From Lacisediminihabitans profunda (lineage in GTDB: Bacteria > Actinomycetota > Actinomycetes > Actinomycetales > Microbacteriaceae), in the NCBI RefSeq assembly GCF_008040105.1, contig NZ_VRMG01000008.1:248001-312000 (forward strand): a stretch of 64,000 nt of DNA. The letters are read 5' to 3'. Below, piece after piece: positions 1-64,000 of the stretch. A model generated the notes under the pieces. It did not search any database, was not told the origin of the DNA, and worked only from the letters and a program-made list of their open reading frames with translations. The stretch's first letter is position 1. Every line of letters begins with the position of its first letter. Position numbers and translations under genes: made by a program.

Positions 1-36
1 TTCCATGGCTACTGTGCTCTCTTCTTCGCCCGCGAA

Positions 37-96
37 TGTTCCCGTTTGTCAGGATTGGACCCGCTCGCCGGGGAACAATCGTGACAAAGGGGAACA
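37..96. repeat. 60-bp hairpin downstream of dihydropyrimidinase gene
   Basis: Arms at 37-57 and 76-96 are 21-bp inverted repeats (left TGTTCCCGTTTGTCAGGATTG) with two mismatches around an 18-nt loop. It lies just after the stop codon of the gene that ends at 116 on the minus strand. There is no U-run, so it may be an actinobacterial I-shaped terminator, or another of the roughly 60-bp hairpins found at gene ends in this window. Confidence 0.6.
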
Positions 97-115
97 ACCG
101 CGGAGTTGGGGTTCA

Positions 116-1549
116 TCAGATCAGGTATTGGGAGAGGCCGCGCTTGAAGTACTTTCCGTCGCCCTTCGTTCCGACGTAGCGGTTGTCGTCGACGATGACC
201 TTGCCGCGGGAGATCACGGTGTCGACGTGCCCGTCGATCTCGAAGCCCTCCCAGGCGGAGTAGTCCATGTTCATGTGGTGGGTCTTGTTCAGGCCGATCG
301 AGGTGTGCCCGTTCGGGTCGTAGATCACGACGTCGCCGTCCGCGCCGGGCTGGATCACACCCTTCTTGCCATACATGCCGAACATGCGGGCGGGGGTCGT
401 GGAGGTCACCTCCACCCAGCGCTCGAGCGAGATCTTCTTGTCGACCACGCCCTGGTAGAGCAGGTCCATGCGGTGCTCGACCGAGCCGATGCCGTTCGGG
501 ATCTTCGAGAAGTCCCCGAGCCCCATGTCCTTCTGGCCCTTCATGCAGAACGGGCAGTGGTCGGTGGAGACCATCTGGATGTCGTTGGTGCGCAACGCCT
601 GCCACATGTGGTGCTGGTGGCCCTCCTTGCGCGAGCGCAGGGGGGTGGAGCACACCCACTTGGCCCCCTCGAAGGCTCCCCACTCCCCGCTCTGGGCGCC
701 GAGCTGCTCCTCGAGCGACAGGTACAGGTACTGGGGGCAGGTCTCGCCGAACACGTTCTGGCCGTTGTCGCGGGCGGCGGCGATCTGGTCGACCGCCTGC
801 CTGGCGCTCACGTGCACGACGTAGAGCGGCGCGCCGGTGAGGTTGGCGAGCATGATGGCACGGTGGGTGGCCTCCTCCTCCGCCTGCCACGGCCGGGTGA
901 GGCCGTGGTAGAGCGGCGAGGTGTTGCCAGCGGCCACCGCCTGCTGCACCAGCAGGTCGATCACGCTGCCGTTCTCGGCGTGCATCATGATCATCGAGCC
1001 GTTGCTCGCCGCCTTCTGCATCGCCTTGGTGATCTGGCCGTCATCGGAGAGGAAGACGCCCTTGTAGGCCATGAACAGTTTGAAGCTCGAGACGCCCTCG
1101 GCGAGCAACTCGTCCATCGCCACGAGCGACGAGTCCTGCACGTCGCTGAGGATCTGGTGGAAGCCGTAGTCGATCGCGCAGTTGCCCGCGGCCTTCTCGT
1201 GCCAGAGGTGGTACTGGTCGAGGATGTTCTCTCCCGCGTACTGCACGACGAAGTCGACGATGGATGTCGTGCCGCCCCATGCGGCGGCGCGCGTTCCCGT
1301 CTCGAAGGTGTCGCTCGCGTTCGTGCCGCCGAACGGCATCTCCATGTGGGTGTGCGCATCGATCCCGCCGGGGATCACGTACTTGCCGCGGGCGTCGATC
1401 ACGGTGTCGACGTTCGACTCGACGTCGAAGCCGAGCAGGCTCGACCCGGGGGCGAGCACCGCGGCGATCGTCTCGCCATCGATGAGCACGTCGGCCGTGG
1501 CGGTGCCGGTCGAATTGACGACCGTGCCGTTCTTGATCAGGGTCTTCAT
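116..1549 (-). CDS. hydA: Dihydropyrimidinase (D-hydantoinase family)
   Basis: Zinc amidohydrolase that opens the ring of dihydrouracil or dihydrothymine to N-carbamoyl-beta-amino acids, the second step of reductive pyrimidine breakdown; cytoplasmic. It has 477 aa, the normal family length. The metal-binding HxH lies in DAHTHMEMPFGG (H66, H68), the lysine that is carboxylated in the family is K157 in SSFKLFMAYKG, and further ligand-type segments HAEN, HVSA and STDH follow. The start ATG has a weak GGGAAG upstream. The gene lies 19 nt downstream of the amidase gene that would act on its product, so the two form an operon. A hydantoinase role on other cyclic amides cannot be excluded from sequence. 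Confidence 0.93.
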   Translation of the reverse strand: MKTLIKNGTVVNSTGTATADVLIDGETIAAVLAPGSSLLGFDVESNVDTVIDARGKYVIPGGIDAHTHMEMPFGGTNASDTFETGTRAAAWGGTTSIVDFVVQYAGENILDQYHLWHEKAAGNCAIDYGFHQILSDVQDSSLVAMDELLAEGVSSFKLFMAYKGVFLSDDGQITKAMQKAASNGSMIMMHAENGSVIDLLVQQAVAAGNTSPLYHGLTRPWQAEEEATHRAIMLANLTGAPLYVVHVSARQAVDQIAAARDNGQNVFGETCPQYLYLSLEEQLGAQSGEWGAFEGAKWVCSTPLRSRKEGHQHHMWQALRTNDIQMVSTDHCPFCMKGQKDMGLGDFSKIPNGIGSVEHRMDLLYQGVVDKKISLERWVEVTSTTPARMFGMYGKKGVIQPGADGDVVIYDPNGHTSIGLNKTHHMNMDYSAWEGFEIDGHVDTVISRGKVIVDDNRYVGTKGDGKYFKRGLSQYLI

Positions 1550-1568
1550 CGCGATTCTTCCCGCCGCT

Positions 1569-2417
1569 CTACGGCGCCACCGTCGCGGTGTACGACTCCG
1601 GCCGGCGATCCCGGTAGAACTGCCAGGCGTTGCGCACCTCGCGCAGCACGTCGAGGTCGAGGTCGCGGATCACGATCTCGGTCTTGTCGGTGCTCGCGAC
1701 ATCCCCCACGAAGTTGCCCCGCGGGTCGACGAAGTACGAGCTGCCGTAGAAGGTGACGGCGGCGTCGCCGAACTCCTCCGTCTCGGTGCCGATCCGGTTG
1801 TTGGCCCCGATGAAATACTGGTTCGCCGCCGCAGCGGCGGGCTGTTCCAGCTCCCACAGGCGGTTGGAGAGGCCGGGTTTGGTGGCCGAGGGATTGAAGA
1901 CGATCTGCGCGCCGCCCAGCCCCAGTTCGCGCCATCCCTCCGGAAAGTGCCGGTCGTAACAGATGTACACGCCGACCTTGCCGACGGCGGTGTCGAAGAC
2001 CGGGTAGCCGAGGTTGCCTGGACGGAAGTAGAACTTCTCCCAGAACTGCGGGAGGTTCGGGATGTGGTGCTTGCGGTACTTGCCGAGCATCGTGCCGTCG
2101 GCGTCGATCACGACAGCCGTGTTGTAGTACACGCCCGGCATGTCCTCTTCGTAGATCGGCAGCACGATCACGAGCTTCAGTTCCTTGGCGAGAGCCTGGA
2201 AGCGCTCGACGGTCGGGCCCGGAATCGTCTCGGCGTAGTCGTAGTACTTGGTGTCCTCGATGATGCCGAAGTACGGCCCGTAGAAGAGCTCCTGGAAGCA
2301 GATGATCTGCGCGCCCTGCGCGGCGGCATCCCGGGCGAACTGTTCGTGCTTGGCGATCATGGATTCCTTGTCGCCGGTCCATGTGGTTTGGGTGAGCGCT
2401 GCACGTACGACAGTCAT
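1569..2417 (-). CDS. Nitrilase-superfamily amidohydrolase, probable beta-ureidopropionase
   Basis: Carbon-nitrogen hydrolase of 282 aa. The catalytic triad is visible: Glu43 in FQELFYGPYF, Lys116 in YRKHHIPN and Cys153 in VYICYDRHFPE. The neighbouring dihydropyrimidinase suggests it hydrolyses N-carbamoyl-beta-alanine to beta-alanine, CO2 and ammonia; N-carbamoylputrescine amidase is the main alternative in this family. The ATG at 2417 was chosen over an in-frame upstream start at 2465 because GGAGG (2423-2427) sits 5 nt before it and homologues start near this point. It is first in the operon and divergent from the MocR regulator, which probably controls it. Confidence 0.88.
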   Translation of the reverse strand: MTVVRAALTQTTWTGDKESMIAKHEQFARDAAAQGAQIICFQELFYGPYFGIIEDTKYYDYAETIPGPTVERFQALAKELKLVIVLPIYEEDMPGVYYNTAVVIDADGTMLGKYRKHHIPNLPQFWEKFYFRPGNLGYPVFDTAVGKVGVYICYDRHFPEGWRELGLGGAQIVFNPSATKPGLSNRLWELEQPAAAAANQYFIGANNRIGTETEEFGDAAVTFYGSSYFVDPRGNFVGDVASTDKTEIVIRDLDLDVLREVRNAWQFYRDRRPESYTATVAP

Positions 2418-2457
2418 CGGGGCCTCCATTGCCATCTTCGTTTTGTTATTGTGCGCC

Positions 2458-2503
2458 GTAAACATTTCCCATATGTTTCATTGTGTGACGTTGGCGTAAA
2501 CAT
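2458..2503. promoter_or_regulatory. Candidate MocR operator between pyrimidine operon and mocR
   Basis: In the 132-bp divergent gap, GTAAACAT occurs as a direct repeat at 2458-2465 and 2496-2503, and ATGTTT at 2473-2478 forms an inverted pair with the first copy (AAACAT, 2460-2465). MocR-type regulators commonly bind direct repeats near their own promoter, so this is the natural binding site. The regulator assignment is inferred from position. Confidence 0.45.
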
Positions 2504-2549
2504 AGAGGCGAATCGGAATCAGATCAATGGTTGAGCGCAAGGACGTGTC

Positions 2550-3902
2550 GTGACGGCGATCGCGCGGGCCGTCGAGGAGACGTCGCCGCATGGCATCGCC
2601 GCGGCGGTCGCCCGCCTGATCACCTCCGGCGACCTCGCCCCCGGCGACCGGCTGCCGACCGTGCGGGAACTCGCCGCCGACCTCGGTGTGAGCCCGGCGA
2701 CGGTGAGCCACGCCTGGCAGGCTCTGTCGAGCGTCGGCCTCATCATCTCGCGCGGCCGAAGCGGGAGCTTCGTGATGGCCACCCCACGCAAGTGGCTTCC
2801 CCCGCGGTTCCAGGGGCTCGCCGGCCAGCTCGAGGCCACCCGACTCGACCTCTCCACCGGCACCCCGGATCCGGTACTCCTCCCGGCGCTCGGCCCGGCC
2901 CTCTCCCGCGTGTCGATGCGGGCCGGCACCGTGAGCTACCTCGACCAGCCGGTGATCCCGGAGCTCGAGGCCATCCTGCGCTCGACCTGGTCGTACGAGG
3001 TCGAGGCGGTGACCGTGGTCGACGGCGCCCTCGACGCTCTCTCCCGCGCGATGGAGATCACGGTTCGTTTTGGTGACCGGGTGGTGGTGGAGGATCCCGG
3101 CTTCCCGCCCATCTTCGACCTGCTCGACCACTTCGGTGCGGTGCGGGTCCCCGTCGGGCTCGACGCCGACGGGATGCGCCCCGACCTGCTCGAGGAGGCC
3201 CTCACCCTGCGGCCGACCGTGATCATCCTGCAGCCGCGGGCCCAGAACCCCACCGGTCGGTCGATGACGAAGGCGCGGGCCGAGGAACTCGCCCGCGTCG
3301 TGAAGCGCAGCCGCCACGCGAGCGACGCCATCATCATCGAGGACGACCACTCCGGCGAGATCGCCGCGACGAGGGATGTGAGCCTCGGGGCGTGGCTGCC
3401 CGACCAGGTCATCCACATCCGCAGCTTCTCCAAGTCCCACGGCCCCGACCTGCGGATCGCGGCGGTCGGCGGCAACACCGAGATCATCGAGCAGCTCGTG
3501 GCTCGTCGGATCCTCGGGCCGGGCTGGACCTCGCGGATGCTGCAGACGATACTGCACGACCTGCTCACCGACTCCACCTCCGTCTCCGAGGTGAACGACG
3601 CCCGCCGCGTCTACCGCGCACGCCAGCGCAAGCTGTCGGAGGCGCTCGGCCGGGCGGGCCTCACGGTCGCCCCGGCCGACGGCATCAACACCTGGCTGCC
3701 CGTCGCGGACGAGCGCACCGCGGTCGTGCGGCTCGCCGCTGCCGGGATCCGCGTGGCGGCGGGCACGCCGTTCCAGGTGGGCCAGGCCGGGCAGGGCAGC
3801 CTCGCCGGTCCCGGCGGACACTTCGTGCGCGTGACGGCGGGCCTGGTTCGGGACGACTTCGACTCCGTCGCCGCCAGCCTCGCCTCAGCGGCGTGGCCCT
3901 AG
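2550..3902 (+). CDS. MocR-type transcriptional regulator (GntR HTH fused to PLP aminotransferase fold)
   Basis: 450 aa. Residues about 10-75 form a GntR-type winged helix (RLPTVRELAADLGVSPATVS). The rest is a fold-type I aminotransferase-like domain with the PLP-lysine segment RSFSKSHGPDLR and the upstream QNPTGRS and EDDHSGE motifs. The domain usually senses PLP or an amino compound rather than catalysing. GTG start with AAGGA (2539-2543) 6 nt upstream. Divergent from the pyrimidine degradation operon, its likely target. Its TAG stop codon lies inside the CTAG that the downstream IS element duplicated, so the insertion left the coding sequence intact. Confidence 0.9.
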   Translation: MTAIARAVEETSPHGIAAAVARLITSGDLAPGDRLPTVRELAADLGVSPATVSHAWQALSSVGLIISRGRSGSFVMATPRKWLPPRFQGLAGQLEATRLDLSTGTPDPVLLPALGPALSRVSMRAGTVSYLDQPVIPELEAILRSTWSYEVEAVTVVDGALDALSRAMEITVRFGDRVVVEDPGFPPIFDLLDHFGAVRVPVGLDADGMRPDLLEEALTLRPTVIILQPRAQNPTGRSMTKARAEELARVVKRSRHASDAIIIEDDHSGEIAATRDVSLGAWLPDQVIHIRSFSKSHGPDLRIAAVGGNTEIIEQLVARRILGPGWTSRMLQTILHDLLTDSTSVSEVNDARRVYRARQRKLSEALGRAGLTVAPADGINTWLPVADERTAVVRLAAAGIRVAAGTPFQVGQAGQGSLAGPGGHFVRVTAGLVRDDFDSVAASLASAAWP

Positions 3903-4842
3903 GGCGTGTCTCCTTATCGTTGCTGGTGATGTTTGCCATCATTTTTGGGTGACTCGTTTTGCTGTGTTGTCGGATGCCCAGTGGGCTCGGATCGAGCCGT
4001 TGATGCCCAGTTCGGTCGGTCGGTCGGGGAGGCCTTTTCAGGACCACCGGCGGGTCGTGGAGGGGATCATCTACCGGTATCGGGCCGGGATTCCGTGGCG
4101 GGACTTGCCGGATCACTTCGGTTCGTGGAAGACGGTCTGGAAACGGCACCGGCGGTTCTCGGGAGACGGGACCTGGGATCTGGTTCTCACCCGGCTGCTC
4201 GCTGATGCCGATGCGGCCGGGGTGATCGAGTGGGAGGTGTCGGTGGATTCCACGGTGAACCGTGCCCACCAGCACGCTACGAACCTTCCCCGCGACACAG
4301 GGGGACCTGTCGAATTACACGAAATTTCGGCACGAGCCTCCTGATCATGCAATCGGCCGGTCGCGCGGCGGTTTGACGACGAAGATCCACCATCTGTGCG
4401 ATGCGAAAATGCGTCCGCTGGTAGTGATTGTCGCCCCGGGGCAGGGTGGCGACGCACCGATGTTCCCGTATCTGTTGACTGCGCTGGAAGTGCCACGGCA
4501 TGGCCCGGGACGACCTCGGTCGACCCCGGTTCGGGCCCTCGGCGACAAGGCGTATTCGTCGAAAGCGATCAGGAAGCTGCTGCGGTCCCGCGGCATTCAG
4601 GCAGTCATACCGGAACCGGCAGACCAGATCGGCCACCGGAAACGGCGCGGCAGCAAGGGTGGCCGGCCGCCCGCCTTTGACAAGGAGATTTACAAACGCC
4701 GCAACGTCGTCGAACGCTCCTTCAACACGTTCAAACAATGGCGTGGCATCGCCACCCGCTACGACAAACTCGCCATCACCTACCGCGGCGGAGCCGTCCT
4801 CAGGGCCATCACAATCTGGCTCAAAGCATTAGGAGACACGCC
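3903..4842 (+). mobile_element. IS5-family (IS427-like) insertion sequence, 940 bp
   Basis: Terminal inverted repeats of 15 bp, GGCGTGTCTCCTTAT at 3903-3917 and its inverse at 4828-4842, match at 14 positions. They are flanked by CTAG at 3899-3902 and 4843-4846, a 4-bp target duplication typical of IS427-group elements. Inside are two overlapping frames encoding the halves of a DDE transposase. The left CTAG holds the stop codon of the MocR gene; the right CTAG supplies the TAG stop of the transposase. The perfect duplication and near-perfect ends suggest a fairly recent insertion. Confidence 0.92.
3949..4344 (+). CDS. IS5-family transposase, N-terminal part (orfA)
   Basis: 131 aa. Contains the N-terminal domain of IS427-type transposases (LSDAQWARIEPLMP, YRYRAGIPWRDLPDHFGSW) and the first catalytic aspartate in VSVDSTVNRAHQH. 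The frame ends before the rest of the DDE domain, which continues in the next frame. The change from this frame to the downstream one is +1 (or -2), within roughly 4310-4340 where the overlap has the phrase gaaatttcggcacg. Many members of this group make full transposase by frameshifting; a disabling mutation is the alternative. Confidence 0.88.
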   Translation: MTRFAVLSDAQWARIEPLMPSSVGRSGRPFQDHRRVVEGIIYRYRAGIPWRDLPDHFGSWKTVWKRHRRFSGDGTWDLVLTRLLADADAAGVIEWEVSVDSTVNRAHQHATNLPRDTGGPVELHEISARAS

Positions 4843-4846
4843 CTAG
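4262..4846 (+). CDS. IS5-family transposase, C-terminal part (orfB)
   Basis: Carries the remaining catalytic residues: aspartate in ALGDKAYSS and glutamate in NVVERSFNTFKQWRGIA, with the typical PPDHAIGRSRGGLTTKIH lead-in. The first recognisable family residues begin near 4325, so the start at 4262 is only the open-frame boundary; the product is probably made as a fusion with orfA. The TAG stop (4844-4846) belongs to the duplicated target site, so the length of this protein depends on where the element lands. Confidence 0.85.
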   Translation: MPTSTLRTFPATQGDLSNYTKFRHEPPDHAIGRSRGGLTTKIHHLCDAKMRPLVVIVAPGQGGDAPMFPYLLTALEVPRHGPGRPRSTPVRALGDKAYSSKAIRKLLRSRGIQAVIPEPADQIGHRKRRGSKGGRPPAFDKEIYKRRNVVERSFNTFKQWRGIATRYDKLAITYRGGAVLRAITIWLKALGDTP

Positions 4847-4900
4847 ACCCAAGCCGGGAGGCCGCACACGAGCCTCGCGCCCAGTCCTCGCGCCTAGTCC

Positions 4901-7159
4901 CTAGGCCTCGCGGTTGAGCCGCGCCGCCAGGCGGGCCCAGAGCGACCGCGGGGCGATCGCCGCCCGAAGCCTTCGCCAGCGTCCGGCGGTCGCGCGGAGG
5001 CCGCCGACCACCGTCAGCACGTCACCGGACGCCCCCGGGTACGCACCGCCGCCGCTCGGCGCCGCGTAGCTCTCCCGTTCGACGGCGACCCGGAGGCGGC
5101 CGAGGGCCGGGTGCGCCCCCGGCACATGGGTAGCGAGCATCTCCTCCGCCTCCCGTGGCGTCGCCGTCTGTGGGATCGCGTAGCCGAGGTCGTCCGCCGA
5201 CTGCAGCACCTCACGCCAGGCGACGACGGCCTGGGCCGTTCCCGCTCGCAGCGAGCGCACCCGGCGGCGGCGCTGCAGGCTCCTGACCGGCCCGGGGACG
5301 GAGGTCACCAGCGCCACCAACAGCAGCGCGAACGCCGTCCAGAGCCACGAGTTGAGTCCGGCGATCCCGCCGCCGTTCGCCCGGTTGGGGCCGGAGGGAT
5401 CCAGAGGGTTGACCGAGGCCGACGACGACGGCCGCGGGGCGGCGGCCGGCGAGTTCGACGCGGGGGTCGAATTGACCGGGATCGGCACATCGGCCAGGCT
5501 CTGGTCGGCGTAGCTCGGGATGTCGCCCCGTCCGGGAGTCGGCTCGAAACGGGTCCAGCCGATGCCCTCGAAGTACAGCTCCGGCCAGGCGTGAAGGTCG
5601 TGGGAGGTCACCTCGAAGAGGGTGCGGCCCGCGCTGTCGAAACCGGTGCGGGATCCGGGCAGAAAGCCGATCGCAATCCTCGACGGGATGCCGAGGCTGC
5701 GCGCCATCACCGCCATGGCCGACGCGAAGTGGATGCAGTACCCCGATTTCGCCTTGAGGAACGCGGCGACGACCTTCATTCCCGTGCCGTCGTAGCCGGC
5801 CTTCACCGGGGCGGTCTCGGAGTATTCGAAGTCGCCGATCCGGAAGAAGTCCTGCAGCAGCAGCGCCTTCTCATAGTTGCTTGGCGCGCCGCCCGCCACC
5901 GCCTGGGCTGTCGCGCCGATCACCGCCGGGATGTCGGCCGGGAGGTCCAGGTAGGGTGCAAGACCGCTCGGCACGGTGGAGCCGGCGGCCTCGAGTTGCG
6001 CCGGCGTCGGCGAGATCGTGAGGCTCACGGCCCGATAGGACTCGCCCTCCGCGGTCTGGTTGGGGCTGCGCACCACGAGTCCGGCCGGATCCCAGAACCA
6101 GTCACCGACGAGCCCGCTGATCGTGGTGGTGGGGTACGGAAGGGGGAGCCACGGACTCGTGAGGGACTTGATCGAGACGTAGCTCGTTTCGTTCGATCGG
6201 CCCACGTCGGGCGACAGTCCTGGGGCCTCCCCCAGCTTGTTCGTCGTGTTGCCCCGGTTGACCGAGAAATTGTCTGGGCTCCAGCTCGATCCGACGAATT
6301 TCTCCAGGCTCACGAGCCTCAGGTAGTGCCCGTCGCCCGACTTCGTGCTGTAGTCGAGCACCGTGTGCTCGATGTCCTGGCGCAGGTCGTCGCCGAGGGA
6401 GAGCACCGGGTTCACGCCCGTGCTGAGCCCCGATCCGACCTCCTCCGCCGGCGTGACAGCGGGAAGCACGAGCGGGAGCACCATCGTGCCGACGATGATC
6501 GCCGAGGCGAGTGACACGGTCGCGCGAGTGAGCCTGAGGGGCACGGCGCTCCGCAGGAGCAGCAGGAACGCGAGGGCAGCGGCCACGAACACGAACGGGT
6601 CGGTGGAATCGATGGACACGACACTGGGCACCGCGAGGAGCACGGCGAGCGGGATGCCGGCGAGCGCCGGAAAACGCAGGGTGAGCGCGATCAGGTCGGC
6701 GATCCACGCGATTGCCCCCACTCCGGCGCAGAGCAGGAAGGTGATCGGGATGTTCGCCACGGCCGGCAGGGACTGCCGGTTGATCGACACGGCGGCGGCA
6801 TCGGTCAGTTCGCGGAACCGCTCGAACGAGTCGCCGGTCGGCACGACTCCGAGAAAGCCGGTGCCGGAGGCGAAGAACAGCGTCAGCGCTCCCCCGAACA
6901 CGAGTAGCGACAGGAGCGGCGGCAGCCATCGGTACCGCGTGAGGTAGCGCGCGCCGGTCGCCGTCCCGAGCACGAGCGCGCTGAGCAGCACGAGCTGGAT
7001 CCACCAGAGCGCACCCTCGAGGATCACGTGCAGTCCGGTGATCGTGGCGATCAGCGCGAGGAGGAGCGCGCCGCTCACCCTCACCGAGCGATCCCGGCCG
7101 AAATCGGAGGGTGCGGTGGCGGCGGGGCGGAGCCTGCTCGCCGCGCTAACCGCGTGCAC
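4901..7159 (-). CDS. Membrane transglutaminase-like protein (TgpA/DUF3488 type)
   Basis: 752 aa. An N-terminal block of about six membrane segments (residues about 25-240) is followed by an extracytoplasmic transglutaminase-core domain with Cys in KSGYCIHFASAMAVMARSLG and His in SHDLHAWPELYF, a Pro/Ser-rich linker, one more membrane segment and a DUF4129-like tail. The start is GTG at 7159: AGGAGG stands 6 nt upstream, whereas an in-frame GTG at 7180 would put that site inside the gene. It overlaps the DUF58 gene by 14 nt and ends the moxR-DUF58-tgpA operon. Substrate unknown; cell-surface protein processing is plausible. Confidence 0.9.
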   Translation of the reverse strand: MHAVSAASRLRPAATAPSDFGRDRSVRVSGALLLALIATITGLHVILEGALWWIQLVLLSALVLGTATGARYLTRYRWLPPLLSLLVFGGALTLFFASGTGFLGVVPTGDSFERFRELTDAAAVSINRQSLPAVANIPITFLLCAGVGAIAWIADLIALTLRFPALAGIPLAVLLAVPSVVSIDSTDPFVFVAAALAFLLLLRSAVPLRLTRATVSLASAIIVGTMVLPLVLPAVTPAEEVGSGLSTGVNPVLSLGDDLRQDIEHTVLDYSTKSGDGHYLRLVSLEKFVGSSWSPDNFSVNRGNTTNKLGEAPGLSPDVGRSNETSYVSIKSLTSPWLPLPYPTTTISGLVGDWFWDPAGLVVRSPNQTAEGESYRAVSLTISPTPAQLEAAGSTVPSGLAPYLDLPADIPAVIGATAQAVAGGAPSNYEKALLLQDFFRIGDFEYSETAPVKAGYDGTGMKVVAAFLKAKSGYCIHFASAMAVMARSLGIPSRIAIGFLPGSRTGFDSAGRTLFEVTSHDLHAWPELYFEGIGWTRFEPTPGRGDIPSYADQSLADVPIPVNSTPASNSPAAAPRPSSSASVNPLDPSGPNRANGGGIAGLNSWLWTAFALLLVALVTSVPGPVRSLQRRRRVRSLRAGTAQAVVAWREVLQSADDLGYAIPQTATPREAEEMLATHVPGAHPALGRLRVAVERESYAAPSGGGAYPGASGDVLTVVGGLRATAGRWRRLRAAIAPRSLWARLAARLNREA

Positions 7160-8435
7160 GGCTCGCCTCCTGGGCGGCACCGACCGCGCGCCAGACGGAC
7201 TCTATCGGTTCGCCGACGGCCACCGGGATGCAGATCCAGCCGCCCGCGCGCAGCACGCCGGCCAGCGCCAGCTGGCGGGGCGAGACGAGGAAGGCGACGG
7301 CGAGATCGAAGGAGTGGCGCTGGGTGACGAGACGCTCGACGAGCTGGTGGTCGGGCTCCGAGAGCACCGCGAAGATGGAGCCCTGGGAGCGGTCCGGCCG
7401 GTCCACGCCGCTGAGGAGGGTGAGGTCAGAGGTCGCGTCGTCGACGAGCCGCACCACGGCGAGGCTCTCGAGGAACTCGTTCGGGCGATCGGGCGGCGCG
7501 AGTTGCTGCTGCCCGGTCTCGATCACGCGCACGACGAATCCGCTGCGCAGCAGGTGAAGTCCGACCGAGGCGATCAGGGAGACCGCCCGCTCGAAGGATT
7601 CGCTCTCCGGCTGGTCGACCTCGCGCCCCGACTCGGCGTCGCGGTAGCGGACGCGGCGGGTCTCCAGCACGATGCGCGCCTCCGCGTGGCTTCGCTGCTC
7701 CTCCTGGCGCACCATGAGCTCGCCATGGTGGGCGGATGCGCGCCAGTGCACGCGCCGGAGGGCGTCCCCGCGTCGGTACTCCCGGGTCATGAGGTCGTCT
7801 TCGCCGCCGAGCGCCCTGCGCTGCAGCGTGCGGGTCGGCCCCTCGTCTGCGGCGATCGACACGACGTTGTCTGGCAGGGCCACCACATCCGGGGTCACGA
7901 TCAGGGTCTGCATCGCGCCGGCGACGGCCTCGCCCGTCGCGAGGCCGAAGGGGTCGGCGAAGTCGACGAGCATCGGCCCCACCGGGAAGGCTCCGCGGAT
8001 CGGGGGAACCAGCTCATACTTCATGCGGGCCGAATTGCCTCGCCCGGCGAACCGTGGCCCCCGCGGCTTGAGCGCGCCGAGCCGCCCGGGCTGGGTGGAG
8101 TACGGCCGCCATGGCCAGGTGTCACGCCAGGCGACCTCCATGGTCGGCGTGGTGGCCTGGTTCTCGATGTCGAGGTGCACCACGGTGGGATGTCCCGCGC
8201 TCACCACGGAGGGCGCGAAGGTTCGGCGCACCGACATCCGCACCCTCCGCCACCGCACGAAGGCGAGGGCAACGAGCGGCAGCAAGACGAGGAAGCTGCC
8301 GAGGTAGAGCAGCTCCCGCCGCCCCAACCAGTAGGCGAGCGGCAGGGCGGCGGCGCCGAGGACGAGCAGCACCACCCCGCGTCTGGTCAGTCGCGCCGTG
8401 CGCGAGGAGCGCCGTCGGCGCCAGCGGCTGGACAT
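7146..8435 (-). CDS. DUF58 (von Willebrand A-like) protein
   Basis: 429 aa. Two membrane helices near residues 15-65 (GVVLLVLGAAALPLAYWLG and the following hydrophobic run), then a DUF58 domain containing the DLMTREYRRGDALRRVHWRA block that defines the family. DUF58 proteins work with MoxR ATPases, probably in assembling or activating partner complexes at the membrane. The ATG at 8435 was chosen because it lies 7 nt after the moxR stop and the upstream extension reads moxR sequence out of frame. Middle gene of a three-gene operon. Confidence 0.88.
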   Translation of the reverse strand: MSSRWRRRRSSRTARLTRRGVVLLVLGAAALPLAYWLGRRELLYLGSFLVLLPLVALAFVRWRRVRMSVRRTFAPSVVSAGHPTVVHLDIENQATTPTMEVAWRDTWPWRPYSTQPGRLGALKPRGPRFAGRGNSARMKYELVPPIRGAFPVGPMLVDFADPFGLATGEAVAGAMQTLIVTPDVVALPDNVVSIAADEGPTRTLQRRALGGEDDLMTREYRRGDALRRVHWRASAHHGELMVRQEEQRSHAEARIVLETRRVRYRDAESGREVDQPESESFERAVSLIASVGLHLLRSGFVVRVIETGQQQLAPPDRPNEFLESLAVVRLVDDATSDLTLLSGVDRPDRSQGSIFAVLSEPDHQLVERLVTQRHSFDLAVAFLVSPRQLALAGVLRAGGWICIPVAVGEPIESVWRAVGAAQEASRARG

Positions 8436-8442
8436 GGCGGTC

Positions 8443-9438
8443 TCAGGCCGGCCCCACTGCACCGAGCGGCACGGGCGTCGCCCCCACGATGCGGGCGATG
8501 ATCTCGGAGACCGCGCCCGGGTCGAACGGATTGCCCCGGCCAGACACCCGGTTGGTGGGGATGAGTCGGTGGCTGAGCACCGGGATGGCGAGGGCGTCGA
8601 TGTCGTCGGGAAGCACGAACTCACGGCCATCGAGGGCCGCCCGGGCCTTCGCGGCGCGCACGAGCTGGAGTGTCGCCCGCGGACTCGCGCCGAGCCTCAG
8701 ATCCTCGTCGCGTCGCGTCGCCTGGGCGATGCTCACCGCGTACTGCTCGACCGCCCACGACACGAAAACTCCCCTCACGGTCTCGATCATGGCGATCAGC
8801 TGCACCGTGCTCACCACCGGTTCGAGGTCGTCGAGCGGGCTCGACGACTCCCTCCGGCGAAGCATCGCCAGTTCGGCGGCCTCGTCTGGATAGCCCATCG
8901 AGATGCGCATCATGAAGCGGTCGCGCTGCGCCTCGGGCAGCGGGTAGGTTCCCTCCATCTCGACCGGGTTCTGGGTCGCGATGACGGTGAACGGCGAGGC
9001 GAGGATCGAGGTCGTGCCGTCGACGGTGACCTGGCCCTCCTCCATGCTCTCGAGCAGCGCCGACTGGGTCTTCGGGCTCGCCCGGTTGATCTCGTCGCCG
9101 ATCACGATGTTCGCGAAGATCGGCCCGGGCTTGAACTCGAACTCGCGCTCCACCTGGTTGTAGATGGAGACACCGGTGATGTCAGAGGGAAGCAGGTCGG
9201 GGGTGAACTGGATGCGGTTGACTGTGCAGTCGACGGACTTGGCAAGCGCCCGAGCCAGCATGGTCTTGCCGACGCCCGGAACATCCTCGATCAGCACGTG
9301 CCCCTCGGCGAGCAGCGCCGTGAGTGCCATTTGAACGGCCTCGCGCTTGCCGTCGATCACGGTCTCGACTCGACGGATGATCTCGGCGCAGTTTCGATAG
9401 AAATCGTCGAGTGCCATGGCGTCGCTCGTGTTGTTCAC
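8443..9438 (-). CDS. moxR: MoxR-family AAA+ ATPase
   Basis: 331 aa. Walker A in EDVPGVGKTMLA (about residues 51-62), Walker B in IVIGDEINRA, sensor-like ATQNPVEMEGTYPLPEAQ and arginine finger region RFMMRI are all present. MoxR ATPases act as chaperones with VWA-domain partners, here the DUF58 product. The GTG at 9438 is preceded by AAGG at 6 nt; an upstream TTG at 9453 lacks a site. First gene of the operon and divergent from cofD with a 127-bp shared promoter region. Confidence 0.93.
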   Translation of the reverse strand: MNNTSDAMALDDFYRNCAEIIRRVETVIDGKREAVQMALTALLAEGHVLIEDVPGVGKTMLARALAKSVDCTVNRIQFTPDLLPSDITGVSIYNQVEREFEFKPGPIFANIVIGDEINRASPKTQSALLESMEEGQVTVDGTTSILASPFTVIATQNPVEMEGTYPLPEAQRDRFMMRISMGYPDEAAELAMLRRRESSSPLDDLEPVVSTVQLIAMIETVRGVFVSWAVEQYAVSIAQATRRDEDLRLGASPRATLQLVRAAKARAALDGREFVLPDDIDALAIPVLSHRLIPTNRVSGRGNPFDPGAVSEIIARIVGATPVPLGAVGPA

Positions 9439-9565
9439 CGTTGACCTTCGCAAAGCGTGTGGAGTACCTCTCGTGAGTCTGCCAGATGGACCGCTGAATT
9501 GCGGCTGGGAATCTGCCGTGCGCTCGTGGCCCGAACGCTGTCGGCGCAGCGGCTAGCGTTGACCC

Positions 9566-10549
9566 GTGAAAATTACCGTGCTCTCCGGCGGCGTCGGCGG
9601 CGCCCGCTTCATCCGCGGACTGCGCCAACACGTGCGGTCGGCCCTCCCCGACGGGGCGGCCGGCTCCACCGCCGAGCTCACCGCGATCGTGAACACCGGG
9701 GACGACATGTGGCTCACCGGGGTGCGGATCGCGCCCGACCTCGACTCGATCATGTACACCCTCGCCGGCGAGAACGACGAGGAGCGCGGCTGGGGTCGCA
9801 TCGGCGAGACCGAACGGGTGAGCGCCGAGCTTCGCGCCTACGGCGTCGGCTGGCCGTGGTTCACCCTCGGCGACCTCGACCTCGGCACGCACCTCGCCCG
9901 CACGTCGCTGCTGCGGGACGGGCTGCCGCTCAGCGAGGTGACCCGGCGCATCACCTCCCGCTGGGACCTCGGCGCGACGCTCCTGCCGGCGACCGACGAC
10001 GAGGTCGAGACGCATGTCGTCGTCGACGACGCCGGCACGTCGATGCACTTCCAGGAGTGGTGGACGCGGCATCGGGCGGCGCTGCCCGCCCGCGCGTTCG
10101 TGCAGCACCGGGTCGAGGCCGCCCGCCCCGCCCCCGGCGTACTCGAGGCGATCGGCTCCGCGGACGTGATCCTCGTCGCGCCGTCGAATCCCGTCGTCTC
10201 GATCGGCACCGTCCTCGGCATCCCGGGCATCCGCGAGGCCATCGCGGCTGCACCGGCGCCGGTGGTCGGCGTCTCCCCGATCATCGCGGGCGCCGTCGTG
10301 CGCGGCATGGCGGATGCCTGCCTGTCGGCGATCGGCGTCGCCACCTCGGCGCAGGCCGTGGCGGCGCACTACGGCGCGCGGTCGGCCGGCGGCCTGCTCG
10401 ACGCCTGGCTCGTCGACCAGGCGGATGCCGCCGCCGTTCCCGCGGTCGAGGCCGCCGGCATCCGCGCGACCGCGGTGCCGCTCTGGATGCGCGACCCGGA
10501 GTCGAGCGCGCGCCTCGCCGCCGACGCCCTCGCGTTCGCCACCCGGTAG
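9566..10549 (+). CDS. cofD: 2-phospho-L-lactate (or phosphoenolpyruvate) transferase, F420 biosynthesis
   Basis: 327 aa, equal to FbiA/CofD length. It transfers the phospho-acid moiety from the guanosine-linked precursor to the deazaflavin Fo, giving F420-0 or its dehydro form. Seen: LSGGVGGARFIRGL at the N-terminus and the NTGDDMWLTG motif around residue 50 that bind Fo and the nucleotide donor, plus the LVAPSNPVVSIG segment. GTG start, with TAGCGT at 9554-9559 leaving 6 nt before it, so the mRNA is probably leaderless. It is separated from fbiC by a 598-bp repeat-rich gap. Confidence 0.95.
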   Translation: MKITVLSGGVGGARFIRGLRQHVRSALPDGAAGSTAELTAIVNTGDDMWLTGVRIAPDLDSIMYTLAGENDEERGWGRIGETERVSAELRAYGVGWPWFTLGDLDLGTHLARTSLLRDGLPLSEVTRRITSRWDLGATLLPATDDEVETHVVVDDAGTSMHFQEWWTRHRAALPARAFVQHRVEAARPAPGVLEAIGSADVILVAPSNPVVSIGTVLGIPGIREAIAAAPAPVVGVSPIIAGAVVRGMADACLSAIGVATSAQAVAAHYGARSAGGLLDAWLVDQADAAAVPAVEAAGIRATAVPLWMRDPESSARLAADALAFATR

Positions 10550-10560
10550 TCTCGTCGCCC

Positions 10561-10605
10561 GCCGCCTCGGCCCCGCCGCCTCGGCCCACTCACCTCGGCC
10601 CACTC
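10561..10605. repeat. Degenerate CCTCGGCCC tandem array
   Basis: Three to four imperfect units beginning CCTCGGCCC (the last two read CCTCGGCCCACTCA and CCTCGGCCCACTCG) immediately after the cofD stop codon and running into repeat copy A. No function is evident. Confidence 0.5.
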
Positions 10606-10606
10606 G

Positions 10607-10697
10607 CGTTTCTCCGGAGGTTTGGTTCCCTGCCGGCCGTATCGAGTCCGAAACGCCCTATTTTTCACCCGTTGAGCCGCGATCCTCCGGAGAAACG
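10607..10697. repeat. CTCCGGAG-bounded palindromic element, copy A
   Basis: 91-bp unit bounded by CGTTTCTCCGGAGG (10607-10620) and CCTCCGGAGAAACG (10684-10697). The interior shares with copy B the words CCGTATCG, TCCGAAA/TCGAAAA, GCCC.ATTT and GTTGAGCCGC. The ends are perfect inverse complements, and each also contains the 8-bp palindrome CTCCGGAG. One of four copies in the window; no gene inside. Confidence 0.8.
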
Positions 10698-10761
10698 TGT
10701 GCGAGAGTCGCCGCCACGGCAGCGACCCGTCGCTCTGTTCCGACCCCGGCCCGCCGCATCC

Positions 10762-10817
10762 GGTTTCTCCTCCGCTCCGACGTTTCTCCTCCGCTTAGAC
10801 CTTCTCCTCCGCTCTGA
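10762..10817. repeat. GGAGAAAC-type iteron array next to copy B
   Basis: Three tandem units of 18-19 bp on the plus strand (TTTCTCCTCCGCTCCGACG and variants) lead directly into the left end of copy B. On the minus strand each unit begins with GGAGGAGAA, i.e. it restarts the element's own terminal sequence. Confidence 0.7.
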
Positions 10818-10907
10818 CGTTTCTCCGGAGGTTTTGTTCTGCGCGCGCCGTATCGCGGTCGAAAAGCCCGATTTCGCCTGGTTGAGCCGCAATCCTCCGG
10901 AGAAAGG
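10818..10907. repeat. CTCCGGAG-bounded palindromic element, copy B
   Basis: Second copy, about 90 bp, with ends CGTTTCTCCGGAGG (10818-10831) and CCTCCGGAGAAA (10894-10905). It is the closest relative of copy A along its whole length and in the same orientation, 120 bp away, in the same cofD-fbiC gap. Confidence 0.8.
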
Positions 10908-10918
10908 CGAGTTGGAGC

Positions 10919-11000
10919 GGGATGCCGCGAGCTGGAGCAGGGTGCAGCCGGGTGCAGCGCGATGCCGCGGGGTGCATCGGGGTGCATCGGGACGCAGCCG
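10919..11000. repeat. Decamer tandem array (GGGTGCAGCG-like)
   Basis: About eight imperfect 10-bp units such as GGGATGCCGC, GGGTGCAGCC, GGGTGCATCG (twice in a row) and GGACGCAGCC between copy B and the fbiC promoter. The rest of the gap to 11147 holds a possible -10 TAGACT at 11078-11083 and no ribosome site close to the fbiC ATG. Confidence 0.6.
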
Positions 11001-11147
11001 GTCGAGGTGAGTCGGGGCACGGCGCAGAGGCCGCGCCGCACAAGCCGCGCATTGTGCACGCCCGAAACATGCCGGCGTTAGACTGGCGGCGAATCTGGTT
11101 TCGCGCCCGGCTTTGGGCTCTTTCTTTCGATCAAGAAACGTTGAGCC

Positions 11148-13772
11148 ATGCCGGAATTCAGTGAAGAAGCCTTCGTCCCCAGCGCATCCGCCATCAGTCG
11201 TGCCCTGAAGCGCGCCGAGACCGGCGTGACGATCGACGCGACCGAGGCCGAGACCCTGCTGCACGCCCGGGGCGCCGACCTCGACCGCCTCCTGGTGGCG
11301 GCCGGTCGCGTTCGGGATGCCGGGCTGGAGCGGGCCGGGCGCCCCGGGGTGATCACCTACTCCCGCAAGGTCTTCATCCCGGTCACCCACCTCTGCCAGG
11401 ACCGCTGCCACTACTGCGCCTTCGTGAAGACTCCCGCGCAGCTCAAGTCCCAGGGCAAGGCGATGTTCATGTCGCCGGACGAGATCCTCGAAGTGGCCCG
11501 AAACGGGGCCGCCCTCGGCTGCAAGGAGGTGCTCTTCACCCTCGGCGACCGGCCGGAGGAGCGCTGGCCGGAGGCGCGGGAATGGCTGGATGCGAACGGC
11601 TACGACTCGACGGTCGCCTACCTGCGGGCGATGGCCGTGCGAATCCTCGAGGAGACCGGACTCCTCGTGCACATGAACCCGGGCGTCATGACCTGGGAGG
11701 AGATCCAGCGCCTCAAGCCCGTCTCGCCGTCGATGGGCATGATGCTCGAGACCACCTCGACTCGGCTCTTCACCGAGAAGGGCCAGGCCCACTACGGGTC
11801 GCCGGACAAGGACCCGGCCATCCGTCTCCGGGTGATCGAGGACGCCGGCCGCAGCAACGTGCCGTTCACCACCGGTCTGCTCCTCGGCATCGGCGAAACC
11901 TACGCCGAGAGAATCGAGGGGCTGTTCGCGATCCGCGCCGCGAGCCGGCGCCACGGGCACATCCAGGAAGTCATCATCCAGAACTTCCGGTCGAAGATGT
12001 CGACCGCGATGATGCGGCGCGAAGACTTGCCGGTAGAGGAATATATCGCCGCCGTGGCCGTGTCGCGCATCGTGCTCGGTCCGGGTGCCCGCCTCCAGGC
12101 ACCGCCGAACCTCACCGACGAGAACGAGCTGGCCATGCTCGTGCGCGCCGGCATCGACGACTGGGGCGGCGTGAGCCCGCTCACCCCCGACCACGTCAAC
12201 CCCGAGCGCCCCTGGCCGAACATCGACGAACTCGCCAGGCTCACGGATGCCGCGGGCTACACCCTGCGCGAGCGCCTCACCGTGCACCCGCACTACGTTC
12301 GCGCGGAGGAGCCGTGGCTCGACCCGCGGCTGCTCCCCCACATCCGCGCTCTCGCCACCCCCGACGGACTCGCCGTCGAGGGCCGGGTTCCGGTCGGACT
12401 GCCGTGGCAGGAGCCGGACCCCGAGTGGATCGGCTCCGGCCGGGTCAACCTCCACACCGAGATCGACACCGAGGGCCGCTCGACCGACCGGCGCAGCGAC
12501 TTCGAGGACGTCTACGGCGACTGGTCCGAGCTGCGCGAGACCGTGGGCGACACCCGACGACCGGTCGGCCACTCGGGCGACCCCGCCGTGCGCGCGGCGC
12601 TGTCCCGCGCCGAGACAGACCCGGCGGGGCTCAGCGACGCCGAGTACCTCGCGCTTCTCGGCGCAGAGGGGCAAGACCTGGATGCGCTCGCCAGCCTCGC
12701 CGACCGGGTGCGCCACGACACGGTCGGCGACCGCGTCGGCTACGTGGTCAATCGCAACATCAACTTCACCAACGTCTGCTACACCGGCTGTCGCTTCTGC
12801 GCCTTCGCGCAGCGCAAGACCGATGCCGACGCCTTCACTCTCTCCATGAAGCAGGTCGGCGACCGGGTGGACGAGGCCTGGAACATCGGGGCGACAGAGA
12901 TCTGCATGCAGGGCGGCATCCATCCCGACCTGCCCGGCACCGCCTACTTCGACCTCGCCCGGCAGGTGAAGGAACGCCAGCCCGGAATCCACCTTCACGC
13001 GTTCAGCCCGATGGAGATCGTGAACGGCGCGGCGCGCACCGGCCTCAGCTATCGGGACTTCCTGCTCGAGGCTCAGGCGGCCGGACTCGACACGATCCCG
13101 GGAACCGCCGCCGAGATCCTCGACGACGAGGTGCGCTGGGTGCTCACCAAGGGGAAGCTGCCGGCCGCGGCCTGGATCGACATCGTGTCGACCGCGCACA
13201 GCATCGGCATCCGCTCGAGCTCCACAATGATGTACGGCCACGTCGACAACCCCACCCACTGGGTCGGGCACCTGCGGACCCTGTCTCGCGTGCAGGACGA
13301 CACGGGCGGGTTCACCGAGTTCGTACTCCTGCCGTTCGTTCATATGAACTCACCGGTATATCTCGCCGGGGTCGCCCGTCCTGGCCCGACCGCCCAGGAG
13401 AATCGGGCGGTGCACGCGGTCGCGCGCCTCATGCTTCACGGCCGCATCGACCACATCCAGACCTCCTGGGTGAAGCTCGGCACGGAGGGCACGCAACTCA
13501 TGCTGCAGGGCGGCGCGGATGATGTGGGCGGCACCCTCATGGAGGAGACGATCAGCCGCATGGCCGGCGCCGACAACGGTTCGGAGAAGACCGTGGACGA
13601 GCTCGAGGAGCTCACCTCGGCGATCGGACGCGAAGCCTACCAGCGCACCACGACGTACGGCGAGCCGTCGGCGGAGCGGCGCGAGGTCGCGCGCCGGAAC
13701 GCGTCCACCGGCTACGCGTCGACGGGCAAGTCGCTTCGGCTGCTGCCGCTGGACGTGGTCAACTCGCGCTGA
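11148..13772 (+). CDS. fbiC: FbiC: fused CofG/CofH Fo synthase (7,8-didemethyl-8-hydroxy-5-deazariboflavin)
   Basis: 874 aa, the length of mycobacterial FbiC. It has two radical-SAM halves. The N-terminal CofG domain has the cluster motif C83-x3-C87-x2-C90 in [10 protein letters not shown]; the C-terminal CofH domain has C544-x3-C548-x2-C551 in VCYTGCRFC. Together they couple tyrosine to the flavin precursor 5-amino-6-ribitylamino-uracil to make Fo, the F420 chromophore. ATG start; a possible -10 TAGACT lies about 65 nt upstream and no clear Shine-Dalgarno is seen. Downstream, the rest of the F420 genes face it on the other strand across a hairpin. Confidence 0.97.
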
Positions 13773-13902
13773 TCGAGCGCGCTCTCCTTCGCGCTGCGGG
13801 CGAGGCAGCGCAAGCCCGAGCAACACCAGCCCACCGAGCGCGGCAACCGGCACGCGTCCCCTGCGGTTCACTCCCGGCGAGTCACTCCAGGGATCGAACC
13901 CG

Positions 13903-13962
13903 GTGAGGTGCCCAGATTCGTCGCATCTGCCGCCGACATAGCGGCAGATGTGGGCACCTCAC
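13903..13962. terminator. Double-stem 60-bp hairpin between convergent fbiC and cofC
   Basis: The outer stem GTGAGGTGCCCA/TGGGCACCTCAC is a perfect 12 bp; the inner stem CATCTGCCGC/GCGGCAGATG is a perfect 10 bp. No T-run follows. Its position between two genes that end facing each other fits a bidirectional terminator. The rest of the 13773-14004 gap shows nothing else recognisable. Confidence 0.65.
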
Positions 13963-14004
13963 CCACCGCGACCATGGCGCGGCAAGGTCGAGCGGGCACC
14001 CGCC

Positions 14005-14622
14005 TCACAAGCCGCGGAACGCGGCCGCCGTCCGCACACCCAGCCGCCCGGCCAACTCCCGAAGCTCCTCGAGCGTGTCGACGTCCCGCCGCAGGCCCGA
14101 AGCTGCGGAAACGGGGAGCACGACGTACCCCGCGGCGGCGTGCGCGGCCGCCGAACCGATGCCGAAGGCGGGCGCATGCGTCGCCGGGCTCAGTGCCGTG
14201 ATGAGGGTGGTTCCCGTGCCGTCCGCATCCGCCACCATCGCCCGCGGATGAGCGGCCGCGAGCCCGAGGGCCTGCCCGAGTTCCTCCGCGCTGAGGGCCG
14301 GCAGGTCGCCGAGAAGGATCGCTACCCCCTCGCCCATTGCGGACCGGGCCGTCGCACGTTCGATGCCCTGCGCGATCGCCGAAGTCAGCCCCGGCGGGCC
14401 CGCCTCCACGACGACGGTAGCGCCGATCCCGGCGAAGTCCGCTGAGGCCTCGGACGACGTGACCACGAGCACCCCCAGCACTCCCGGGGTGGCGAGAGCG
14501 GCCTCCACGGTGTCGAGAGCGATGGCCCGTGCGAGCGATGCGTGCGCGCCGGGCGACCCGCCGAACCGGGACTTCGCGTCCGCCGTGCCCTTCACCGGCA
14601 CGACGACCCACCAGTCAGTCAC
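14005..14622 (-). CDS. cofC: 2-phospho-L-lactate (or PEP) guanylyltransferase, F420 biosynthesis
   Basis: 205 aa. CofC/FbiD activates phospholactate or PEP with GTP to make the donor used by CofD. Features: N-terminal [15 protein letters not shown] nucleotide-binding loop, the [17 protein letters not shown] segment with the acidic GDLP motif, and [10 protein letters not shown] near residue 150. GTG at 14622 overlaps the cofE stop by 8 nt (14615-14622), which implies translational coupling; an open frame further upstream merely runs through cofE. Last gene of the mug-LLM-cofE-cofC run. Confidence 0.93.
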
Positions 14623-15370
14623 GCGCCGCGCGCCCTGCGTCGAAACCCTGGTGCCAGGCCTCATCGGTGCCCAGCCGGAACATGTCCTTCTCCGACGGTC
14701 GAACCAGCACCCGGGCGCCCGGCGCCGCCTCATCGAGCAGGTGCCCCATCCCTCGCACGACGGCCACCGGCAGCCCGCTGGCCTTGCGCTTCACGAGGTC
14801 GGCCGCCGCCGCGATCTCGTCGCCCACCGCGGGCAGGGTGACCTCGAGGGATCGGCCCTGAGCGTCGGTCGAGCCGCGCAGATCCTCGAGCACCACGACC
14901 CCGCTCGCACCGATCGCGACGTCCGTCTGGCCCTCACGCCAGGCTCGGCCGAGCGTGTCGGTGATGATCACGCCGAGTCGGAGCCCGAAGCGTGCAGACA
15001 GGACGGAACGGATGACGCGGGCCGAGGCATCCGGGTCCACCGGCAGCAGCAGGACGGTTCCGTGCGGCGTGTTGGAGGCGTCGACGCCGGCGGCGGCTCC
15101 CACCACCCCGAGCCGGTTCTCCACGATCCGGGTGACCCCGCCGGGGTAGGCGCGCGTCGCCACGACGCGCACGGTCTCGTCGGTGATCGCCTGCTCCCGA
15201 TCCAGCGCAGAGATCATGCGGCCCTCGGCCTTCGACACGACCTTGGAGGTGACGGCGAGGATGTCGCCGTCCTGCAGGCGGCCCTCGGCAGCGTCGCCGA
15301 TGATCGACGCGAGGTCGTCGCCGGAGACGATCTCGGCGATTCCGTCGAGGGCGAAGACGGAGAGCATCAT
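14615..15370 (-). CDS. cofE: F420-0:gamma-glutamyl ligase, single-domain CofE
   Basis: 251 aa. Adds L-glutamate(s) to F420-0 using GTP. The protein matches the CofE core only ([51 protein letters not shown]); it lacks the C-terminal nitroreductase-like domain that mycobacterial FbiB carries. The start is ATG at 15370, giving a 4-nt ATGA overlap with the LLM stop; an immediate second ATG at 15367 is possible. Without the FbiB domain, dehydro-F420 reduction would need another protein or a phospholactate route. Confidence 0.94.
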
Positions 15371-16374
15371 CGGGTGAGCGCCGGCAGCACGTCGCGGGCG
15401 AAGACGTCGATCCACTCGCGCTGGTTGCGGCCGGCGTTGTGCAGGTAGATGCGGTCGAAGCCGAGGTCGAGGTAGCGCTGGATATGTGCGCGGTGCGCGT
15501 CCGGCTGCTCGGACACGAGCATCCTGCCCTCGAAGTCCTCCGCTCGCACGAGCCGGGCGAGCTGTTCGAACTCGAAGGGCGAGCGGATGTCGGAGCGCGG
15601 GAACCGCATCCCGCCGTTCGGCCACTCCGTGATCGCGTTGGTCATCGCCTCGCCGGCGGTGGGCGCCCAACTGAGGTGCAGGCGCAGCACCTTGAGGCTG
15701 CGGGACGGGTCCTTGCCCACCTCCCGCGCCCCCTCGTCGAAGCGGTCGAGGAGCGCGGCGATCTTCTCGATCGGTGCCCCGTCCACGATGAGCCCGTCGA
15801 CCACGCGGCCCGCGCGTTTGGCCGTGACCGGCCCAGAGGTGGCCACGAGGATCGGCGGCGGCGCGTCCGGCATCGTCCACAGCCTGGACGACTCGAGCTT
15901 GAAGAACGTGCCGGAGTGCTTCGCGTCCCGGCCGGCCGCGGAGGCGGTGAAGAGCTTGTTGATCACGTCGACGGCCTCGAACATCCGGTTGATGCGCTCG
16001 GCGGTCTCCGGCCAGTAGGCCCCGGTGACATGCTCGTCGATCGCCTCCCCCGAACCGATGCCGAGCCAGTGTCGACCGGGATACATCGCCTCAAGCGTGG
16101 CGCTCGCCTGGGCGACCATGGCCGGATGCCAGCGAAAGGTCGGCACGGTCATGCCGGTACCGAGGTCCCCGGACGTGGTCTGCCCGAGGGCGCCGAGCAC
16201 GTTCCAGACGAAGCTCGCGTGCCCCTGCCGCGGAACCCAGGGCTGGAAGCGGTCGGCCGCCATGGTGCCGGCGAAGCCGTTCCGCTCGGCGTGGGTGCTC
16301 AGTTCGATGATCTCGGTGGGGTGGAACTGCTCCAGCATGGCGGCGTAGCCGATGTGGGGCGATGTGGGGGGCAT
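15367..16374 (-). CDS. F420-dependent LLM-class oxidoreductase
   Basis: 335 aa, luciferase-like TIM barrel ([57 protein letters not shown]). The group is related to F420-dependent glucose-6-phosphate dehydrogenase, but substrate cannot be told from sequence. ATG at 16374 chosen; upstream sequence belongs to the DNA glycosylase gene, 4 nt away. Translationally coupled to cofE by ATGA, so the enzyme is probably made together with the cofactor pathway. Confidence 0.88.
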
Positions 16375-16378
16375 GCCT

Positions 16379-16975
16379 CTATTCTCGCGTGCCGGGCGAC
16401 GGCCGGGCGAAGACGAGGATCCCGGCCGCCAGCGCGACCTCGCGATAGGCGTCACCGAGGTCGGCGAGGCTCGAGTGGGCGTTGAGCCCGCTCGGATTCG
16501 GCACCACCCACAGCTGGGCGCCACCGATCGTCTCGGGCTGCCGACCGACGAGCGCCTGGCGGCGACCGAAGGCGATGCGGTAGGCGGTGATGCCGAGCAT
16601 CGCGACCGCCGCCGGGCGGAGGCTCTCCACGCGCACCGCCAGGGCCGCGGCCCCGGCCTTCAACTGCTCGTCGTCCAGTTCGTCCGCTCGGCGCGTCGCG
16701 CCCGGCACGAGGCTCGTGATGCCGACTCCCCGGGCTATCAGGTGCTCGCGGTCGGCGGGATCCAGCCCCTCCGAGGCGTCGATCACGCGGTCCACGATTC
16801 CCGCGCGGAAGAGCGCCGGGTAGAAACGGTTGCCGCGCCGACCGAAGTGCGCCTGGACGGCCGCGGTGCGCAGGCCGGGATTGATGCCGACGAAGAGCAG
16901 GCGGAGGCCGGGACCGACGAGATCGGGCAGCGTTCGCCCGCGGAAGGAGTCCAGTTCGGCCGCAGAGATTCCCAC
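16379..16975 (-). CDS. mug: G/U(T) mismatch-specific DNA glycosylase (Mug/TDG family)
   Basis: 198 aa. Removes uracil or thymine from G mismatches. The catalytic-pocket motif LFVGINPGLRTA is near residues 28-39 and the DNA-insertion loop NPSGLNAH near residue 160. GTG start, with TAGGGT at 16982-16987 leaving 6 nt before it, so probably leaderless. First gene of the operon that continues into the LLM enzyme and cofE/cofC; no functional link to F420 is known, so this is likely a convenience operon. Confidence 0.9.
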   Translation of the reverse strand: MGISAAELDSFRGRTLPDLVGPGLRLLFVGINPGLRTAAVQAHFGRRGNRFYPALFRAGIVDRVIDASEGLDPADREHLIARGVGITSLVPGATRRADELDDEQLKAGAAALAVRVESLRPAAVAMLGITAYRIAFGRRQALVGRQPETIGGAQLWVVPNPSGLNAHSSLADLGDAYREVALAAGILVFARPSPGTRE

Positions 16976-17009
16976 CCCTGCACCCTACGGCACGGCCCAG
17001 GCGGCAGGA

Positions 17010-17369
17010 TCAGTTCTCGAGGTCCCTCGCGCGCAACTCGGCCTCGAGCCGTCGGATGCGGTCCTCATTCTCGCTGTCGCGGATCTCCCGTTCGAGCGCC
17101 TCGATTTCACGCTCGGTGCTGCTGCTGCTCGGCAGCGGCACCGGCGTCTCCCGCCGCCGCGGGTCGCCGAAGCTCCCCCGGTCGACGACCTGGGGACGCT
17201 CCCGGCCGATGGCGAACCACACGATCGAGCCGACCAGCGGCAACAGGATCACGATCAGGAGCCACAGCGTCTTGTCGAGATGCCGGATGCGCCCCTGGTC
17301 GGAGCCGATGATGTCGACGAGGGCGGCGATCACGATTCCGAGGACCACAAGGGGCAGGATGAGGTACAT
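17010..17369 (-). CDS. PLDc_N-domain membrane protein with C-terminal coiled coil
   Basis: 119 aa. Two membrane helices at residues about 2-20 and 35-53 with the family motif TLWLLIVILLPLVGSIVW, then a cytoplasmic tail containing a charged probable coiled coil (TEREIEALEREIRDSENE). This is the phospholipase-D N-terminal-type helical hairpin found alone in many actinobacterial small proteins; no catalytic HKD motif is present. ATG at 17369, with TAAGAT at 17376-17381 6 nt upstream, so probably leaderless. Role unknown. Confidence 0.8.
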   Translation of the reverse strand: MYLILPLVVLGIVIAALVDIIGSDQGRIRHLDKTLWLLIVILLPLVGSIVWFAIGRERPQVVDRGSFGDPRRRETPVPLPSSSSTEREIEALEREIRDSENEDRIRRLEAELRARDLEN

Positions 17370-17836
17370 GAGGCGATCTTAGGGAATCAAGGGGCCGATG
17401 ACGAGGCTCGATCGGCTCGAATTCGACGATTGTTCGATTGATCGAATTTTTCCTTGCGTGCCGGTCGCTCCTGCCGGTACGGTGATCAAGCGCCATCGTC
17501 GAAAGGAGGCCAGCGTGTACACCACAGATATTCCGGGAATGTCCCGAATCCCCGCCGGCTTCGTCGGCGTCCCCACCGCCTGATCGGCTAGCGCCGCTTC
17601 CCTCGGAAGCACATTCCGCCACCGGTCCTGACGGTGGTGACGCTCTCGAAGCCCGTCCCGGCAGGCCTCAACGCGGCGATCATCGTCGCGCCTGCTCGGG
17701 TCCACCACCCCGCACGGCACCGTCACCGACGCGCCGTCCCATCCGCCGCTCTCGGAGCGGCTCCCGCCGCACCGGGCGACGGCGAACGCAACCGCGTTCG
17801 CGCGCGCCCGCTGCCGCACGCAGAGGAACATCACGA
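17370..17836. other. Gap with AT-rich palindromes and candidate small frames
   Basis: The AT-rich patch 17411-17450 contains TCGAATTCGA (17417-17426) and TTCGATTGATCGAA (17433-17446), which look like regulator sites. A GTG-started 22-codon frame with a strong AAAGGAGG follows at 17515-17583. A second frame, 17634-17840, ends overlapping the ATG at 17837; it is rich in Ala, Arg, His and Pro and I cannot tell whether it is coding. Confidence 0.4.
17515..17583 (+). CDS. Candidate 22-aa peptide with strong ribosome site
   Basis: GTG start preceded by AAAGGAGG (17502-17509) at 5 nt, the best Shine-Dalgarno in this part of the window, followed by VYTTDIPGMSRIPAGFVGVP and two more codons before TGA. 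It is not a recognised family. Its position ahead of the 93-aa gene could make it a leader or a microprotein. Support rests only on the ribosome site and the plausible frame. Confidence 0.35.
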   Translation: MYTTDIPGMSRIPAGFVGVPTA

Positions 17837-18118
17837 ATGAATAGCACCGCGTCTCACAATGCCGTGTCGACCACTCCCGGTCGCCACGATCATCCGCCCC
17901 AATCCCGGCAGTACCGTCGGGAGCGCCCCGCTCGTCGGGTGAGCCTGCTCGACCGGGCAGCGCTGCACCTCGGCGTGGCCCTGATCAAGTGGGGGCGCCG
18001 TCCGCTCGACGTCGAGTCGCGCGAGAGGCGTGCCCGCCGCGTCGAGCAGCAGATCGCCCGCCTCGAGCGCGAGCGCGCCACCGAACGGTGGGTCCGGCTC
18101 AACCTGCCGCAGCGCTGA
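17837..18118 (+). CDS. Small basic protein of unknown function
   Basis: 93 aa, ATG at 17837. A disordered, basic N-terminal third is followed by an amphipathic core VSLLDRAALHLGVALIKWGRRP and an Arg/Glu-rich helix. I recall similar short proteins carrying the LLDRAALHLG...W.RRP pattern in actinobacteria but know no assigned function. There is no catalytic motif or signal peptide. It may be co-transcribed with the small frames upstream, whose last stop overlaps its start codon. Confidence 0.6.
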   Translation: MNSTASHNAVSTTPGRHDHPPQSRQYRRERPARRVSLLDRAALHLGVALIKWGRRPLDVESRERRARRVEQQIARLERERATERWVRLNLPQR

Positions 18119-18137
18119 TGAAGGCGGATGCGACGGA

Positions 18138-18168
18138 GACCGCCGTCGGGGATGCCCCGGCGGCGGTC
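18138..18168. terminator. Hairpin between convergent genes
   Basis: GACCGCCG and CGGCGGTC close a stem that continues with CGGGG/CCCCG (one mismatch between them) around a tiny loop. It sits between the 93-aa gene (plus strand) and the F420-dependent glucose-6-phosphate dehydrogenase gene (minus strand), as expected of a shared terminator. Confidence 0.65.
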
Positions 18169-18175
18169 GTCCGCG

Positions 18176-19198
18176 CTAGGCCAGGGCTCGGAGGCGCGGT
18201 GCGAGATCCTTCTCGAAGAGGCTGAGGAAGCGCCGCTGATCCTGGCCCGGGCCGTGGAAAACCAGGTGGTTGAAGCCGGCGTCGAGGTAGGTCTTGATCT
18301 CGGCGACGACGAGTTCGGGGTCGGCGCCCACGATGAAGCGGGAGGCGATCCGCTCGATCGGCAGGGCATCCGCCGCGGCCTCCATCTCGATCGGGTCGGT
18401 GATGTCGTGCTTCTGCTCCTTGGAGAGCGCCAGCGGGGCCCAGAACCGGGTGTTCTCCAGCGCCGCCTCGACGGTGGTGTCGTAGGAGAGCTTGATCTCG
18501 ATCATCCGGTCGATGCCGGCGGAATCCCGGCCGGCCTTGTCTGCGCCCTCCTGCACTGCAGGGATGAGCTGCTCGGTGTAGAGCTCCATGCCCTTGCCGG
18601 ACGTGCAGATGAAGCCGTCGCCGGCCCGCCCGGCGTACCGGGCGACGACCGGGCCGCCGGCCGCGATGTACACCGGCACCGGGAAGTCCGGACGATCGTA
18701 GATGGAGGCCCCGTGGGTGGAGTAGTACTCGCCCTGGAAGTCGACCCGGTCCTCGGTCCAGAGCTGACGCATCAGCGAAACCGCCTCGCGCAGGCGAGCG
18801 AAGCGCTCCTTGAACTCCGGCCAGTCCTGCTCCCCCGCGCCGCGGAATCCGGTCGCGATCTCGTTCAGCGCCTCGCCGGTGCCGACCCCGAGCATGATCC
18901 GCCCCGGATACAGGCACCCCATCGTCGCGAACGCCTGGGCGATCACGGCCGGGTTGTACCGGAACGTCGGCGTCATCACCGAGGTGCCGATCTGCACCGT
19001 CGTCGTGCGTTCGCCGACGGCCGCCATCCAGGCGAGCGAGAACGGCGCGTGCCCGCCGGCGTGCCGCCAGGGCTGGAAGTGGTCGCTCACCGCGACGCTC
19101 TCCATGCCGTGCGCCTCCGCGGCGACCGCGATCTCCACCAGCTCACGCGGGTCGAACTGCTCGGCGGAGGCCTTGTAACCGAGTTTGAGGGGAAGCAT
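18176..19198 (-). CDS. fgd: F420-dependent glucose-6-phosphate dehydrogenase
   Basis: 340 aa. Oxidises glucose-6-phosphate to 6-phosphogluconolactone while reducing F420 to F420H2, the main source of the reduced cofactor in actinobacteria. The sequence follows mycobacterial Fgd1 closely: [58 protein letters not shown] and the phosphate-site region [23 protein letters not shown] at 19198 preferred to an upstream frame start at 19222 because homologues begin at this Met. Together with cofC/D/E and fbiC the locus covers both synthesis and recycling of F420. Confidence 0.95.
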
Positions 19199-19261
19199 GA
19201 CTCCATCCTGCCACCAGACCAATTGCCGCCGCTCGCGCGCACGGCGACTGTCGGGGCGGGG

Positions 19262-19744
19262 CTACAGCTTCTGGAGGAAGTCGGCCACCGAGCGCGGAAC
19301 ATACGGGCTCACGTCTCCGCCGAGCGCCGCAACCTGGCGAACAAGCGAGCTCGACACGTGGGCGTGGGCCGGATCCGGCAGCATGAAGATGGTCTCCACC
19401 CCGGCGAGGTTGCGGTTGACGATCGCCATGGGCGTCTCGTAGGCCACGTCCACCTGGGAACGCACACCCTTCACGAGCACGCTCGCGCCGACATCCGTGC
19501 AGTAGTCGACGAGCAGGCCGACGCTCCAGGAGGTGACCGTGATGTTCTCCGGCAGACCGCCCTCGGCGATCGCCCGCTCGATGAGGGCCACGCGCTGGGC
19601 AACCGGAAGCAGGGCCGACTTGTCCGGGTTGTGCACGACCAGGACGTGCAGCTGATCGAAGATCCCCGCAGCGCGTTCGATGACGTCCAGATGACCGAGG
19701 GTCACGGGGTCGAAGGAACCAGGGACGACGGCGATCCTGTTCAT
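19262..19744 (-). CDS. coaD: Phosphopantetheine adenylyltransferase
   Basis: 160 aa, standard length. Catalyses the fourth step of coenzyme A synthesis. Nucleotidyltransferase signature [17 protein letters not shown] (TxGH, residues about 9-25) and the SSSLVR motif near residue 130 are present. Probably leaderless: TAGTCT at 19752-19757, then 7 nt, then ATG. It lies 68 nt beyond recG on the same strand; in many actinobacteria coaD clusters with recG and rsmD, as here, though corA and a small gene intervene. Confidence 0.96.
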
Positions 19745-19812
19745 GTCTCTGAGACTATCGGCTCGACGTTACTGACTTGTGACATCGACCCGTCCTGTTG
19801 CGGAGTGAGTCT

Positions 19813-21993
19813 TTAATTCTTGGCGAGGAAGTCGCGACTGGCCTCGTCGAGGCGACGATCGAGAGCCGCCCGCAGGGCCGGATGGCCCGCGAGGGCGGGG
19901 TCGTCGTCGAGTACCGCCCTGGCGATCGCGCGGGCCTCGGTGATCAACTCGCCGTCCCTGGCCACTCGAAGCAGGCGCAGGGACGACCGACCGCCGGACT
20001 GCACACTGCCGAGCACGTCGCCCTCCTGGCGCAGTTCCAGGTCCTTCTGCGCCAGTTCGAAGCCGTCGAGGGTGGAGGCGACCACCTCGACGCGCTCGCG
20101 GGCCACCGTGCCGTCCTCGGCATCCGTCACCATGAGACACAGCCCAGGCACGCCACCGCGCCCCACCCGGCCGCGCAGCTGGTGCAGTTGGGAGACGCCG
20201 AAGCGGTCGGCGTCCAGGATCACCATCGTCGACGCATTGGGCACGTCGACGCCCACCTCGATCACCGTCGTCGCGACGAGCACGTCGATCTCGCCCCGGG
20301 CGAACGCGCGCATGATCGCGTCCTTCTCCTCGCTCGGCAGCCGCCCGTGCAGCGCCTCGATGCGGGCGGATGCGAGCAGCGGGTTCGCGCGCAGTTCGGC
20401 GAGCACATCGGTGACGTTCGCCCGCTTGGCCGGACTCGACTCGAGTTCGTCGTCGGTGTCGTCCACCGTCGTCGAGTCGATCGCCGGGCACACGACGAAG
20501 CCCTGCCTGCCCTTCGCGAGCTCTTCGGCGAGACGCTCCCAGACCCGGTTCACCCAGCCCGGCTTGTCGGCGAGCGGCACGACGAAGCTCTGGATCTGCA
20601 CCCGGCCGGACGGCAGTTCAGCGATCGTCGACACGTCCAGGTCGCCGAAGACCGTCATCGCGACAGTCCGCGGGATGGGCGTGGCGGTGAGCACGAGCAC
20701 GTGCGGCGGAGTCGCGCCCTTGCGTCGCAGGGCCTCGCGCTGTTCCACCCCGAAGCGGTGCTGCTCGTCGACGACGACGAGTCCGAGATCGAAGAAGCCG
20801 ACGCTCTCGCTCATCAGGGCGTGCGTGCCGACGACGATGTTCGCCTGGCCGGAGACGGCGGCGAGGAGCGCCTTGCGCTTGTCGGCTGCCGGAAGCTGCC
20901 CGGTGATGATCGCGGGCCGGAGGGACGCGGCGAGGTCCGGACCGAGGGTCTTCACGATCGACCGCAGGTGCTGGCCCGCCAGCACCTCGGTGGGTGCCAG
21001 CAGCGCCGACTGACCGCCGGAGTCCGCCACCGCGAGCATCGCCCGCAGCGCCACGAGAGTCTTGCCCGACCCCACCTCGCCCTGGACGAGCCGGTTCATC
21101 GGCGCCGCCGCAGCGATATCGTCGGCGATCTCGGCCCCGACCGTGGTCTGGTCGCCGGTGAGGGTGAAGGCGAGTTGGGCGTCGAAGCGTTCCAGGTATC
21201 CGCCGGCCCTGGGCACCCGCGGAACGGCGGCCTGCTCGCGCAATGACTGACGCTGCTGCAGAAGCGCGGCCTGGAGAACGAACGCCTCCTGGAACCGCAG
21301 CGCCTTGCGCGCCGCCCCCCAGTCGGCATCCTTCTGCGGACGGTGGATCAGCTCGACGGCCCGGGAGTAGCTCATGAGCTTGCGGTCGCCGCGCACCGGC
21401 CCCGGCACCGGATCGGCGAGCGGTGGCAGGGTGTCGAGAACGACGCCGATCGCCTTCTGCAGTTGCCAGGAGGCGACGGTGGCCGTGGCCGGGTAGATCG
21501 GGATCGGCTGTTCGGCCCACTTGCGGGCCAGCTCGTCGGCGGCTGCGGTCTCGCCGTCCGCCGCACCGCCTTCCGCATCCGGCTTCTCGAAGAGCTCGTA
21601 GTCGGGGTGAGCGAGCTGCATCGTGCCCCGGTAGTCGCCCACCTTGCCGGCGAAGATGCCGCGCACTCCTGGCCGCAGCTCCTTGGCGCGCCAGGCCTGG
21701 TTGAAGAAGGTGAGGGTGAGGATGCCCTTTCCGTCGCTGATCCGCACCTCGAGGATCGACCCGCGCTTCGCCCGCATCGGCCGCTCCCGGCTCTCGATCA
21801 CCTCAGCGACGATCGTGACGTTCTCGTCGAGCGGAAGCTCGGTGAGCGCCGTGAGCTCACCGCGCTGGGCGTAGCGGCGCGGATAGTGGCTCAGAAGGTC
21901 GCCGACCGTCGCGAGCCCGAGGCCCTTCTCGATCGCCGAGGCCGTGCGCCCGCCGAGGGCGGTGCTGAGCTTCGCATCGAGGGGGGATTCCAC
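19813..21993 (-). CDS. recG: ATP-dependent DNA helicase RecG
   Basis: 726 aa. Remodels stalled forks and branched DNA. It has an N-terminal wedge/OB domain (about residues 55-160), then SF2 helicase motifs: Walker A GEVGSGKT, DEQHRFGVEQR, TATPIPRT, and the conserved TRG-region RVGRGGVPGLC in the C-terminal half. GTG start at 21993 with TACCCT 6 nt upstream and a GGAGG touching the start. The gene is followed by coaD on the same strand. Confidence 0.95.
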   Translation of the reverse strand: MESPLDAKLSTALGGRTASAIEKGLGLATVGDLLSHYPRRYAQRGELTALTELPLDENVTIVAEVIESRERPMRAKRGSILEVRISDGKGILTLTFFNQAWRAKELRPGVRGIFAGKVGDYRGTMQLAHPDYELFEKPDAEGGAADGETAAADELARKWAEQPIPIYPATATVASWQLQKAIGVVLDTLPPLADPVPGPVRGDRKLMSYSRAVELIHRPQKDADWGAARKALRFQEAFVLQAALLQQRQSLREQAAVPRVPRAGGYLERFDAQLAFTLTGDQTTVGAEIADDIAAAAPMNRLVQGEVGSGKTLVALRAMLAVADSGGQSALLAPTEVLAGQHLRSIVKTLGPDLAASLRPAIITGQLPAADKRKALLAAVSGQANIVVGTHALMSESVGFFDLGLVVVDEQHRFGVEQREALRRKGATPPHVLVLTATPIPRTVAMTVFGDLDVSTIAELPSGRVQIQSFVVPLADKPGWVNRVWERLAEELAKGRQGFVVCPAIDSTTVDDTDDELESSPAKRANVTDVLAELRANPLLASARIEALHGRLPSEEKDAIMRAFARGEIDVLVATTVIEVGVDVPNASTMVILDADRFGVSQLHQLRGRVGRGGVPGLCLMVTDAEDGTVARERVEVVASTLDGFELAQKDLELRQEGDVLGSVQSGGRSSLRLLRVARDGELITEARAIARAVLDDDPALAGHPALRAALDRRLDEASRDFLAKN

Positions 21994-22024
21994 CCTCCGA
22001 GGGTACCCGCGACCGCCGACCCCG

Positions 22025-22264
22025 CTAGTACGACGAGGGTGCGAGCCGCGCGAGGAGGGTTGCGACGACCTGCGTCACGACCGGTGCCGCGACGGTGATC
22101 ACGAGCACGGCGACCACGCAGAGTGCAGACACCGCCGCGACCATAACGACGAGTTGCACGGCGAGGGATGCCCGCCGCGGTTCGGCGACGGCCTCCGGCG
22201 GGGTGAAGAGTGCCTCGAGTTCGGAGGGCTCCGCCTCCGCCGTCTGCACGCCATCCTCGCTCAC
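22025..22264 (-). CDS. Small single-helix membrane protein downstream of corA
   Basis: 79 aa. A soluble acidic N-terminus of about 30 residues, then one long hydrophobic stretch (LAVQLVVMVAAVSALCVVAV and beyond) and a short tail. GTG at 22264 overlaps the corA stop by 4 nt (GTGA), so it is translated with corA and may associate with it. The longer frame upstream runs through corA and was not used. No known family recognised. Confidence 0.65.
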   Translation of the reverse strand: MSEDGVQTAEAEPSELEALFTPPEAVAEPRRASLAVQLVVMVAAVSALCVVAVLVITVAAPVVTQVVATLLARLAPSSY

Positions 22265-23385
22265 AGCCAGCGCCGGTTGCGGAAGATCGCGAACAGCCCG
22301 CCGCTCACCGCCACCATCAGCAGGATCGCGATCGGGTAACCCAACGGCCAGGCCAGCTCCGGCATCACGTGGAAGTTCATCCCGTAGATCCCGGTGATGA
22401 TCGAGGGCGCGAACAGGATGGCCGCCCACGCGGAGATCTTGCGGGCCTCCTCCGCCTGGCGGTTGCTCGCCTCCCCCACCTTCTGCATGTCCTCGTTCTG
22501 GCGCTGGGCCACGAGCGTCGCATTCACCGTGAGGATGTCGCGGAGCAGAATGCGGAACTCCTCGATGCGCTCGTTGACGTTCGTGACGTGGTCGGCGACA
22601 TCCCGCAGGTATTGCTGCAGGTCCTCACCGATCTTGTACTTCTCGAAACCGTGCGAGATCTGATCGAGCATGCCGATCAGCGGGCGGGCGGCCCGCTCGA
22701 AATCGATAACCTCGCGGGACAGCTCGTAGATGCGCCGGGAGACGCTCGGGTCCCCGTCGAACACCTGCGTCTCGATCTCGTCGATGTCGTTCGAGAGGCC
22801 GGCGACGACGGGCGCGTAGCCGTCGACCACGGCGTCGAGAATCGCGTACAACACCGCCTCGGTGCCACGGGCGAGCAGTTCGGGCGTGCGCTCGAGGCGG
22901 CCGCGCACCAGCGAGAGGTCCGGCGACTCGGCGTGCCGCACCGTGATCACGAAGTTGTGACCGATGAACACGTGCAGCTCGCCGAACTCCACCTCCTCCT
23001 TCGCGTCGAGGTAGCGGGCGGCGCGCAAGACGACGAACAGGGTCGACCCGTAGCGCTCGATCTTCGGCCGTTGGTGGGCGACGATCGCGTCTTCGACGGC
23101 GAGCTCGTGCAGGCCGAACTGGTCGGCGAGCGAGGTTATCTCCGCGGTGGTCGGACGGTAGAGCCCGATCCATGCCATCGAGCCCGGCCGCGCCTCGAGC
23201 GCCGCGAACGTGTCGTCGAGGGAGTCGAGGGTCGCGACGCGGCATCCGTCTTCGTAGATCGCATTGTTGACCAGGCTCGGCCGAATCGGAGGGGCGAGGT
23301 CGGGGGTCTCTGGAACGACGCTCGGCGGCAGGTGACGAGGGCGGAACGTCATGACGCGGAACGGCTTGCGGAAATCGGGAGCCAT
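22261..23385 (-). CDS. corA: CorA-type magnesium/cobalt transporter
   Basis: 374 aa. A large cytoplasmic alpha/beta N-terminal domain and long helix are followed by two C-terminal membrane helices, with the pore signature YGMNF at about residue 327. It forms pentameric Mg2+ channels in the inner membrane. ATG at 23385 chosen: TACCGT lies 6 nt upstream (leaderless), and the open frame further upstream translates the intergenic repeat. The MPELAW loop after YGMNF replaces the common MPE sequence normally. Confidence 0.93.
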   Translation of the reverse strand: MAPDFRKPFRVMTFRPRHLPPSVVPETPDLAPPIRPSLVNNAIYEDGCRVATLDSLDDTFAALEARPGSMAWIGLYRPTTAEITSLADQFGLHELAVEDAIVAHQRPKIERYGSTLFVVLRAARYLDAKEEVEFGELHVFIGHNFVITVRHAESPDLSLVRGRLERTPELLARGTEAVLYAILDAVVDGYAPVVAGLSNDIDEIETQVFDGDPSVSRRIYELSREVIDFERAARPLIGMLDQISHGFEKYKIGEDLQQYLRDVADHVTNVNERIEEFRILLRDILTVNATLVAQRQNEDMQKVGEASNRQAEEARKISAWAAILFAPSIITGIYGMNFHVMPELAWPLGYPIAILLMVAVSGGLFAIFRNRRWL

Positions 23386-23434
23386 GCTCCCACGGTAATC
23401 CCGCCCGGTAGACAATTGGCAGAACGGCGGGCAT

Positions 23435-23527
23435 GTTCCGGCTCGTTCCTCGGCTCGTTCCTCGGCTCGGCTCCGTCTCCCGCCCGGGCGCGTTCTCCCG
23501 CCCAGGCGCGTTTCTCCGGCTCGGGCG
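23435..23527. repeat. GGAGAAAC-type iteron array next to copy C
   Basis: On the minus strand, reading away from copy C, there are four units of 17-19 bp (GGAGAAACGCGCCCGAGCC, GGAGAAACGCGCCTGGGCG, then shorter variants) and two copies of GAGGAACGAGCC. The array decays with distance from the element. Confidence 0.7.
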
Positions 23528-23629
23528 CGTTTCTCCGGAGGTTTCGCGATCCGCCGGATGCCGTGGCCCGTACCCTTTGGCCAGGAGGGACCGCGACGGT
23601 GCGCGGATCCGCGATCCTCCGGAGAAACG
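23528..23629. repeat. CTCCGGAG-bounded palindromic element, copy C
   Basis: 102-bp unit with ends CGTTTCTCCGGAGG (23528-23541) and CCTCCGGAGAAACG (23616-23629). Its right end (CCGCGATCCTCCGG) matches copy A, while its left end (GGTTTCGCG) matches the inverse of copy D. It lies between the divergent corA and rsmD genes, upstream of both promoters. Confidence 0.8.
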
Positions 23630-23684
23630 CGGCTCGGGGCCGCGGAATCGGGGACGGCACGGCCGCCGGTAGGCTCGTTGCGCC

Positions 23685-24251
23685 ATGACACGCATCATCG
23701 CCGGGTTCGCCGGCTCCCTGACCCTCGCGACGCCGGGCTCCGGCACCCGCCCCACGAGCGATCGGGTTCGCGAGGCGATCTTCTCGGCCCTCGACGCCCG
23801 GGACGTGATCGCCGGAGCCCGCGTGCTCGACCTCTACGCCGGCTCCGGTGCGCTCGGCCTCGAGGCCGCGAGCCGGGGCGCCGCGCAGGTGACTCTCGTG
23901 GACCGCGTCGCCGCCGCCGCCAACGTCTGCCGCAAGAACGCCGCCGTCGTGCTCGGCCGCGCTCCGAAGAACAGCGAGCTGCGTGTCGTCGTGTCCGGTC
24001 AGGCCGCTCAGGCCTTCCTCGACTCGACCCTCGACGAGTGGGATCTCGTCTTCCTCGATCCGCCATACGACCTCGACGAGGCCGAGCTCGCGCAGAGCCT
24101 GGAGTCCCTGTCCAGGCGCCTCGCCGCGGATGCCGTGGTGCTGGTGGAACGCAGCAGCCGGTCCCCGGAACCCGCCTGGCCATCCGGAATCGAGCTCGAC
24201 CGCCGCAAAGACTACGGCGACACGACGCTGTGGTGGGCCCGCTCCGTCTGA
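23685..24251 (+). CDS. rsmD: 16S rRNA (guanine(966)-N(2))-methyltransferase
   Basis: 188 aa, standard length. SAM-dependent methyltransferase of the 30S subunit. N-terminal TRIIAGFAGSLTLATPGSGT, SAM motif I VLDLYAGSGALGLEA and catalytic motif IV LVFLDPPYD (about residue 126) are all present. The ATG follows TAGGCT by 9 nt, so the mRNA is likely leaderless or nearly so. Copy C of the intergenic repeat ends 55 nt upstream. Confidence 0.95.
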   Translation: MTRIIAGFAGSLTLATPGSGTRPTSDRVREAIFSALDARDVIAGARVLDLYAGSGALGLEAASRGAAQVTLVDRVAAAANVCRKNAAVVLGRAPKNSELRVVVSGQAAQAFLDSTLDEWDLVFLDPPYDLDEAELAQSLESLSRRLAADAVVLVERSSRSPEPAWPSGIELDRRKDYGDTTLWWARSV

Positions 24252-24271
24252 GGCCGAATTGCTCGCGGCTC

Positions 24272-24335
24272 GCGGCGGGGATAGCGCGTCACGGCGGGAG
24301 TCTCGCCTCCCTCCGCCACGATATGTCCCCGCCGC
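24272..24335. terminator. 64-bp hairpin between convergent rsmD and thiL
   Basis: The perfect 10-bp outer stem GCGGCGGGGA/TCCCCGCCGC encloses a second imperfect GC-rich stem. It follows the rsmD stop by 20 nt. The remaining 24336-24483 is GC-rich without a recognisable gene. Confidence 0.6.
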
Positions 24336-24483
24336 CGGGTGCGGCTTCCCCCGCCGCGAGGGCGCTGGACGCCGTTTCCGCCGCTGCCGGGCCGGCGCAC
24401 GGGAGCGTTTATCCGTCCGCGACGGCACGACTCCCGCCGCGGGTGCACCGGCGACGAAGCGGAGGGGAGATGCGAGGCGAACG

Positions 24484-25470
24484 CTACCCGGCGGACCCGC
24501 TCCAGTCGCGATAGGGGTCCCAGCCGGCCGAATCGTGCGGCGCCCCGTCCACGGTGAGGCCCTCCCCGGCCACGCAGACTCCGATGCGGCGGAACGGCGC
24601 GGGCAACGGCGTCCCGGCGGGGAAGGTCGCGAGCAACGAATGGTCCTCACCGCCGCCGAGCGCCAGGGCCGGGTCCGCGCCGCCAGCGCGAAGCGAGGCG
24701 AGATCGAAGTCGATGCCCAGCCCGCTCGCCCGCGCTAGCCGGGCCGAGTCGATGGCGAGCCCGTCGCTCAGGTCGAGCATCGCCGTCGCCCCGGCGAGCG
24801 CGGCGATCTTCCCCGCGGAAATCGGCGGCGTGGGTGCCAGCTGCGGCGCGGTGCGTGGGCGCAGGGCGGTCGCGAGCCGGGCATCCGGATGTCCGAGCGG
24901 GTCGACCGCCTCCGTGAAGAGAAGCGAGAGGGCGGCGGCGGCCTCGCCGAGCACACCGGCCACGGCGACGATGTCGCCCACCCGCGCCCCGGAGCGCAGC
25001 ACGGGAGGCCGTCCCTCGAGGTCGCCGAAGGCGGTGACGGCGATCGTGAGCGTCGGCGACACGGAGAGGTCGCCTCCGACCACCCCGCAGCCCGGCGCAA
25101 GCGCGGCGCACGCGTCCCGCAGCCCATCCGCGATGCCTTCGAGCAGTGTGACGGGCGAGTCGGCCGGGGCGGCGATCGCCACCACGAGCGCGGTCGGGAC
25201 CGCACCCATCGCCGCGACGTCGGAGAGGTTGGATGCCGCGGCCTTCCAGCCGAGATCGTGCGGCGTCGACCAGGCGAGACGGAAGTCCGGACCGTGGATC
25301 ATCATGTCCGTCGTCACCACGAAGCGGCCGTCCGGCGCGGCGACCACCGCCGCGTCGTCACCCGGCCCGAGGAGGCCCGCCACCGAGTCGGGCAGTCGGG
25401 GAAAGATTCGGAGGAGCGCCGCGCTCTCCCCGATACTGGCGAGGGTGTCGTGGTCGCGCGGGGAGGGCAT
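24484..25470 (-). CDS. thiL: Thiamine-monophosphate kinase
   Basis: 328 aa, family length. Phosphorylates thiamine monophosphate to the diphosphate coenzyme with ATP. PurM/ThiL-type fold: GPGDDAAVV near residue 36, the metal-binding TTDMMIHGPDFR, GVVGGDLSVSP and MLDLSDGLAIDSAR. ATG at 25470 with TAGCGT 7 nt upstream, probably leaderless. Divergent from the RraA-like gene; often adjacent to the DUF3515 and rsmD genes in this group, as here. Confidence 0.94.
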   Translation of the reverse strand: MPSPRDHDTLASIGESAALLRIFPRLPDSVAGLLGPGDDAAVVAAPDGRFVVTTDMMIHGPDFRLAWSTPHDLGWKAAASNLSDVAAMGAVPTALVVAIAAPADSPVTLLEGIADGLRDACAALAPGCGVVGGDLSVSPTLTIAVTAFGDLEGRPPVLRSGARVGDIVAVAGVLGEAAAALSLLFTEAVDPLGHPDARLATALRPRTAPQLAPTPPISAGKIAALAGATAMLDLSDGLAIDSARLARASGLGIDFDLASLRAGGADPALALGGGEDHSLLATFPAGTPLPAPFRRIGVCVAGEGLTVDGAPHDSAGWDPYRDWSGSAG

Positions 25471-25548
25471 GCCTCAAACGCTACCGTTATGTGCAACGGC
25501 CCCGAGTACAGGCACCGCGGCCGAGCCGAGCGAGGAGACGACGCCCCC

Positions 25549-26256
25549 ATGGACAATGACACCCTGGCCAGCAGGTTCGAGAAGCTCACGACCGCTCATC
25601 TCGCCGACGGCTGCGTCCGGGCCGGTGTCGCGGTGCGGTGTGCTCCGACCGGACTCGTCGCGCTGGCCGCGGGCATGCGCCTTGCCGGCCGGGTGATTCC
25701 GGTGCGTCATGTCGGCAGCGTCGACATCTTCCTCGAGGCCTTCGAGTCGTGCGCGCCCGGCGACGTTCTCGTGGTCGACAACGGGGGCCGACTCGACGAG
25801 AGCTGCGTGGGCGACCTGGTGGCCCTCGAGGCCGCGTCCGCCGCACTGGGCGGCATCGCGGTGTGGGGGCTCCACCGCGACACCGTCGACATCCTCGCCA
25901 TCGGCCTGCCACTGTTCAGCCTCGGAGCCCTCCCGACCGGGCCCCTGAGCGTGGGCGACCGGGCGCCGGACGCGCTGGACGCCGCAACGGTCGGCGAGTG
26001 GACGGTGGGCCGGCGCGACCTCGTCTTCGGAGACGAGGACGGCGTGCTGTTCGTCCCGGCAGAGGAGGCCGAGCGGGTGTTCTCCCTCGCCGAGTCGATC
26101 AGGGACACCGAGCGGATGCAGGCGGAACGCATCCGCTCCGGGGTCTCCCTGCGCAGCCAGGTGCGCCTCGGCGACTTCCTCGCGAGCCGGGCGCTCGATC
26201 CCGGCCTGAGCTTCCGCGACCACCTGCGCACCGTCGGGGGCGAGATCGAGGTGTGA
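25549..26256 (+). CDS. RraA-family protein (aldolase/RNase E-inhibitor fold)
   Basis: 235 aa. RraA-like fold with SRFEKLTTAHLADGCVRAG, AGRVIPVRHVGS, GDVLVVDNGGRLDESCVGDL and GGIAVWGLHRDTVDI in family order. The family includes 4-hydroxy-4-methyl-2-oxoglutarate aldolases, dehydratase-like enzymes and RNase E regulators; the C-terminal extension beyond about residue 185 favours an enzyme over the short RraA regulators. ATG at 25549 chosen; GAGGAG lies 12 nt upstream. The long open frame upstream of this Met overlaps thiL on the other strand and is not coding. Confidence 0.8.
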   Translation: MDNDTLASRFEKLTTAHLADGCVRAGVAVRCAPTGLVALAAGMRLAGRVIPVRHVGSVDIFLEAFESCAPGDVLVVDNGGRLDESCVGDLVALEAASAALGGIAVWGLHRDTVDILAIGLPLFSLGALPTGPLSVGDRAPDALDAATVGEWTVGRRDLVFGDEDGVLFVPAEEAERVFSLAESIRDTERMQAERIRSGVSLRSQVRLGDFLASRALDPGLSFRDHLRTVGGEIEV

Positions 26257-26278
26257 TCGGAGCCGCCACGAACCAAAG

Positions 26279-26377
26279 CTTCTCCGGAGGTTCGTGCTTC
26301 GCGGGGCAGGCACGAGCGCGCGTTGCCTGCGAGTGCGGGCTTCGGAATCCGGATGTCCGCGAAACCTCCGGAGAAAC
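26279..26377. repeat. CTCCGGAG-bounded palindromic element, copy D
   Basis: About 99 bp, ends CTTCTCCGGAGG (26279-26290) and CCTCCGGAGAAAC (26365-26377). The inside contains a further hairpin TCGTGC/GCACGA. The right flank is equivalent to the left flank of copy C in inverse orientation. Confidence 0.78.
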
Positions 26378-26505
26378 ACGCGCAAGGCGAGAAACACGGC
26401 GAGGCGGAAACACGGGCGGCCCGGAGAAACGCGGGCGAGGCGGAAACACGGCGGGCGGAAACGCGCGGGCGGAGACGGGCCGAGAAACGGGCGCAGGTTG
26501 AGCCG
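26378..26505. repeat. GGAGAAAC-type iteron array next to copy D
   Basis: Seven or eight degenerate 11-19 bp units each starting GAGAAAC, GGAAAC or GGAGAAAC (for example GGAGAAACGCGGGCGAGGC), ending with GTTGAGCC, a word also found inside copies A and B. It fills the gap up to the promoter of the DUF3515 gene. Confidence 0.7.
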
Positions 26506-26530
26506 CGCCCGGAACGGTAGCCTGAAAGCG

Positions 26531-27043
26531 ATGAATTCGAAGCTCAGGGCCGGCGTCCTCGCCGCGCTCGCACCGCTCTTTCTCCTGGCCGTCGTCGCGT
26601 GCACCCCCACGGTGCCGCTCACCCCCGCCGCCGACGCCACGAACCCCGATTGCGCCGAGGTGATCGTGCGCCTGCCACACTCCCTCGCAAACGAGGCCAT
26701 CCGTCAGACCAACGCCCAGGCGACGAGCGCGTGGGGCAACCCGGCCGCCATCCTGCTGCGCTGCGGGGTGACGCCTCCCGGCCCCACCAAGGATGTCTGT
26801 CACACGGTCAGCGGCATCGACTGGCTGCGCGACAGCTCGAAGGCGCCCGTCTATGTGTTCACGACCTTCGGACGCGTCCCGGCGGTCGAAGTGATCGTCG
26901 ACTCCCGACTCACCAATGGGCAAGGCACCCAATACCTCGACGAGCTGGCCAACGCCGTCGGCTCGATCAAGCAGACGTCGAAGTGCCTCAGCCGCGACGA
27001 CGTGCTCGGAACGGAGACGCCCACACCGAGCCCCACCGGTTAG
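26531..27043 (+). CDS. DUF3515 lipoprotein
   Basis: 170 aa. The N-terminal hydrophobic signal ends at the lipobox-like VVAC (Cys24), so it is probably a membrane-anchored lipoprotein. The mature part carries the DUF3515 pattern: DCAEVIVRLP, ILLRCGV and an ending rich in Thr and Pro. TAGCCT at 26518-26523 leaves 7 nt to the ATG, so it is probably leaderless. The gene commonly sits beside ddl and thiL in actinobacteria; function unknown. It converges on gpsA with a 6-nt gap. Confidence 0.85.
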   Translation: MNSKLRAGVLAALAPLFLLAVVACTPTVPLTPAADATNPDCAEVIVRLPHSLANEAIRQTNAQATSAWGNPAAILLRCGVTPPGPTKDVCHTVSGIDWLRDSSKAPVYVFTTFGRVPAVEVIVDSRLTNGQGTQYLDELANAVGSIKQTSKCLSRDDVLGTETPTPSPTG

Positions 27044-27049
27044 ACCAAA

Positions 27050-28084
27050 CTACTCGACGAGGATCGCCGGCTTGTCGGTGTCCGTGGTGAGGTGCGGCGC
27101 GATGTCGCGCGGGTTCATCGTGCCGGCAAGTACACCGGCCACCTGAAGCACGATCGGCATGTCCACGCCCCTCGCCGCCGCGAGCTCGAGGATGGGGGCC
27201 ACCGACGACAGGCCCTCCGCCGTCTGGTTCATCTGGGCCACGACATCCGTGAAGCTGTAGCCCTGGCCGAGGAGTCGGCCCGCCGTGTTGTTGCGGGAGA
27301 GCGGGGACTCGCAGGTGGCGATGAGGTCTCCGAGCCCGGCGAGCCCGGAGAGCGTCTGGGCGAGGCCGCCGTAGGCCACCGCGAAGTCGGTCATCTCCAC
27401 GAGGCCGCGGGTGATGATCGACGCCTTGGTGTTCTCGCCGTAGCCGACGCCGTCGACGATGCCGATGGCCACGGCGATGAGGTTCTTGAGCACCCCGCCG
27501 AACTCCGTGCCGATCACGTCGGTGTTGACGAAGGACCGGAAATACGGATTGGTGGCCAGTTCGGCCACGAACGTCGCGGTCTCGAGACTCGTCGACGCGA
27601 CCACGGCGGCGGTCGGCTGCTCCTTCGCGATCTCCAGCGCGAGGTTCGGGCCGGAGGCGACGGCGATGCGGCTCTCGTCGATCTTCAGCTCCTGGTGGAT
27701 CACCTCGCTCATCCGGAACCGGGTGCCCTTCTCGACACCCTTCATGAGGCTCACGACGATGGCGTCGGAGGGGATCACGTCGCGGAATATCCGCAGGTTC
27801 TCGCGCAGGGACTGGCTGGGGATCGAGAGGAAGACGACTTCGGCCCCGTCCATCACCTCGGGGATGCGTGGGCTCGACCAGAGGTTGCGCGGCAGGTTGA
27901 TGCCGGGCAAGTAGTCGCTGTTGCGCTTCGACTGCGAGATCTCGCGCGCAAGCTCCGCCCGGCGTGCCCACAGGGCGACGTCGGCTCCCCCGTCTGCGAG
28001 CACCTTCGCGAAGGTGGTTCCCCAGCTGCCGGCGCCGAGCACGGCGACCCTGCGCGCGCCGGGTGCCGTGATACGGATGGGCAT
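27050..28084 (-). CDS. gpsA: Glycerol-3-phosphate dehydrogenase [NAD(P)+]
   Basis: 344 aa. Makes sn-glycerol-3-phosphate from dihydroxyacetone phosphate for phospholipid synthesis. Nucleotide fold VAVLGAGSWGTTFAKVLADG at the N-terminus, PSQSLRENL, GPNLALEIA and catalytic GVLKNLIAVAIGIVDG. ATG at 28084 is 4 nt past the acyltransferase stop; a GTG at 28111 is in frame but inside that gene. Last gene of the leuC-leuD-murA-plsC-gpsA run; ddl, which often follows in related actinobacteria, is absent. Confidence 0.95.
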   Translation of the reverse strand: MPIRITAPGARRVAVLGAGSWGTTFAKVLADGGADVALWARRAELAREISQSKRNSDYLPGINLPRNLWSSPRIPEVMDGAEVVFLSIPSQSLRENLRIFRDVIPSDAIVVSLMKGVEKGTRFRMSEVIHQELKIDESRIAVASGPNLALEIAKEQPTAAVVASTSLETATFVAELATNPYFRSFVNTDVIGTEFGGVLKNLIAVAIGIVDGVGYGENTKASIITRGLVEMTDFAVAYGGLAQTLSGLAGLGDLIATCESPLSRNNTAGRLLGQGYSFTDVVAQMNQTAEGLSSVAPILELAAARGVDMPIVLQVAGVLAGTMNPRDIAPHLTTDTDKPAILVE

Positions 28085-28088
28085 GGTG

Positions 28089-28862
28089 TTACTCAAATCG
28101 ACCGGTCTCACTCTGCTTGTGCTTCGCCGGATCCCACGGTTCGGCGGGGGCTGGCTCGCCGCGAAGGTCGACGAGCAGGGAGGTGATGGCGGCCATGAGC
28201 ACCGCGGTCGCCTCGTGGAGGGTAGTCGGATCGAGTCCGCGGCCCGCGAAGGCCGAGAGGTCGACGGGGTCGCCGATCTTCACCGTGATGGTCTTACGCG
28301 GAAACACGCTGATCTTCTTCGCGTAGCGCGGCATCACGAGCTGGGTGCCCCAGTGCGCCACCGGGATGAGCGGCACGCCGGCCTCGAGGGCCATGCGCAC
28401 CGCGCCCGTCTTGCCGCGCATCGGCCACAGGTCGGGGTCCCTCGTGAGGGATCCCTCCGGATAGATCACCACGGCCAGGCCGTCGCGCACGAGCTTGCTC
28501 GCCGAGGCGATGGGGTCGCTGCCGCGGGAGACGCCGGATCTCTCGACGGGGATCTGGCCCGAGGTGCGCAGGAACCAGCCGAGCACGGGAACCTTGAAGA
28601 GGGATGCCTTGGTCAGGTACCGAGGGGCGCGCCCGAGCTTGTACATCACCCGCCCGATCACGACGGGATCGATCTCGCTGTAGTGGTTGGGCGCAAAGAC
28701 GAACGCACCGTGCTTCGGCAGCTTGTCGCCGTCGATGATGACATACCGAGCGAGAAGCTCCATCGGAGGAATCAACAGCAGCGCCAGGAGGCGGAAGATC
28801 GGAATCTTCTCCGACTTCTGGTGTTCCGGCTCCTGGCGCTCCGGCGCTGTCGCTCGCGGCAC
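28089..28862 (-). CDS. 1-acyl-sn-glycerol-3-phosphate acyltransferase (PlsC family)
   Basis: 257 aa. Lysophospholipid acyltransferase with the catalytic HX4D block in APNHYSEIDP, the substrate block VIYPEGSLTRDPDL and an N-terminal membrane-associated helix (FRLLALLLIPPMELLA). It makes phosphatidic acid at the membrane. GTG at 28862 follows the murA stop by 7 nt; the longer frame runs back into murA out of frame. It is adjacent to gpsA, which supplies its precursor. Confidence 0.87.
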   Translation of the reverse strand: MPRATAPERQEPEHQKSEKIPIFRLLALLLIPPMELLARYVIIDGDKLPKHGAFVFAPNHYSEIDPVVIGRVMYKLGRAPRYLTKASLFKVPVLGWFLRTSGQIPVERSGVSRGSDPIASASKLVRDGLAVVIYPEGSLTRDPDLWPMRGKTGAVRMALEAGVPLIPVAHWGTQLVMPRYAKKISVFPRKTITVKIGDPVDLSAFAGRGLDPTTLHEATAVLMAAITSLLVDLRGEPAPAEPWDPAKHKQSETGRFE

Positions 28863-28869
28863 TGCCGAG

Positions 28870-30237
28870 TTATCCCTCGAAGACAAAGTCGGCCCCGAGC
28901 ACCTCGAGCTTGTCGATGAAGTGCTCATAGCCGCGGCTGATGATGCCCACGTTGCTGACGGTCGACACTCCCTCGGCGCCGAGCGCCGCGATGAGGTAGC
29001 TGAACCCGCCGCGAAGGTCGGGCACGCGCACGTTTGCACCGTGCAGCTTGGTCGGCCCGGTGATCACGGCCGCCTGCTCGAAGTCGCGCCGGGCGACCCT
29101 GCGGGGGTGGTCGGGCAGGCCCTCTTTGTGCACGACGATGTTCGCGCCCATCTCGTTGAGGGCATCCGTGAAGCCGAAGCGGTCCTCGTACACGGTCTCG
29201 TGCACGAAGGAGACGCCGGTCGCCTGAGTGAGGGCGACGATGAGCGGCTGCTGCCAGTCCGTCATGAATCCGGGGTGCACGTCGGTCTCGATCGTCACCG
29301 GCTTGAGGTCGCCCTCCGGACGGTAGAAGCGGATGCCGTCGTCCTCCACGTCGAACGCGCCGCCCACCTTGCGGAAGACGTTGAGGAAGGTCATCATCTC
29401 CACCTGGCGGGCGCCCTCGACGAAGATGTCACCCTTGGTCACGAGCGCGGCCGCGGCCCAGCTCGCAACCTCGTTGCGGTCGAAGAGCGCCGTGTGCTTG
29501 TAGCCGACGAGGCGGTCCACGCCCTCGATCAGGATCACGCGGTTGGGCTCCACCGAGATGATGGCGCCCATCTTCTGCAGGATGGCGATGAGATCCATGA
29601 TCTCCGGCTCGATCGCCGCGTTCTTCAGCTCGGTCGTGCCCGTGGCCCGCACGGCGGTGAGCAGAACCTGCTCGGTCGCGCCGACGCTGGGGTACGGCAG
29701 GGTGATGTTCGCGCCCTTGAGACCGTCGGGGGCGGTGATGTAGATGCCCTCGAAGCTCTTGTCGACCACGGCGCCGAACGCGCGCAGCGCGTCGAGGTGG
29801 AAGTCGATCGGACGGTCGCCGATGCGGCAGCCGCCGAGGTCCGGGATGCGCGCCTCACCGAGGCGGTGCAGCAGAGGACCGCAGAACAGGATCGGGATGC
29901 GGCTCGAGCCGGCGTGCGCGTCGATCTCCGCGAAGTGCGCGCGTTCGACATTGCTCGTATCGAATTGCAGCTCGCCGGGCACGGTGCTCGTCACGACGAC
30001 GCCGTACACCTCGAGAAGGCCGCGCACGACCTCGACATCGCTGATGTCCGGTACGTCGCGAAGCACGCTCGGCGTCTCACCGAGCAGCGCAGCGACCATC
30101 GCCTTCGTCGCGAGGTTCTTCGCCCCCCGCACGCGGATGCGACCCTTGAGAGGATTCCCTCCGGTAATCACGATCTGGTCGGACTTCAAGCCCACTCGTT
30201 CGCCAGCCTTCTGGGCATCCTTCACAAGGGAGTTCAC
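28870..30237 (-). CDS. murA: UDP-N-acetylglucosamine 1-carboxyvinyltransferase
   Basis: 455 aa. First committed step of peptidoglycan synthesis. RGAKNLATKAMVAALLGET holds the Lys-Asn pair, and the fosfomycin-binding catalytic Cys is kept in LGGCRIGDRPIDFHLDA. The sequence shows RGAKNLATKAM where many MurA have KNAALPIMAA, a usual actinobacterial variation. GTG start immediately after the leuD TGA with AGGTGA upstream, so translation is coupled to leuD. Confidence 0.94.
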   Translation of the reverse strand: MNSLVKDAQKAGERVGLKSDQIVITGGNPLKGRIRVRGAKNLATKAMVAALLGETPSVLRDVPDISDVEVVRGLLEVYGVVVTSTVPGELQFDTSNVERAHFAEIDAHAGSSRIPILFCGPLLHRLGEARIPDLGGCRIGDRPIDFHLDALRAFGAVVDKSFEGIYITAPDGLKGANITLPYPSVGATEQVLLTAVRATGTTELKNAAIEPEIMDLIAILQKMGAIISVEPNRVILIEGVDRLVGYKHTALFDRNEVASWAAAALVTKGDIFVEGARQVEMMTFLNVFRKVGGAFDVEDDGIRFYRPEGDLKPVTIETDVHPGFMTDWQQPLIVALTQATGVSFVHETVYEDRFGFTDALNEMGANIVVHKEGLPDHPRRVARRDFEQAAVITGPTKLHGANVRVPDLRGGFSYLIAALGAEGVSTVSNVGIISRGYEHFIDKLEVLGADFVFEG

Positions 30238-30849
30238 TCAATCACCTACTGCCTGTTGTACGGGTATGGTGCGCGGCCGCCAGGTCTCCCTGGCGAGTTC
30301 GAACCGTGTGATCTGCGCCTCATCGCGCAGCGTAAGGCCTATGTCATCAAGGCCTTCAAGGAGCCGCCACCTAGTGTAATCATCGATTACGAAAGGAGCG
30401 GTGATCTCGCCGATCGTGACCGTCTTGGACACGAGGTCCACCGACGCCTCGATGCCCGGCTGGGCCTCGATCGCCGCCCAGATCCTCTCGACGTCCTCTT
30501 CGCTGATCTCGCCGGCGAGGAGGCCCTGCTTTCCCGCGTTTCCGCGGAAGATGTCGCCGAATCTCGGGCTGAGTACGGCCCGGAAACCGTAGTCGCGCAG
30601 CGCCCAGACGGCGTGCTCCCGGCTCGATCCCGTGCCGAAGTCGGGGCCCGCGATGAGCACCCGGGCGCCGGCGAATTCCGCACGGTTCAGCACGAAGTCC
30701 GGGTCCTGGCGCCACGCGTAGAAGAGCGCGTCGTCGAATCCGGTCTTCGTCACTCGCTTGAGGAAGACGGCGGGGATGATCTGGTCGGTGTCGACGTTCG
30801 CGCGTTCGAGCGGCACGGCGACGCCGGTGACCACGGAGACCTTGTCCAT
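30238..30849 (-). CDS. leuD: 3-isopropylmalate dehydratase small subunit
   Basis: 203 aa, normal length. Partners LeuC in isomerising 2- to 3-isopropylmalate in leucine synthesis. Aconitase swivel domain: [20 protein letters not shown] and [21 protein letters not shown]. The ATG shares one base with the leuC stop (TGATG), typical of tightly coupled subunits. A longer upstream frame is only leuC read in another frame. Confidence 0.96.
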
Positions 30850-32309
30850 CAGGCGTTCACCCCTTCCGAAGTGGAGTTCGCCGTGACACCGAGGTCCCAC
30901 GGGCTGGAGAGAGTGCCGCGGATCGCGGTCGCCGCGGCGACGAGCGGCGAGACGAGGTGGGTGCGACCGCCCTTGCCCTGGCGACCCTCGAAGTTGCGGT
31001 TGGAGGTGGATGCGCAGCGCTCGCCGGGCGCGAGCTGGTCGGGGTTCATCCCGAGGCACATCGAGCAGCCGGCGAACCGCCACTCCGCCCCGAAGTCCTT
31101 CACGATCTGGTCGATGCCCTCGGCCTCGGCCTCGATTCGTACCCGGGCGCTGCCCGGCACGACCATGACGCGCACGCCGTCCGCCTTCTTCTGCCCCTTG
31201 ATCACCGAGGCGAAGGCGCGCAGGTCCTCGATGCGGCTGTTGGTGCAGGAGCCCATGAACACGGCGTCCACCCGGATCTCCTTGAGCGGGGTGCCCGCCT
31301 CGAGGTCCATGTATTCGAGGGCGCGCTCGGCCGACGACCGCTCGTTCGGGTCGGCGATGGCCGAAGGGTCTGGCACGTTCCCGCTGAGCGACGCGCCCTG
31401 CCCGGGATTCGTGCCCCAGGTGACGAACGGTTCGAGTTCGTTCGCGTCGAGGAACACCTCCGCGTCGAACACGGCGTCGGCGTCGGTGCCGAGGGTCTTC
31501 CAGTAGGCCACCGCGGCATCCCAGTCCTCGCCCTTCGGCGCGTGCGCCCGGCCCTCGAGGTAGTCGTAGGTGACCTGGTCCGGCGCGATCATTCCGGCCC
31601 GGGCCCCCGCCTCGATCGACATGTTGCAGACCGTCATCCGGCCCTCCATGGAGAGCGAGCGGATGGCGCTGCCGCGGAACTCGAGCACGTAGCCCTGCCC
31701 GCCGCCGGTGCCGATCTGCGCGATCACCGCGAGGATGATGTCCTTGGCGGTCACACCGGGGCGCAGCTCGCCCTCGACGGTGATCGCCATCGTCTTGAAG
31801 GGGGTGAGCGGCAGCGTCTGGGTGGCGAGCACGTGCTCGACCTCGCTCGTGCCGATGCCGAACGCCATGGCGCCGAACGCCCCGTGCGTCGAGGTGTGCG
31901 AGTCGCCGCAGACCACGGTGATGCCCGGCATCGTGAGGCCGAGCTGCGGGCCGACGACGTGCACGATGCCCTGCTCGATGTCGCCGAGGGGATGCAACCG
32001 CACGCCGAACTCCGCGCAGTTGTTGCGCAGCGTCTGGATCTGGGTGCGGCTGGTGAGGTCGGCGATCGGCTTGTCGATGTCGAGAGTCGGGGTGTTGTGG
32101 TCTTCCGTCGCGATCGTCAGGTCCGGGCGGCGAACCGGCCGACCGGCGAGGCGCAGACCGTCGAAGGCCTGCGGGCTCGTGACCTCGTGCACCAGGTGCA
32201 GGTCGATGTAGATGAGGTCGGGGCTGCCCGCTTCGCCCTTGACGACGAGATGGTCGTCCCAGACTTTCTCGGCCAGTGTGCGGGGCACTGCCGGGGATAC
32301 GTGATTCAT
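30849..32309 (-). CDS. leuC: 3-isopropylmalate dehydratase large subunit
   Basis: 486 aa. Contains the 4Fe-4S ligands of the aconitase family: [27 protein letters not shown] and [12 protein letters not shown] at 32309 ([20 protein letters not shown]); a GAGGAGA lies about 13 nt upstream. First gene of leuC-leuD-murA-plsC-gpsA. Its 5' region encodes a leucine-rich leader peptide with its own promoter, so expression is likely attenuated by leucine. Confidence 0.96.
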
Positions 32310-32469
32310 TTGTGGTGCGCTCTCCTCTACCAAACGGTGGTCAGCCAGCGGCGCTCATGCCAGCACCAGACCCCGCGACGCAACACACCGCGACGAGGGG
32401 GAGGCCTGAAAGCTAGGACCCGTCGCGGCCACGAAGGAGAAGCAGACCGAACAACATCCAGACAGGCTA
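32310..32469 (-). promoter_or_regulatory. leuC leader and attenuator region
   Basis: On the minus strand TAGCCT (32464-32469) stands 6 nt before the ATG of a 14-codon Leu-rich peptide. Past the peptide, CGTCGCGG occurs twice (32388-32395 and 32373-32380), and the last codons of the peptide contain its complement CCGCGACG (32421-32428). Ribosome stalling on the Leu codons would therefore change which copy pairs. No U-run terminator is obvious, so control may act on leuC translation. Confidence 0.6.
32413..32457 (-). CDS. leuL: Leucine leader peptide
   Basis: 14 aa, MLFGLLLLRGRDGS. Five of 14 residues are leucine, four in a row, encoded by TTG, CTG, CTT, CTC and CTT. CTT is rare in genes of this GC content, which makes the stretch sensitive to leucyl-tRNA supply. 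The ATG is 6 nt after a TAGCCT -10 box, the same leaderless layout as many genes in this window. It lies 103 nt upstream of leuC. Too short for standard gene finders. Confidence 0.7.
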   Translation of the reverse strand: MLFGLLLLRGRDGS

Positions 32470-32798
32470 ACACCGATTCTGGAGAGTTAAGGAGGAGGCG
32501 CCACGCGCCGCGCTGCACCCGGATCGAGTCGTCACCGAGCTCGAGATCGACCCCCGGCGGCACGAGGGTCCTCTCGCCGGGTGCCACCGCCGCCTCGGCG
32601 CCGCCCGGTTCGGCGATGAACACTCCGTCGGCCGAGGAAATCGGCCCGATCGGCCCGCGATGCCTGGGCGGGCGATGCTCCCGCCCCGGAGTTTCCGTCC
32701 CTCGGCCAAGGCGACCGAATCGGCATAGGCTGGGCTCTGTCGCGCACCACAATCGCGCGTCGCCCACAGCCCACAAGGCCACACCAAGGAGAACCCTC

Positions 32799-33878
32799 TT
32801 GACGCTCACGCAACCATCGCCGTCGCTGGATGCCCTCGCAGCCATTCCGTTCACTCACGAACGAGTGCTCATCACCACCGGACCGCGTTCCGGCCTCATC
32901 ATGAGCGTCGCCGTTCACTCCACCCGACTGGGCCAGGCCCTCGGCGGAGCGCGGGTGTGGCAGTACGACAACTGGACGGATGCCGTCGCAGACTCGCTGC
33001 GACTCTCCGCCGCCATGACCCTCAAGAACGCCGCCGCCGGTCTCAACCGCGGCGGGGGCAAGTCCGTAATCTACCTCCCGGTGGGCACGGTGCTCACCGA
33101 CGAGCAGAAGCGCGACGCGATGCTCGACCTCGGCGACGCGATCGAGAGCCTCGGCGGCGCCTACATGACCGCCGAAGACGTGGGCACGAGTGCAGAACTC
33201 ATGGCGATCGTCGCCGAGCGTACCGAGCACGTGTGCGGACTGCCGGCCGACCAGGGCGGCGTCGGCGAACCCGCGGATGCCACGGCCGCCGGCGTCTACG
33301 CGAGCATCGTCGCGACCGTCGAGGCGCTCTTCGGCAGCCGGGAGATCGCCGGGCGCCACATCGTGATCTCCGGCCTCGGCCAGGTCGGCGGCCGTCTCGC
33401 CACGGCGCTCTCCCGGGCCGGCGCGAAACTCACCGTCACCGACGTCAACCTCGCCAAGCAGGACTTCGCCCGGGAGATCGGAGCGACCTGGGTGGACGTC
33501 GCGGACGCGCTGCGCGTGCACGCGGACCTGCTCGTGCCGTGCGGCCTCGGCGGCGTGCTCACCTCGAGCGTGATCAGCGAACTCAACGTGCTCGGCGTCG
33601 TCGGCGCGGCCAACAACCAGCTCGCCCGGCGCGAGGGCGCCTCCGAGCTCGCGGCCCGCGGCATCCTCTGGGCCCCCGACTTCGTCGTGAACGCCGGAGG
33701 CGTGGTCTATCTCGACATCGCCTCGCGACCGAACGCCGACCTGGCCGCCATCTCGGCGCGGGTCGATGCGATCGGAGACACGGTGGCGACGATCTTCTCC
33801 GACGCACGCGACCAGGGCATCACGACGCTGGAGGCGGCCGAAAGGCTCGCCATGGCGCGGCTCGACGCCGGCCGGTAG
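32799..33878 (+). CDS. Leucine/valine/phenylalanine dehydrogenase (Glu/Leu/Phe/Val family)
   Basis: 359 aa. NAD-dependent oxidative deaminase. The catalytic lysine region is LNRGGGKSVIYLP, the second Asp-type segment is YMTAEDVGTS, and the nucleotide fold is HIVISGLGQVGGRLA. TTG start with AAGGAGA (32786-32792) 6 nt upstream; TAGGCT at 32726-32731 is a likely -10. The long open frame upstream overlaps leuC on the opposite strand. Divergent from the leuC operon; it would deaminate the branched-chain amino acids whose synthesis the neighbour supports. Exact substrate not determinable. Confidence 0.9.
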   Translation: MTLTQPSPSLDALAAIPFTHERVLITTGPRSGLIMSVAVHSTRLGQALGGARVWQYDNWTDAVADSLRLSAAMTLKNAAAGLNRGGGKSVIYLPVGTVLTDEQKRDAMLDLGDAIESLGGAYMTAEDVGTSAELMAIVAERTEHVCGLPADQGGVGEPADATAAGVYASIVATVEALFGSREIAGRHIVISGLGQVGGRLATALSRAGAKLTVTDVNLAKQDFAREIGATWVDVADALRVHADLLVPCGLGGVLTSSVISELNVLGVVGAANNQLARREGASELAARGILWAPDFVVNAGGVVYLDIASRPNADLAAISARVDAIGDTVATIFSDARDQGITTLEAAERLAMARLDAGR

Positions 33879-33887
33879 GCCGCGCAC

Positions 33888-33914
33888 GGCGCGTGCGGCG
33901 CGTGCGGCGCGTGC
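33888..33914. repeat. Three tandem GGCGCGTGC units
   Basis: Perfect 9-bp repeats at 33888, 33897 and 33906 between the convergent dehydrogenase and terC genes. Each unit can pair with the GCGCAC just upstream, so a short terminator hairpin is possible. Confidence 0.6.
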
Positions 33915-33962
33915 GCAAACAGAGGCGGGCCGTGGCACGGTCACCGACCGCCGCGCCGGTCG

Positions 33963-34964
33963 TCACTGGGTAGGGGTGTCGACCTCGCGGCGCTTGTCGG
34001 CCTGGATCTTGATGACGCTCGCGACCGTCGCGACCGCCATCGACGACACGATGACGACGAGCGACGTCACCGTGTCGATCTCCGGGGCCCAGTCCACTCC
34101 CTTGCCGCCGTTGACGAATGGCAGCTCGTTGGTGTGCAGGGCGTGAGACACGAGCTTCACGCCGATGAAGGCGAGGATGAACGCGATCCCGTACTTGAGG
34201 TACACGAGCTTGTCGATGAGGTCACCGAGCAGGAAGTAGAGCTGGCGCAGCCCCATCAGGGCGAACACGTTGGCCGTGAACACGATGAACGGGCTCGTGG
34301 TGATGCCGAAGATGGCGGGGATCGAGTCGAGAGCGAAGACCAGGTCGGTGGTGCCGATGGCGAGGAACACGACGATGATCGGGGTGAAGATCTTCCTGCC
34401 GTCGACGACGGTGCGCAGCTTCGATCCGTCGAATTCGTTGGAGATGGGGATTCTCTTGCGCAGGAAGCGGATGACGGCGCTCTCGCGTTCATCCATCTCC
34501 TCGCTGTTCTGGAACGCCTGCTGGAACGCCGTGAAGAGCAGGAAGGCGCCGAACAAGTAGAAGATCCAGCTGAAGTTCTCGATGAGCTGGGCCCCGAGCA
34601 GGATGAAGATGCCGCGCAGCACGAGGGCGATGATGATGCCCACCATCAGCACCTCTTGCTGAAACTGCCTCGGCACCGAGAATCGCGCCATGATGATCAC
34701 GAAGACGAAGAGGTTGTCCACGCTCAGGCTGTACTCGGTGAGCCAGCCGGCCAGGAACTGGCTCGCGTGTTCCGCGTCGGCGAAGACGAGCATGAGCACG
34801 GCGAAGATGAGGGCGAGCACCACGTAGAGCGCCACCCAGAGGCTCGACTCCTTCGTGGATGGCACGTGCGGCCGCAAATACGCGTGCACGAGGTCGGCGA
34901 TGATGATGGCGATGATGATGGCGAGGGATGTCGCTTCGAACGCGAGCGGGAGTTCGAGGTGCAT
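33963..34964 (-). CDS. TerC-family membrane protein, probable Mn2+ exporter
   Basis: 333 aa with about nine membrane segments. TerC signature residues appear in TEYSLSVDNLFVFVIIMARF and ALDSIPAIFGIT, whose aspartates are expected to bind metal. Family members export manganese or work with secretion systems on metal-loading of exoproteins. ATG at 34964 with AAAGG about 9 nt upstream. A candidate yybP-ykoY Mn2+ riboswitch lies in its 5' region, which supports a manganese role over tellurite resistance. Confidence 0.9.
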   Translation of the reverse strand: MHLELPLAFEATSLAIIIAIIIADLVHAYLRPHVPSTKESSLWVALYVVLALIFAVLMLVFADAEHASQFLAGWLTEYSLSVDNLFVFVIIMARFSVPRQFQQEVLMVGIIIALVLRGIFILLGAQLIENFSWIFYLFGAFLLFTAFQQAFQNSEEMDERESAVIRFLRKRIPISNEFDGSKLRTVVDGRKIFTPIIVVFLAIGTTDLVFALDSIPAIFGITTSPFIVFTANVFALMGLRQLYFLLGDLIDKLVYLKYGIAFILAFIGVKLVSHALHTNELPFVNGGKGVDWAPEIDTVTSLVVIVSSMAVATVASVIKIQADKRREVDTPTQ

Positions 34965-34989
34965 GGCGGGGGCCTTTCGTCCGGGTAGG

Positions 34990-35107
34990 CATGGGTCGCC
35001 TGATTCCCGAAAGTCTCTTCCGCACCGTGAACGGCACCGCTGCAACCGGGCCGGCTTCATCGGCGACCGTCTTGACGACTGCAGCGCAGGTGGAATACTC
35101 CCCTTCG
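34990..35107 (-). ncRNA. Candidate yybP-ykoY manganese riboswitch upstream of terC
   Basis: On the minus strand GAAGGGGAGTATTCC (5' part, GGGGAGTA at 35096-35103) is followed by GTCGTCAAGACGG, GCCGATGAAGCCGGCCC and, about 90 nt on, GAGACTTTCGGGAATC (35002-35017). TATTCC and GGGAATA-type ends can close the basal stem; the GGGGAGTA and GAGAC loops are where the family binds Mn2+. The order and the terC context match actinobacterial members as I know them. A covariance search would settle it. Confidence 0.72.
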
Positions 35108-35238
35108 CGTGCCCAACCCTACCGGACGAGCGTCCCGAGTCCCGCGCCGAGGTCGAGTTGCACGCCCGCTGAACCGGCGTCCCGGCGCCGGGACTTTCGT
35201 CCATAGTGGTCCCTTTCGGCACGCGTAGCCTGCTGGAC

Positions 35239-35532
35239 ATGACTGACGAAGAACTGCGAAAGGCCGCCCGGCGCCGACTGCGGGCCAAGTCCAATTTCTG
35301 GTCGTTCGTGGGCGTCTGGGCTGCCGTAGCCCTGCTGCTCACCGCCATTTGGTTCATCACCAGCCCCGGCGCGTACTACTGGCCGGTGTGGGCGATCTTC
35401 GGAATGGGAGTCGCGGCCCTCTTCATCGGGCTGGACGCCTACGGTCCGGGTCATCGCTATCACACCGAGGCCGACGTCGACGCCGAGATCGAGCGGATGA
35501 CCGGGCGTTCCCGCGACAACAAAGAGAGCTAA
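35239..35532 (+). CDS. 2TM-domain protein
   Basis: 97 aa. A basic helical start MTDEELRKAARRRLRAKSNF, two membrane helices (about residues 22-42 and 50-72, the second with VWAIFGMGVAALFIGLDAYG) and an acidic tail. This is the bacterial 2TM domain layout. TAGCCT at 35226-35231 leaves 7 nt before the ATG, so it is probably leaderless. It lies 3 nt upstream of another small membrane protein. Confidence 0.8.
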   Translation: MTDEELRKAARRRLRAKSNFWSFVGVWAAVALLLTAIWFITSPGAYYWPVWAIFGMGVAALFIGLDAYGPGHRYHTEADVDAEIERMTGRSRDNKES

Positions 35533-35535
35533 GCC

Positions 35536-35805
35536 TTGCGCTCGACGCGAGTGTGGCCCGCGTCCGCCCTCGGCTGGTGGGGGTTAGGGCTCATCCTCGC
35601 CTTCGCCGCGCTCTTCGTCCTCAAGTCAACGGTGGGCGCGCCGATCCCGACGTTCGCCATCTTCGCGTTGGGCATCGTCGGCGCCGTTCTCGGTGTGGTC
35701 GCCGTCATTCGGCGCGATCTGTCGTGGGTCTTGATAGCCATTGGCTCCCTCGTGATCCTCTTCATGGTGGTGTGGGTCGGTGGCGAACTGCTTTTCCCGC
35801 ATTGA
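35536..35805 (+). CDS. Small three-helix membrane protein
   Basis: 89 aa, TTG start 3 nt after the 2TM gene stop. Three hydrophobic segments (GLGLILAFAALFVL, FAIFALGIVGAVLGVVAVI, VLIAIGSLVILFMVVWVGG) with short loops and no catalytic residues. Function unknown; the tight spacing implies co-expression with the 2TM protein. Converges on the sigma factor gene with a 12-nt gap. Confidence 0.7.
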   Translation: MRSTRVWPASALGWWGLGLILAFAALFVLKSTVGAPIPTFAIFALGIVGAVLGVVAVIRRDLSWVLIAIGSLVILFMVVWVGGELLFPH

Positions 35806-35817
35806 CCGTCGCGAGGA

Positions 35818-37149
35818 TCACTGACCGTCTGGGAAAGAGCGCTCCGCCGCCGATCCGCGTCCCTCGGCCAGCCGTCGGCTGAGGTAGCGGCGCTCCGCCT
35901 CCGACGGGGCGAGATCGCGCGCCCGGCGGTAGTCGCGCGCCGCCTCGGTGGTGCGGCCCAGGCGCCTCAGCAAGTCGGCTCTGGTCGCCGGCAGAAGGTA
36001 GTAGCCGTCGAGCGAACCGGCGCGGTCGAGCGCGTCCACGAGGGCGAGCCCCGCCTCGGCACCCTGCGACATCGCCACGGCGACGGCGCGGTTCAGTTCC
36101 ACCACGGGCGATGGTGCGATGAGGGCCAGCGCCTCGTAGAGAACGGCCACCCTGGCGAAGTCGGTGCTGCCGGCTTCCCGCGCCATCAGGTGGCAGCCGG
36201 CGATCGCCGCCTGCAGGTGGTAGCGGCCGGGGCGCTCGTGGCGCTCGAGGCAGCGCCGATCCGCGGTTCGCAGCAGTGCGACGCCCTCGGCGATGGCGCC
36301 TGCATCCCAGAGGGAACGGTCCTGTTCTTCGAGCGTCACGACATCGCCGGCGGAGTCGACACGGGCAGCCGTGCGCGCGTGCTGGAACAGCATGAGCGCC
36401 AGCAGGCCGAGGGCCTCCGAGGTGTGCGGCGACTCGCCGAGCAAGCCGACCAGAAGGCGGGTCAGACGGATGGCCTCCCGGGCGAGCGGTTCGCGCACGA
36501 GCTGATCGCCCGTGGCCGAATAGCCCTCGTTGAAGAGCAGATAGAGCACGGCGAGAACCCCGGCGGTTCGCCCCGGGAGCAGCCGCGGCGGCGGCACTCG
36601 ATACGGGATGCCGGCATCCCTGATCTTCGCCCGGGCGCGGACCAGTCGCTTGGCCATCGTCGACTCCGAGACGAGGAAGGCGCGCGCGATCTCTTCCGTG
36701 GTGAGGCCGGCGACGGTGCGCAGGGTGAGCGCAACGCGCGCCTCCATCGGCAGAGCGGGGTGGCAGCAGGTGAAGATGAGCCGCAGCCGGTCGTCCCCGA
36801 GCGGGCCGTCCCCGAGCTCGGAGCGCTCCTGGCCGTCGCGGCCGAGCTGCTCCAGCTCGGCGACGATCGCGAGCTGGCGCAGCGCCGCCCGCTCGGTGGC
36901 GGACCGCCGCAGGCGATCGATTGCGCCGTTCTTCGCCACGGTCGTCAGCCAGGCCCCCGGCTTACTGGGGATGCCGTGGACGGGCCAGTCCACCAGGGCG
37001 CGTGCGAAGGCATCCTGCACGCAGTCCTCGGCGAGCGCCCAGTCACCCGTCACGCGTATCAGGGTGGAAACGATTCGCGCCGTCTCTTCCGCCGAGGCCG
37101 ACGCGACGGAGGAAGCGACGGCGCCTCGTGCGTCCGTGGGCGATGTCAC
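35818..37149 (-). CDS. ECF sigma factor, ECF42 type
   Basis: 443 aa, much longer than ordinary ECF factors. Sigma region 2 at the N-terminus (DCVQDAFARALVDWP) and region 4 (VAGLTTEEIARAFLVSESTMAKRLVRAR, residues about 150-177) are followed by a long TPR-like C-terminal domain (DUF6596) typical of ECF42. Such factors lack an anti-sigma gene and are paired with YciI/DGPF proteins, as here. GTG at 37149 chosen, AGGAG 5 nt upstream, 10 nt after the YciI gene. Confidence 0.88.
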   Translation of the reverse strand: MTSPTDARGAVASSVASASAEETARIVSTLIRVTGDWALAEDCVQDAFARALVDWPVHGIPSKPGAWLTTVAKNGAIDRLRRSATERAALRQLAIVAELEQLGRDGQERSELGDGPLGDDRLRLIFTCCHPALPMEARVALTLRTVAGLTTEEIARAFLVSESTMAKRLVRARAKIRDAGIPYRVPPPRLLPGRTAGVLAVLYLLFNEGYSATGDQLVREPLAREAIRLTRLLVGLLGESPHTSEALGLLALMLFQHARTAARVDSAGDVVTLEEQDRSLWDAGAIAEGVALLRTADRRCLERHERPGRYHLQAAIAGCHLMAREAGSTDFARVAVLYEALALIAPSPVVELNRAVAVAMSQGAEAGLALVDALDRAGSLDGYYLLPATRADLLRRLGRTTEAARDYRRARDLAPSEAERRYLSRRLAEGRGSAAERSFPDGQ

Positions 37150-37159
37150 CGCGCTCCTG

Positions 37160-37498
37160 TTACTCGGTGTCGAACGGCCAGATCGGCCGGATCTCGATCT
37201 TGCCGAACCTGGCCATCGGGTGCTTCGAAGCGATCTCGATCGCCTCATCCAGGTCGCTGCAGTCGATGAGGTCGAAGCCGGCGATCCACTCCTTGGTTTC
37301 GGCGAACGGCCCGTCCGACACGATCAACTCGCCGTCCCGCACCGTGACCGTTGTGGCGTCGGCGACCGGGCGCAGCCGGTCTCCCGCACGAGTGACGCCG
37401 CGACCCTCCATCTCCGCCACCCACTCCTGGATGTTGTCCTCCTCCGGCACGTAGGTCGGCGCGGCCGGGTCGCTGCAGATGAATAACAGGTACTCCAT
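37160..37498 (-). CDS. YciI/DGPF-family protein, partner of ECF42 sigma
   Basis: 112 aa. YciI-like ferredoxin fold with the diagnostic SDGPFAETKEWIAGFDLIDC segment that names the DGPF family. Role not established; constantly found beside ECF42 sigma factors and may feed a signal to the C-terminal domain. AAAGGAG lies upstream of the ATG. First gene of the two-gene operon. Confidence 0.85.
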   Translation of the reverse strand: MEYLLFICSDPAAPTYVPEEDNIQEWVAEMEGRGVTRAGDRLRPVADATTVTVRDGELIVSDGPFAETKEWIAGFDLIDCSDLDEAIEIASKHPMARFGKIEIRPIWPFDTE

Positions 37499-37593
37499 GA
37501 GATCTCCTTTGTTTGGTCGATACGTGGGTACGACGAACGGCGACGGCCCAAAAGGACATGGTGCCGGGAGGGCGACCCTGCCACAATCCCTTC

Positions 37594-37950
37594 ATGGGTT
37601 CCGTTGACGATACTCTGGCCGGCCTCCCGGAGTCGGAGCGGGCCAGCCTGCGGCATGTCATCGAAGTGGCTCGCGCCATCGCCCCGGACGCCGAAGACGG
37701 CGTCAGCTACGGGGTGCCCGCGCTCAGAGTCGCCGGAAAACCCCTGATCGGAGTGTCGGCGAGCGCCACGCACCTTTCGGTCTTCCCGTTTTCGCCTGCC
37801 GCCATCGACAGCGTGCGCGCACGGCTCGGCGGCTTCTCGCTGTCCAAGGGAACCGTTCGGTTCACTCCGGACCACCCCCTGCCCGAAGACGTGCTCGGCG
37901 ACCTCATTCGGGCGAGACTCGCGGAGATCGCCGGCCGACCGACGGGGTAG
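37594..37950 (+). CDS. DUF1801 protein (YdhG-like, iron-chaperone fold)
   Basis: 118 aa. The DUF1801 pattern DAEDGVSYGVPALRVAGKPLIG and the hydrophobic HLSVFPFSP, then FSLSKGTVRFTPDHPLP are clear. The family is structurally related to frataxin-like folds; its substrate is unknown. ATG at 37594 with CACAAT 6 nt upstream; the longer upstream frame was rejected because it begins out of family. Convergent on the lipoprotein gene. Confidence 0.82.
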   Translation: MGSVDDTLAGLPESERASLRHVIEVARAIAPDAEDGVSYGVPALRVAGKPLIGVSASATHLSVFPFSPAAIDSVRARLGGFSLSKGTVRFTPDHPLPEDVLGDLIRARLAEIAGRPTG

Positions 37951-37971
37951 CGTGACGGTACTTCACCTCGC

Positions 37972-38025
37972 CCTATTTCACATCCAGGCCTTATTTCACA
38001 TCCAAGCCTTATTTCACATCCAAGT
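37972..38025. repeat. Tandem triplication of an 18-bp gene end
   Basis: Three 18-bp units (37972-37989, 37990-38007, 38008-38025) each contain TATTTCACATCCA. On the minus strand each encodes LDVK and a stop (TAA, TAA, TAG) in the same frame, because 18 is divisible by three. The lipoprotein gene stops at the first one it meets (38009). Confidence 0.85.
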
Positions 38026-38737
38026 TCACTTCGCCGACACCGGCCTTGATCACCACGTCGAGGGTGATCGGTGACTTTCCGTACTGGTCGTTGACCCAGG
38101 TGTCGCCGCTCTTGGTCAGGCCGTTCACCGTGACACTGCCGAGCCCGGTCGACACCTTCACACGGGCGCCGACGGAGGACGGCAGTTGCACGCTGATCTT
38201 TCCCACTCCGCCGTTCACATCGATCTCCGCGGACTTCTTCCAGTCGCCAGACAGGTCGGCCTGGAGCTCGCCGGCTCCGCCGGAGATGGTGGCCGAGACG
38301 AGCGTCATTCCGCCGAGCGTGAGGGTGCTCTTGCCGGCGCCAGTGTTGATCTTGAGGTCGATGGGGATGCTGTTGCTGAGCCGCACATCCCAGTCGTTAC
38401 GCACGCTCTTGCCCACCGCGACCGGGGCATTCGGCTGCGCGATCACCAGGCTGCCGCGGGCATTGCTCACGGTGTAGTCGACCGTGGGCTTCCAGCTCTT
38501 CACGTTATAGGTGAACTTCGTCGTGGCGAGCCCGCTCGAGCCGCCCGCGAGGGTGAGTCGGCCGGCTCCGAGGTTGACGTCCACGCTTGCCGAGGTCGCC
38601 CCGCCGGCATCCGTCGTCTTGGTATCTGTGCGGTCCTCGCCCGGCACGATGGGGGCGACGATCCCGCATCCTGCCACGAGCGCAACGAGCGTTGTCACCA
38701 TCAGGATTCGGCCGGGATGCATGACCTTGAGTTTCAT
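38009..38737 (-). CDS. Lipoprotein with toast-rack (beta-helix) domain
   Basis: 242 aa. Signal peptide ending LVALVAGCG (lipobox, Cys about 24) and a mature domain of repeated GxG strands (ISGGAGELQADLSG, VNGGVGKISVQLP, VSTGLGSVTVNG, KAGVGEVNLDVK), the layout of DUF2154/LiaF-like toast-rack domains. Probably a cell-envelope protein; ligand unknown. Strong AGGAGG 8 nt before ATG. The last codons form part of a triplicated 18-bp unit. Confidence 0.78.
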   Translation of the reverse strand: MKLKVMHPGRILMVTTLVALVAGCGIVAPIVPGEDRTDTKTTDAGGATSASVDVNLGAGRLTLAGGSSGLATTKFTYNVKSWKPTVDYTVSNARGSLVIAQPNAPVAVGKSVRNDWDVRLSNSIPIDLKINTGAGKSTLTLGGMTLVSATISGGAGELQADLSGDWKKSAEIDVNGGVGKISVQLPSSVGARVKVSTGLGSVTVNGLTKSGDTWVNDQYGKSPITLDVVIKAGVGEVNLDVK

Positions 38738-38890
38738 CGGGAGACCTCCTTGGTGATTCCATGGTTCACCAGGCTCCGCGGCGGCAGTGGGCCAAACGTC
38801 CCATCCAGAGGTCGTCCGCGAGACCTGCGGGCGCCACCAAGGCGCTGAGAGACGTCGCCGGCCGGCCAGGGCCGGTCGACGACAGGGTCC

Positions 38891-39220
38891 CTAGTCGACG
38901 GAGGGGGTCCCGGCGGCCGGTTCCTTGGGCTCCGGTATCACCCGAAGTCCACCCGGAGTGTTCGAGAGCTGCACGAGCGCCTCGAGCCAGGCCCGGTTGA
39001 GCTGCGGGGCGCGGCTGCCGTAGAACTCGAACTGCATCGGGATGGCCGGGTGCAGCCAGACGGAGCTGTTGCCCTTGCCCAGCTCGGCGTCGTAGTCCCA
39101 GGAGAAGGTGAAGGCCTCGTTGCGACGGAGCTTGGCGATGATGACCGCCTTCAGGTGCGCCAGGACCCGGTCGTCGAATTCGACCGATATCGAGGGCGTG
39201 CCGTAGATGAACTTACCCAT
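38891..39220 (-). CDS. Conserved small actinobacterial protein (DUF7882-like)
   Basis: 109 aa. MGKFIYGTPSISVEFDDRVL at the start, then AFTFSWDY and HPAIPMQFEFYGSRAP. Short proteins like this are common in Microbacteriaceae and are often misnamed ATP-dependent DNA ligase; they are far too short for a ligase and carry no KxDG motif. The function is unknown and I see no membrane segment. Followed upstream by a second orphan small gene on the same strand. Confidence 0.65.
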   Translation of the reverse strand: MGKFIYGTPSISVEFDDRVLAHLKAVIIAKLRRNEAFTFSWDYDAELGKGNSSVWLHPAIPMQFEFYGSRAPQLNRAWLEALVQLSNTPGGLRVIPEPKEPAAGTPSVD

Positions 39221-39283
39221 CGGGAACCTATCAGTGTGAGTGAGAGGGGCGCGAAGCCGCCTGTGGTATCTGAACTATAGCCG

Positions 39284-39658
39284 TCACGAGAAACGGCCCT
39301 CGGCGAGGCCTTCCTCGAGTTCGTCGACCGCCTGGTCGAAGAGCTGGGCGTCGCTCGTCGCTCGAGATTCGGCCGCCGGCGAGAGGGTCACGGCCGCCAT
39401 CCCCAGCACAGGCAGGTCCGGCACCGGGAAGGATTGCTCCTCGTCCGCGGAGATCCCCTCCGCATCTGACACGTCGAACTGGGTCGTCGGTCCGACGAGG
39501 AGAGTGTGGATGCTCGTGCTGCCATCGTCTTCGAGAACCGGGATATCCACCGTCGAGCTGTTCGCGTTGCTTGCTATTTGCGTCGCGTGGTCGAGGAGAG
39601 CGGCGGCCACGGCGTTGCCCGTGACGATCGACCCGCCGGCATAGTTGATCCGTTTCAT
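39284..39658 (-). CDS. Conserved hypothetical small acidic protein
   Basis: 124 aa, acidic, no cysteine and no membrane segment. It starts MKRINYAGGSIVTGNAVAAA and has VDIPVLEDDGSTSIHTLLVG. I do not recognise a family by domain name. The start is well supported: TACAGT at 39665-39670 lies 6 nt upstream (leaderless). The N-terminal GGSIVTG segment resembles a short beta start. It sits 63 nt upstream of the DUF7882-like gene on the same strand. Confidence 0.6.
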   Translation of the reverse strand: MKRINYAGGSIVTGNAVAAALLDHATQIASNANSSTVDIPVLEDDGSTSIHTLLVGPTTQFDVSDAEGISADEEQSFPVPDLPVLGMAAVTLSPAAESRATSDAQLFDQAVDELEEGLAEGRFS

Positions 39659-39719
39659 GTTCAGACTGTAGCCGCTCCGAGCGGCTGTGCGGGGCGCTCG
39701 GAGCGCCGACGGGCGTCGA

Positions 39720-40112
39720 TCAGGCGCCCGGCATCCCCTCGGGCATCGCCACCGACGGGTCCTCCTGGAACAAACCGACCAGGTTGCCCTCCGAGTCCCG
39801 GAATCGCGCCGACCAGCCGACAGTGGGGATCGGCATCTTCTCGGTCAGGACCGTGCCACCGGCGTCGGCGACCTTGCGCAAGGCGTCGTCGATGTCGTCG
39901 ACGCCGACGTAGATCACGACACCCTCGGGGGCCTCGGCCCTCGGTGTGAGTGCTCCCTCGGCTCCCGGACCCGGGGGCTCGCCGGTAGGCATGGTCCAGT
40001 AGTCGATGGGCCCCCACTTCTCCACGTTCCAGCCGAAAACCGTTCGGTAGAACGCGCCCGCTCGAGCGGGATCGTCAATCGGGATATCGAAGTGCACCAC
40101 TCTGCTCGTCAT
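39720..40112 (-). CDS. VOC-superfamily (glyoxalase-like) protein
   Basis: 130 aa. A single vicinal-oxygen-chelate module: VVHFDIPIDDPARAGAFYRT at the start with the metal-binding His, and WSARFRDSEGNLVGLFQ at the end with the metal-binding Glu region. Substrate unclear; the family includes glyoxalases, epimerases and antibiotic-binding proteins. ATG at 40112 chosen since TACGCT lies 7 nt before it. Confidence 0.85.
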   Translation of the reverse strand: MTSRVVHFDIPIDDPARAGAFYRTVFGWNVEKWGPIDYWTMPTGEPPGPGAEGALTPRAEAPEGVVIYVGVDDIDDALRKVADAGGTVLTEKMPIPTVGWSARFRDSEGNLVGLFQEDPSVAMPEGMPGA

Positions 40113-40152
40113 GCGAGGAAGCGTACGCCCGCTCGCCCCGTGCACCGCAGAG

Positions 40153-40635
40153 TCAAAGGTCCCCCAGCGGACGAGTGGCGAGCACCAGCCGCCCCTGAGG
40201 GGCGGCCCGGGGGGCCATGTCGACGAGAGCAACCTGGCTGAGCGAGAGCACCTCACCCTCGCGCACCCGCCCGTGCGGTTTGACGGTGACGTGGGGCCGA
40301 AACCCGGGACCGGTGAACGCCGGCTCGTCCGGGGCCGCGGCGAACGGCAGCACGGCCGCTACGAGGGTTCGATGCAGGCGGGCGAGCGCCTCGTTGTGCT
40401 CCACCACGGTCACCAGCACGTTCTGCCGCCGTCCGAAGAGTTCGTCCCGACCGGCAATGGCGGTGATGGCGGGCAGTCCGGATGTCGCGGCAGCGAAGGC
40501 ATCAGCGATCTGCTCGGGCGAGGCATCGGTGAGAAAGGGAGGGAGAACGGTGATGTGCAGGGGCCAGTCTTGCAGGGCGAAGCTCTCCCCCACCAGCAGC
40601 GGCACGAGCGGAAGGACGACGACCAGGCGCGGCAT
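40153..40635 (-). CDS. 2H phosphoesterase (2'-5' RNA ligase-like)
   Basis: 160 aa. Two HxT motifs define the fold: LHITVLPPF near residue 27 and RPHVTVKPHG near residue 114. The family hydrolyses cyclic nucleotide phosphodiesters or ligates 2'-5' RNA. The start is supported by TAGACT at 40642-40647, 6 nt upstream of the ATG (leaderless). Divergent from the PEBP gene. Confidence 0.84.
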   Translation of the reverse strand: MPRLVVVLPLVPLLVGESFALQDWPLHITVLPPFLTDASPEQIADAFAAATSGLPAITAIAGRDELFGRRQNVLVTVVEHNEALARLHRTLVAAVLPFAAAPDEPAFTGPGFRPHVTVKPHGRVREGEVLSLSQVALVDMAPRAAPQGRLVLATRPLGDL

Positions 40636-40729
40636 GCGCCGAGTCTAGGAGACCCGACCACACAGCCTCGCGTGCGGATGCTGGTCGCGCTCACTATCGT
40701 GTCCCTAATACCAATGAGGGGAGCACATC

Positions 40730-41170
40730 ATGAGGCTTCAGTCGACATCCTTCGGGCACGGGGAGGAGATCCCGCAGAGGCACGGCAAGAAGATCCGCAA
40801 TGTCTCACCGCAGCTGGCCTGGGACGGTGCGCCCGCCGAGACCCGATCTCTCGCCCTGAGCCTGGTCGACAACGATCCGGTGGCGCGGAGGTACCTGCAC
40901 TGGCTGGTCTCGGACCTCAACCCAGCCGTCACGTCGTTCGAGGAGGGAGCGGCCGCCCGCGGACTGCCCGGCGGTGCTCGGGAACTCACGGACTACGCGG
41001 GCCCCTTTCCCCCCTCGGGCACGCACGAATATGACTTCACTCTCTATGCACTCGACATCGAGACGACCGGTCTCTCGGTGGGCTGTACCCTCGACCAGTT
41101 CAGCCGGGCCATCGCCGGCCATGTGCTCGCGACGGCCAGCCTGGTGGGCACCTTCACGAAGAAGCGTTGA
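40730..41170 (+). CDS. PEBP family (YbhB/YbcL-like) protein
   Basis: 146 aa. Phosphatidylethanolamine-binding fold: NVSPQLAWDGAPAETRSLAL, the ligand-site phrase RRYLHWLVSDLNP, YAGPFPPSGTHEYDFTLYAL and the C-terminal IAGHVLATASLVGTF. Bacterial members have no settled role. GAGGGGAG lies 8 nt before the ATG. It ends just before nadE, which has its own -10 in the last bases of this gene. Confidence 0.87.
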   Translation: MRLQSTSFGHGEEIPQRHGKKIRNVSPQLAWDGAPAETRSLALSLVDNDPVARRYLHWLVSDLNPAVTSFEEGAAARGLPGGARELTDYAGPFPPSGTHEYDFTLYALDIETTGLSVGCTLDQFSRAIAGHVLATASLVGTFTKKR

Positions 41171-41182
41171 TATCGTCGTTGC

Positions 41183-42007
41183 ATGCGGGAACGTCAGTCA
41201 GAGATCATCGCCCACCTGTCCGTGCGACCCGAAATCGATCCGGCGCGGGAGATCGACGCGCGGGTCGCGTTCCTGCGCGACTACCTCGTCTCCACCGGCG
41301 CGGCGGGCTTCCTCCTCGCCGTCAGCGGCGGGCAGGATTCCTCGCTGGCCGGCCGGCTCTGCCAGCTCGCCGTCGAGAGGCTCCGGGGCGAGGGCGTCGA
41401 CGCCGACTTCGTCGCGGTGCGCATGCCGTACGTCGTGCAGCACGACGAGGAGGATGCCCAGCTCGCGCTCTCCTTCATCCGGCCCCGGGAGACGCTGACC
41501 TTCAACATCCAGAGCGGCGTGGACGGTGTGCAGGCCGAGTTCGCCAACGCGATGGGGTCGGCGATGAGCGACTTCACCAAGGGCAACGTCAAGGCCAGGA
41601 TGCGCATGGTCGCGCAATACGCCGTCGCCGGCGAGCGTCGGCTGCTCGTCGTGGGGACCGACCACGCGGCCGAGGCGGTGACGGGCTTCTTCACCAAGTA
41701 CGGGGACGGCGGCGTCGACATCGTGCCGCTCACCGGCCTCACCAAGCGACAGGGGCGCGGCCTGCTCCAGCACCTGGACGCCCCAGAGCGGCTCTACCTC
41801 AAGGCCCCCACCGCCGACCTGCTCGATGACACCCCCGGCCAGACCGACGAGGCCAACCTCGGCCTCAGCTATTCCGACATCGACGACTACCTCGAGGGAC
41901 GCGAGGTGCCGTCCGCCGTCGCCGACGCGATCGAGGCCCGCTACCTCGCCACCGAGCACAAGCGGCGCGTGCCGGCGTCGCCCTTCGACGACTGGTGGCG
42001 CGGCTGA
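41183..42007 (+). CDS. nadE: NH3-dependent NAD(+) synthetase
   Basis: 274 aa. Converts nicotinate adenine dinucleotide to NAD with ATP and ammonia. The PP-loop [10 protein letters not shown] is near residue 49, [22 protein letters not shown] and the KAPTADLLD lysine follow, and [15 protein letters not shown] closes the protein. No glutaminase domain is present, so ammonia is used. TATCGT (41171-41176) leaves 6 nt to the ATG, suggesting a leaderless transcript starting after the PEBP stop. Confidence 0.95.
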
Positions 42008-42025
42008 CGCTGCCGTCTCGGAACG

Positions 42026-42658
42026 ATGAGTGACCCGGGCGAATTCGTGGATGCCACCCTGCGGCGCGAGGGATCCTGGCAGCGGGCGGGCGCCGAGAGA
42101 GCCCGTCTGGGGAGCGACCTGCGGTTCTACGGCGCGTCGGTCGGAGCCGTGCGCGGAACGATCCGAGATGCCGGTCGGCGGTACCCCGGCCTGACCCACG
42201 ACGACATCACCGCGTTGAGCTCCGAGCTGTGGGCGGTGCCCGTGTTCGAACGCCGCCTCGCGGCAGTCGTGCTTCTGCAGTCCAATCTGCGGCTGCTCGA
42301 CAACTCCGACCTGACCCGGTTGGAGGGATTCGTGCGCGGGGCTCGGCTGCGCGCACTCGTCGATCCCCTCGCGCTCGACGTGATCGGCCCGCTCATCGAA
42401 GGACTCGCCCCGCGAAGCCGCGCTCGCGCGGACGTCGCCCTGGATCGCTGGGCCCGGGACGGTGACGAGTGGCTGCACCGGGCGGCCCTGCTGTCGCCGC
42501 TTCGGGCTCTCCGTGCCGGCGCCGGGGACTGGGACGGCTTCGTCCGCCGCGCGACGACATCCGAAGCGCTGGCTGGACCCGCCGGCGAGGCCGTCGCCCG
42601 CGTACTCGACGATCTCGCAACGAGCCGGCCGGAGTTGCGCCTGACCCCCGGCGCGTGA
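42026..42658 (+). CDS. DNA alkylation repair-like HEAT protein (AlkD-type)
   Basis: 210 aa of repeated alpha helices (AGAERARLGSDLRFYGASVG, LWAVPVFERRLAAVVLLQSN, ALDRWARDGDEWLHRAAL) typical of the DNA alkylation repair HEAT fold. AlkD removes positively charged alkyl bases without base flipping; the Trp/Asp set of the active site (W in DEWLHRAAL and ELWAVPVFERR) is plausible but not proven. 18 nt after nadE; convergent on the carboxypeptidase gene with an 8-nt gap. Confidence 0.78.
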   Translation: MSDPGEFVDATLRREGSWQRAGAERARLGSDLRFYGASVGAVRGTIRDAGRRYPGLTHDDITALSSELWAVPVFERRLAAVVLLQSNLRLLDNSDLTRLEGFVRGARLRALVDPLALDVIGPLIEGLAPRSRARADVALDRWARDGDEWLHRAALLSPLRALRAGAGDWDGFVRRATTSEALAGPAGEAVARVLDDLATSRPELRLTPGA

Positions 42659-42666
42659 GGGATCGC

Positions 42667-44016
42667 CTACCGCGCGAGCAGCTCCGCGGGGTGGGTGAGC
42701 CTCCACCAGCCGTCCGGGCCCGCGATCGCGCCCTCGAGCAGCAGGGGAACCGTGACGGTGACCTTCCCGGCCACGAAGGTCACGCTTCCCACCGTCGCGC
42801 CGTTCACGCCGGTCGTCAGCGGACTGGTCACCATGGTGGAGGTGATCGGGTTGTTCGACCAGGTGAGCACGGTCGCGTCATCCCCCGCCACGATCCTGGC
42901 GTCATCCTTCCACGGCGTCGAATAGCTGCCGAGCACCTGGCCCTTGGTGACGAGGGGCACCCGGTGGAAGCCGGACTTGATGCTCGCGAGGAGCTCGCGC
43001 ACCGCGGAATCCACCGACCCGTGATCGGCGCCGCCCAGCACCACACCGATCACGGTGAGGGGGGCGGCGGTGCCGACATCCACCACCGCGGAGAAGAGCA
43101 GGCAGGCGCCGGCCTTGGCGAGGGTGCCGGTCTTGATGCCGTTGACGCCGTCGGTGCCAAGCAGCTTGTTGTTGTTCGCGAGCGTGCCGATGGACAGGCT
43201 CACGCTCGGCGAGCCCACGATTGCCGCGAGCACAGGGTTCGCCATCGCGAGCTTTCCGATGGCGATCAGGTCGGTGGGGGTGCTGACGTTTCTCGAGTCG
43301 ATTCCGGTGGGCTCCACGAGGGTGGTGCCGGTGAGCCCGTGGGCCTTCAGCCAGGCCCGGGTGGCGCTGAGAAACCGCGCCTGCGAGCCGAACGCCCAGG
43401 TAGACAGGGCCTCCGCGTAGTTGCAGGCCGACGCGACAAGCATCACCTCGATCGCATCGTGCTCAGACATCGAGGTCCCGGTGCGCATCGAGGACACCGT
43501 CGCGCCCAGCACGTAGTACTTGTCGTAGAGGTCGGCCTCGGCCTTGCCGAAGGCGAGCGTGGGGCCGGCCTCGTCCGGCTTGAGGGGTTTGGCATCCAGT
43601 ACCACCAGGGCGGTGACCAGTTTGCTGATGCTGGCGATCGGCAGCGCGCCATTGCCGCCGCTCGAGGCGAGGATGCCGTCGGTTCCGGTCGTGCCGGCGA
43701 AGTCCTCGGCCCCGGCGACACTGATGGCACTCGCGCCCACGCCGGGCAGCGAGAGCTTCACCGCGGCCGGGATCGCGAACTGGGGCTGGTGAACCGTCAG
43801 GGCGTCCGCGCCCAGGGGCGCGAGGAGGGTCAGGGGAAGGTAGGTGCCGATCCCGGCGGCGATCACGAGTGTGACGACACCCGCGGTGATCCGTCGTCGG
43901 ATGCGACGGCGGCGCTTCGCCGCGATGCGCGCCGGATCGAGTGGGTCGGCACGTGTGCCGGCGTCCGCGTGGGCGCGGTCGAGCATCTCCGCGAGGTCGT
44001 CGAGCGAATCGCTCAC
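42667..44016 (-). CDS. D-alanyl-D-alanine carboxypeptidase (PBP5-type)
   Basis: 449 aa. A cytoplasmic N-terminus of about 38 residues, a single membrane helix (VVTLVIAAGIGTYLPLTLLA) and an extracytoplasmic penicillin-binding domain with SISK (SxxK), SACN (SxN) and IKTGTL (KTG). It trims the pentapeptide of peptidoglycan. GTG start at 44016 without a clear Shine-Dalgarno. The basic RRRRIRRRI block next to the helix orients it with the catalytic domain outside. Confidence 0.88.
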   Translation of the reverse strand: MSDSLDDLAEMLDRAHADAGTRADPLDPARIAAKRRRRIRRRITAGVVTLVIAAGIGTYLPLTLLAPLGADALTVHQPQFAIPAAVKLSLPGVGASAISVAGAEDFAGTTGTDGILASSGGNGALPIASISKLVTALVVLDAKPLKPDEAGPTLAFGKAEADLYDKYYVLGATVSSMRTGTSMSEHDAIEVMLVASACNYAEALSTWAFGSQARFLSATRAWLKAHGLTGTTLVEPTGIDSRNVSTPTDLIAIGKLAMANPVLAAIVGSPSVSLSIGTLANNNKLLGTDGVNGIKTGTLAKAGACLLFSAVVDVGTAAPLTVIGVVLGGADHGSVDSAVRELLASIKSGFHRVPLVTKGQVLGSYSTPWKDDARIVAGDDATVLTWSNNPITSTMVTSPLTTGVNGATVGSVTFVAGKVTVTVPLLLEGAIAGPDGWWRLTHPAELLAR

Positions 44017-44086
44017 CGTTCGCCAACCAACTGAGGGTCTCTCGTTAATTGCTGCACTGGCTCATGCTAACCCCCATTCGCCCCGA

Positions 44087-44144
44087 CTCAACCGTCACTA
44101 ACTGCTCGCTGGGGCCGTTCAGCCAGCACTTACTGACGGTTGAG
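44087..44144. repeat. 58-bp palindrome, family 2 copy 1
   Basis: CTCAACCGTCACTAA and its near-inverse TTACTGACGGTTGAG bracket TGCTCGCTGGGGCC. The gap 44017-44341 contains this copy, the next one at 44214, and the promoter region of the carboxypeptidase gene; no coding sequence is seen. Confidence 0.8.
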
Positions 44145-44213
44145 CTGCGACGGGGATGCTCCAAGCCGGGCCAGGAGGACGGGGCCAGGCACGCCGATCC
44201 GCCGCGCCAATCC

Positions 44214-44273
44214 ACTCATCCGTCGCTAACTGCTCGCTGGGGCCGCCCAGCGAGCAGTTACTGAAAGACGAGT
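44214..44273. repeat. 60-bp palindrome, family 2 copy 2
   Basis: The left arm ACTCATCCGTCGCTAACTGC and the inverse right arm share the core TAACTGCTCGCTGGG/CCCAGCGAGCAGTTA, a perfect 15-bp stem. Same layout as the copies at 44087 and 45948. Two copies lie only 69 bp apart. Confidence 0.82.
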
Positions 44274-44341
44274 TACGGGGACGGTTCCCGTCGCAGTCGT
44301 GCCGTCGCGTCAACCACGGCTCGCGCCCCGGCTCCGGGTCG

Positions 44342-45247
44342 CTATCGGACAGCGGAGCGGAAGTAATACCCGGCCTCGAGGTCCTCGGCGAGACCGGGAT
44401 GGGTCGGCGTCCAGCCCAGCATCTCCTGGGTGAGCAGGCTGGAGGCCGGGATGTCGAGGGCGAAGAACGCCCCGATCCAGCCGAAGTGCGCGGCGGCATC
44501 CTCGGGCGCCACCGACACGACCGGCACGTCGAGGTGACGGCCGATGATCTCGGCGATCGTCCGGGCCGCGATCCCCTCCTCCCCCACCCCGTGCACGATG
44601 GAGCCGGCCGGCGCGGTCTCGAGGGCCAGCCGGATCATGCGGGCGGCATCCAGCCTGTGCACTGCCGGCCAGCGGCTGGAGCCGTCGCCCACGTAGCCGG
44701 AGGCCCCCTTGGCGCGCGCGACGCCCACGATGGTGGAGATGAACCCGTGGTCGCCGTCCCCGTGCACGGTGGGCGCGAATCTCAGGCTCACCGACCGCAC
44801 GCCGCGCTCGGCGTACTCGAACGCGAGCGACTCGGCTCCCCCGCGCGGCGCATCCGGCCCGGCCCACGGAACGACGTCCCGCTCGGTCGCCACCCTCCCG
44901 GGCGCAAGGCCGGCAACTCCCGAGGCGAACAGGAACGGTCGATCCGAGCCGGCGAGGGCATCCCCGAACGTCTCGATGGCCGCGCGCTCGGATCGAGCGG
45001 CTCCGGCCATGTCCGAGAAGTCGTGCTTGTACGCGAGGTGGATCACGGCGTCGGATCCCTCGGCGCCCGCACGCAGGCTATCGAGATCGTCGAGGCTGCC
45101 GCGACGCGCCGTGGCACCCGCGGCGGTCAGCGCGGCGACGGCGAGATCGGTTCGGGCGAGCCCGACCACTTCGTGGCCCGCTTCGAGAAGCTCGGACACC
45201 ACGGCCGAGCCGATCCAACCGGACGCACCGGTGACGAATACACGCAT
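44342..45247 (-). CDS. NAD(P)-dependent epimerase/dehydratase (extended SDR)
   Basis: 301 aa. Glycine-rich start VTGASGWIGSAVVSELLEAG, the LGRTD-like LARTD after the second strand, and a short-chain fold to the end. The active-site Tyr/Lys (YAERGVR region) is not the classic YxxxK, so it may be an atypical SDR. AAGGAGA upstream of ATG 45247; a longer frame at 45307 lacks a site. Divergent from a TetR gene whose operators lie between; probably its target. Confidence 0.84.
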   Translation of the reverse strand: MRVFVTGASGWIGSAVVSELLEAGHEVVGLARTDLAVAALTAAGATARRGSLDDLDSLRAGAEGSDAVIHLAYKHDFSDMAGAARSERAAIETFGDALAGSDRPFLFASGVAGLAPGRVATERDVVPWAGPDAPRGGAESLAFEYAERGVRSVSLRFAPTVHGDGDHGFISTIVGVARAKGASGYVGDGSSRWPAVHRLDAARMIRLALETAPAGSIVHGVGEEGIAARTIAEIIGRHLDVPVVSVAPEDAAAHFGWIGAFFALDIPASSLLTQEMLGWTPTHPGLAEDLEAGYYFRSAVR

Positions 45248-45282
45248 GAGGATCTCCTTTTCCGTCGGCCCGTGAGCCGAAT

Positions 45283-45315
45283 CTACGCTGATGTCAGTTG
45301 CTGTCATCAGCGTAG
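45283..45315. promoter_or_regulatory. 33-bp palindromic TetR operator
   Basis: CTACGCTGATGTCAG and its inverse with one mismatch around a 3-bp centre. A related site TGATGTCAGTCACAGACATC with one more A (45320-45340; arms TGATGTC/GACATCA) is next to it. Both lie between the SDR and the TetR gene, whose -10 TAGACT begins 2 bp after the second site, so binding would block both promoters. Confidence 0.8.
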
Positions 45316-45319
45316 CACC

Positions 45320-45340
45320 TGATGTCAGTCACAGACATCA
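45320..45340. promoter_or_regulatory. Second TetR operator half
   Basis: 21-bp palindrome with perfect 7-bp arms TGATGTC and GACATCA around AGTCACA. It abuts the tetR -10 box at 45342-45347. Confidence 0.7.
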
Positions 45341-45353
45341 CTAGACTGGCCAG

Positions 45354-45917
45354 ATGGGACGATGGGAACCGGATGCGAGTGGGCGCCTGAGGCTCAGCGC
45401 CATGGAGCTCTACGCCGAGCACGGTTTCGAGCAGACGACCGCCGCGGAAATCGCCGAGCGTGCCGGCGTGACCGAGCGCACGTTCTTCCGCCACTTCGCG
45501 GACAAGCGGGAGGTGCTGTTCGCCGGATCGAGCGACCTGCAGGATGCCGTCGTGAGCGCGATCGGTGCGGCGCCGGCCGGCGTGAAGCCGATCGACGCGG
45601 TGCTTGCCGCGATGGAGATGGGCGCCTCGCTGCTGCCGAACCGGGAGTACTCCAGGCAACGCGCGGCAGTGATCGCCGCGAACCCGAGCCTTCAGGAGCG
45701 CGAACTCCTCAAATTCTCCACCCTCGCCGACGCGGTCGCCGAGGCCCTGCGTCGACGGGGAGTCCCGAACCTGACCGCCAGCCTCGCCGCCGAGGCCGGC
45801 GTCACCGTCTTCAAGATCGGGTTTGAGACCTGGATCGCCGACGACTCGACCGGTGACTTCGCGCAGTGCATCCGCGACGCCCTCGACCAGCTCAAGGCGC
45901 TGACCGCGGGCGCCTGA
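45354..45917 (+). CDS. TetR-family repressor
   Basis: 187 aa. The N-terminal HTH is TTAAEIAERAGVTERTFFRHFADKRE (helix-turn-helix near residues 28-47); the C-terminal ligand domain is of the usual length. TAGACT (45342-45347) leaves 6 nt to the ATG, so the mRNA is leaderless. It probably represses itself and the divergent SDR gene through the operators at 45283-45340. The inducer is unknown. Confidence 0.9.
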   Translation: MGRWEPDASGRLRLSAMELYAEHGFEQTTAAEIAERAGVTERTFFRHFADKREVLFAGSSDLQDAVVSAIGAAPAGVKPIDAVLAAMEMGASLLPNREYSRQRAAVIAANPSLQERELLKFSTLADAVAEALRRRGVPNLTASLAAEAGVTVFKIGFETWIADDSTGDFAQCIRDALDQLKALTAGA

Positions 45918-45947
45918 CGCACGACACCGTCGAGGCAGAGCTCGCCC

Positions 45948-46006
45948 ACTCAGCCGTCACGAAGTGCTCGCTGCGGACCTTCAGCGGACAGTCACTGACG
46001 GATGAT
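45948..46006. repeat. 59-bp palindrome, family 2 copy 3
   Basis: Left arm ACTCAGCCGTCACGAAGTGC, right side GTCACTGACGGATGAT; the centre is CTCGCTGCGG...TCAGCGG. Same family as the two copies near 44.1-44.3 kb, here between the convergent TetR and secreted-protein genes. Confidence 0.78.
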
Positions 46007-46116
46007 CGCCCGGCCACCGCGACACGGTGGTGTCGTACCGAGGCGGCAGCAAACGTGGCCCGGCGCGCTCTGCGCAGCCGGACCACGTTGGCGGCAGCCA
46101 GCCTGAACTCAGCTGA

Positions 46117-47877
46117 CTAGAAGTTGCCCTTTGCGGTGACGACGTCCTGCTGGTTGATAGGCGTCGGCACGAATTGGGCGCCGTAGAACCACTCGACGTC
46201 CTGCTTGTTGTTGCTGTCGGTCCACAGCGCGTGGAACGTTCCGTCGGACCCGACCGATAGATCGGTGTAATCACCGAAGAACGCGCCCCCGAACCCGTAT
46301 CGAGTGTTGATCGGGTGGGTGCTCACTGTCCGCGTCTGGCTGGTCGTCAGGTCGGTCACAACGTAGTCGAGCCTCGTGTTGTGGATGTAGTCGCCGAGCA
46401 CATCACAGGTGATGCGACCGACTGGCGGCGGTGGGCCGGCCTTGCAGAGCTGCCACGGCGACACCGTGTTGCCGCGGTAAGAACCGACGTAGACATGCCC
46501 GTTGGGGCTCACATCCACGGCCGGGAAGATGTCCTCGACGGGCCCGCCCGGAGACGGCGCGGTCAGCGTGCCGGCCGGGTACCCCTCCGCGGTGCGCGTG
46601 GCGGCCGAAAAGACGCGAGCGGGCGCCGACCACGTCGTGCCAGCGTTGGTGGACTTGCTGTAGACGGCGGTGGACGCTCCGCCCATCATCGTCGTCCATG
46701 TCGCGTAGAGATCACCGTTGGCGGCCGCCGCAGCAGCAGGGAAGCTGTTGTTACGGAACGCGGTGTCCCGTAGGACCTCGCTGTCGACCAGCGTCGAGAT
46801 CGCCGATGGCTTGCCCCAGTTCGCGCCGCCATCCGTGGACTTGACCACGTAGGTGGAATCCGCAGTCGCCAACCTCGTCGCGCCCTCGAAGAAGACGTAG
46901 AGGGAGCCGTCAGGACCCACAACCGGACGCGAACCCTGGTCGTACAGCACGTTGCCCGAAATGGACTTCGGAGCCGTGAAAGTTCGGCCACCGTCGCTGG
47001 AAGATGCGAAGAAGATCGGTGACTGCACGTAGGCGCCGGTGGTCGGGTTGAAGACGAAGCGCGTCCAGGAAACGTACACGCGGTCACGGAATGGGCTGGC
47101 CACATTGGCGTCGGCGGCGATCCACTCCTTGTCGTTGAAGACCGCCGGGGAGGTCGTCGCGTTGATCAACGTCGGCGCGCCCCAGCCGAGGTTGCCCCCG
47201 GAGTCAAACGTGCCCCTATTCACCGTTACCGTGTTCGGCGCGCTCGCCCTGTTGAATCCGAGCCCCGCGTAGTACACGACGCCCCGGCTGTCGAAGGCCA
47301 ACGCCGGGTCGCCGGCCGCGTCATACGGGCCGCCCGCCAGATGGGTGACACCGGGGATGAGCGTCCCCACGTGCGTGGGGTCTGAAGCGCTGCAGCACCA
47401 GGTGGCTCCGCCGTCGTTGGAGAAATAGCTACCGGAGTACCCGTCGCCCAAGGCGCTACACGGGGTTCCCGAGACAGAACAGGGCCATGTTCGCGCCACG
47501 TAGTCGTTGGCGCCACCCACAACCCGATTGGGATTATTGGGGTCCACGGCGATCGCGGTCTCGTTTTGGGGCGCGGCGGCGGTGTCCTGGTTGACCGTGA
47601 CGGCCGGAGCTGCGATCGAGGTGCCGTCCAACGGACTGCTGAGGACCAGGTTCGGGGTGATCGGATCGCCCGGTGCGGTCGAAACCTCGGTGTTGGCCTC
47701 CTGCTCGACATAGGCGGAGAAGCGGATCTGGAGACCAGCTGTGCCGTTGAGCGAGGCGACCTTCCCAGCGAGGGTCGAGATGTCGTATTTCGGAGTCGAA
47801 GCCTGTGCGGGCGGGCCGAGTAAGAATGCCGCCGACAACAGAGCCGCGCTTGCGGTAAATGCCACTAACTTCTTCAC
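46117..47877 (-). CDS. Secreted Asp-box (sialidase-like beta-propeller) protein
   Basis: 586 aa. Sec signal peptide (VKKLVAFTASAALLSAAFLL with AQA cleavage near residue 27) and a propeller built on Asp-box motifs: SNDGGATW, SSDGGRTF, STDGGANW. The Asp boxes are structural, so sialidase activity is not implied; the catalytic Arg triad of exo-sialidases is not evident. GTG at 47877 with GGGGAGA about 7 nt upstream; a longer frame at 47985 has no signal peptide at its start. Four Cys (WPCSVSGTPC, WCCS) suggest disulfides. Confidence 0.8.
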   Translation of the reverse strand: MKKLVAFTASAALLSAAFLLGPPAQASTPKYDISTLAGKVASLNGTAGLQIRFSAYVEQEANTEVSTAPGDPITPNLVLSSPLDGTSIAAPAVTVNQDTAAAPQNETAIAVDPNNPNRVVGGANDYVARTWPCSVSGTPCSALGDGYSGSYFSNDGGATWCCSASDPTHVGTLIPGVTHLAGGPYDAAGDPALAFDSRGVVYYAGLGFNRASAPNTVTVNRGTFDSGGNLGWGAPTLINATTSPAVFNDKEWIAADANVASPFRDRVYVSWTRFVFNPTTGAYVQSPIFFASSSDGGRTFTAPKSISGNVLYDQGSRPVVGPDGSLYVFFEGATRLATADSTYVVKSTDGGANWGKPSAISTLVDSEVLRDTAFRNNSFPAAAAAANGDLYATWTTMMGGASTAVYSKSTNAGTTWSAPARVFSAATRTAEGYPAGTLTAPSPGGPVEDIFPAVDVSPNGHVYVGSYRGNTVSPWQLCKAGPPPPVGRITCDVLGDYIHNTRLDYVVTDLTTSQTRTVSTHPINTRYGFGGAFFGDYTDLSVGSDGTFHALWTDSNNKQDVEWFYGAQFVPTPINQQDVVTAKGNF

Positions 47878-48334
47878 GAAGGATCTCCCCTGAAACGTTG
47901 TGACTGCTGATGAACTTATCGGGACCACGGATTGTGACCCGAACGTGATGCACGCTAAGGTACCGCCCGGTCCACCCCCTGACAAGGGTCAAAGCCCCGA
48001 TCACGGGCGGCGAGTGACCGGCTCGTCCTGCCGATCGCGTCTGGCGGACCCCGCTCGGGCAAGCAGTCGACTCTGAGAATGCGGGATCCCGCCCTTCCGG
48101 CACCCGTCTCCAGGTGAAGCTCATCGACATGGGCTACCGGCGAATCGAGGCCCGGGGTGGCAGTCGGCCGTCTTCGGGATGCGCCTCAAGACCCAGCGAC
48201 GCAACACCATCCGAAAACGCTGGTTCGACCTCGCCAGCGAAGTCAGACTCGACGGGATCGCGCCCACGAGCTGCGCCACACTGCGAGTACCGGCCTTCCA
48301 CTGCCCATTTTCGGCGGCTCCGAAGTCCTTAACG
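47878..48334. other. 457-bp gap upstream of the secreted-protein gene
   Basis: Contains the promoter region of the secreted-protein gene (ribosome site GGGGAGA around 47884-47893) and about 300 bp further right with no recognisable gene, repeat or RNA. Open frames here show no family. Confidence 0.5.
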
Positions 48335-48373
48335 AAAAAGGCCCGGACGCCAGTGCGTGACTGGCATCCGGGC
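48335..48373 (-). terminator. Rho-independent terminator of tRNA-Glu
   Basis: On the minus strand GCCCGGATGCCAGT and ACTGGCGTCCGGGC form a 14-bp stem with one mismatch and a short loop, followed directly by CTTTTT. It begins 5 nt after the tRNA 3' end. Confidence 0.9.
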
Positions 48374-48378
48374 ATCTG

Positions 48379-48451
48379 TGACCCCAACCGGATTCGAACC
48401 GGTGTTACCGCCGTGAGAGGGCAGCGTACTAGGCCGCTATACGATGGGGCC
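48379..48451 (-). tRNA. tRNA-Glu (anticodon CTC)
   Basis: 73 nt. The acceptor stem GGCCCCA/TGGGGTC pairs, the anticodon loop reads CCCTCTCAC with CTC, and the T arm is CCGGTTCGAATCCGG. A is the discriminator; CCA is not encoded. A rho-independent terminator follows. Encoded on the minus strand between the lipid kinase and secreted-protein genes. Confidence 0.95.
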
Positions 48452-48548
48452 GCAAGTGGACAACTCATCGAGTATGCCACACGGTGGCGGGGCACACAAT
48501 TCGACGGGATTCGCGCGCGAGTCGCGGCCCGGAAAGGGCCGGAGACGG

Positions 48549-49457
48549 TCAGGGTGCGAGCACTCGCAGGGCCCCGGGCACGACCTCGACCTCGAGCGGG
48601 AGCGGGCCGATGCGCTCCCCGTCCGCATAGGCGACGAGGCCCTCGGAATCGATGGATACCGTGCGCGCCCGGTGCACGGCCACCCGCGGATCCGTGAGGT
48701 GGGTGCCCTTGAACACCCGCGGGAAGATGCGCAGGAAGGCGAGTCGCGACAGCGGCTGAACGACGAGCACGTCGAGGAGTCCGTCGTCGAGAAGGGCATT
48801 CGGGGTGACGAGCATGCCGCCGCCGAGCGAGGTGTTGTTGCCTACCGAGACGAGCATCGCATCCGTCTGCGACTCGACCCCGTCGAGCACGAGGCGGTAG
48901 CGCCGCGGCCTGAGAACCGCCAACTCGCGCAGCAGCGCGAGGGTGTAGCGGCTTCGACCTCGCGGCCAGCGCATGAGGTTGGCGCGCTCATTGACCACCG
49001 CGTCGAATCCGGCGGCGAGCACGCCCACGAACCAGCGTTGCGGGCCGCCCGGGGCGCCCACCCTCGCGGCGTCGATCACCCGCGGCGGCCTGGTGAGCGC
49101 GTCGAGCAGCACAGCGATGGCGGCATCCGTGTCGTCGAGAGGAATGCCGAGTCCGCGTGCGGTGTCGTTGCCGGTGCCCGACGGCACGATGCCGAGCGGG
49201 ATGCTCGACCCGGCGAGCAGATTGGCACCGAGGTTGACCATGCCGTCCCCGCCCACCATCACCAGGGCGGACGTGCCGAGGTCGAGGGCGTGGCGCGTCG
49301 CGGCGACGAGGGCGTCGAAGCTCGGCTCCGAGAGGGCCGTCACCTCCAGACCTGCCGTGCGCAGGGCCGACACCACCTGTGCACCGACCGCACTGCCGCG
49401 CCCGAAGGCAGCCGAGGGGTTGATGGCGACCACAATCCCTCGAGGCGTCGTCGTCAT
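48549..49457 (-). CDS. Diacylglycerol kinase-family lipid kinase
   Basis: 302 aa, DagK/YegS type. The nucleotide motif MVGGDGMVNLGANLL and the substrate motif VPSGTGNDTARGLG are intact. It phosphorylates diacylglycerol or a related lipid; which one is unknown. The start is supported by CATACT 6 nt before the ATG at 49457. Divergent from the DUF3311/symporter operon. Confidence 0.88.
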   Translation of the reverse strand: MTTTPRGIVVAINPSAAFGRGSAVGAQVVSALRTAGLEVTALSEPSFDALVAATRHALDLGTSALVMVGGDGMVNLGANLLAGSSIPLGIVPSGTGNDTARGLGIPLDDTDAAIAVLLDALTRPPRVIDAARVGAPGGPQRWFVGVLAAGFDAVVNERANLMRWPRGRSRYTLALLRELAVLRPRRYRLVLDGVESQTDAMLVSVGNNTSLGGGMLVTPNALLDDGLLDVLVVQPLSRLAFLRIFPRVFKGTHLTDPRVAVHRARTVSIDSEGLVAYADGERIGPLPLEVEVVPGALRVLAP

Positions 49458-49636
49458 CCGCCCAGTATGGCGGGTTCGACGGCCCGTCGTCGCCGCCCCA
49501 CACTAGGTGTCGGGCGCGGCGTGGGATAGCCTCGCCGCGGGAGACCCTTTCACATCGACGTGGCTGATCCAGTTCGCGGTGGGGATTTAGATCCGTCGGA
49601 GATTCCGGCGCAGGCGGGCCCTCACTAAGGACAATG

Positions 49637-49939
49637 ATGTCAACATCTGATGCTCCTACCCGCGGGCCCGCGCGGCGGCTGCCGTACGTCGTCGCCGGCG
49701 TTCTGCTCGCCGTCGCGATCGTCGCCCCGCTGCTCGTGCCCCTCTACGCCCGCACCGATCCCCGGCTCTACGGCATGCCGTTCTTCTACTGGTACCAGAT
49801 CCTGTCGGTCTTCATCGAAGCCCTGATCCTCTGGGCGGTCTACCTCATCGTGACCCGCGAGGACACCCGCCGACGCGCCGCCGTGCGCGACCTGCCGCCG
49901 ACGCGCAGCGCGGATGACGCCACCGGGGTCACCTCGTGA
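49637..49939 (+). CDS. DUF3311 protein, small partner of a monocarboxylate symporter
   Basis: 100 aa. Two membrane helices (VVAGVLLAVAIVAPLLVPLY, YQILSVFIEALILWAVYLIV) and the DUF3311 pattern GMPFFYWYQ. This small protein accompanies sodium:solute symporters of the MctP type and probably stabilises or assists them. Two ATG codons are possible (49634 or 49637); 49637 has AAGGA at 5 nt. The stop overlaps the symporter start (GTGA). Confidence 0.87.
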   Translation: MSTSDAPTRGPARRLPYVVAGVLLAVAIVAPLLVPLYARTDPRLYGMPFFYWYQILSVFIEALILWAVYLIVTREDTRRRAAVRDLPPTRSADDATGVTS

Positions 49940-51639
49940 ACGCGGCCGTCCTCGCGGCCGCCGTGCCGGCGCGTCCCGTCAACGGCGCCGCTCTCGCGGT
50001 GCTCATCGTGATCTTCGTGCTCGTGGCCCTGATGGGATTCCTGGCCGCGCGTTGGCGCGTCAAGCCGGCCGAGCGCGGGCTGAAGTCCCTCGACGAGTGG
50101 GGCCTCGGCGGCCGCGGCTTCGGCAATTGGGTCACCTGGTTCCTGCTCGGCGGCGACCTCTATACCGCGTATACCTTCATTGCGGTGCCCGCGGCGATCT
50201 GGAGCACGGGAGCCGTGACCGGATTCTTCGCCGTGCCGTACACGATCGTGCTCTACCCGATCGTGTTCCTGCTCATGGCCCGACTGTGGTCAGTCTCGCA
50301 CCGCCACGGCTTCGTCACGCCAGCGGACTTCGTGGGCGGCCGCTACGGCAGCAAGGCGCTCACCACCGCGGTCGCCGTCACCGGCATCGTCGCCACCATG
50401 CCGTACATCGCCCTGCAGCTGGTGGGAATCAAGGCGGTACTCGAGGTTCTCGGTCTGGGCAACGCGAGCAATCCGTTCCTCGCCGACCTTCCGCTCATCA
50501 TCGCCTTCGTCGTGCTCGCCGCCTACACCTACACGGCCGGCCTGCGGGCTCCCGCGATGATCGCCGTGGTGAAGGACCTGCTGATCTACATCGTCATCAT
50601 CGTCGCCATCATCTGGCTTCCCTCCCACCTCGGCGGCTGGGGCCAGATCTTCGACGTGGCCGAGAAGAAGATGGCGGTCACCAACCCCGCCACGGGCAAC
50701 CCGGTCGGCTCGGTGATCCCGGGCGCCGCGAGCTACAGCGCGTACTGGACGCTCGCCCTCGGCTCCGCGATGGCGTTGTTCATGTATCCGCACTCCATCA
50801 CCGGCGTGCTGGCCACCAAGAGCCGCAACACCATCCGGCGCAACGCCGTCGTGCTGCCCCTCTACTCGGTGGTGCTCGGGCTTCTCGCCCTGCTCGGCTA
50901 CGTCGCCATCAAGGCGGGCACCGTGCCGGTCGGCGCCAACGGGGTCATCAACCCACAGCTCGTGGTGCCTCAACTGTTCCTGGACAACTTCCCGGGCTGG
51001 TTCGCGGGGATCGCCCTCGCGGCGATCGCCGTCGGGGCGCTCGTTCCCGCCGCCATCATGTCGATCGCGGCGTCGAACCTCTTCACCCGCAACATCTACC
51101 GGGATCTCATCCGGCCGGATGCGACGCCGGCGCAGGAGGCCAGGGTCTCGAAGATCACCTCCCTCGTCGTCAAGCTGGGGGCACTCGTCTTCGTACTCGC
51201 GATGGACCAGTCGGCCGCGATCAACATGCAACTGCTCGGAGGGATCTGGATCCTGCAGACCTTCCCGTCGATCGTCGCCGGGCTGTACACGCGATGGTTC
51301 CACCGCCGCGCGCTGCTGCTCGGCTGGGCGGTCGGCATCGGCTACGGCACGATCGCGGCGTACAACGTGATCAACCCGGCGACCCACGCCCACTTCGGCG
51401 GGTCGATCGCGACGATCCCGTTCACCAACATCCCGATCTACATCGCGATCACGGCGTTCGCGATCAACGCCGTGGTCTCCGTGCTGTTCACGCTCGTGTT
51501 CCGCGCGGCGAAGGTCAAGGACGGCACGGACATCACGACGGCAAACGACTACGGGGCGGACGAGCACGACCCGAAGGTCGCGAAGGTCACCGCCGAGGAG
51601 AAGTTGCTCGAGCCGGCGCCCGAGGCCCCGATCCTCTAA
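49936..51639 (+). CDS. mctP: Sodium:solute symporter, MctP-type monocarboxylate transporter
   Basis: 567 aa with about 13 membrane segments; SSS-family features include WGLGGRGFGNWVTWFLLGGD, RYGSKALTTAVAVTGIVATM and MFMYPHSITGVLATKSR-type segments. MctP members take up lactate, pyruvate or alanine with sodium or protons; exact substrates here are inferred. GTG start overlaps the DUF3311 stop by 4 nt, so the two are translated together. A strong hairpin terminator lies 16 nt past the stop. Confidence 0.88.
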   Translation: MNAAVLAAAVPARPVNGAALAVLIVIFVLVALMGFLAARWRVKPAERGLKSLDEWGLGGRGFGNWVTWFLLGGDLYTAYTFIAVPAAIWSTGAVTGFFAVPYTIVLYPIVFLLMARLWSVSHRHGFVTPADFVGGRYGSKALTTAVAVTGIVATMPYIALQLVGIKAVLEVLGLGNASNPFLADLPLIIAFVVLAAYTYTAGLRAPAMIAVVKDLLIYIVIIVAIIWLPSHLGGWGQIFDVAEKKMAVTNPATGNPVGSVIPGAASYSAYWTLALGSAMALFMYPHSITGVLATKSRNTIRRNAVVLPLYSVVLGLLALLGYVAIKAGTVPVGANGVINPQLVVPQLFLDNFPGWFAGIALAAIAVGALVPAAIMSIAASNLFTRNIYRDLIRPDATPAQEARVSKITSLVVKLGALVFVLAMDQSAAINMQLLGGIWILQTFPSIVAGLYTRWFHRRALLLGWAVGIGYGTIAAYNVINPATHAHFGGSIATIPFTNIPIYIAITAFAINAVVSVLFTLVFRAAKVKDGTDITTANDYGADEHDPKVAKVTAEEKLLEPAPEAPIL

Positions 51640-51654
51640 CGCCTGCACGCGGGT

Positions 51655-51682
51655 GGACCGGACGGCCTCGGCCGTCCGGTCC
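51655..51682. terminator. Perfect 12-bp stem terminator between convergent genes
   Basis: GGACCGGACGGC and GCCGTCCGGTCC around the loop CTCG. It is shared by the symporter (plus) and the copper ATPase gene (minus), 6 nt from the latter's stop. Confidence 0.8.
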
Positions 51683-51687
51683 TGGCC

Positions 51688-53786
<2,099 letters not shown>

Positions 53787-53787
<1 letters not shown>

Positions 53788-54080
53788 CACTTCTCCCCTC
53801 GGTTGTTGCTGAGTTCGAAGACCTTCAGCAGTTCGGCCACCGCGAGGTCCTTCTGTTCCCCGCCCGCCTCGAACATGTCGGTGACGTGCGTGCGCAGGTG
53901 ATTCTCGACGAGCAGTTTGTTGAGGCTGCCGAGGGACTTCTGGATGGCCAGGGACTGCGTGATGATGTCCATGCAGTACTCCTCGTTGTCGATCATCTTC
54001 TCGAGGCCGCGCATCTGGCCCGCCAGGATGCGGCTTCGGTGCAGCGCGCGCTTCTTCAGGTCTTCGATCATGGGAGCCAT
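53787..54080 (-). CDS. csoR: CsoR/RcnR-family metal-sensing repressor
   Basis: 97 aa, all-helical. It represses the copper ATPase operon until metal binds. The ligand set is Cys36, His61 and His65 (C-X24-H-X3-H): Cys36 in EEYCMDII and the two His in ENHLRTHV. In CsoR proper, position 65 is Cys; His there is seen in RcnR, which also uses an N-terminal His not found here. ATG at 54080; an internal ATG at 54071 is possible. The operator overlaps the promoter. Confidence 0.88.
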
Positions 54081-54081
54081 G

Positions 54082-54098
54082 ATACCCCCTAGGGGTAT
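54082..54098. promoter_or_regulatory. CsoR-type operator palindrome
   Basis: ATACCCCCTAGGGGTAT, a 17-bp palindrome of the G/C-tract type recognised by CsoR-family repressors, one base before the csoR ATG. It would also influence the divergent MBL hydrolase gene, whose start lies 46 bp away. Confidence 0.82.
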
Positions 54099-54143
54099 TC
54101 CCAGCAGGGACTTTTTTCGCATCCGGCGGCGTAGGGTGGAGCA

Positions 54144-54782
54144 ATGCGAGTGACCAAACATGAACATGCGTGCCTCATCGTCGAAGCATCTGGCAAGCTC
54201 CTCGTCGTGGATCCCGGCTCCTTCACGACCGCCCTCGTCGGGCTGAACGACGTGGTGGCCATCGTCATCACCCACGAGCACGCCGACCACTGGACCGCCG
54301 AGCAGCTCGCCCGAATCATCGAGCGCAACCCCGACGCGCAGATCTTCGGCCCGGCCGGCGTCGCGGCCGCCGCGACCGACTTCGAGATCACGGTCGTCAA
54401 TGGCGGGGACACCCGCGAGGTCGAGCCGTTCAGCCTGCGTTTCTTCGGCGAGAAGCACGCGGTGATCCACAGCTCGGTGCCCGTCGTCGACAACGTGGGG
54501 GTGCTCATCAACGGTGCGCTGTACTACCCGGGCGACTCCTTCACCGTGCCGGAGGGCGTCGAGGTCGATACCCTCGCCGCTCCCGCCGGGGCGCCCTGGC
54601 TCAAGATCGGCGAGGCCATCGACTTCGTTCTCGCGGTGAAGCCGCGCCGAGCCTTCGCCACCCACGAGATGGTGCTCTCGGTGGCCGGCAAGTCGCTGGC
54701 GAACGCCCGGCTGCAGTGGGCGACCGAGCAGGGCGGCGGGCAGTTCGTCGCGCTCGAACCCGGCGAGTCCCTCGACCTCTAG
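54144..54782 (+). CDS. MBL-fold metal-dependent hydrolase (UlaG-like)
   Basis: 212 aa. The zinc motif THEHADHW (residues about 43-50) and further His/Asp ligands (YYPGDSF, FATHEMVLS) are present; the length fits the compact UlaG-like branch with one domain. Substrate unknown. TAGGGT (54132-54137) leaves 6 nt to the ATG, a leaderless promoter. Divergent from csoR, so it could be in the copper regulon, but no second site shows that. Confidence 0.84.
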   Translation: MRVTKHEHACLIVEASGKLLVVDPGSFTTALVGLNDVVAIVITHEHADHWTAEQLARIIERNPDAQIFGPAGVAAAATDFEITVVNGGDTREVEPFSLRFFGEKHAVIHSSVPVVDNVGVLINGALYYPGDSFTVPEGVEVDTLAAPAGAPWLKIGEAIDFVLAVKPRRAFATHEMVLSVAGKSLANARLQWATEQGGGQFVALEPGESLDL

Positions 54783-54845
54783 CCCCGATCGAGTCGCCAG
54801 TGACTCCTTCCCTCGGCGCCGCTCGACCCTTGGCAGCCCACAGGT

Positions 54846-54908
54846 CGCCGAGTCGGGCCAAGTGGCCGCTCCGCGCGCCGGAAGGCGGCCATTTGGCCCG
54901 ACTCGGCG
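54846..54908. terminator. 63-bp near-perfect inverted repeat after the MBL gene
   Basis: Arms CGCCGAGTCGGGCCAAGTGG... (54846-54869) and its inverse (54885-54908) match at 23 of 24 positions around a 15-nt loop. It is 64 nt past the stop codon and may terminate transcription. The gap continues with a 14-bp tandem array. Confidence 0.7.
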
Positions 54909-54949
54909 CGGCCGAGCGGTCGCGGCCGAGCGGTCGCGGCCGAGCGGGC
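54908..54949. repeat. Three 14-bp units GCGGCCGAGCGGTC
   Basis: Units at 54908, 54922 and 54936; the first two are identical and the third differs at one base. They directly follow the inverted repeat. No function apparent. Confidence 0.75.
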
Positions 54950-55025
54950 GCAGCGGTCCGGGCGCGCGGGAGCGGGATTCTGGCGCCATTCAAACTCCCT
55001 GGATTTCCCAGCCAATCCCCACTTT

Positions 55026-55059
55026 TATGCAGTTACTGTAATTTTACTGTCACTGCATA
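55026..55059. promoter_or_regulatory. 34-bp palindrome, likely TetR operator of the ABC exporter operon
   Basis: TATGCAGT (55026-55033) and ACTGCATA (55052-55059) are perfect inverses, and the inner part TACTGTAA/TTTTACTGTC is near-palindromic. It stands 52 bp before the ABC ATPase start and is AT-rich against the GC-rich surroundings. The last gene of the operon is a TetR regulator, the obvious binder. Confidence 0.65.
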
Positions 55060-55111
55060 GTTGAATCGGATCCGCCGATTCGCGCGGGCAGGAATCGAAG
55101 GACAGCGCCCG

Positions 55112-55816
55112 ATGAACTCCGCCGTGTTGGTGGCCAACGAGATCCGAAAGTCGTACGGCCACGGATCGTCCCGCTTTGATGCCCTCAAGGGGGTGAGCCT
55201 CAGGATTCTCGAAGGGGAATCGATCGCGATCGTCGGCAAGAGCGGATCGGGCAAGTCCACCCTCATGCACCTCCTCGCCCTCCTCGACGACCCGGACGGC
55301 GGCCAGATCCTCGTCGAGGGGTCGGATGCCAAGACCCTGTCGGCCAGGGAGATCAACCGGCTGCGAAACCAGGACTTCGGGTTCGTCTTCCAGCAGTTCT
55401 TCCTCACGCCCAACGCGACGGTGCTGGACAACGTGGTGCTGCCGCTCAAGATCGCCGGGGTCGGGCCGAAGGAGCGCAACGCGCGCGGCATGGCGGCCCT
55501 CGAGCAGCTCGAACTCGCCGACAAGGCCAAGAGCAAGGCCATCAACCTGTCCGGCGGCCAGAAGCAGCGCGTCGTGATCGCCCGCGCCCTCGTCAACAAC
55601 CCCAAGGTGATCTTCGCCGACGAGCCCACCGGCAATCTCGACACGGCAACCGGCGCGGTGGTCGAAGACATCCTCTTCGCCCTCAACAAGGAGAAGGGCA
55701 TCACGCTCATCATCGTGACCCACGACATCGAACTCGCCGCCCGCTGCGACCGCCGCTTCTTCATCCGCGACGGCGTGGAAGAGACCACGACGAACGTGGA
55801 GGGGGTCACCTCATGA
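55112..55816 (+). CDS. MacB-type ABC transporter ATP-binding protein
   Basis: 234 aa. Walker A GKSGSGKSTLMHLL, signature LSGGQKQR, Walker B VIFADEPTGNLD and switch His in IIVTHDIELAA. Family III/MacB, which powers export of peptides, lipoproteins or drugs rather than import. ATG at 55112 chosen (AAGGA at about 10 nt); an upstream start at 55061 would add a stretch of low support. It overlaps the permease by 4 nt. Confidence 0.92.
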   Translation: MNSAVLVANEIRKSYGHGSSRFDALKGVSLRILEGESIAIVGKSGSGKSTLMHLLALLDDPDGGQILVEGSDAKTLSAREINRLRNQDFGFVFQQFFLTPNATVLDNVVLPLKIAGVGPKERNARGMAALEQLELADKAKSKAINLSGGQKQRVVIARALVNNPKVIFADEPTGNLDTATGAVVEDILFALNKEKGITLIIVTHDIELAARCDRRFFIRDGVEETTTNVEGVTS

Positions 55817-57114
55817 GGTTCATCGATGTGATCGGCACCGCGATCGGCAACAGCTTCCGCAGCAAGCTGCGCACCACCCTCACGGTGATCGCCATCTTCA
55901 TCGGCGCCTTCACCCTCACCATCACCAGTGCCATCGGCACCGGCGTGTCCAACTACATCACCACGCAGGTCTCCGCGATCGGCGCGAGCGATGTGCTCAC
56001 GGTGACCAAGGCCACGACGACGGCGAGCGCCGGCAGCGGCCCGGCCAAGTACGACCCGAACAAGGCCACCACCACAGCCGGGGTCGACTCCGGCGCGCGC
56101 CCCGGCTCCACCATCGCGGCACTCACCCAGAAGGACATCGACGTGATCGGGGCCTCGAAGGGCATCACGAGCGTCGACGCGTCGATCCGCATCTCGCCCG
56201 ACTACATCGAGTACGGCTCGAACGGCAAGTACGAGCTGAGCATCTCCACGAACGGCGCGCTCACCAAGGCCGACCTCGCGGCGGGGGCCCAGCTGAGTTC
56301 GAGCAGCGCCGAGAACCAGTTGCTGGTGCCCACCACCTATCTCAAGAACCTCGGACTCGGCACGGCGAAGGAGGCCGTGGGCAAGTCGGTGACGATAGGG
56401 CTCACCGACTACGCCGGCGCGAAGCACGAGGTGACGGCGGTGATCGTCGGCGTGCAGAACGAGACCCTCTTCGGCAGCGGAGTCGGCATCAACAAACACC
56501 TCACCGAGGCCCTGAGCAGCGCCCAGTCCACCGGCAAGCCGGTCGACGCGAAGCCCGGCTACGCCTCGGCGGTCGCGCACTTCGATCCGGCCTCCTCGCC
56601 GCAGCAGATCACCGCCATCAAGAAGGCGCTCACCGACAACGGCTACGCCGCGGCGACCGTGGCCGACCAGATCGGCTCGTTCGAGGCCGTGATCAACGGC
56701 ATCATCGGCGTGCTCAACGCCTTCGCCGTGATCGCCCTCATCGCGGCCGGTTTCGGAATCATCAACACCCTGCTCATGAGCGTGCAGGAGCGCACGAGAG
56801 AGATCGGCCTGATGAAGGCGATGGGCATGAGCGGCGGTAAGGTCTACGCCCTCTTCAGCACCGAGGCGGTGTTCATCGGTTTCCTGGGCAGCGCGATCGG
56901 CGCGATCGTCGCAATCGGCGTCGGCTCGATCATCAGCAGCGTGCTCGCCACGACCCTGCTCTCTGGGCTGCCCGGCCTGCGGATCATGCAATTCGCACCG
57001 AGTTCCATCGCGGTCATCATCGGCGTCGTGATGCTCATCGCCTTCCTCGCCGGCACGCTTCCGGCGCGGCGAGCGGCGCGCCAGAATCCCATCGATGCAC
57101 TGAGGTACGAATAG
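55813..57114 (+). CDS. MacB-type ABC permease (FtsX domain)
   Basis: 433 aa. An N-terminal membrane helix (LTVIAIFIGAFTLTITSAIG), a large extracytoplasmic domain to about residue 290 and three C-terminal helices with the FtsX-type RTREIGLMKAMGMSGGKV loop. Works with the preceding ATPase. ATGA overlap with it, and a TetR gene follows 5 nt later, so the operon is ATPase-permease-regulator. Cargo unknown. Confidence 0.9.
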   Translation: MRFIDVIGTAIGNSFRSKLRTTLTVIAIFIGAFTLTITSAIGTGVSNYITTQVSAIGASDVLTVTKATTTASAGSGPAKYDPNKATTTAGVDSGARPGSTIAALTQKDIDVIGASKGITSVDASIRISPDYIEYGSNGKYELSISTNGALTKADLAAGAQLSSSSAENQLLVPTTYLKNLGLGTAKEAVGKSVTIGLTDYAGAKHEVTAVIVGVQNETLFGSGVGINKHLTEALSSAQSTGKPVDAKPGYASAVAHFDPASSPQQITAIKKALTDNGYAAATVADQIGSFEAVINGIIGVLNAFAVIALIAAGFGIINTLLMSVQERTREIGLMKAMGMSGGKVYALFSTEAVFIGFLGSAIGAIVAIGVGSIISSVLATTLLSGLPGLRIMQFAPSSIAVIIGVVMLIAFLAGTLPARRAARQNPIDALRYE

Positions 57115-57119
57115 GCGAG

Positions 57120-57740
57120 ATGACTCACCCCACCGACGCGGGGCTGCGCGCACGCAAGCGCGCGGCCACTCAGTCGACCATCGAACGGGCCGCCCTGTCG
57201 CTCGCTCTCGAGCACGGCTACGACGGCGTGACGGTCGACGCGATCTGCGAGGCGAGCATGGTCTCGCAGCGCACCTTCTTCAACTACTTCGGTTCGAAGG
57301 AGGGCGTCATCCTGGGCCCGCCTCCCCCGATGCCGACGGATGCCGCGGTGGAAGCGTTCGTGCACGCGGCGGGCCACGACGTGCTCGGCGACCTCGTCTC
57401 GCTCCTGGCGGCGGCGATCGCCGACGGCGAGCCGGATCGGGACCTGTTCCGCAGCCGGCGGGTTCTCATCCAGCGCACTCCCGAGTTGATGAACCGCGAG
57501 GTCGCGCGGATGACGGAGTTGCAGACTGGGCTCGTGGCGATCGTCCTGGCCCGCCTCCGGGCGAGCGGACGCGCCGACTCGAGCGGCCTCACCGAGGAGG
57601 CGAGGATGATCGTGGTGCTCGCGGGGAGTGTCATGCGCTATTGCCTGGAGCAGTACTTCAGCGGCACGACCACCGGCAACCCGCGTGAGGTGCTCGAGAA
57701 TGCCCTCGCCCTCGTGCGGCGCATCACGAACGGTTCCTAA
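57120..57740 (+). CDS. TetR-family regulator of the ABC exporter operon
   Basis: 206 aa. HTH motif [20 protein letters not shown] near residues 38-57, C-terminal tetracyclin-repressor-like domain. Third gene of the operon; probably represses it through the palindrome at 55026-55059. The stop overlaps the convergent PucR stop by 4 nt (57737-57740). Confidence 0.88.
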
Positions 57741-58948
57741 CGCACCGTTCCGCCCAGGCGAACCGCCCGCAGCGCCACGTAGAGTTCGGCCGCCTCGGCC
57801 GGACGCGCCACCGACCGCCCGGTGAGGTCAGCGATGCGGCCCAGCCGGTAGAGCACCGTGTTGCGATGGCAGTGCAGTGCCCGGCCGGCGTCGTTCGTCG
57901 AGCCGTCGGCGGCAAACCAGGCCTCGAGAGTGTCGAGCAGCACCGGGCCGTCCTGCAGTTGCGCCGAGAGAATCGGCCCGAGCACCTCGCCCTGCACCTC
58001 GGCGGCGATCCCTGGCTGCGCCACGAGCAGCAGGTCGACGGGCGCCGAGCCGTAGCGGTGCACGCCGACTCCCCCACGCGCGATGCACTCGATGGAGCTC
58101 CTCGCCTGGGCCACCGCATCCGGAGCGGCAGACAGCTGGCCGAAGGGCCGACTCATGCCCAGCCGCGACGTGGCGACCGAGCAGACCCGCTCGACGGTCG
58201 GCTCGAGAGACTCGCCATCCTGGGCCGCCAGCAGTCCGACCAACTCGCCCTTCCACGTGGTCCAGGCGGAGGCGATGCCCACGTCGCGCAGCAGCCCAGG
58301 CACCGTCGGCACGGGGTCCTCCCCCGAGGTCTTGCGCTCGGCGGCGACGACCAGGTAGCGGGCGTGCTCCGGCAGGTCGAGGGCTCGGAGAAGCCCGCCG
58401 ACCTCGCCCGGGGCCGCGCTGCCGTCGAGGAGACTCAACACCATCACGCTCCTGGCCTGCTGGTCCCGCCTGTCGCGCTCGTCGATGAAGAGCCGATAGG
58501 AGTCCGCGGCCGCGCTGGAGAACCGGTCGATGATCCCCCACACCTCGCTCGACACGCGCAGCAGCGCCTCCGCCCGCTCCGGCGTGCCAGACCGCAGGAT
58601 CATCTCGTCCCAGAGCTGAAGGCCGGCCAGCCGATAGGCGTGCAGCAGGCTCGCCATGGGGATTCCGTGCTCGGCCTTGACCCGACCGGCCCGGCGCGCG
58701 GCGTCGAGGGAGTCGCTGCGACCGGTGAGCGCGTCGAGCAGCGCGGCGATGTTCTCGCCGACGATGGAGTGCAGGAGTTCGCGCGAGAGGGGACTCTCGG
58801 TGTACGCCTCCTCGCCGGCGATGATCTGGTCGACGACCCCGTCGGTGAGCGCCTCCACCGAGTCGCGCAGTTCCACGAAGAAGTTGGCCGAGGCCTGCGG
58901 GCCGAGGGGTGCCGGCGCCGGCCGGGATCCCCGTTGATCGATCGACAT
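57737..58948 (-). CDS. PucR/CdaR-family transcriptional regulator
   Basis: 403 aa. Ends with the PucR HTH ([20 protein letters not shown]) and has a GGDEF-like middle region; the N-terminal sensing part ([20 protein letters not shown]) is of the RsbRD-like type. TAGTCT lies 6 nt before the ATG at 58948 (leaderless). It is divergent from the ALDH-GMC-SDR operon and most likely controls it in response to an alcohol or aldehyde substrate. Confidence 0.87.
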
Positions 58949-59116
58949 GGCGCGAGACTAGCCCGATCCTGTGCGCGGGCACAACCGCGGATCGACAATC
59001 GGCGGCCCTCGCCTATTCTGCTCTCCCCCGTTCTCGGTGATACTTGAGATATCGTTCCTGACCATCGCGCGTCGACGCTGTGCCCGGGAACAATCGGCAG
59101 CGATCGAGGGAGATTG

Positions 59117-60880
59117 ATGACCATGCCAGAAGTGACCCCACGGGCAGAAGCCACGCCGAGCGGCGCCGAGAGCGACGACCGCATCCACGGCGAACTGGAC
59201 ACCGCGATCGCGGAACTCGCCGTCGGCGAATTCCGCTGGGCGAAGACCGGCCTCGCCGAACGCATCGCCTGGCTCGACGAGGTCTCGAAGGCCGTCACGA
59301 AGGAGGCCGAGCACTGGGTGCGCGTGGCCGGCCAGGTCAAGGGGCTCGACCCGGCCTCCTCCCTCATGGGCGAGGAATGGATCTCCGGCCCGTACGTGAT
59401 CCTCACCTCCCTCACCACCCTCAGACACAGCCTCGCGGCGATCGCTCGGGGCGAGAGCCCGATCGCCGAACGCACCCTCGGCAGCGCCCCAGGCGGGCGC
59501 GTGACGGTGCCGGTGCTGCCCTCCTCCCCGTACGAGGCCCTGCTGCTGCACGGGTTCACGGGCGAGGTGTGGATGAAGCCCGGCATCAGTGCCGAGACGG
59601 TGCGTGCCTCGGCCGGACTCGGCGCCCTCGACCCCACCAGCACCGGCGGCGTCGGCCTCGTGCTCGGCGCCGGCAACATCACCTCGATCCCGCCGCTCGA
59701 CGTGCTGTACGAATTGATCGCCCACAACCGGGTCGCGCTGCTCAAGCTCAATCCGGTGATGGACGCGATGCTCCCGGTCTACACGGCGGCGTTCGCGCCG
59801 CTCATCCGGGCGGGGGTGCTCCGCATCGTCACCGGCGGCGGGGAGGTCGGCGGCTACCTCGCCCACCACCCGGGGATCTCGCACGTGCACATCACGGGAA
59901 GCGCAGCGACCCATGACCTGATCGTCTGGGGTGCGGGCGAGGAGGGTCGGACGCGCAAGTCCAGCGGCGTTCCCCTGCTTGCCAAACCGATCACGAGCGA
60001 GCTCGGCGGGGTCGCCCCCATCATCGTGCTGCCGGGCAAATGGACCGCCCGCGACCTGCGATTCCAGGCCGAGCACATCGCGACGCAGAGGCTGCACAAC
60101 GGAGGCTACAACTGCATCGCCGGTCAGATCGTGGTGCTCAGCTCCGGCTGGGCCCAGCGGTCCGCGTTCCTCGAGCAGCTGCGCATCGCCCTCGCCACCG
60201 CCCCGCCGCGCACGCCCTGGTACCCGGGAAGCGACTCTCGCGTGGCGCGGGCCAGCGCCGACTATCCGGATGCCGAACGACTGGGCCCGGCGGAGAGCCC
60301 TCGCCTCCTGGTGGACGTGCACTCGGATGCCGACGCCTCCGCCCTGCAGACCACGGAGTACTTCTCGCCGGTGCTCGGGGTGATCGAGCTGCCGGGAAGC
60401 GGGCAGTCGTTCCTCGACGCCGCCGTGGAGACGGTCAACCGGGACTTCGTGGGTACCCTTGGCGCGAACATCATCGGCATGCCGAGCACCATCTCGTCGC
60501 TCGGCCGCGGGTTCGACGAGGCCCTCGCCCGCCTCGAGTACGGAACGATCGCCATCAACGCGTGGACGGGCGTCGGGTTCCTCACGGCCGCTGCACCGTG
60601 GGGCGCGTTCCCCGGCCACACCCTCGACAACGTGCAGAGCGGCATCGAGGTCGTGCACAACGCCTTCCTGCTCGCGGACACGGAGCGCACCATCATCCGC
60701 GGCCCGTTCCGACCGTTCCCCCGCTCGGTGCTGCACGGCGAATTCGCACTCTTCCCCAAGCCGCCGTGGTTCGTCTCGGCCCGCAGCGCGAAGGCGACGG
60801 GCAAGAGACTCTTCGAGTTCGCGGCGCATCCGTCGTGGGCGAAGATGCCCGGGGTGTTCGCGGCGGCGTTCCGCGCATGA
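59117..60880 (+). CDS. Aldehyde dehydrogenase-family protein
   Basis: 587 aa, about 100 residues longer than a standard ALDH. The catalytic Cys is in NGGYNCIAGQIVV, the general-base Glu region is in ITSELGGVAPIIVLPG, and the cofactor-site GLVLGAGNITSIPPLD corresponds to the Asn region. The N-terminal 110 residues are unlike common ALDHs. ATG at 59117 with GGGAGA about 5 nt upstream. First gene of the operon with the GMC oxidoreductase, which could feed it an aldehyde. Confidence 0.82.
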   Translation: MTMPEVTPRAEATPSGAESDDRIHGELDTAIAELAVGEFRWAKTGLAERIAWLDEVSKAVTKEAEHWVRVAGQVKGLDPASSLMGEEWISGPYVILTSLTTLRHSLAAIARGESPIAERTLGSAPGGRVTVPVLPSSPYEALLLHGFTGEVWMKPGISAETVRASAGLGALDPTSTGGVGLVLGAGNITSIPPLDVLYELIAHNRVALLKLNPVMDAMLPVYTAAFAPLIRAGVLRIVTGGGEVGGYLAHHPGISHVHITGSAATHDLIVWGAGEEGRTRKSSGVPLLAKPITSELGGVAPIIVLPGKWTARDLRFQAEHIATQRLHNGGYNCIAGQIVVLSSGWAQRSAFLEQLRIALATAPPRTPWYPGSDSRVARASADYPDAERLGPAESPRLLVDVHSDADASALQTTEYFSPVLGVIELPGSGQSFLDAAVETVNRDFVGTLGANIIGMPSTISSLGRGFDEALARLEYGTIAINAWTGVGFLTAAAPWGAFPGHTLDNVQSGIEVVHNAFLLADTERTIIRGPFRPFPRSVLHGEFALFPKPPWFVSARSAKATGKRLFEFAAHPSWAKMPGVFAAAFRA

Positions 60881-62514
60881 ACGGGGCAGCGCAGCGTGGC
60901 GAGACCTTCGACTACGTGATCGTGGGAGCCGGAGCCGCGGGGGCGGCCCTCGCCGGCCGGCTGAGCACCGACCCCGCGGTCTCGGTACTGCTGCTTGAGG
61001 CGGGAGGCCCGGACAAGAAGACCGAGATCCACATCCCAGCCGCGTTCTCCGCACTGTTCCGATCCGCCGCGGACTGGGACTACGACACCGTGCCGCAGGA
61101 GCAATTGGGCGGCCGCACCGTCTACTGGCCCCGAGGCAAGGTGCTCGGAGGATCATCCTCCCTGAACGCCATGATGTGGGTGCGTGGCTTCGCCGCCGAC
61201 TATGACGGCTGGGCGAAGGTCGCCGGCTCGTCCTGGTCCTACGACGCCCTGCTGCCCTACTTTCGGCGGATCGAGCGGGTGCAGGGCAACGTCGACCCCG
61301 ATCAGGGCTCCGCGGGCACGATGAGCATCGAGGCGCAGCGCAGCCCGCGTTCGCACACGGCGACCTTCCTCGCCGCCGCCCGCGAGGCCGGCTACGCTGT
61401 GGTGCCGCCGAACACCGCGACCCCGGACGGCTTCAGCCAGACGATGGTGAGCCAGGCGCGCGGATCGCGCTTTAGCACGGTGGACGGCTATCTTGCGCCG
61501 GCGCGGAGTCGCCGCAATCTCACCGTGCGCACGAACGCGCAGGCGACACGCGTGCTCTTCGACGGCACGAGGGCGGTGGGGGTCGAACACGTCACTGACG
61601 GCGGTCGCACGCGGGTGTTCGCGCGCCGCGAGGTGGTGCTCTGCGGGGGCGCGGTCAACACCCCGCAGTTGCTCATGCTCTCCGGCATCGGCCGGGCGGA
61701 ACGGCTGAGGGAGCTCGGCATCGAGGTGCTCGTCGACTCCGCCGAGGTGGGGTCGAACCTGCGCGACCACGTGCTCTCCGGCCTCATCGCCGAGACGGCG
61801 GGCGACACGCTCTTCACCGCGAAGAAGCCACTGCAGGTGCTGGACTACCTGGTGCGCCGCCGCGGGATGCTCACGTCGAACGTCGCCGAGGCCTACGGCT
61901 TCGTGCGCACCGACCCGCGGCTCGCCCTGCCGGACATCGAGATCATCTTCGCTCCGGTCGCCTACGTCGGCGAGGGCCTGGTTCCCACGCCGGCCCATGC
62001 CCTCACCATCGGGGCCATCCTGCAGCAACCGGAGAGCACCGGGGTCATCGACCTGGCCTCGAGCGATCCGCTCGCCAAGCCACTCATCGATCCGCGCTAC
62101 CTCGCGGATGCCGCGGGCCGGGACCGCGAGACGCTGATGGCCGGGCTCGCCATCTGCGAGCGCCTGCTTCAGCAGCCGGCGCTGCGTGCGGTGAGCGGCC
62201 CGCACTTCCTGATGCCGGAGGGCGCGGATGCCATGACCCCGGCGGCGAGGGACGCGATCGCGATCGAACGCCACGCCCACACCCTGTACCACCCCGTCGG
62301 CACCGCGAGGATGGGCTCGGATGCCGGCTCGGTCGTGGACGAGCAGTTGCGGGTGCGCGGCGTCGACGGCCTCCGAGTGGCGGACGCGTCCGTCATGCCG
62401 ATGATCATCCGCGGCCATACCAACGCCCCGTCGATCGTGATCGGCGAGCGAGCTGCCGATCTGCTCGCGGAGGCCTGGGCCGCCAGCACCGCGGGCGCCA
62501 CGGCACGCGCCTAG
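60877..62514 (+). CDS. GMC-family FAD oxidoreductase (choline dehydrogenase-like)
   Basis: 545 aa. FAD-binding VIVGAGAAGAALAGRLS, GGSSSLNAMMWVRG and the catalytic HTLYHPVGTARMGS His with the partner Asn in RGHTNAPSIVIGE are present. It oxidises a primary or cyclic alcohol; the substrate cannot be read from the sequence. ATGA overlap with the ALDH gene indicates coupling: alcohol to aldehyde by this enzyme, aldehyde to acid by the ALDH. Confidence 0.9.
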   Translation: MNGAAQRGETFDYVIVGAGAAGAALAGRLSTDPAVSVLLLEAGGPDKKTEIHIPAAFSALFRSAADWDYDTVPQEQLGGRTVYWPRGKVLGGSSSLNAMMWVRGFAADYDGWAKVAGSSWSYDALLPYFRRIERVQGNVDPDQGSAGTMSIEAQRSPRSHTATFLAAAREAGYAVVPPNTATPDGFSQTMVSQARGSRFSTVDGYLAPARSRRNLTVRTNAQATRVLFDGTRAVGVEHVTDGGRTRVFARREVVLCGGAVNTPQLLMLSGIGRAERLRELGIEVLVDSAEVGSNLRDHVLSGLIAETAGDTLFTAKKPLQVLDYLVRRRGMLTSNVAEAYGFVRTDPRLALPDIEIIFAPVAYVGEGLVPTPAHALTIGAILQQPESTGVIDLASSDPLAKPLIDPRYLADAAGRDRETLMAGLAICERLLQQPALRAVSGPHFLMPEGADAMTPAARDAIAIERHAHTLYHPVGTARMGSDAGSVVDEQLRVRGVDGLRVADASVMPMIIRGHTNAPSIVIGERAADLLAEAWAASTAGATARA

Positions 62515-62545
62515 CGGCCGCGGCGATGGCGGGAAGGGAGCGCCG

Positions 62546-63400
62546 GTGAAGACGATCCTCGTCACGGGTGCCAATCGGGGCATCGGGCGGCTCGCCGCGG
62601 CCGAGTTGCTGAGGCGCGGTGATCGGGTCATCCTCACCGCCCGCAACCCGGACCGCGCCGCAGCGTTGCGCTCGGAGCTCTCGGCTGAGATCGCCTCGGG
62701 TCGCGCGCAGGTGCGTCCACTCGACCTCGCATCCTTCGCGAGTGTGCGCGGGCTCTCCGCGGAGCTCATCGCCGACGGGGAGAGGCTCGACGCGATCGTG
62801 CACAACGCCGGCACCCTCTCTCCCCCACCGGTTCGCACGATCACCGAGGACGGCATCGAACAGACCCTGCAGATCCACGCGGTGGCGCCGTGGCTGTTGA
62901 GCACGCTCCTGCTGCCCGCGCTCGCCCGACCGTCCCGGCTCGTCTTCCTCGGGTCGAGCCTGCACCTGCCGAACAGCCGCGGTGTTCCCGTTCGCTTCAG
63001 CTTCGACGACCCGTTCCTGGTCGAGGGCTACCACCCGGAACGCGCCTACAAGAACGCCAAGCTGGCCCAGCTCTGGGTGGTGCGCGAGTGGGAACGCCGG
63101 CACGGAGCCGAGGGAGTGCACGCCGACGACCTCTGCCCCGGCTTCGTGCCGATCACTGCCTCCGCCAACACTCGAGGATTCATGAGGGTGCTGCTGCGCC
63201 GGGTGATGCCGATAATGCCGTTCGCGACCTCACCGCAGGCGGCCGCGCGGCTCGAGGCAGACTGGGCGGAACGCGATCCCACCATTCCCGGCGGGGCATA
63301 CTTCGATGGCGGCACTCCGACGCAGCCGAGCGAAGACGCCCGGGATGACGACACGGCGCGATCGTTCTGGGCGCTGCTCGAGGCGTGGGCCCCCGTCTAG
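62546..63400 (+). CDS. Short-chain dehydrogenase/reductase
   Basis: 284 aa. VTGANRGIGRLAAAELLRRG (TGxxxGxG), IVHNAGTLS and the catalytic YKNAK (YxxxK) near residue 170. Related to retinol- and WW-domain-type SDRs that act on alcohols or ketones. GTG start with GGGAG nearby, 31 nt after the GMC gene. Third gene of the operon under the PucR regulator. Confidence 0.83.
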   Translation: MKTILVTGANRGIGRLAAAELLRRGDRVILTARNPDRAAALRSELSAEIASGRAQVRPLDLASFASVRGLSAELIADGERLDAIVHNAGTLSPPPVRTITEDGIEQTLQIHAVAPWLLSTLLLPALARPSRLVFLGSSLHLPNSRGVPVRFSFDDPFLVEGYHPERAYKNAKLAQLWVVREWERRHGAEGVHADDLCPGFVPITASANTRGFMRVLLRRVMPIMPFATSPQAAARLEADWAERDPTIPGGAYFDGGTPTQPSEDARDDDTARSFWALLEAWAPV

Positions 63401-63543
63401 GTCGTGGACCCCGACCCCGTCGCGGCCGCCTCGGCTGCCCTCCGCCGCATGCCGGTCGCCGCGACGATGTTCGCCGGAGGCTGGACCTTCTCGGCCCTCT
63501 GGTTGTGCCGCCCAGCTGTGCCGCTCGCGTCGGTCGGGCCGAG

Positions 63544-63804
63544 TTCTGCAGGACGGGCCCCGGAGGCGTGGGAGCCCACCCCGCAGACTCTGGTTATGCA
63601 GGACAGCTTGTGCAGGACACGGCAGGGGTGTGGCAACCCGAACGGTCCTGGTCTGCAGGACGTTTCCGTCGATTCTGCACCTTTCGTCCTCGCCATCCGC
63701 CCGAGGCGTCCTGCACAACCCGTCGAGCCGTCCTGCACAACCCGTCCTGCACAACTGGAGTCTGCGGGGCGGGCACCCGTGGACGCCGGCACCGTCCTGC
63801 ACAA
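63544..63804. repeat. Opposed array of TTGTGCAGGAC motifs (repeat family 3)
   Basis: Eight copies of an 11-bp motif: TTGTGCAGGAC or close variants at 63544, 63594, 63608 and 63651, and GTCCTGCACAA at 63708, 63730, 63744 and 63794. All of the first four point one way and all of the last four point the other. Two 40-bp arms (63579-63618 and 63730-63769) are inverse to each other at about 35 of 40 positions. It fills the gap between the SDR and the ABC permease, 63401-63864, with no coding sequence. Confidence 0.8.
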
Positions 63805-63864
63805 CGCCATCCCGGGCAAGGCGGACCGCCGCGCCGGCCCCGATCCCCCGCGAGGCGGCGCCGC

Positions 63865-64000
63865 TCAGGACAGGATGTCCTTGCTGCTGAACCGGCCGTA
63901 GGCGAGGGCCGCGAAGACGAGCACGTAGGCGGCCTGCAGGATGGCGTTGTTGCCGAAGGAGTCCCACGAGATCGGCTGGCGCAGAAGGTCGCCGAAGCCC
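63865..64000 (-). CDS. ABC-2-type transporter permease, C-terminal fragment
   Basis: Cut by the window end; only the last 44 codons are visible. They read a hydrophobic terminal helix (AILQAAYVLVFAALAYGRFS) and the ending SSKDILS, as in ABC-2 permeases of multidrug or antibiotic exporters. The gene runs leftwards and stops at TGA 63865-63867. The rest lies beyond 64000. Confidence 0.6.
   Translation of the reverse strand, partial: GFGDLLRQPISWDSFGNNAILQAAYVLVFAALAYGRFSSKDILS

Follow-up and report, generated by a model that had tools for sequence, protein, structure and literature searches.

The window, a 64-kb stretch of DNA, carries four short elements, named A to D, which are members of a family designated F1, together with arrays of degenerate outer half-sites and representatives of two further families, F4 and F6 (Table 1). 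The 12-mer ends of the four F1 elements are exact, except for one mismatch each in the right end of B and the left end of D. A and B display 81% identity over their first 57 nt and 96% over their last 25 nt. We take the four elements to be intergenic; a simple gene caller also placed ORFs over C and beside D, which were judged spurious. The gene that follows C is presumably rsmD, judging by its sequence. Within the window alone, statistical support for a repeat was modest, with 15 end matches (two or fewer mismatches) versus 6.3 expected; a count of 15 was reached in 1 of 100 shuffles. A search of the window against Rfam returned nothing above the gathering score except one tRNA.

Table 1. Coordinates of the elements and half-site arrays in the window
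Feature	Position	Strand	Remarks
F1 element A	10607..10697	.	core TTCTCCGGAG..CTCCGGAGAA 10610-10694, 85 bp
Array abutting B	10763..10818	.	three degenerate copies, 18-19 bp, of outer half-site GTTTCTCCTCCGCTCCGAC
F1 element B, tandem relative of A	10818..10908	.	core 10821-10904, 84 bp
Array abutting C	23476..23531	.	three degenerate outer half-sites, 18-19 bp
F1 element C	23528..23629	.	core 23531-23626, 96 bp; core end 59 bp before presumed rsmD
F6	24272-24335		
F1 element D	26278..26377	.	core 26280-26375, 96 bp
Array right of D	26378..26500	.	degenerate outer half-sites (..GAGAAACACG..); extent by eye
F4	63595-63753		

Copy number, length and interior of the elements

Genome-wide, the evidence for a dispersed F1 family is decisive: the paired pattern yielded 49 matches in the genome and TTTCTCCGGAGG occurred 75 times, versus 0 for the reversed control in both cases. 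The four units bounded by inverted ends that a preliminary description of this DNA had reported were all present where it placed them and belong to this family, and the interior that it considered common to A and B is indeed shared; it had not remarked on the regularity of the lengths, on the outer arrays next to B, C and D, or on families F4 and F6. Each F1 element comprises two inverted, almost invariant ends (CGTTTCTCCGGAGGTTTCG) of 16-21 bp, located on one helix face about 6, 7, 8 or 9 turns apart, with free interiors that are mostly unrelated between loci. The ends are nearly always paired, with 105 paired and 2 solo ends in 1.66 Mb when up to 3 mismatches were allowed in the partner.

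In a set of 57 non-redundant copies, from which 8 of 58 pairings of this genome (72, 101, 102, 107, 116, 119 and 119 bp, and L153, of 86 bp) had first been dropped, and which also excludes pairings of the relatives at 68, 109, 119 and 130 bp, pairings carrying two or more mismatches and copies that were near-duplicates (75% interior identity), the F1 core lengths are confined to 74-76, 83-86, 94-97 and 105-106 bp, and no copy (0/57) falls in the gaps between these classes. The best period was 10.6 bp (R 0.887), and none of 5000 uniform-length sets was as regular. Further, the interior A/T content is phased at ~10.25 bp and locked to the element centre (z ~13, 0/200 shuffles). Length regularity and helical A/T phasing together point to looped or wrapped duplex DNA rather than to a transcript hairpin.

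Most of the dropped lengths reuse an end of a kept element, as an array or overlap, the exceptions being L153, which lies within an ORF, and a pair of 119 bp. The latter is out of phase and lies at one conserved coding position in genomes G000 (L135) and G010 (L184, with exact ends); we take it as a coincidence.

In an unbiased scan of 1.66 Mb of the genome, F1, F3 and F2 came out on top, and F6, F4 and F5 ranked below them. F2 is represented by 11 copies in this portion, 10 of them with exact 10-mers at both ends, and its A/T phasing is likewise locked to the centre (z ~20, 0/200 shuffles). F3 is also phased (z ~10, in copies that were not made non-redundant), and its interiors, with a mean pairwise identity of 0.50, are not free.

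Transcription terminators or mRNA-stabilising hairpins would be in keeping with the location of most copies in intergenic gaps, with long inverted ends that can pair, and with the lean of F3 and F5 to convergent gaps (10/22 and 6/8); nevertheless, we regard this explanation as very improbable, since the elements also occur in divergent gaps and within ORFs (5 and 2, respectively, of 30 F1 copies; 3 and 2 of 11 F2 copies), their lengths track the helical repeat, and the interiors of F1 are free. Interior complementarity was no higher than chance for F1 (0.378 versus 0.363 for the null in the centre of the 84-bp class; 140/500 permutations as high) or for F3 (376/500 as high), while in F2 the centre showed no excess (309/500 and 197/500), and a weak excess was confined to the stretches adjoining the ends (2/500 and 11/500). 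Of the two suggestions in the preliminary description, a mobile or a transcript-structuring element, the former is retained in the sense of a dispersed, enzyme-associated repeat, and the latter is disfavoured by the absence of excess pairing in F1 and F3 and by the use of tandem, convergent and divergent gaps as well as ORFs.

A nuclease gene flanked by matching elements

Nuclease genes of this genome are bracketed by F1 (C65:198650), F3 (C106:361197) and F5-type (C65:100267) ends, the first being positioned between F1 elements 1.1 kb apart. The protein combines an AbiEi_4-like HTH with a DUF559/Vsr-like domain and is related to the EDxHD homing endonucleases; homology was detected to solved structures 3hrl (E 1e-7) and 3r3p (annotated 'Mobile intron protein', E 3e-4), the latter of which we take to be I-Bth0305I, and the F1 protein matches the PADLOC HEase model (E 1e-5). 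Among the best 30 of 73 nuclease matches, the catalytic residues are conserved (E in 30/30, D in 29/29, E in 29/29 and D in 29/29). With a cut-off of 320 bp, matching elements were found on both sides at 25 of the 29 loci testable for flanks among these best 30 of 73, versus 0 of 143 control genes, although the loci occupy about seven syntenic positions and are thus not independent events. One of the 4 failing loci, L297, failed only because its downstream element lies beyond 320 bp. Moreover, nuclease lineages have their own flanking end sequences, which vary in step with protein identity (Spearman 0.37, 0/2000 permutations, 26 loci). Taken together, the genomic link between the element families and the nuclease gene is strong.

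Three of the further families from the scan adjoin a nuclease gene or remnant, and F6 has no known partner; an F2-type nuclease was not found in this draft genome, which is 98.97% complete. F1-like pairs are also present in G118 (4), G021 (2) and G086 (2), and no F1-type nuclease was seen there among the flanks examined (2/3, 1/3 and 1/7 matches, respectively).

The association with this gene also bears on a classical MITE or IS remnant, mobilised by a DDE transposase with no autonomous copy in the draft assembly. Short, dispersed units with terminal inverted repeats, some of them inside open frames that we take to be mutM, smc and dnaX, would suit such an origin; we give it little credence, since most loci share little interior, the ends are near-perfect in copies with unrelated interiors, no consistent direct repeat or target-site duplication was apparent by eye in the flanks, and it is a different enzyme gene that has matching flanks. 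A composite transposon, with two elements bracketing ordinary genes, was rejected on the gene content of five loci, where the intervening ORFs are presumably housekeeping-like.

Distribution among relatives

The occurrence of TTTCTCCGGAGG is patchy, with 75, 15 and 16 copies in three genomes of the genus and 0-1 in the other ten. No F1 end lies in the A/B gap of G001, G002, G003 and G011, the four genomes with the left-hand gene that were compared, nor upstream of the presumed rsmD, at site C, in eight genomes; at these two sites the elements are accordingly not fixed orthologous features; restriction to fixed orthologous positions, with no extra copies elsewhere, would have spoken against the dispersed family of the preliminary description. 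G001 carries one lone end, inside the gene next to the A/B gap. Conversely, G000 and G010 share the F1 site at acs and two more; the gap between acs and ridA is occupied in G000, G010, G012 and G289, and the stretch after acs in G001-G009 (a comparison that leaves out G011) holds neither the nuclease gene nor F1. The bracketing of a nuclease gene by the F1 ends suggests a nuclease-and-element system, hitherto undescribed, that occurs in several genera of Microbacteriaceae; titles and abstract openings, in which subscription literature is thinly covered, yielded no published description of the association, in line with the preliminary description, which had recognised no described family.

Among viral contigs, a single one matched the paired pattern, a coincidence inside an ORF, and viral spread of the elements was rejected; 57 viral stretches matched the nuclease, none of which was confirmed, and plasmids gave one partial match. 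Seven named Microbacterium matches examined among those listed each proved to carry one isolated end immediately ahead of an ATG rather than an element, and by our estimate a 16-mer would produce many of the other Microbacterium matches listed by chance.

Relation to known systems and proposed function

The closest parallel is provided by REPINs, described in PMC3116915 as inverted doublets between genes, with conserved ends and a variable spacer of constrained length, which form several families per genome with specific RAYT genes close to their own elements. The present units share with them the inverted doublet, conserved ends, variable spacer of constrained length, dispersal and multiple families (Bertels and Rainey 2011). 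As in REPIN/RAYT systems, the enzyme gene is bracketed by its own element family (25/29 loci, best 30 of 73 matches); the enzyme itself is different, a PD-(D/E)XK/EDxHD-type DUF559 protein instead of a Y1 HUH transposase. Unlike REPINs, the spacer lacks hairpin pairing, F1 lengths correspond to an integral number of helix turns and the A/T content shows phasing; solo ends amount to 2 of 107, compared with the 18% of REPs reported as singlets in SBW25 (PMC3116915). A single-strand hairpin element, of REPIN/RAYT or other type, moved by an unseen Y1 transposase, would account for inverted doublets whose spacer varies and for an enzyme gene in the vicinity, features that are hallmarks of REPINs (PMC3116915). 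We consider it highly unlikely, as a RAYT-type gene, for which the preliminary description had proposed a search, is absent (PF01797, 0 matches in this genome; control positive in 5/14 genomes) and an AbiEi_4/DUF559 nuclease gene is associated in its place, interior pairing is as described above, and a length regularity of 10.6 bp is a property of duplex DNA.

With EDxHD homing endonucleases and Vsr/DUF559 proteins, the nuclease shares a homologous catalytic domain with conserved E, D and ExD residues, and, like homing genes, its intergenic lineages occupy fixed positions with patchy presence. It departs from the EDxHD homing endonucleases in the added AbiEi_4-like HTH, in being bracketed by paired inverted elements, and in the dispersal of elements with the nuclease's ends, whose copy number reaches about fifty. 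Neither a cut allele nor an intron was seen. The BIMEs of enteric bacteria likewise consist of intergenic palindromic units in inverted pairs; the present elements differ from them in ends, spacing rule and partner.

Judging from the sequence data, the units probably serve a chromosomal nuclease as its DNA counterpart, in a system that resembles REPIN/RAYT but employs an unrelated nuclease. The protein would recognise the element ends through its HTH, and a dimer or dimer of dimers may bridge both ends, converting the interior into a tight bent loop. The nuclease domain could then nick or cut at the looped element, and repair or copying would spread and duplicate the elements, as is thought for RAYTs acting on REPINs, with selection maintaining ends, length and bend.

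More tentatively, and with the balance somewhat against it, this may represent a second, independently evolved REPIN/RAYT-like world, in which each homing-endonuclease relative that has an AbiEi-type DNA-binding domain maintains and propagates a family of paired, helically phased, pre-bent sites of its own. A genome would hold several such families, and the system would extend over a whole bacterial family; the looped pair would be tolerated, the unpaired site cut and broken elements purged, resulting in purifying selection on pairs. Should the nuclease-partner reading be right, the dispersed palindromic repeats of bacteria would have no fewer than two unrelated kinds of enzyme as partners. 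AbiEi/DUF559 genes, whose annotation is antitoxin or unknown function, would then gain a genome-readable substrate, whose recognition would be predictable and testable lineage by lineage since the likely cognate end adjoins each enzyme gene. Likewise, the element would constitute a natural, evolved collection of short DNA loops (fixed ends, free interior, selected length and bend), of direct use for DNA-mechanics questions, and in-frame inserts of 75-85 bp, for instance those in the presumed mutM and smc, would acquire a testable explanation.

The main alternative to a nuclease partner is a host architectural or regulatory element, in which a host DNA-bridging protein makes small loops serving as topological insulators or operators, and the nuclease is bracketed by chance or is itself a domesticated architectural protein. 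We find this unlikely, given that the ends track the nuclease lineage, where a general host protein would not predict lineage-specific ends, that several families coexist in one genome, and that copy number is patchy. Its strengths are the predominantly intergenic location of the copies, the presence of intact F2 in G000, where the F2 nuclease was not detected, and the purifying selection on the bend generally and on ends and length at the orthologous mutM site. The F2 element inside this gene has a length of 76 in seven genomes; for six of these, all but G012, identity is 0.96 in the ends and 0.39 in the interior, which is saturated, among copies selected by their ends (three or fewer mismatches each), a procedure that favours conserved ends. 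This persistence in mutM suggests host-level selection, which a purely selfish element does not predict.

F1 and related families of paired inverted-end elements

The preliminary description placed four palindromic units in the window and inferred a mobile or transcript-structuring element. The units (here F1) are present at these positions (see table), and belong to a dispersed family in the draft 4.02 Mb genome of Lacisediminihabitans profunda (G000), where the paired pattern TTCTCCGGAG-N52..82-CTCCGGAGAA has 49 matches on each strand and the 12-mer TTTCTCCGGAGG occurs 75 times, with no occurrence of either reversed control. This paired pattern is present in 7 of 398 genomes of the host family, which we take to be Microbacteriaceae, as first named. 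The F1 end reads CGCG-TTTCTCCGGAGG-TTTCG; across 100 ends from copies chosen with at most one mismatch, nine of ten core positions are invariant and the tenth agrees in 99%. Interiors vary between loci; adjacent copies, however, mostly share both interior and flank, and local tandem duplication is thus common. Direct copies of element and flank (2-4 copies, ~140-220 bp apart) were observed at ten F1 loci (L135, L136, L137, L141, L145, L146, L148, L152, L155 and window A/B), and arrays of degenerate outer half-sites extend outward from many elements.

Elements located in the window
Feature	Position	Remarks
F1 unit A	10607-10697	
F1 unit B	10818-10908	
F1 unit C	23528-23629	
F1 unit D	26278-26377	
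F6 element GCGGCGGGGAAA...	24272-24335 (and to 24357)	dispersed inverted-repeat family, mostly 64-65 bp
F4 array (TTGTGCAGGAC / TCTGCAGGAC units)	63595-63753	same motif upstream of truncated gene C117:794228

An unbiased scan for pairs of inverted 10-mers at a distance of 60-116 bp, covering 1.66 Mb of G000, recovered as top families F1 (23 bins), F3 (TTCCGAAATCCATGCA; 22), F2 (10), F6 (7), F4 (7) and F5 (4). Ends occur almost exclusively in pairs (partner with at most 3 mismatches), with paired-to-solo ratios of 41:1 for F1, 14:1 for F2, 38:0 for F3 and 12:0 for F5. According to a crude GC-frame gene caller, the 30 F1 pairings in the 1.66 Mb lie in tandem (20), convergent (3) and divergent gaps (5) or inside ORFs (2), and a preference for convergent gaps is displayed by F3 (10/22) and F5 (6/8). 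F1-like elements were also seen within long open frames of a related genome, G118 (L193 2643-2717 and 3147-3221; L194 2971-3045), which we take to be dnaX and a cydDC-like gene; this genome carries a further dispersed short repeat of ~40 bp (matches to query 2073-2116 and 2138-2213).

No F1 pair was found in the regions orthologous to A/B in four genomes, nor in those orthologous to C in eight. Upstream of rsmD, G009 has F2 half-sites (L199 423-502; same place in L418) and G000 has element C; the linker of a gene presumed to be smc carries F1 in G000 and F2 ends (AAAACGCAGGAGAT) in G004, G006 and G011. At both sites, different species thus have different families.

Length, helical phasing and conservation of the elements

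The G000 loci yielded 58 F1 pairings, of which 8 were dropped; core lengths of the 50 kept were 74-75 (5), 83-86 (33), 94-96 (10) and 106 bp (2). With array-extended pairings removed beforehand, 57 non-redundant copies from G000, G010, G012 and G118 gave a best period of 10.6 bp (R 0.887), none fell in the gaps between length classes, and none of 5000 random uniform length sets was as regular. Allowing mismatches, all 22 F3 cores measure 81-82 bp; those of F5 (8/8) fall into two classes one turn apart, at 83-84 and 94-95 bp. Among 33 distinct F2 copies in the fetched loci, the 16-mer ends are separated by 80 (16), 81 (16) or 82 bp (1), one chained 102 bp pairing having been set aside.

With the ends trimmed off, interior A/T content is phase-locked to the element centre at ~10.25 bp in F1 (z ~13, 57 copies) and F2 (z ~20, 30 copies), a level reached in 0/200 shuffles for either family; F3 gave z ~10 at 9.5-10 bp, for 22 copies with redundancy kept and interiors partly shared (mean pairwise identity 0.50). 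The transcript-structuring reading of the preliminary description is not supported by the pairing analysis: when pairing of the two interior halves within an element was compared with that against halves of other copies, no excess was detected in F1 (84-bp class; 140/500 permutations as high in the centre) or F3 (376/500), and F2 displayed a weak excess confined to positions adjoining the ends. The constraint therefore bears on the geometry of the duplex rather than on hairpin formation.

Furthermore, mutM carries an in-frame F2 insert of 76 bp in the seven genomes where it was detected by script (G000, G002, G004, G006, G009, G010, G012). Omitting G012, a near-duplicate of G010, identity is 0.96 at the ends (3/26 columns variable) and 0.39 over the 40 interior columns tested (38 variable), for copies detected by their ends (at most 3 mismatches each) and hence biased toward conserved ends. 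This bias notwithstanding, neutral decay does not explain an insert whose ends and exact length are kept and whose inside is randomised.

The nuclease gene and its flanking elements

Neighbour comparison revealed two F2 elements flanking an AbiEi_4/DUF559 gene, in G002 and also in G034, which belongs to another genus. In G000, G010 and G012, a relative of ~30% identity is flanked by F1 elements; the stretch read after acs in G001-G009 has neither nuclease gene nor F1. Within G000, nucleases at C106:361197 and C65:100267 are bracketed by F3 and by F5-type ends, respectively, F4 ends precede a truncated AbiEi-type relative, and no nuclease partner is known for F6. The F1 protein matched REase_MTES_1575 (E 1e-9), DUF559 (3.5e-6) and, sub-threshold, AbiEi_4 (6e-4) in Pfam, and HEase (1e-5) and AbiEi (4.5e-4) in PADLOC; a sub-threshold DUF559 was the sole Pfam match of the F2 protein, and NCBIfam returned no match. 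The PDB search matched 3hrl at E 1e-7 and, at 3e-4, 3r3p, which is labelled 'Mobile intron protein'; residues E201 (30/30), D227, E237 and D239 (29/29 each) are fully conserved.

When 20 genomes were searched with a profile, 73 nuclease matches emerged, at least one per genome. Among the best 30 of these, 29 were testable (the thirtieth lacks a downstream side), and 25/29 have on both sides, within 320 bp, an inverted-repeat element sharing at least 9/10 end letters. Of 145 other genes used as controls, the 2 that scored were both the F1 nuclease gene in other loci, leaving 0/143. The misses were L297, L308, L315 and L326; in L297 the downstream element lies past the 320 bp cut and was recovered with a wider window. 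These loci are not independent events, since nuclease lineages occupy fixed positions (acs|ridA, manA, dapD|gltA, glyS, trmD|rimM and others, as we presume these genes to be). End similarity tracks protein identity (Spearman 0.37, 26 loci; 0/2000 permutations), with a mean end match of 15.6 at identities of 0.5-0.7 and 7.1-7.4 below 0.4. The link between gene and element is well supported, and none of the papers listed in our literature searches describes it.

Proposed mechanism and relation to REPIN/RAYT

We propose that a nuclease multimer would bind both ends by its HTH, and that the interior would be held as a tight, pre-bent loop spanning 6 to 9 turns, as spacing and bend suggest. Nicks in the loop may then lead to copying of the elements, to their local tandem duplication and to the outer arrays, a step suggested by the enzyme class and by analogy with REPIN/RAYT. 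Against this mechanism, G000 has intact F2 elements and no F2-type nuclease was found there; likewise, G118, G021 and G086 have F1-like pairs, and no F1-type enzyme was found among the nuclease matches examined there (4 of 13). The likeness to REPIN/RAYT lies in the way of working; however, the present elements differ in both enzyme and hairpin tests, and are therefore not assigned to that system.

In the acs 3' region of G009 (L217), REP-like repeats (GGTTTCGATACG...CTACTCAACC; GGTCTCGACAAGCTCGACC), seen also in G007 (L220), stand where F1 and the nuclease lie in G000, and are possibly the same kind of element.
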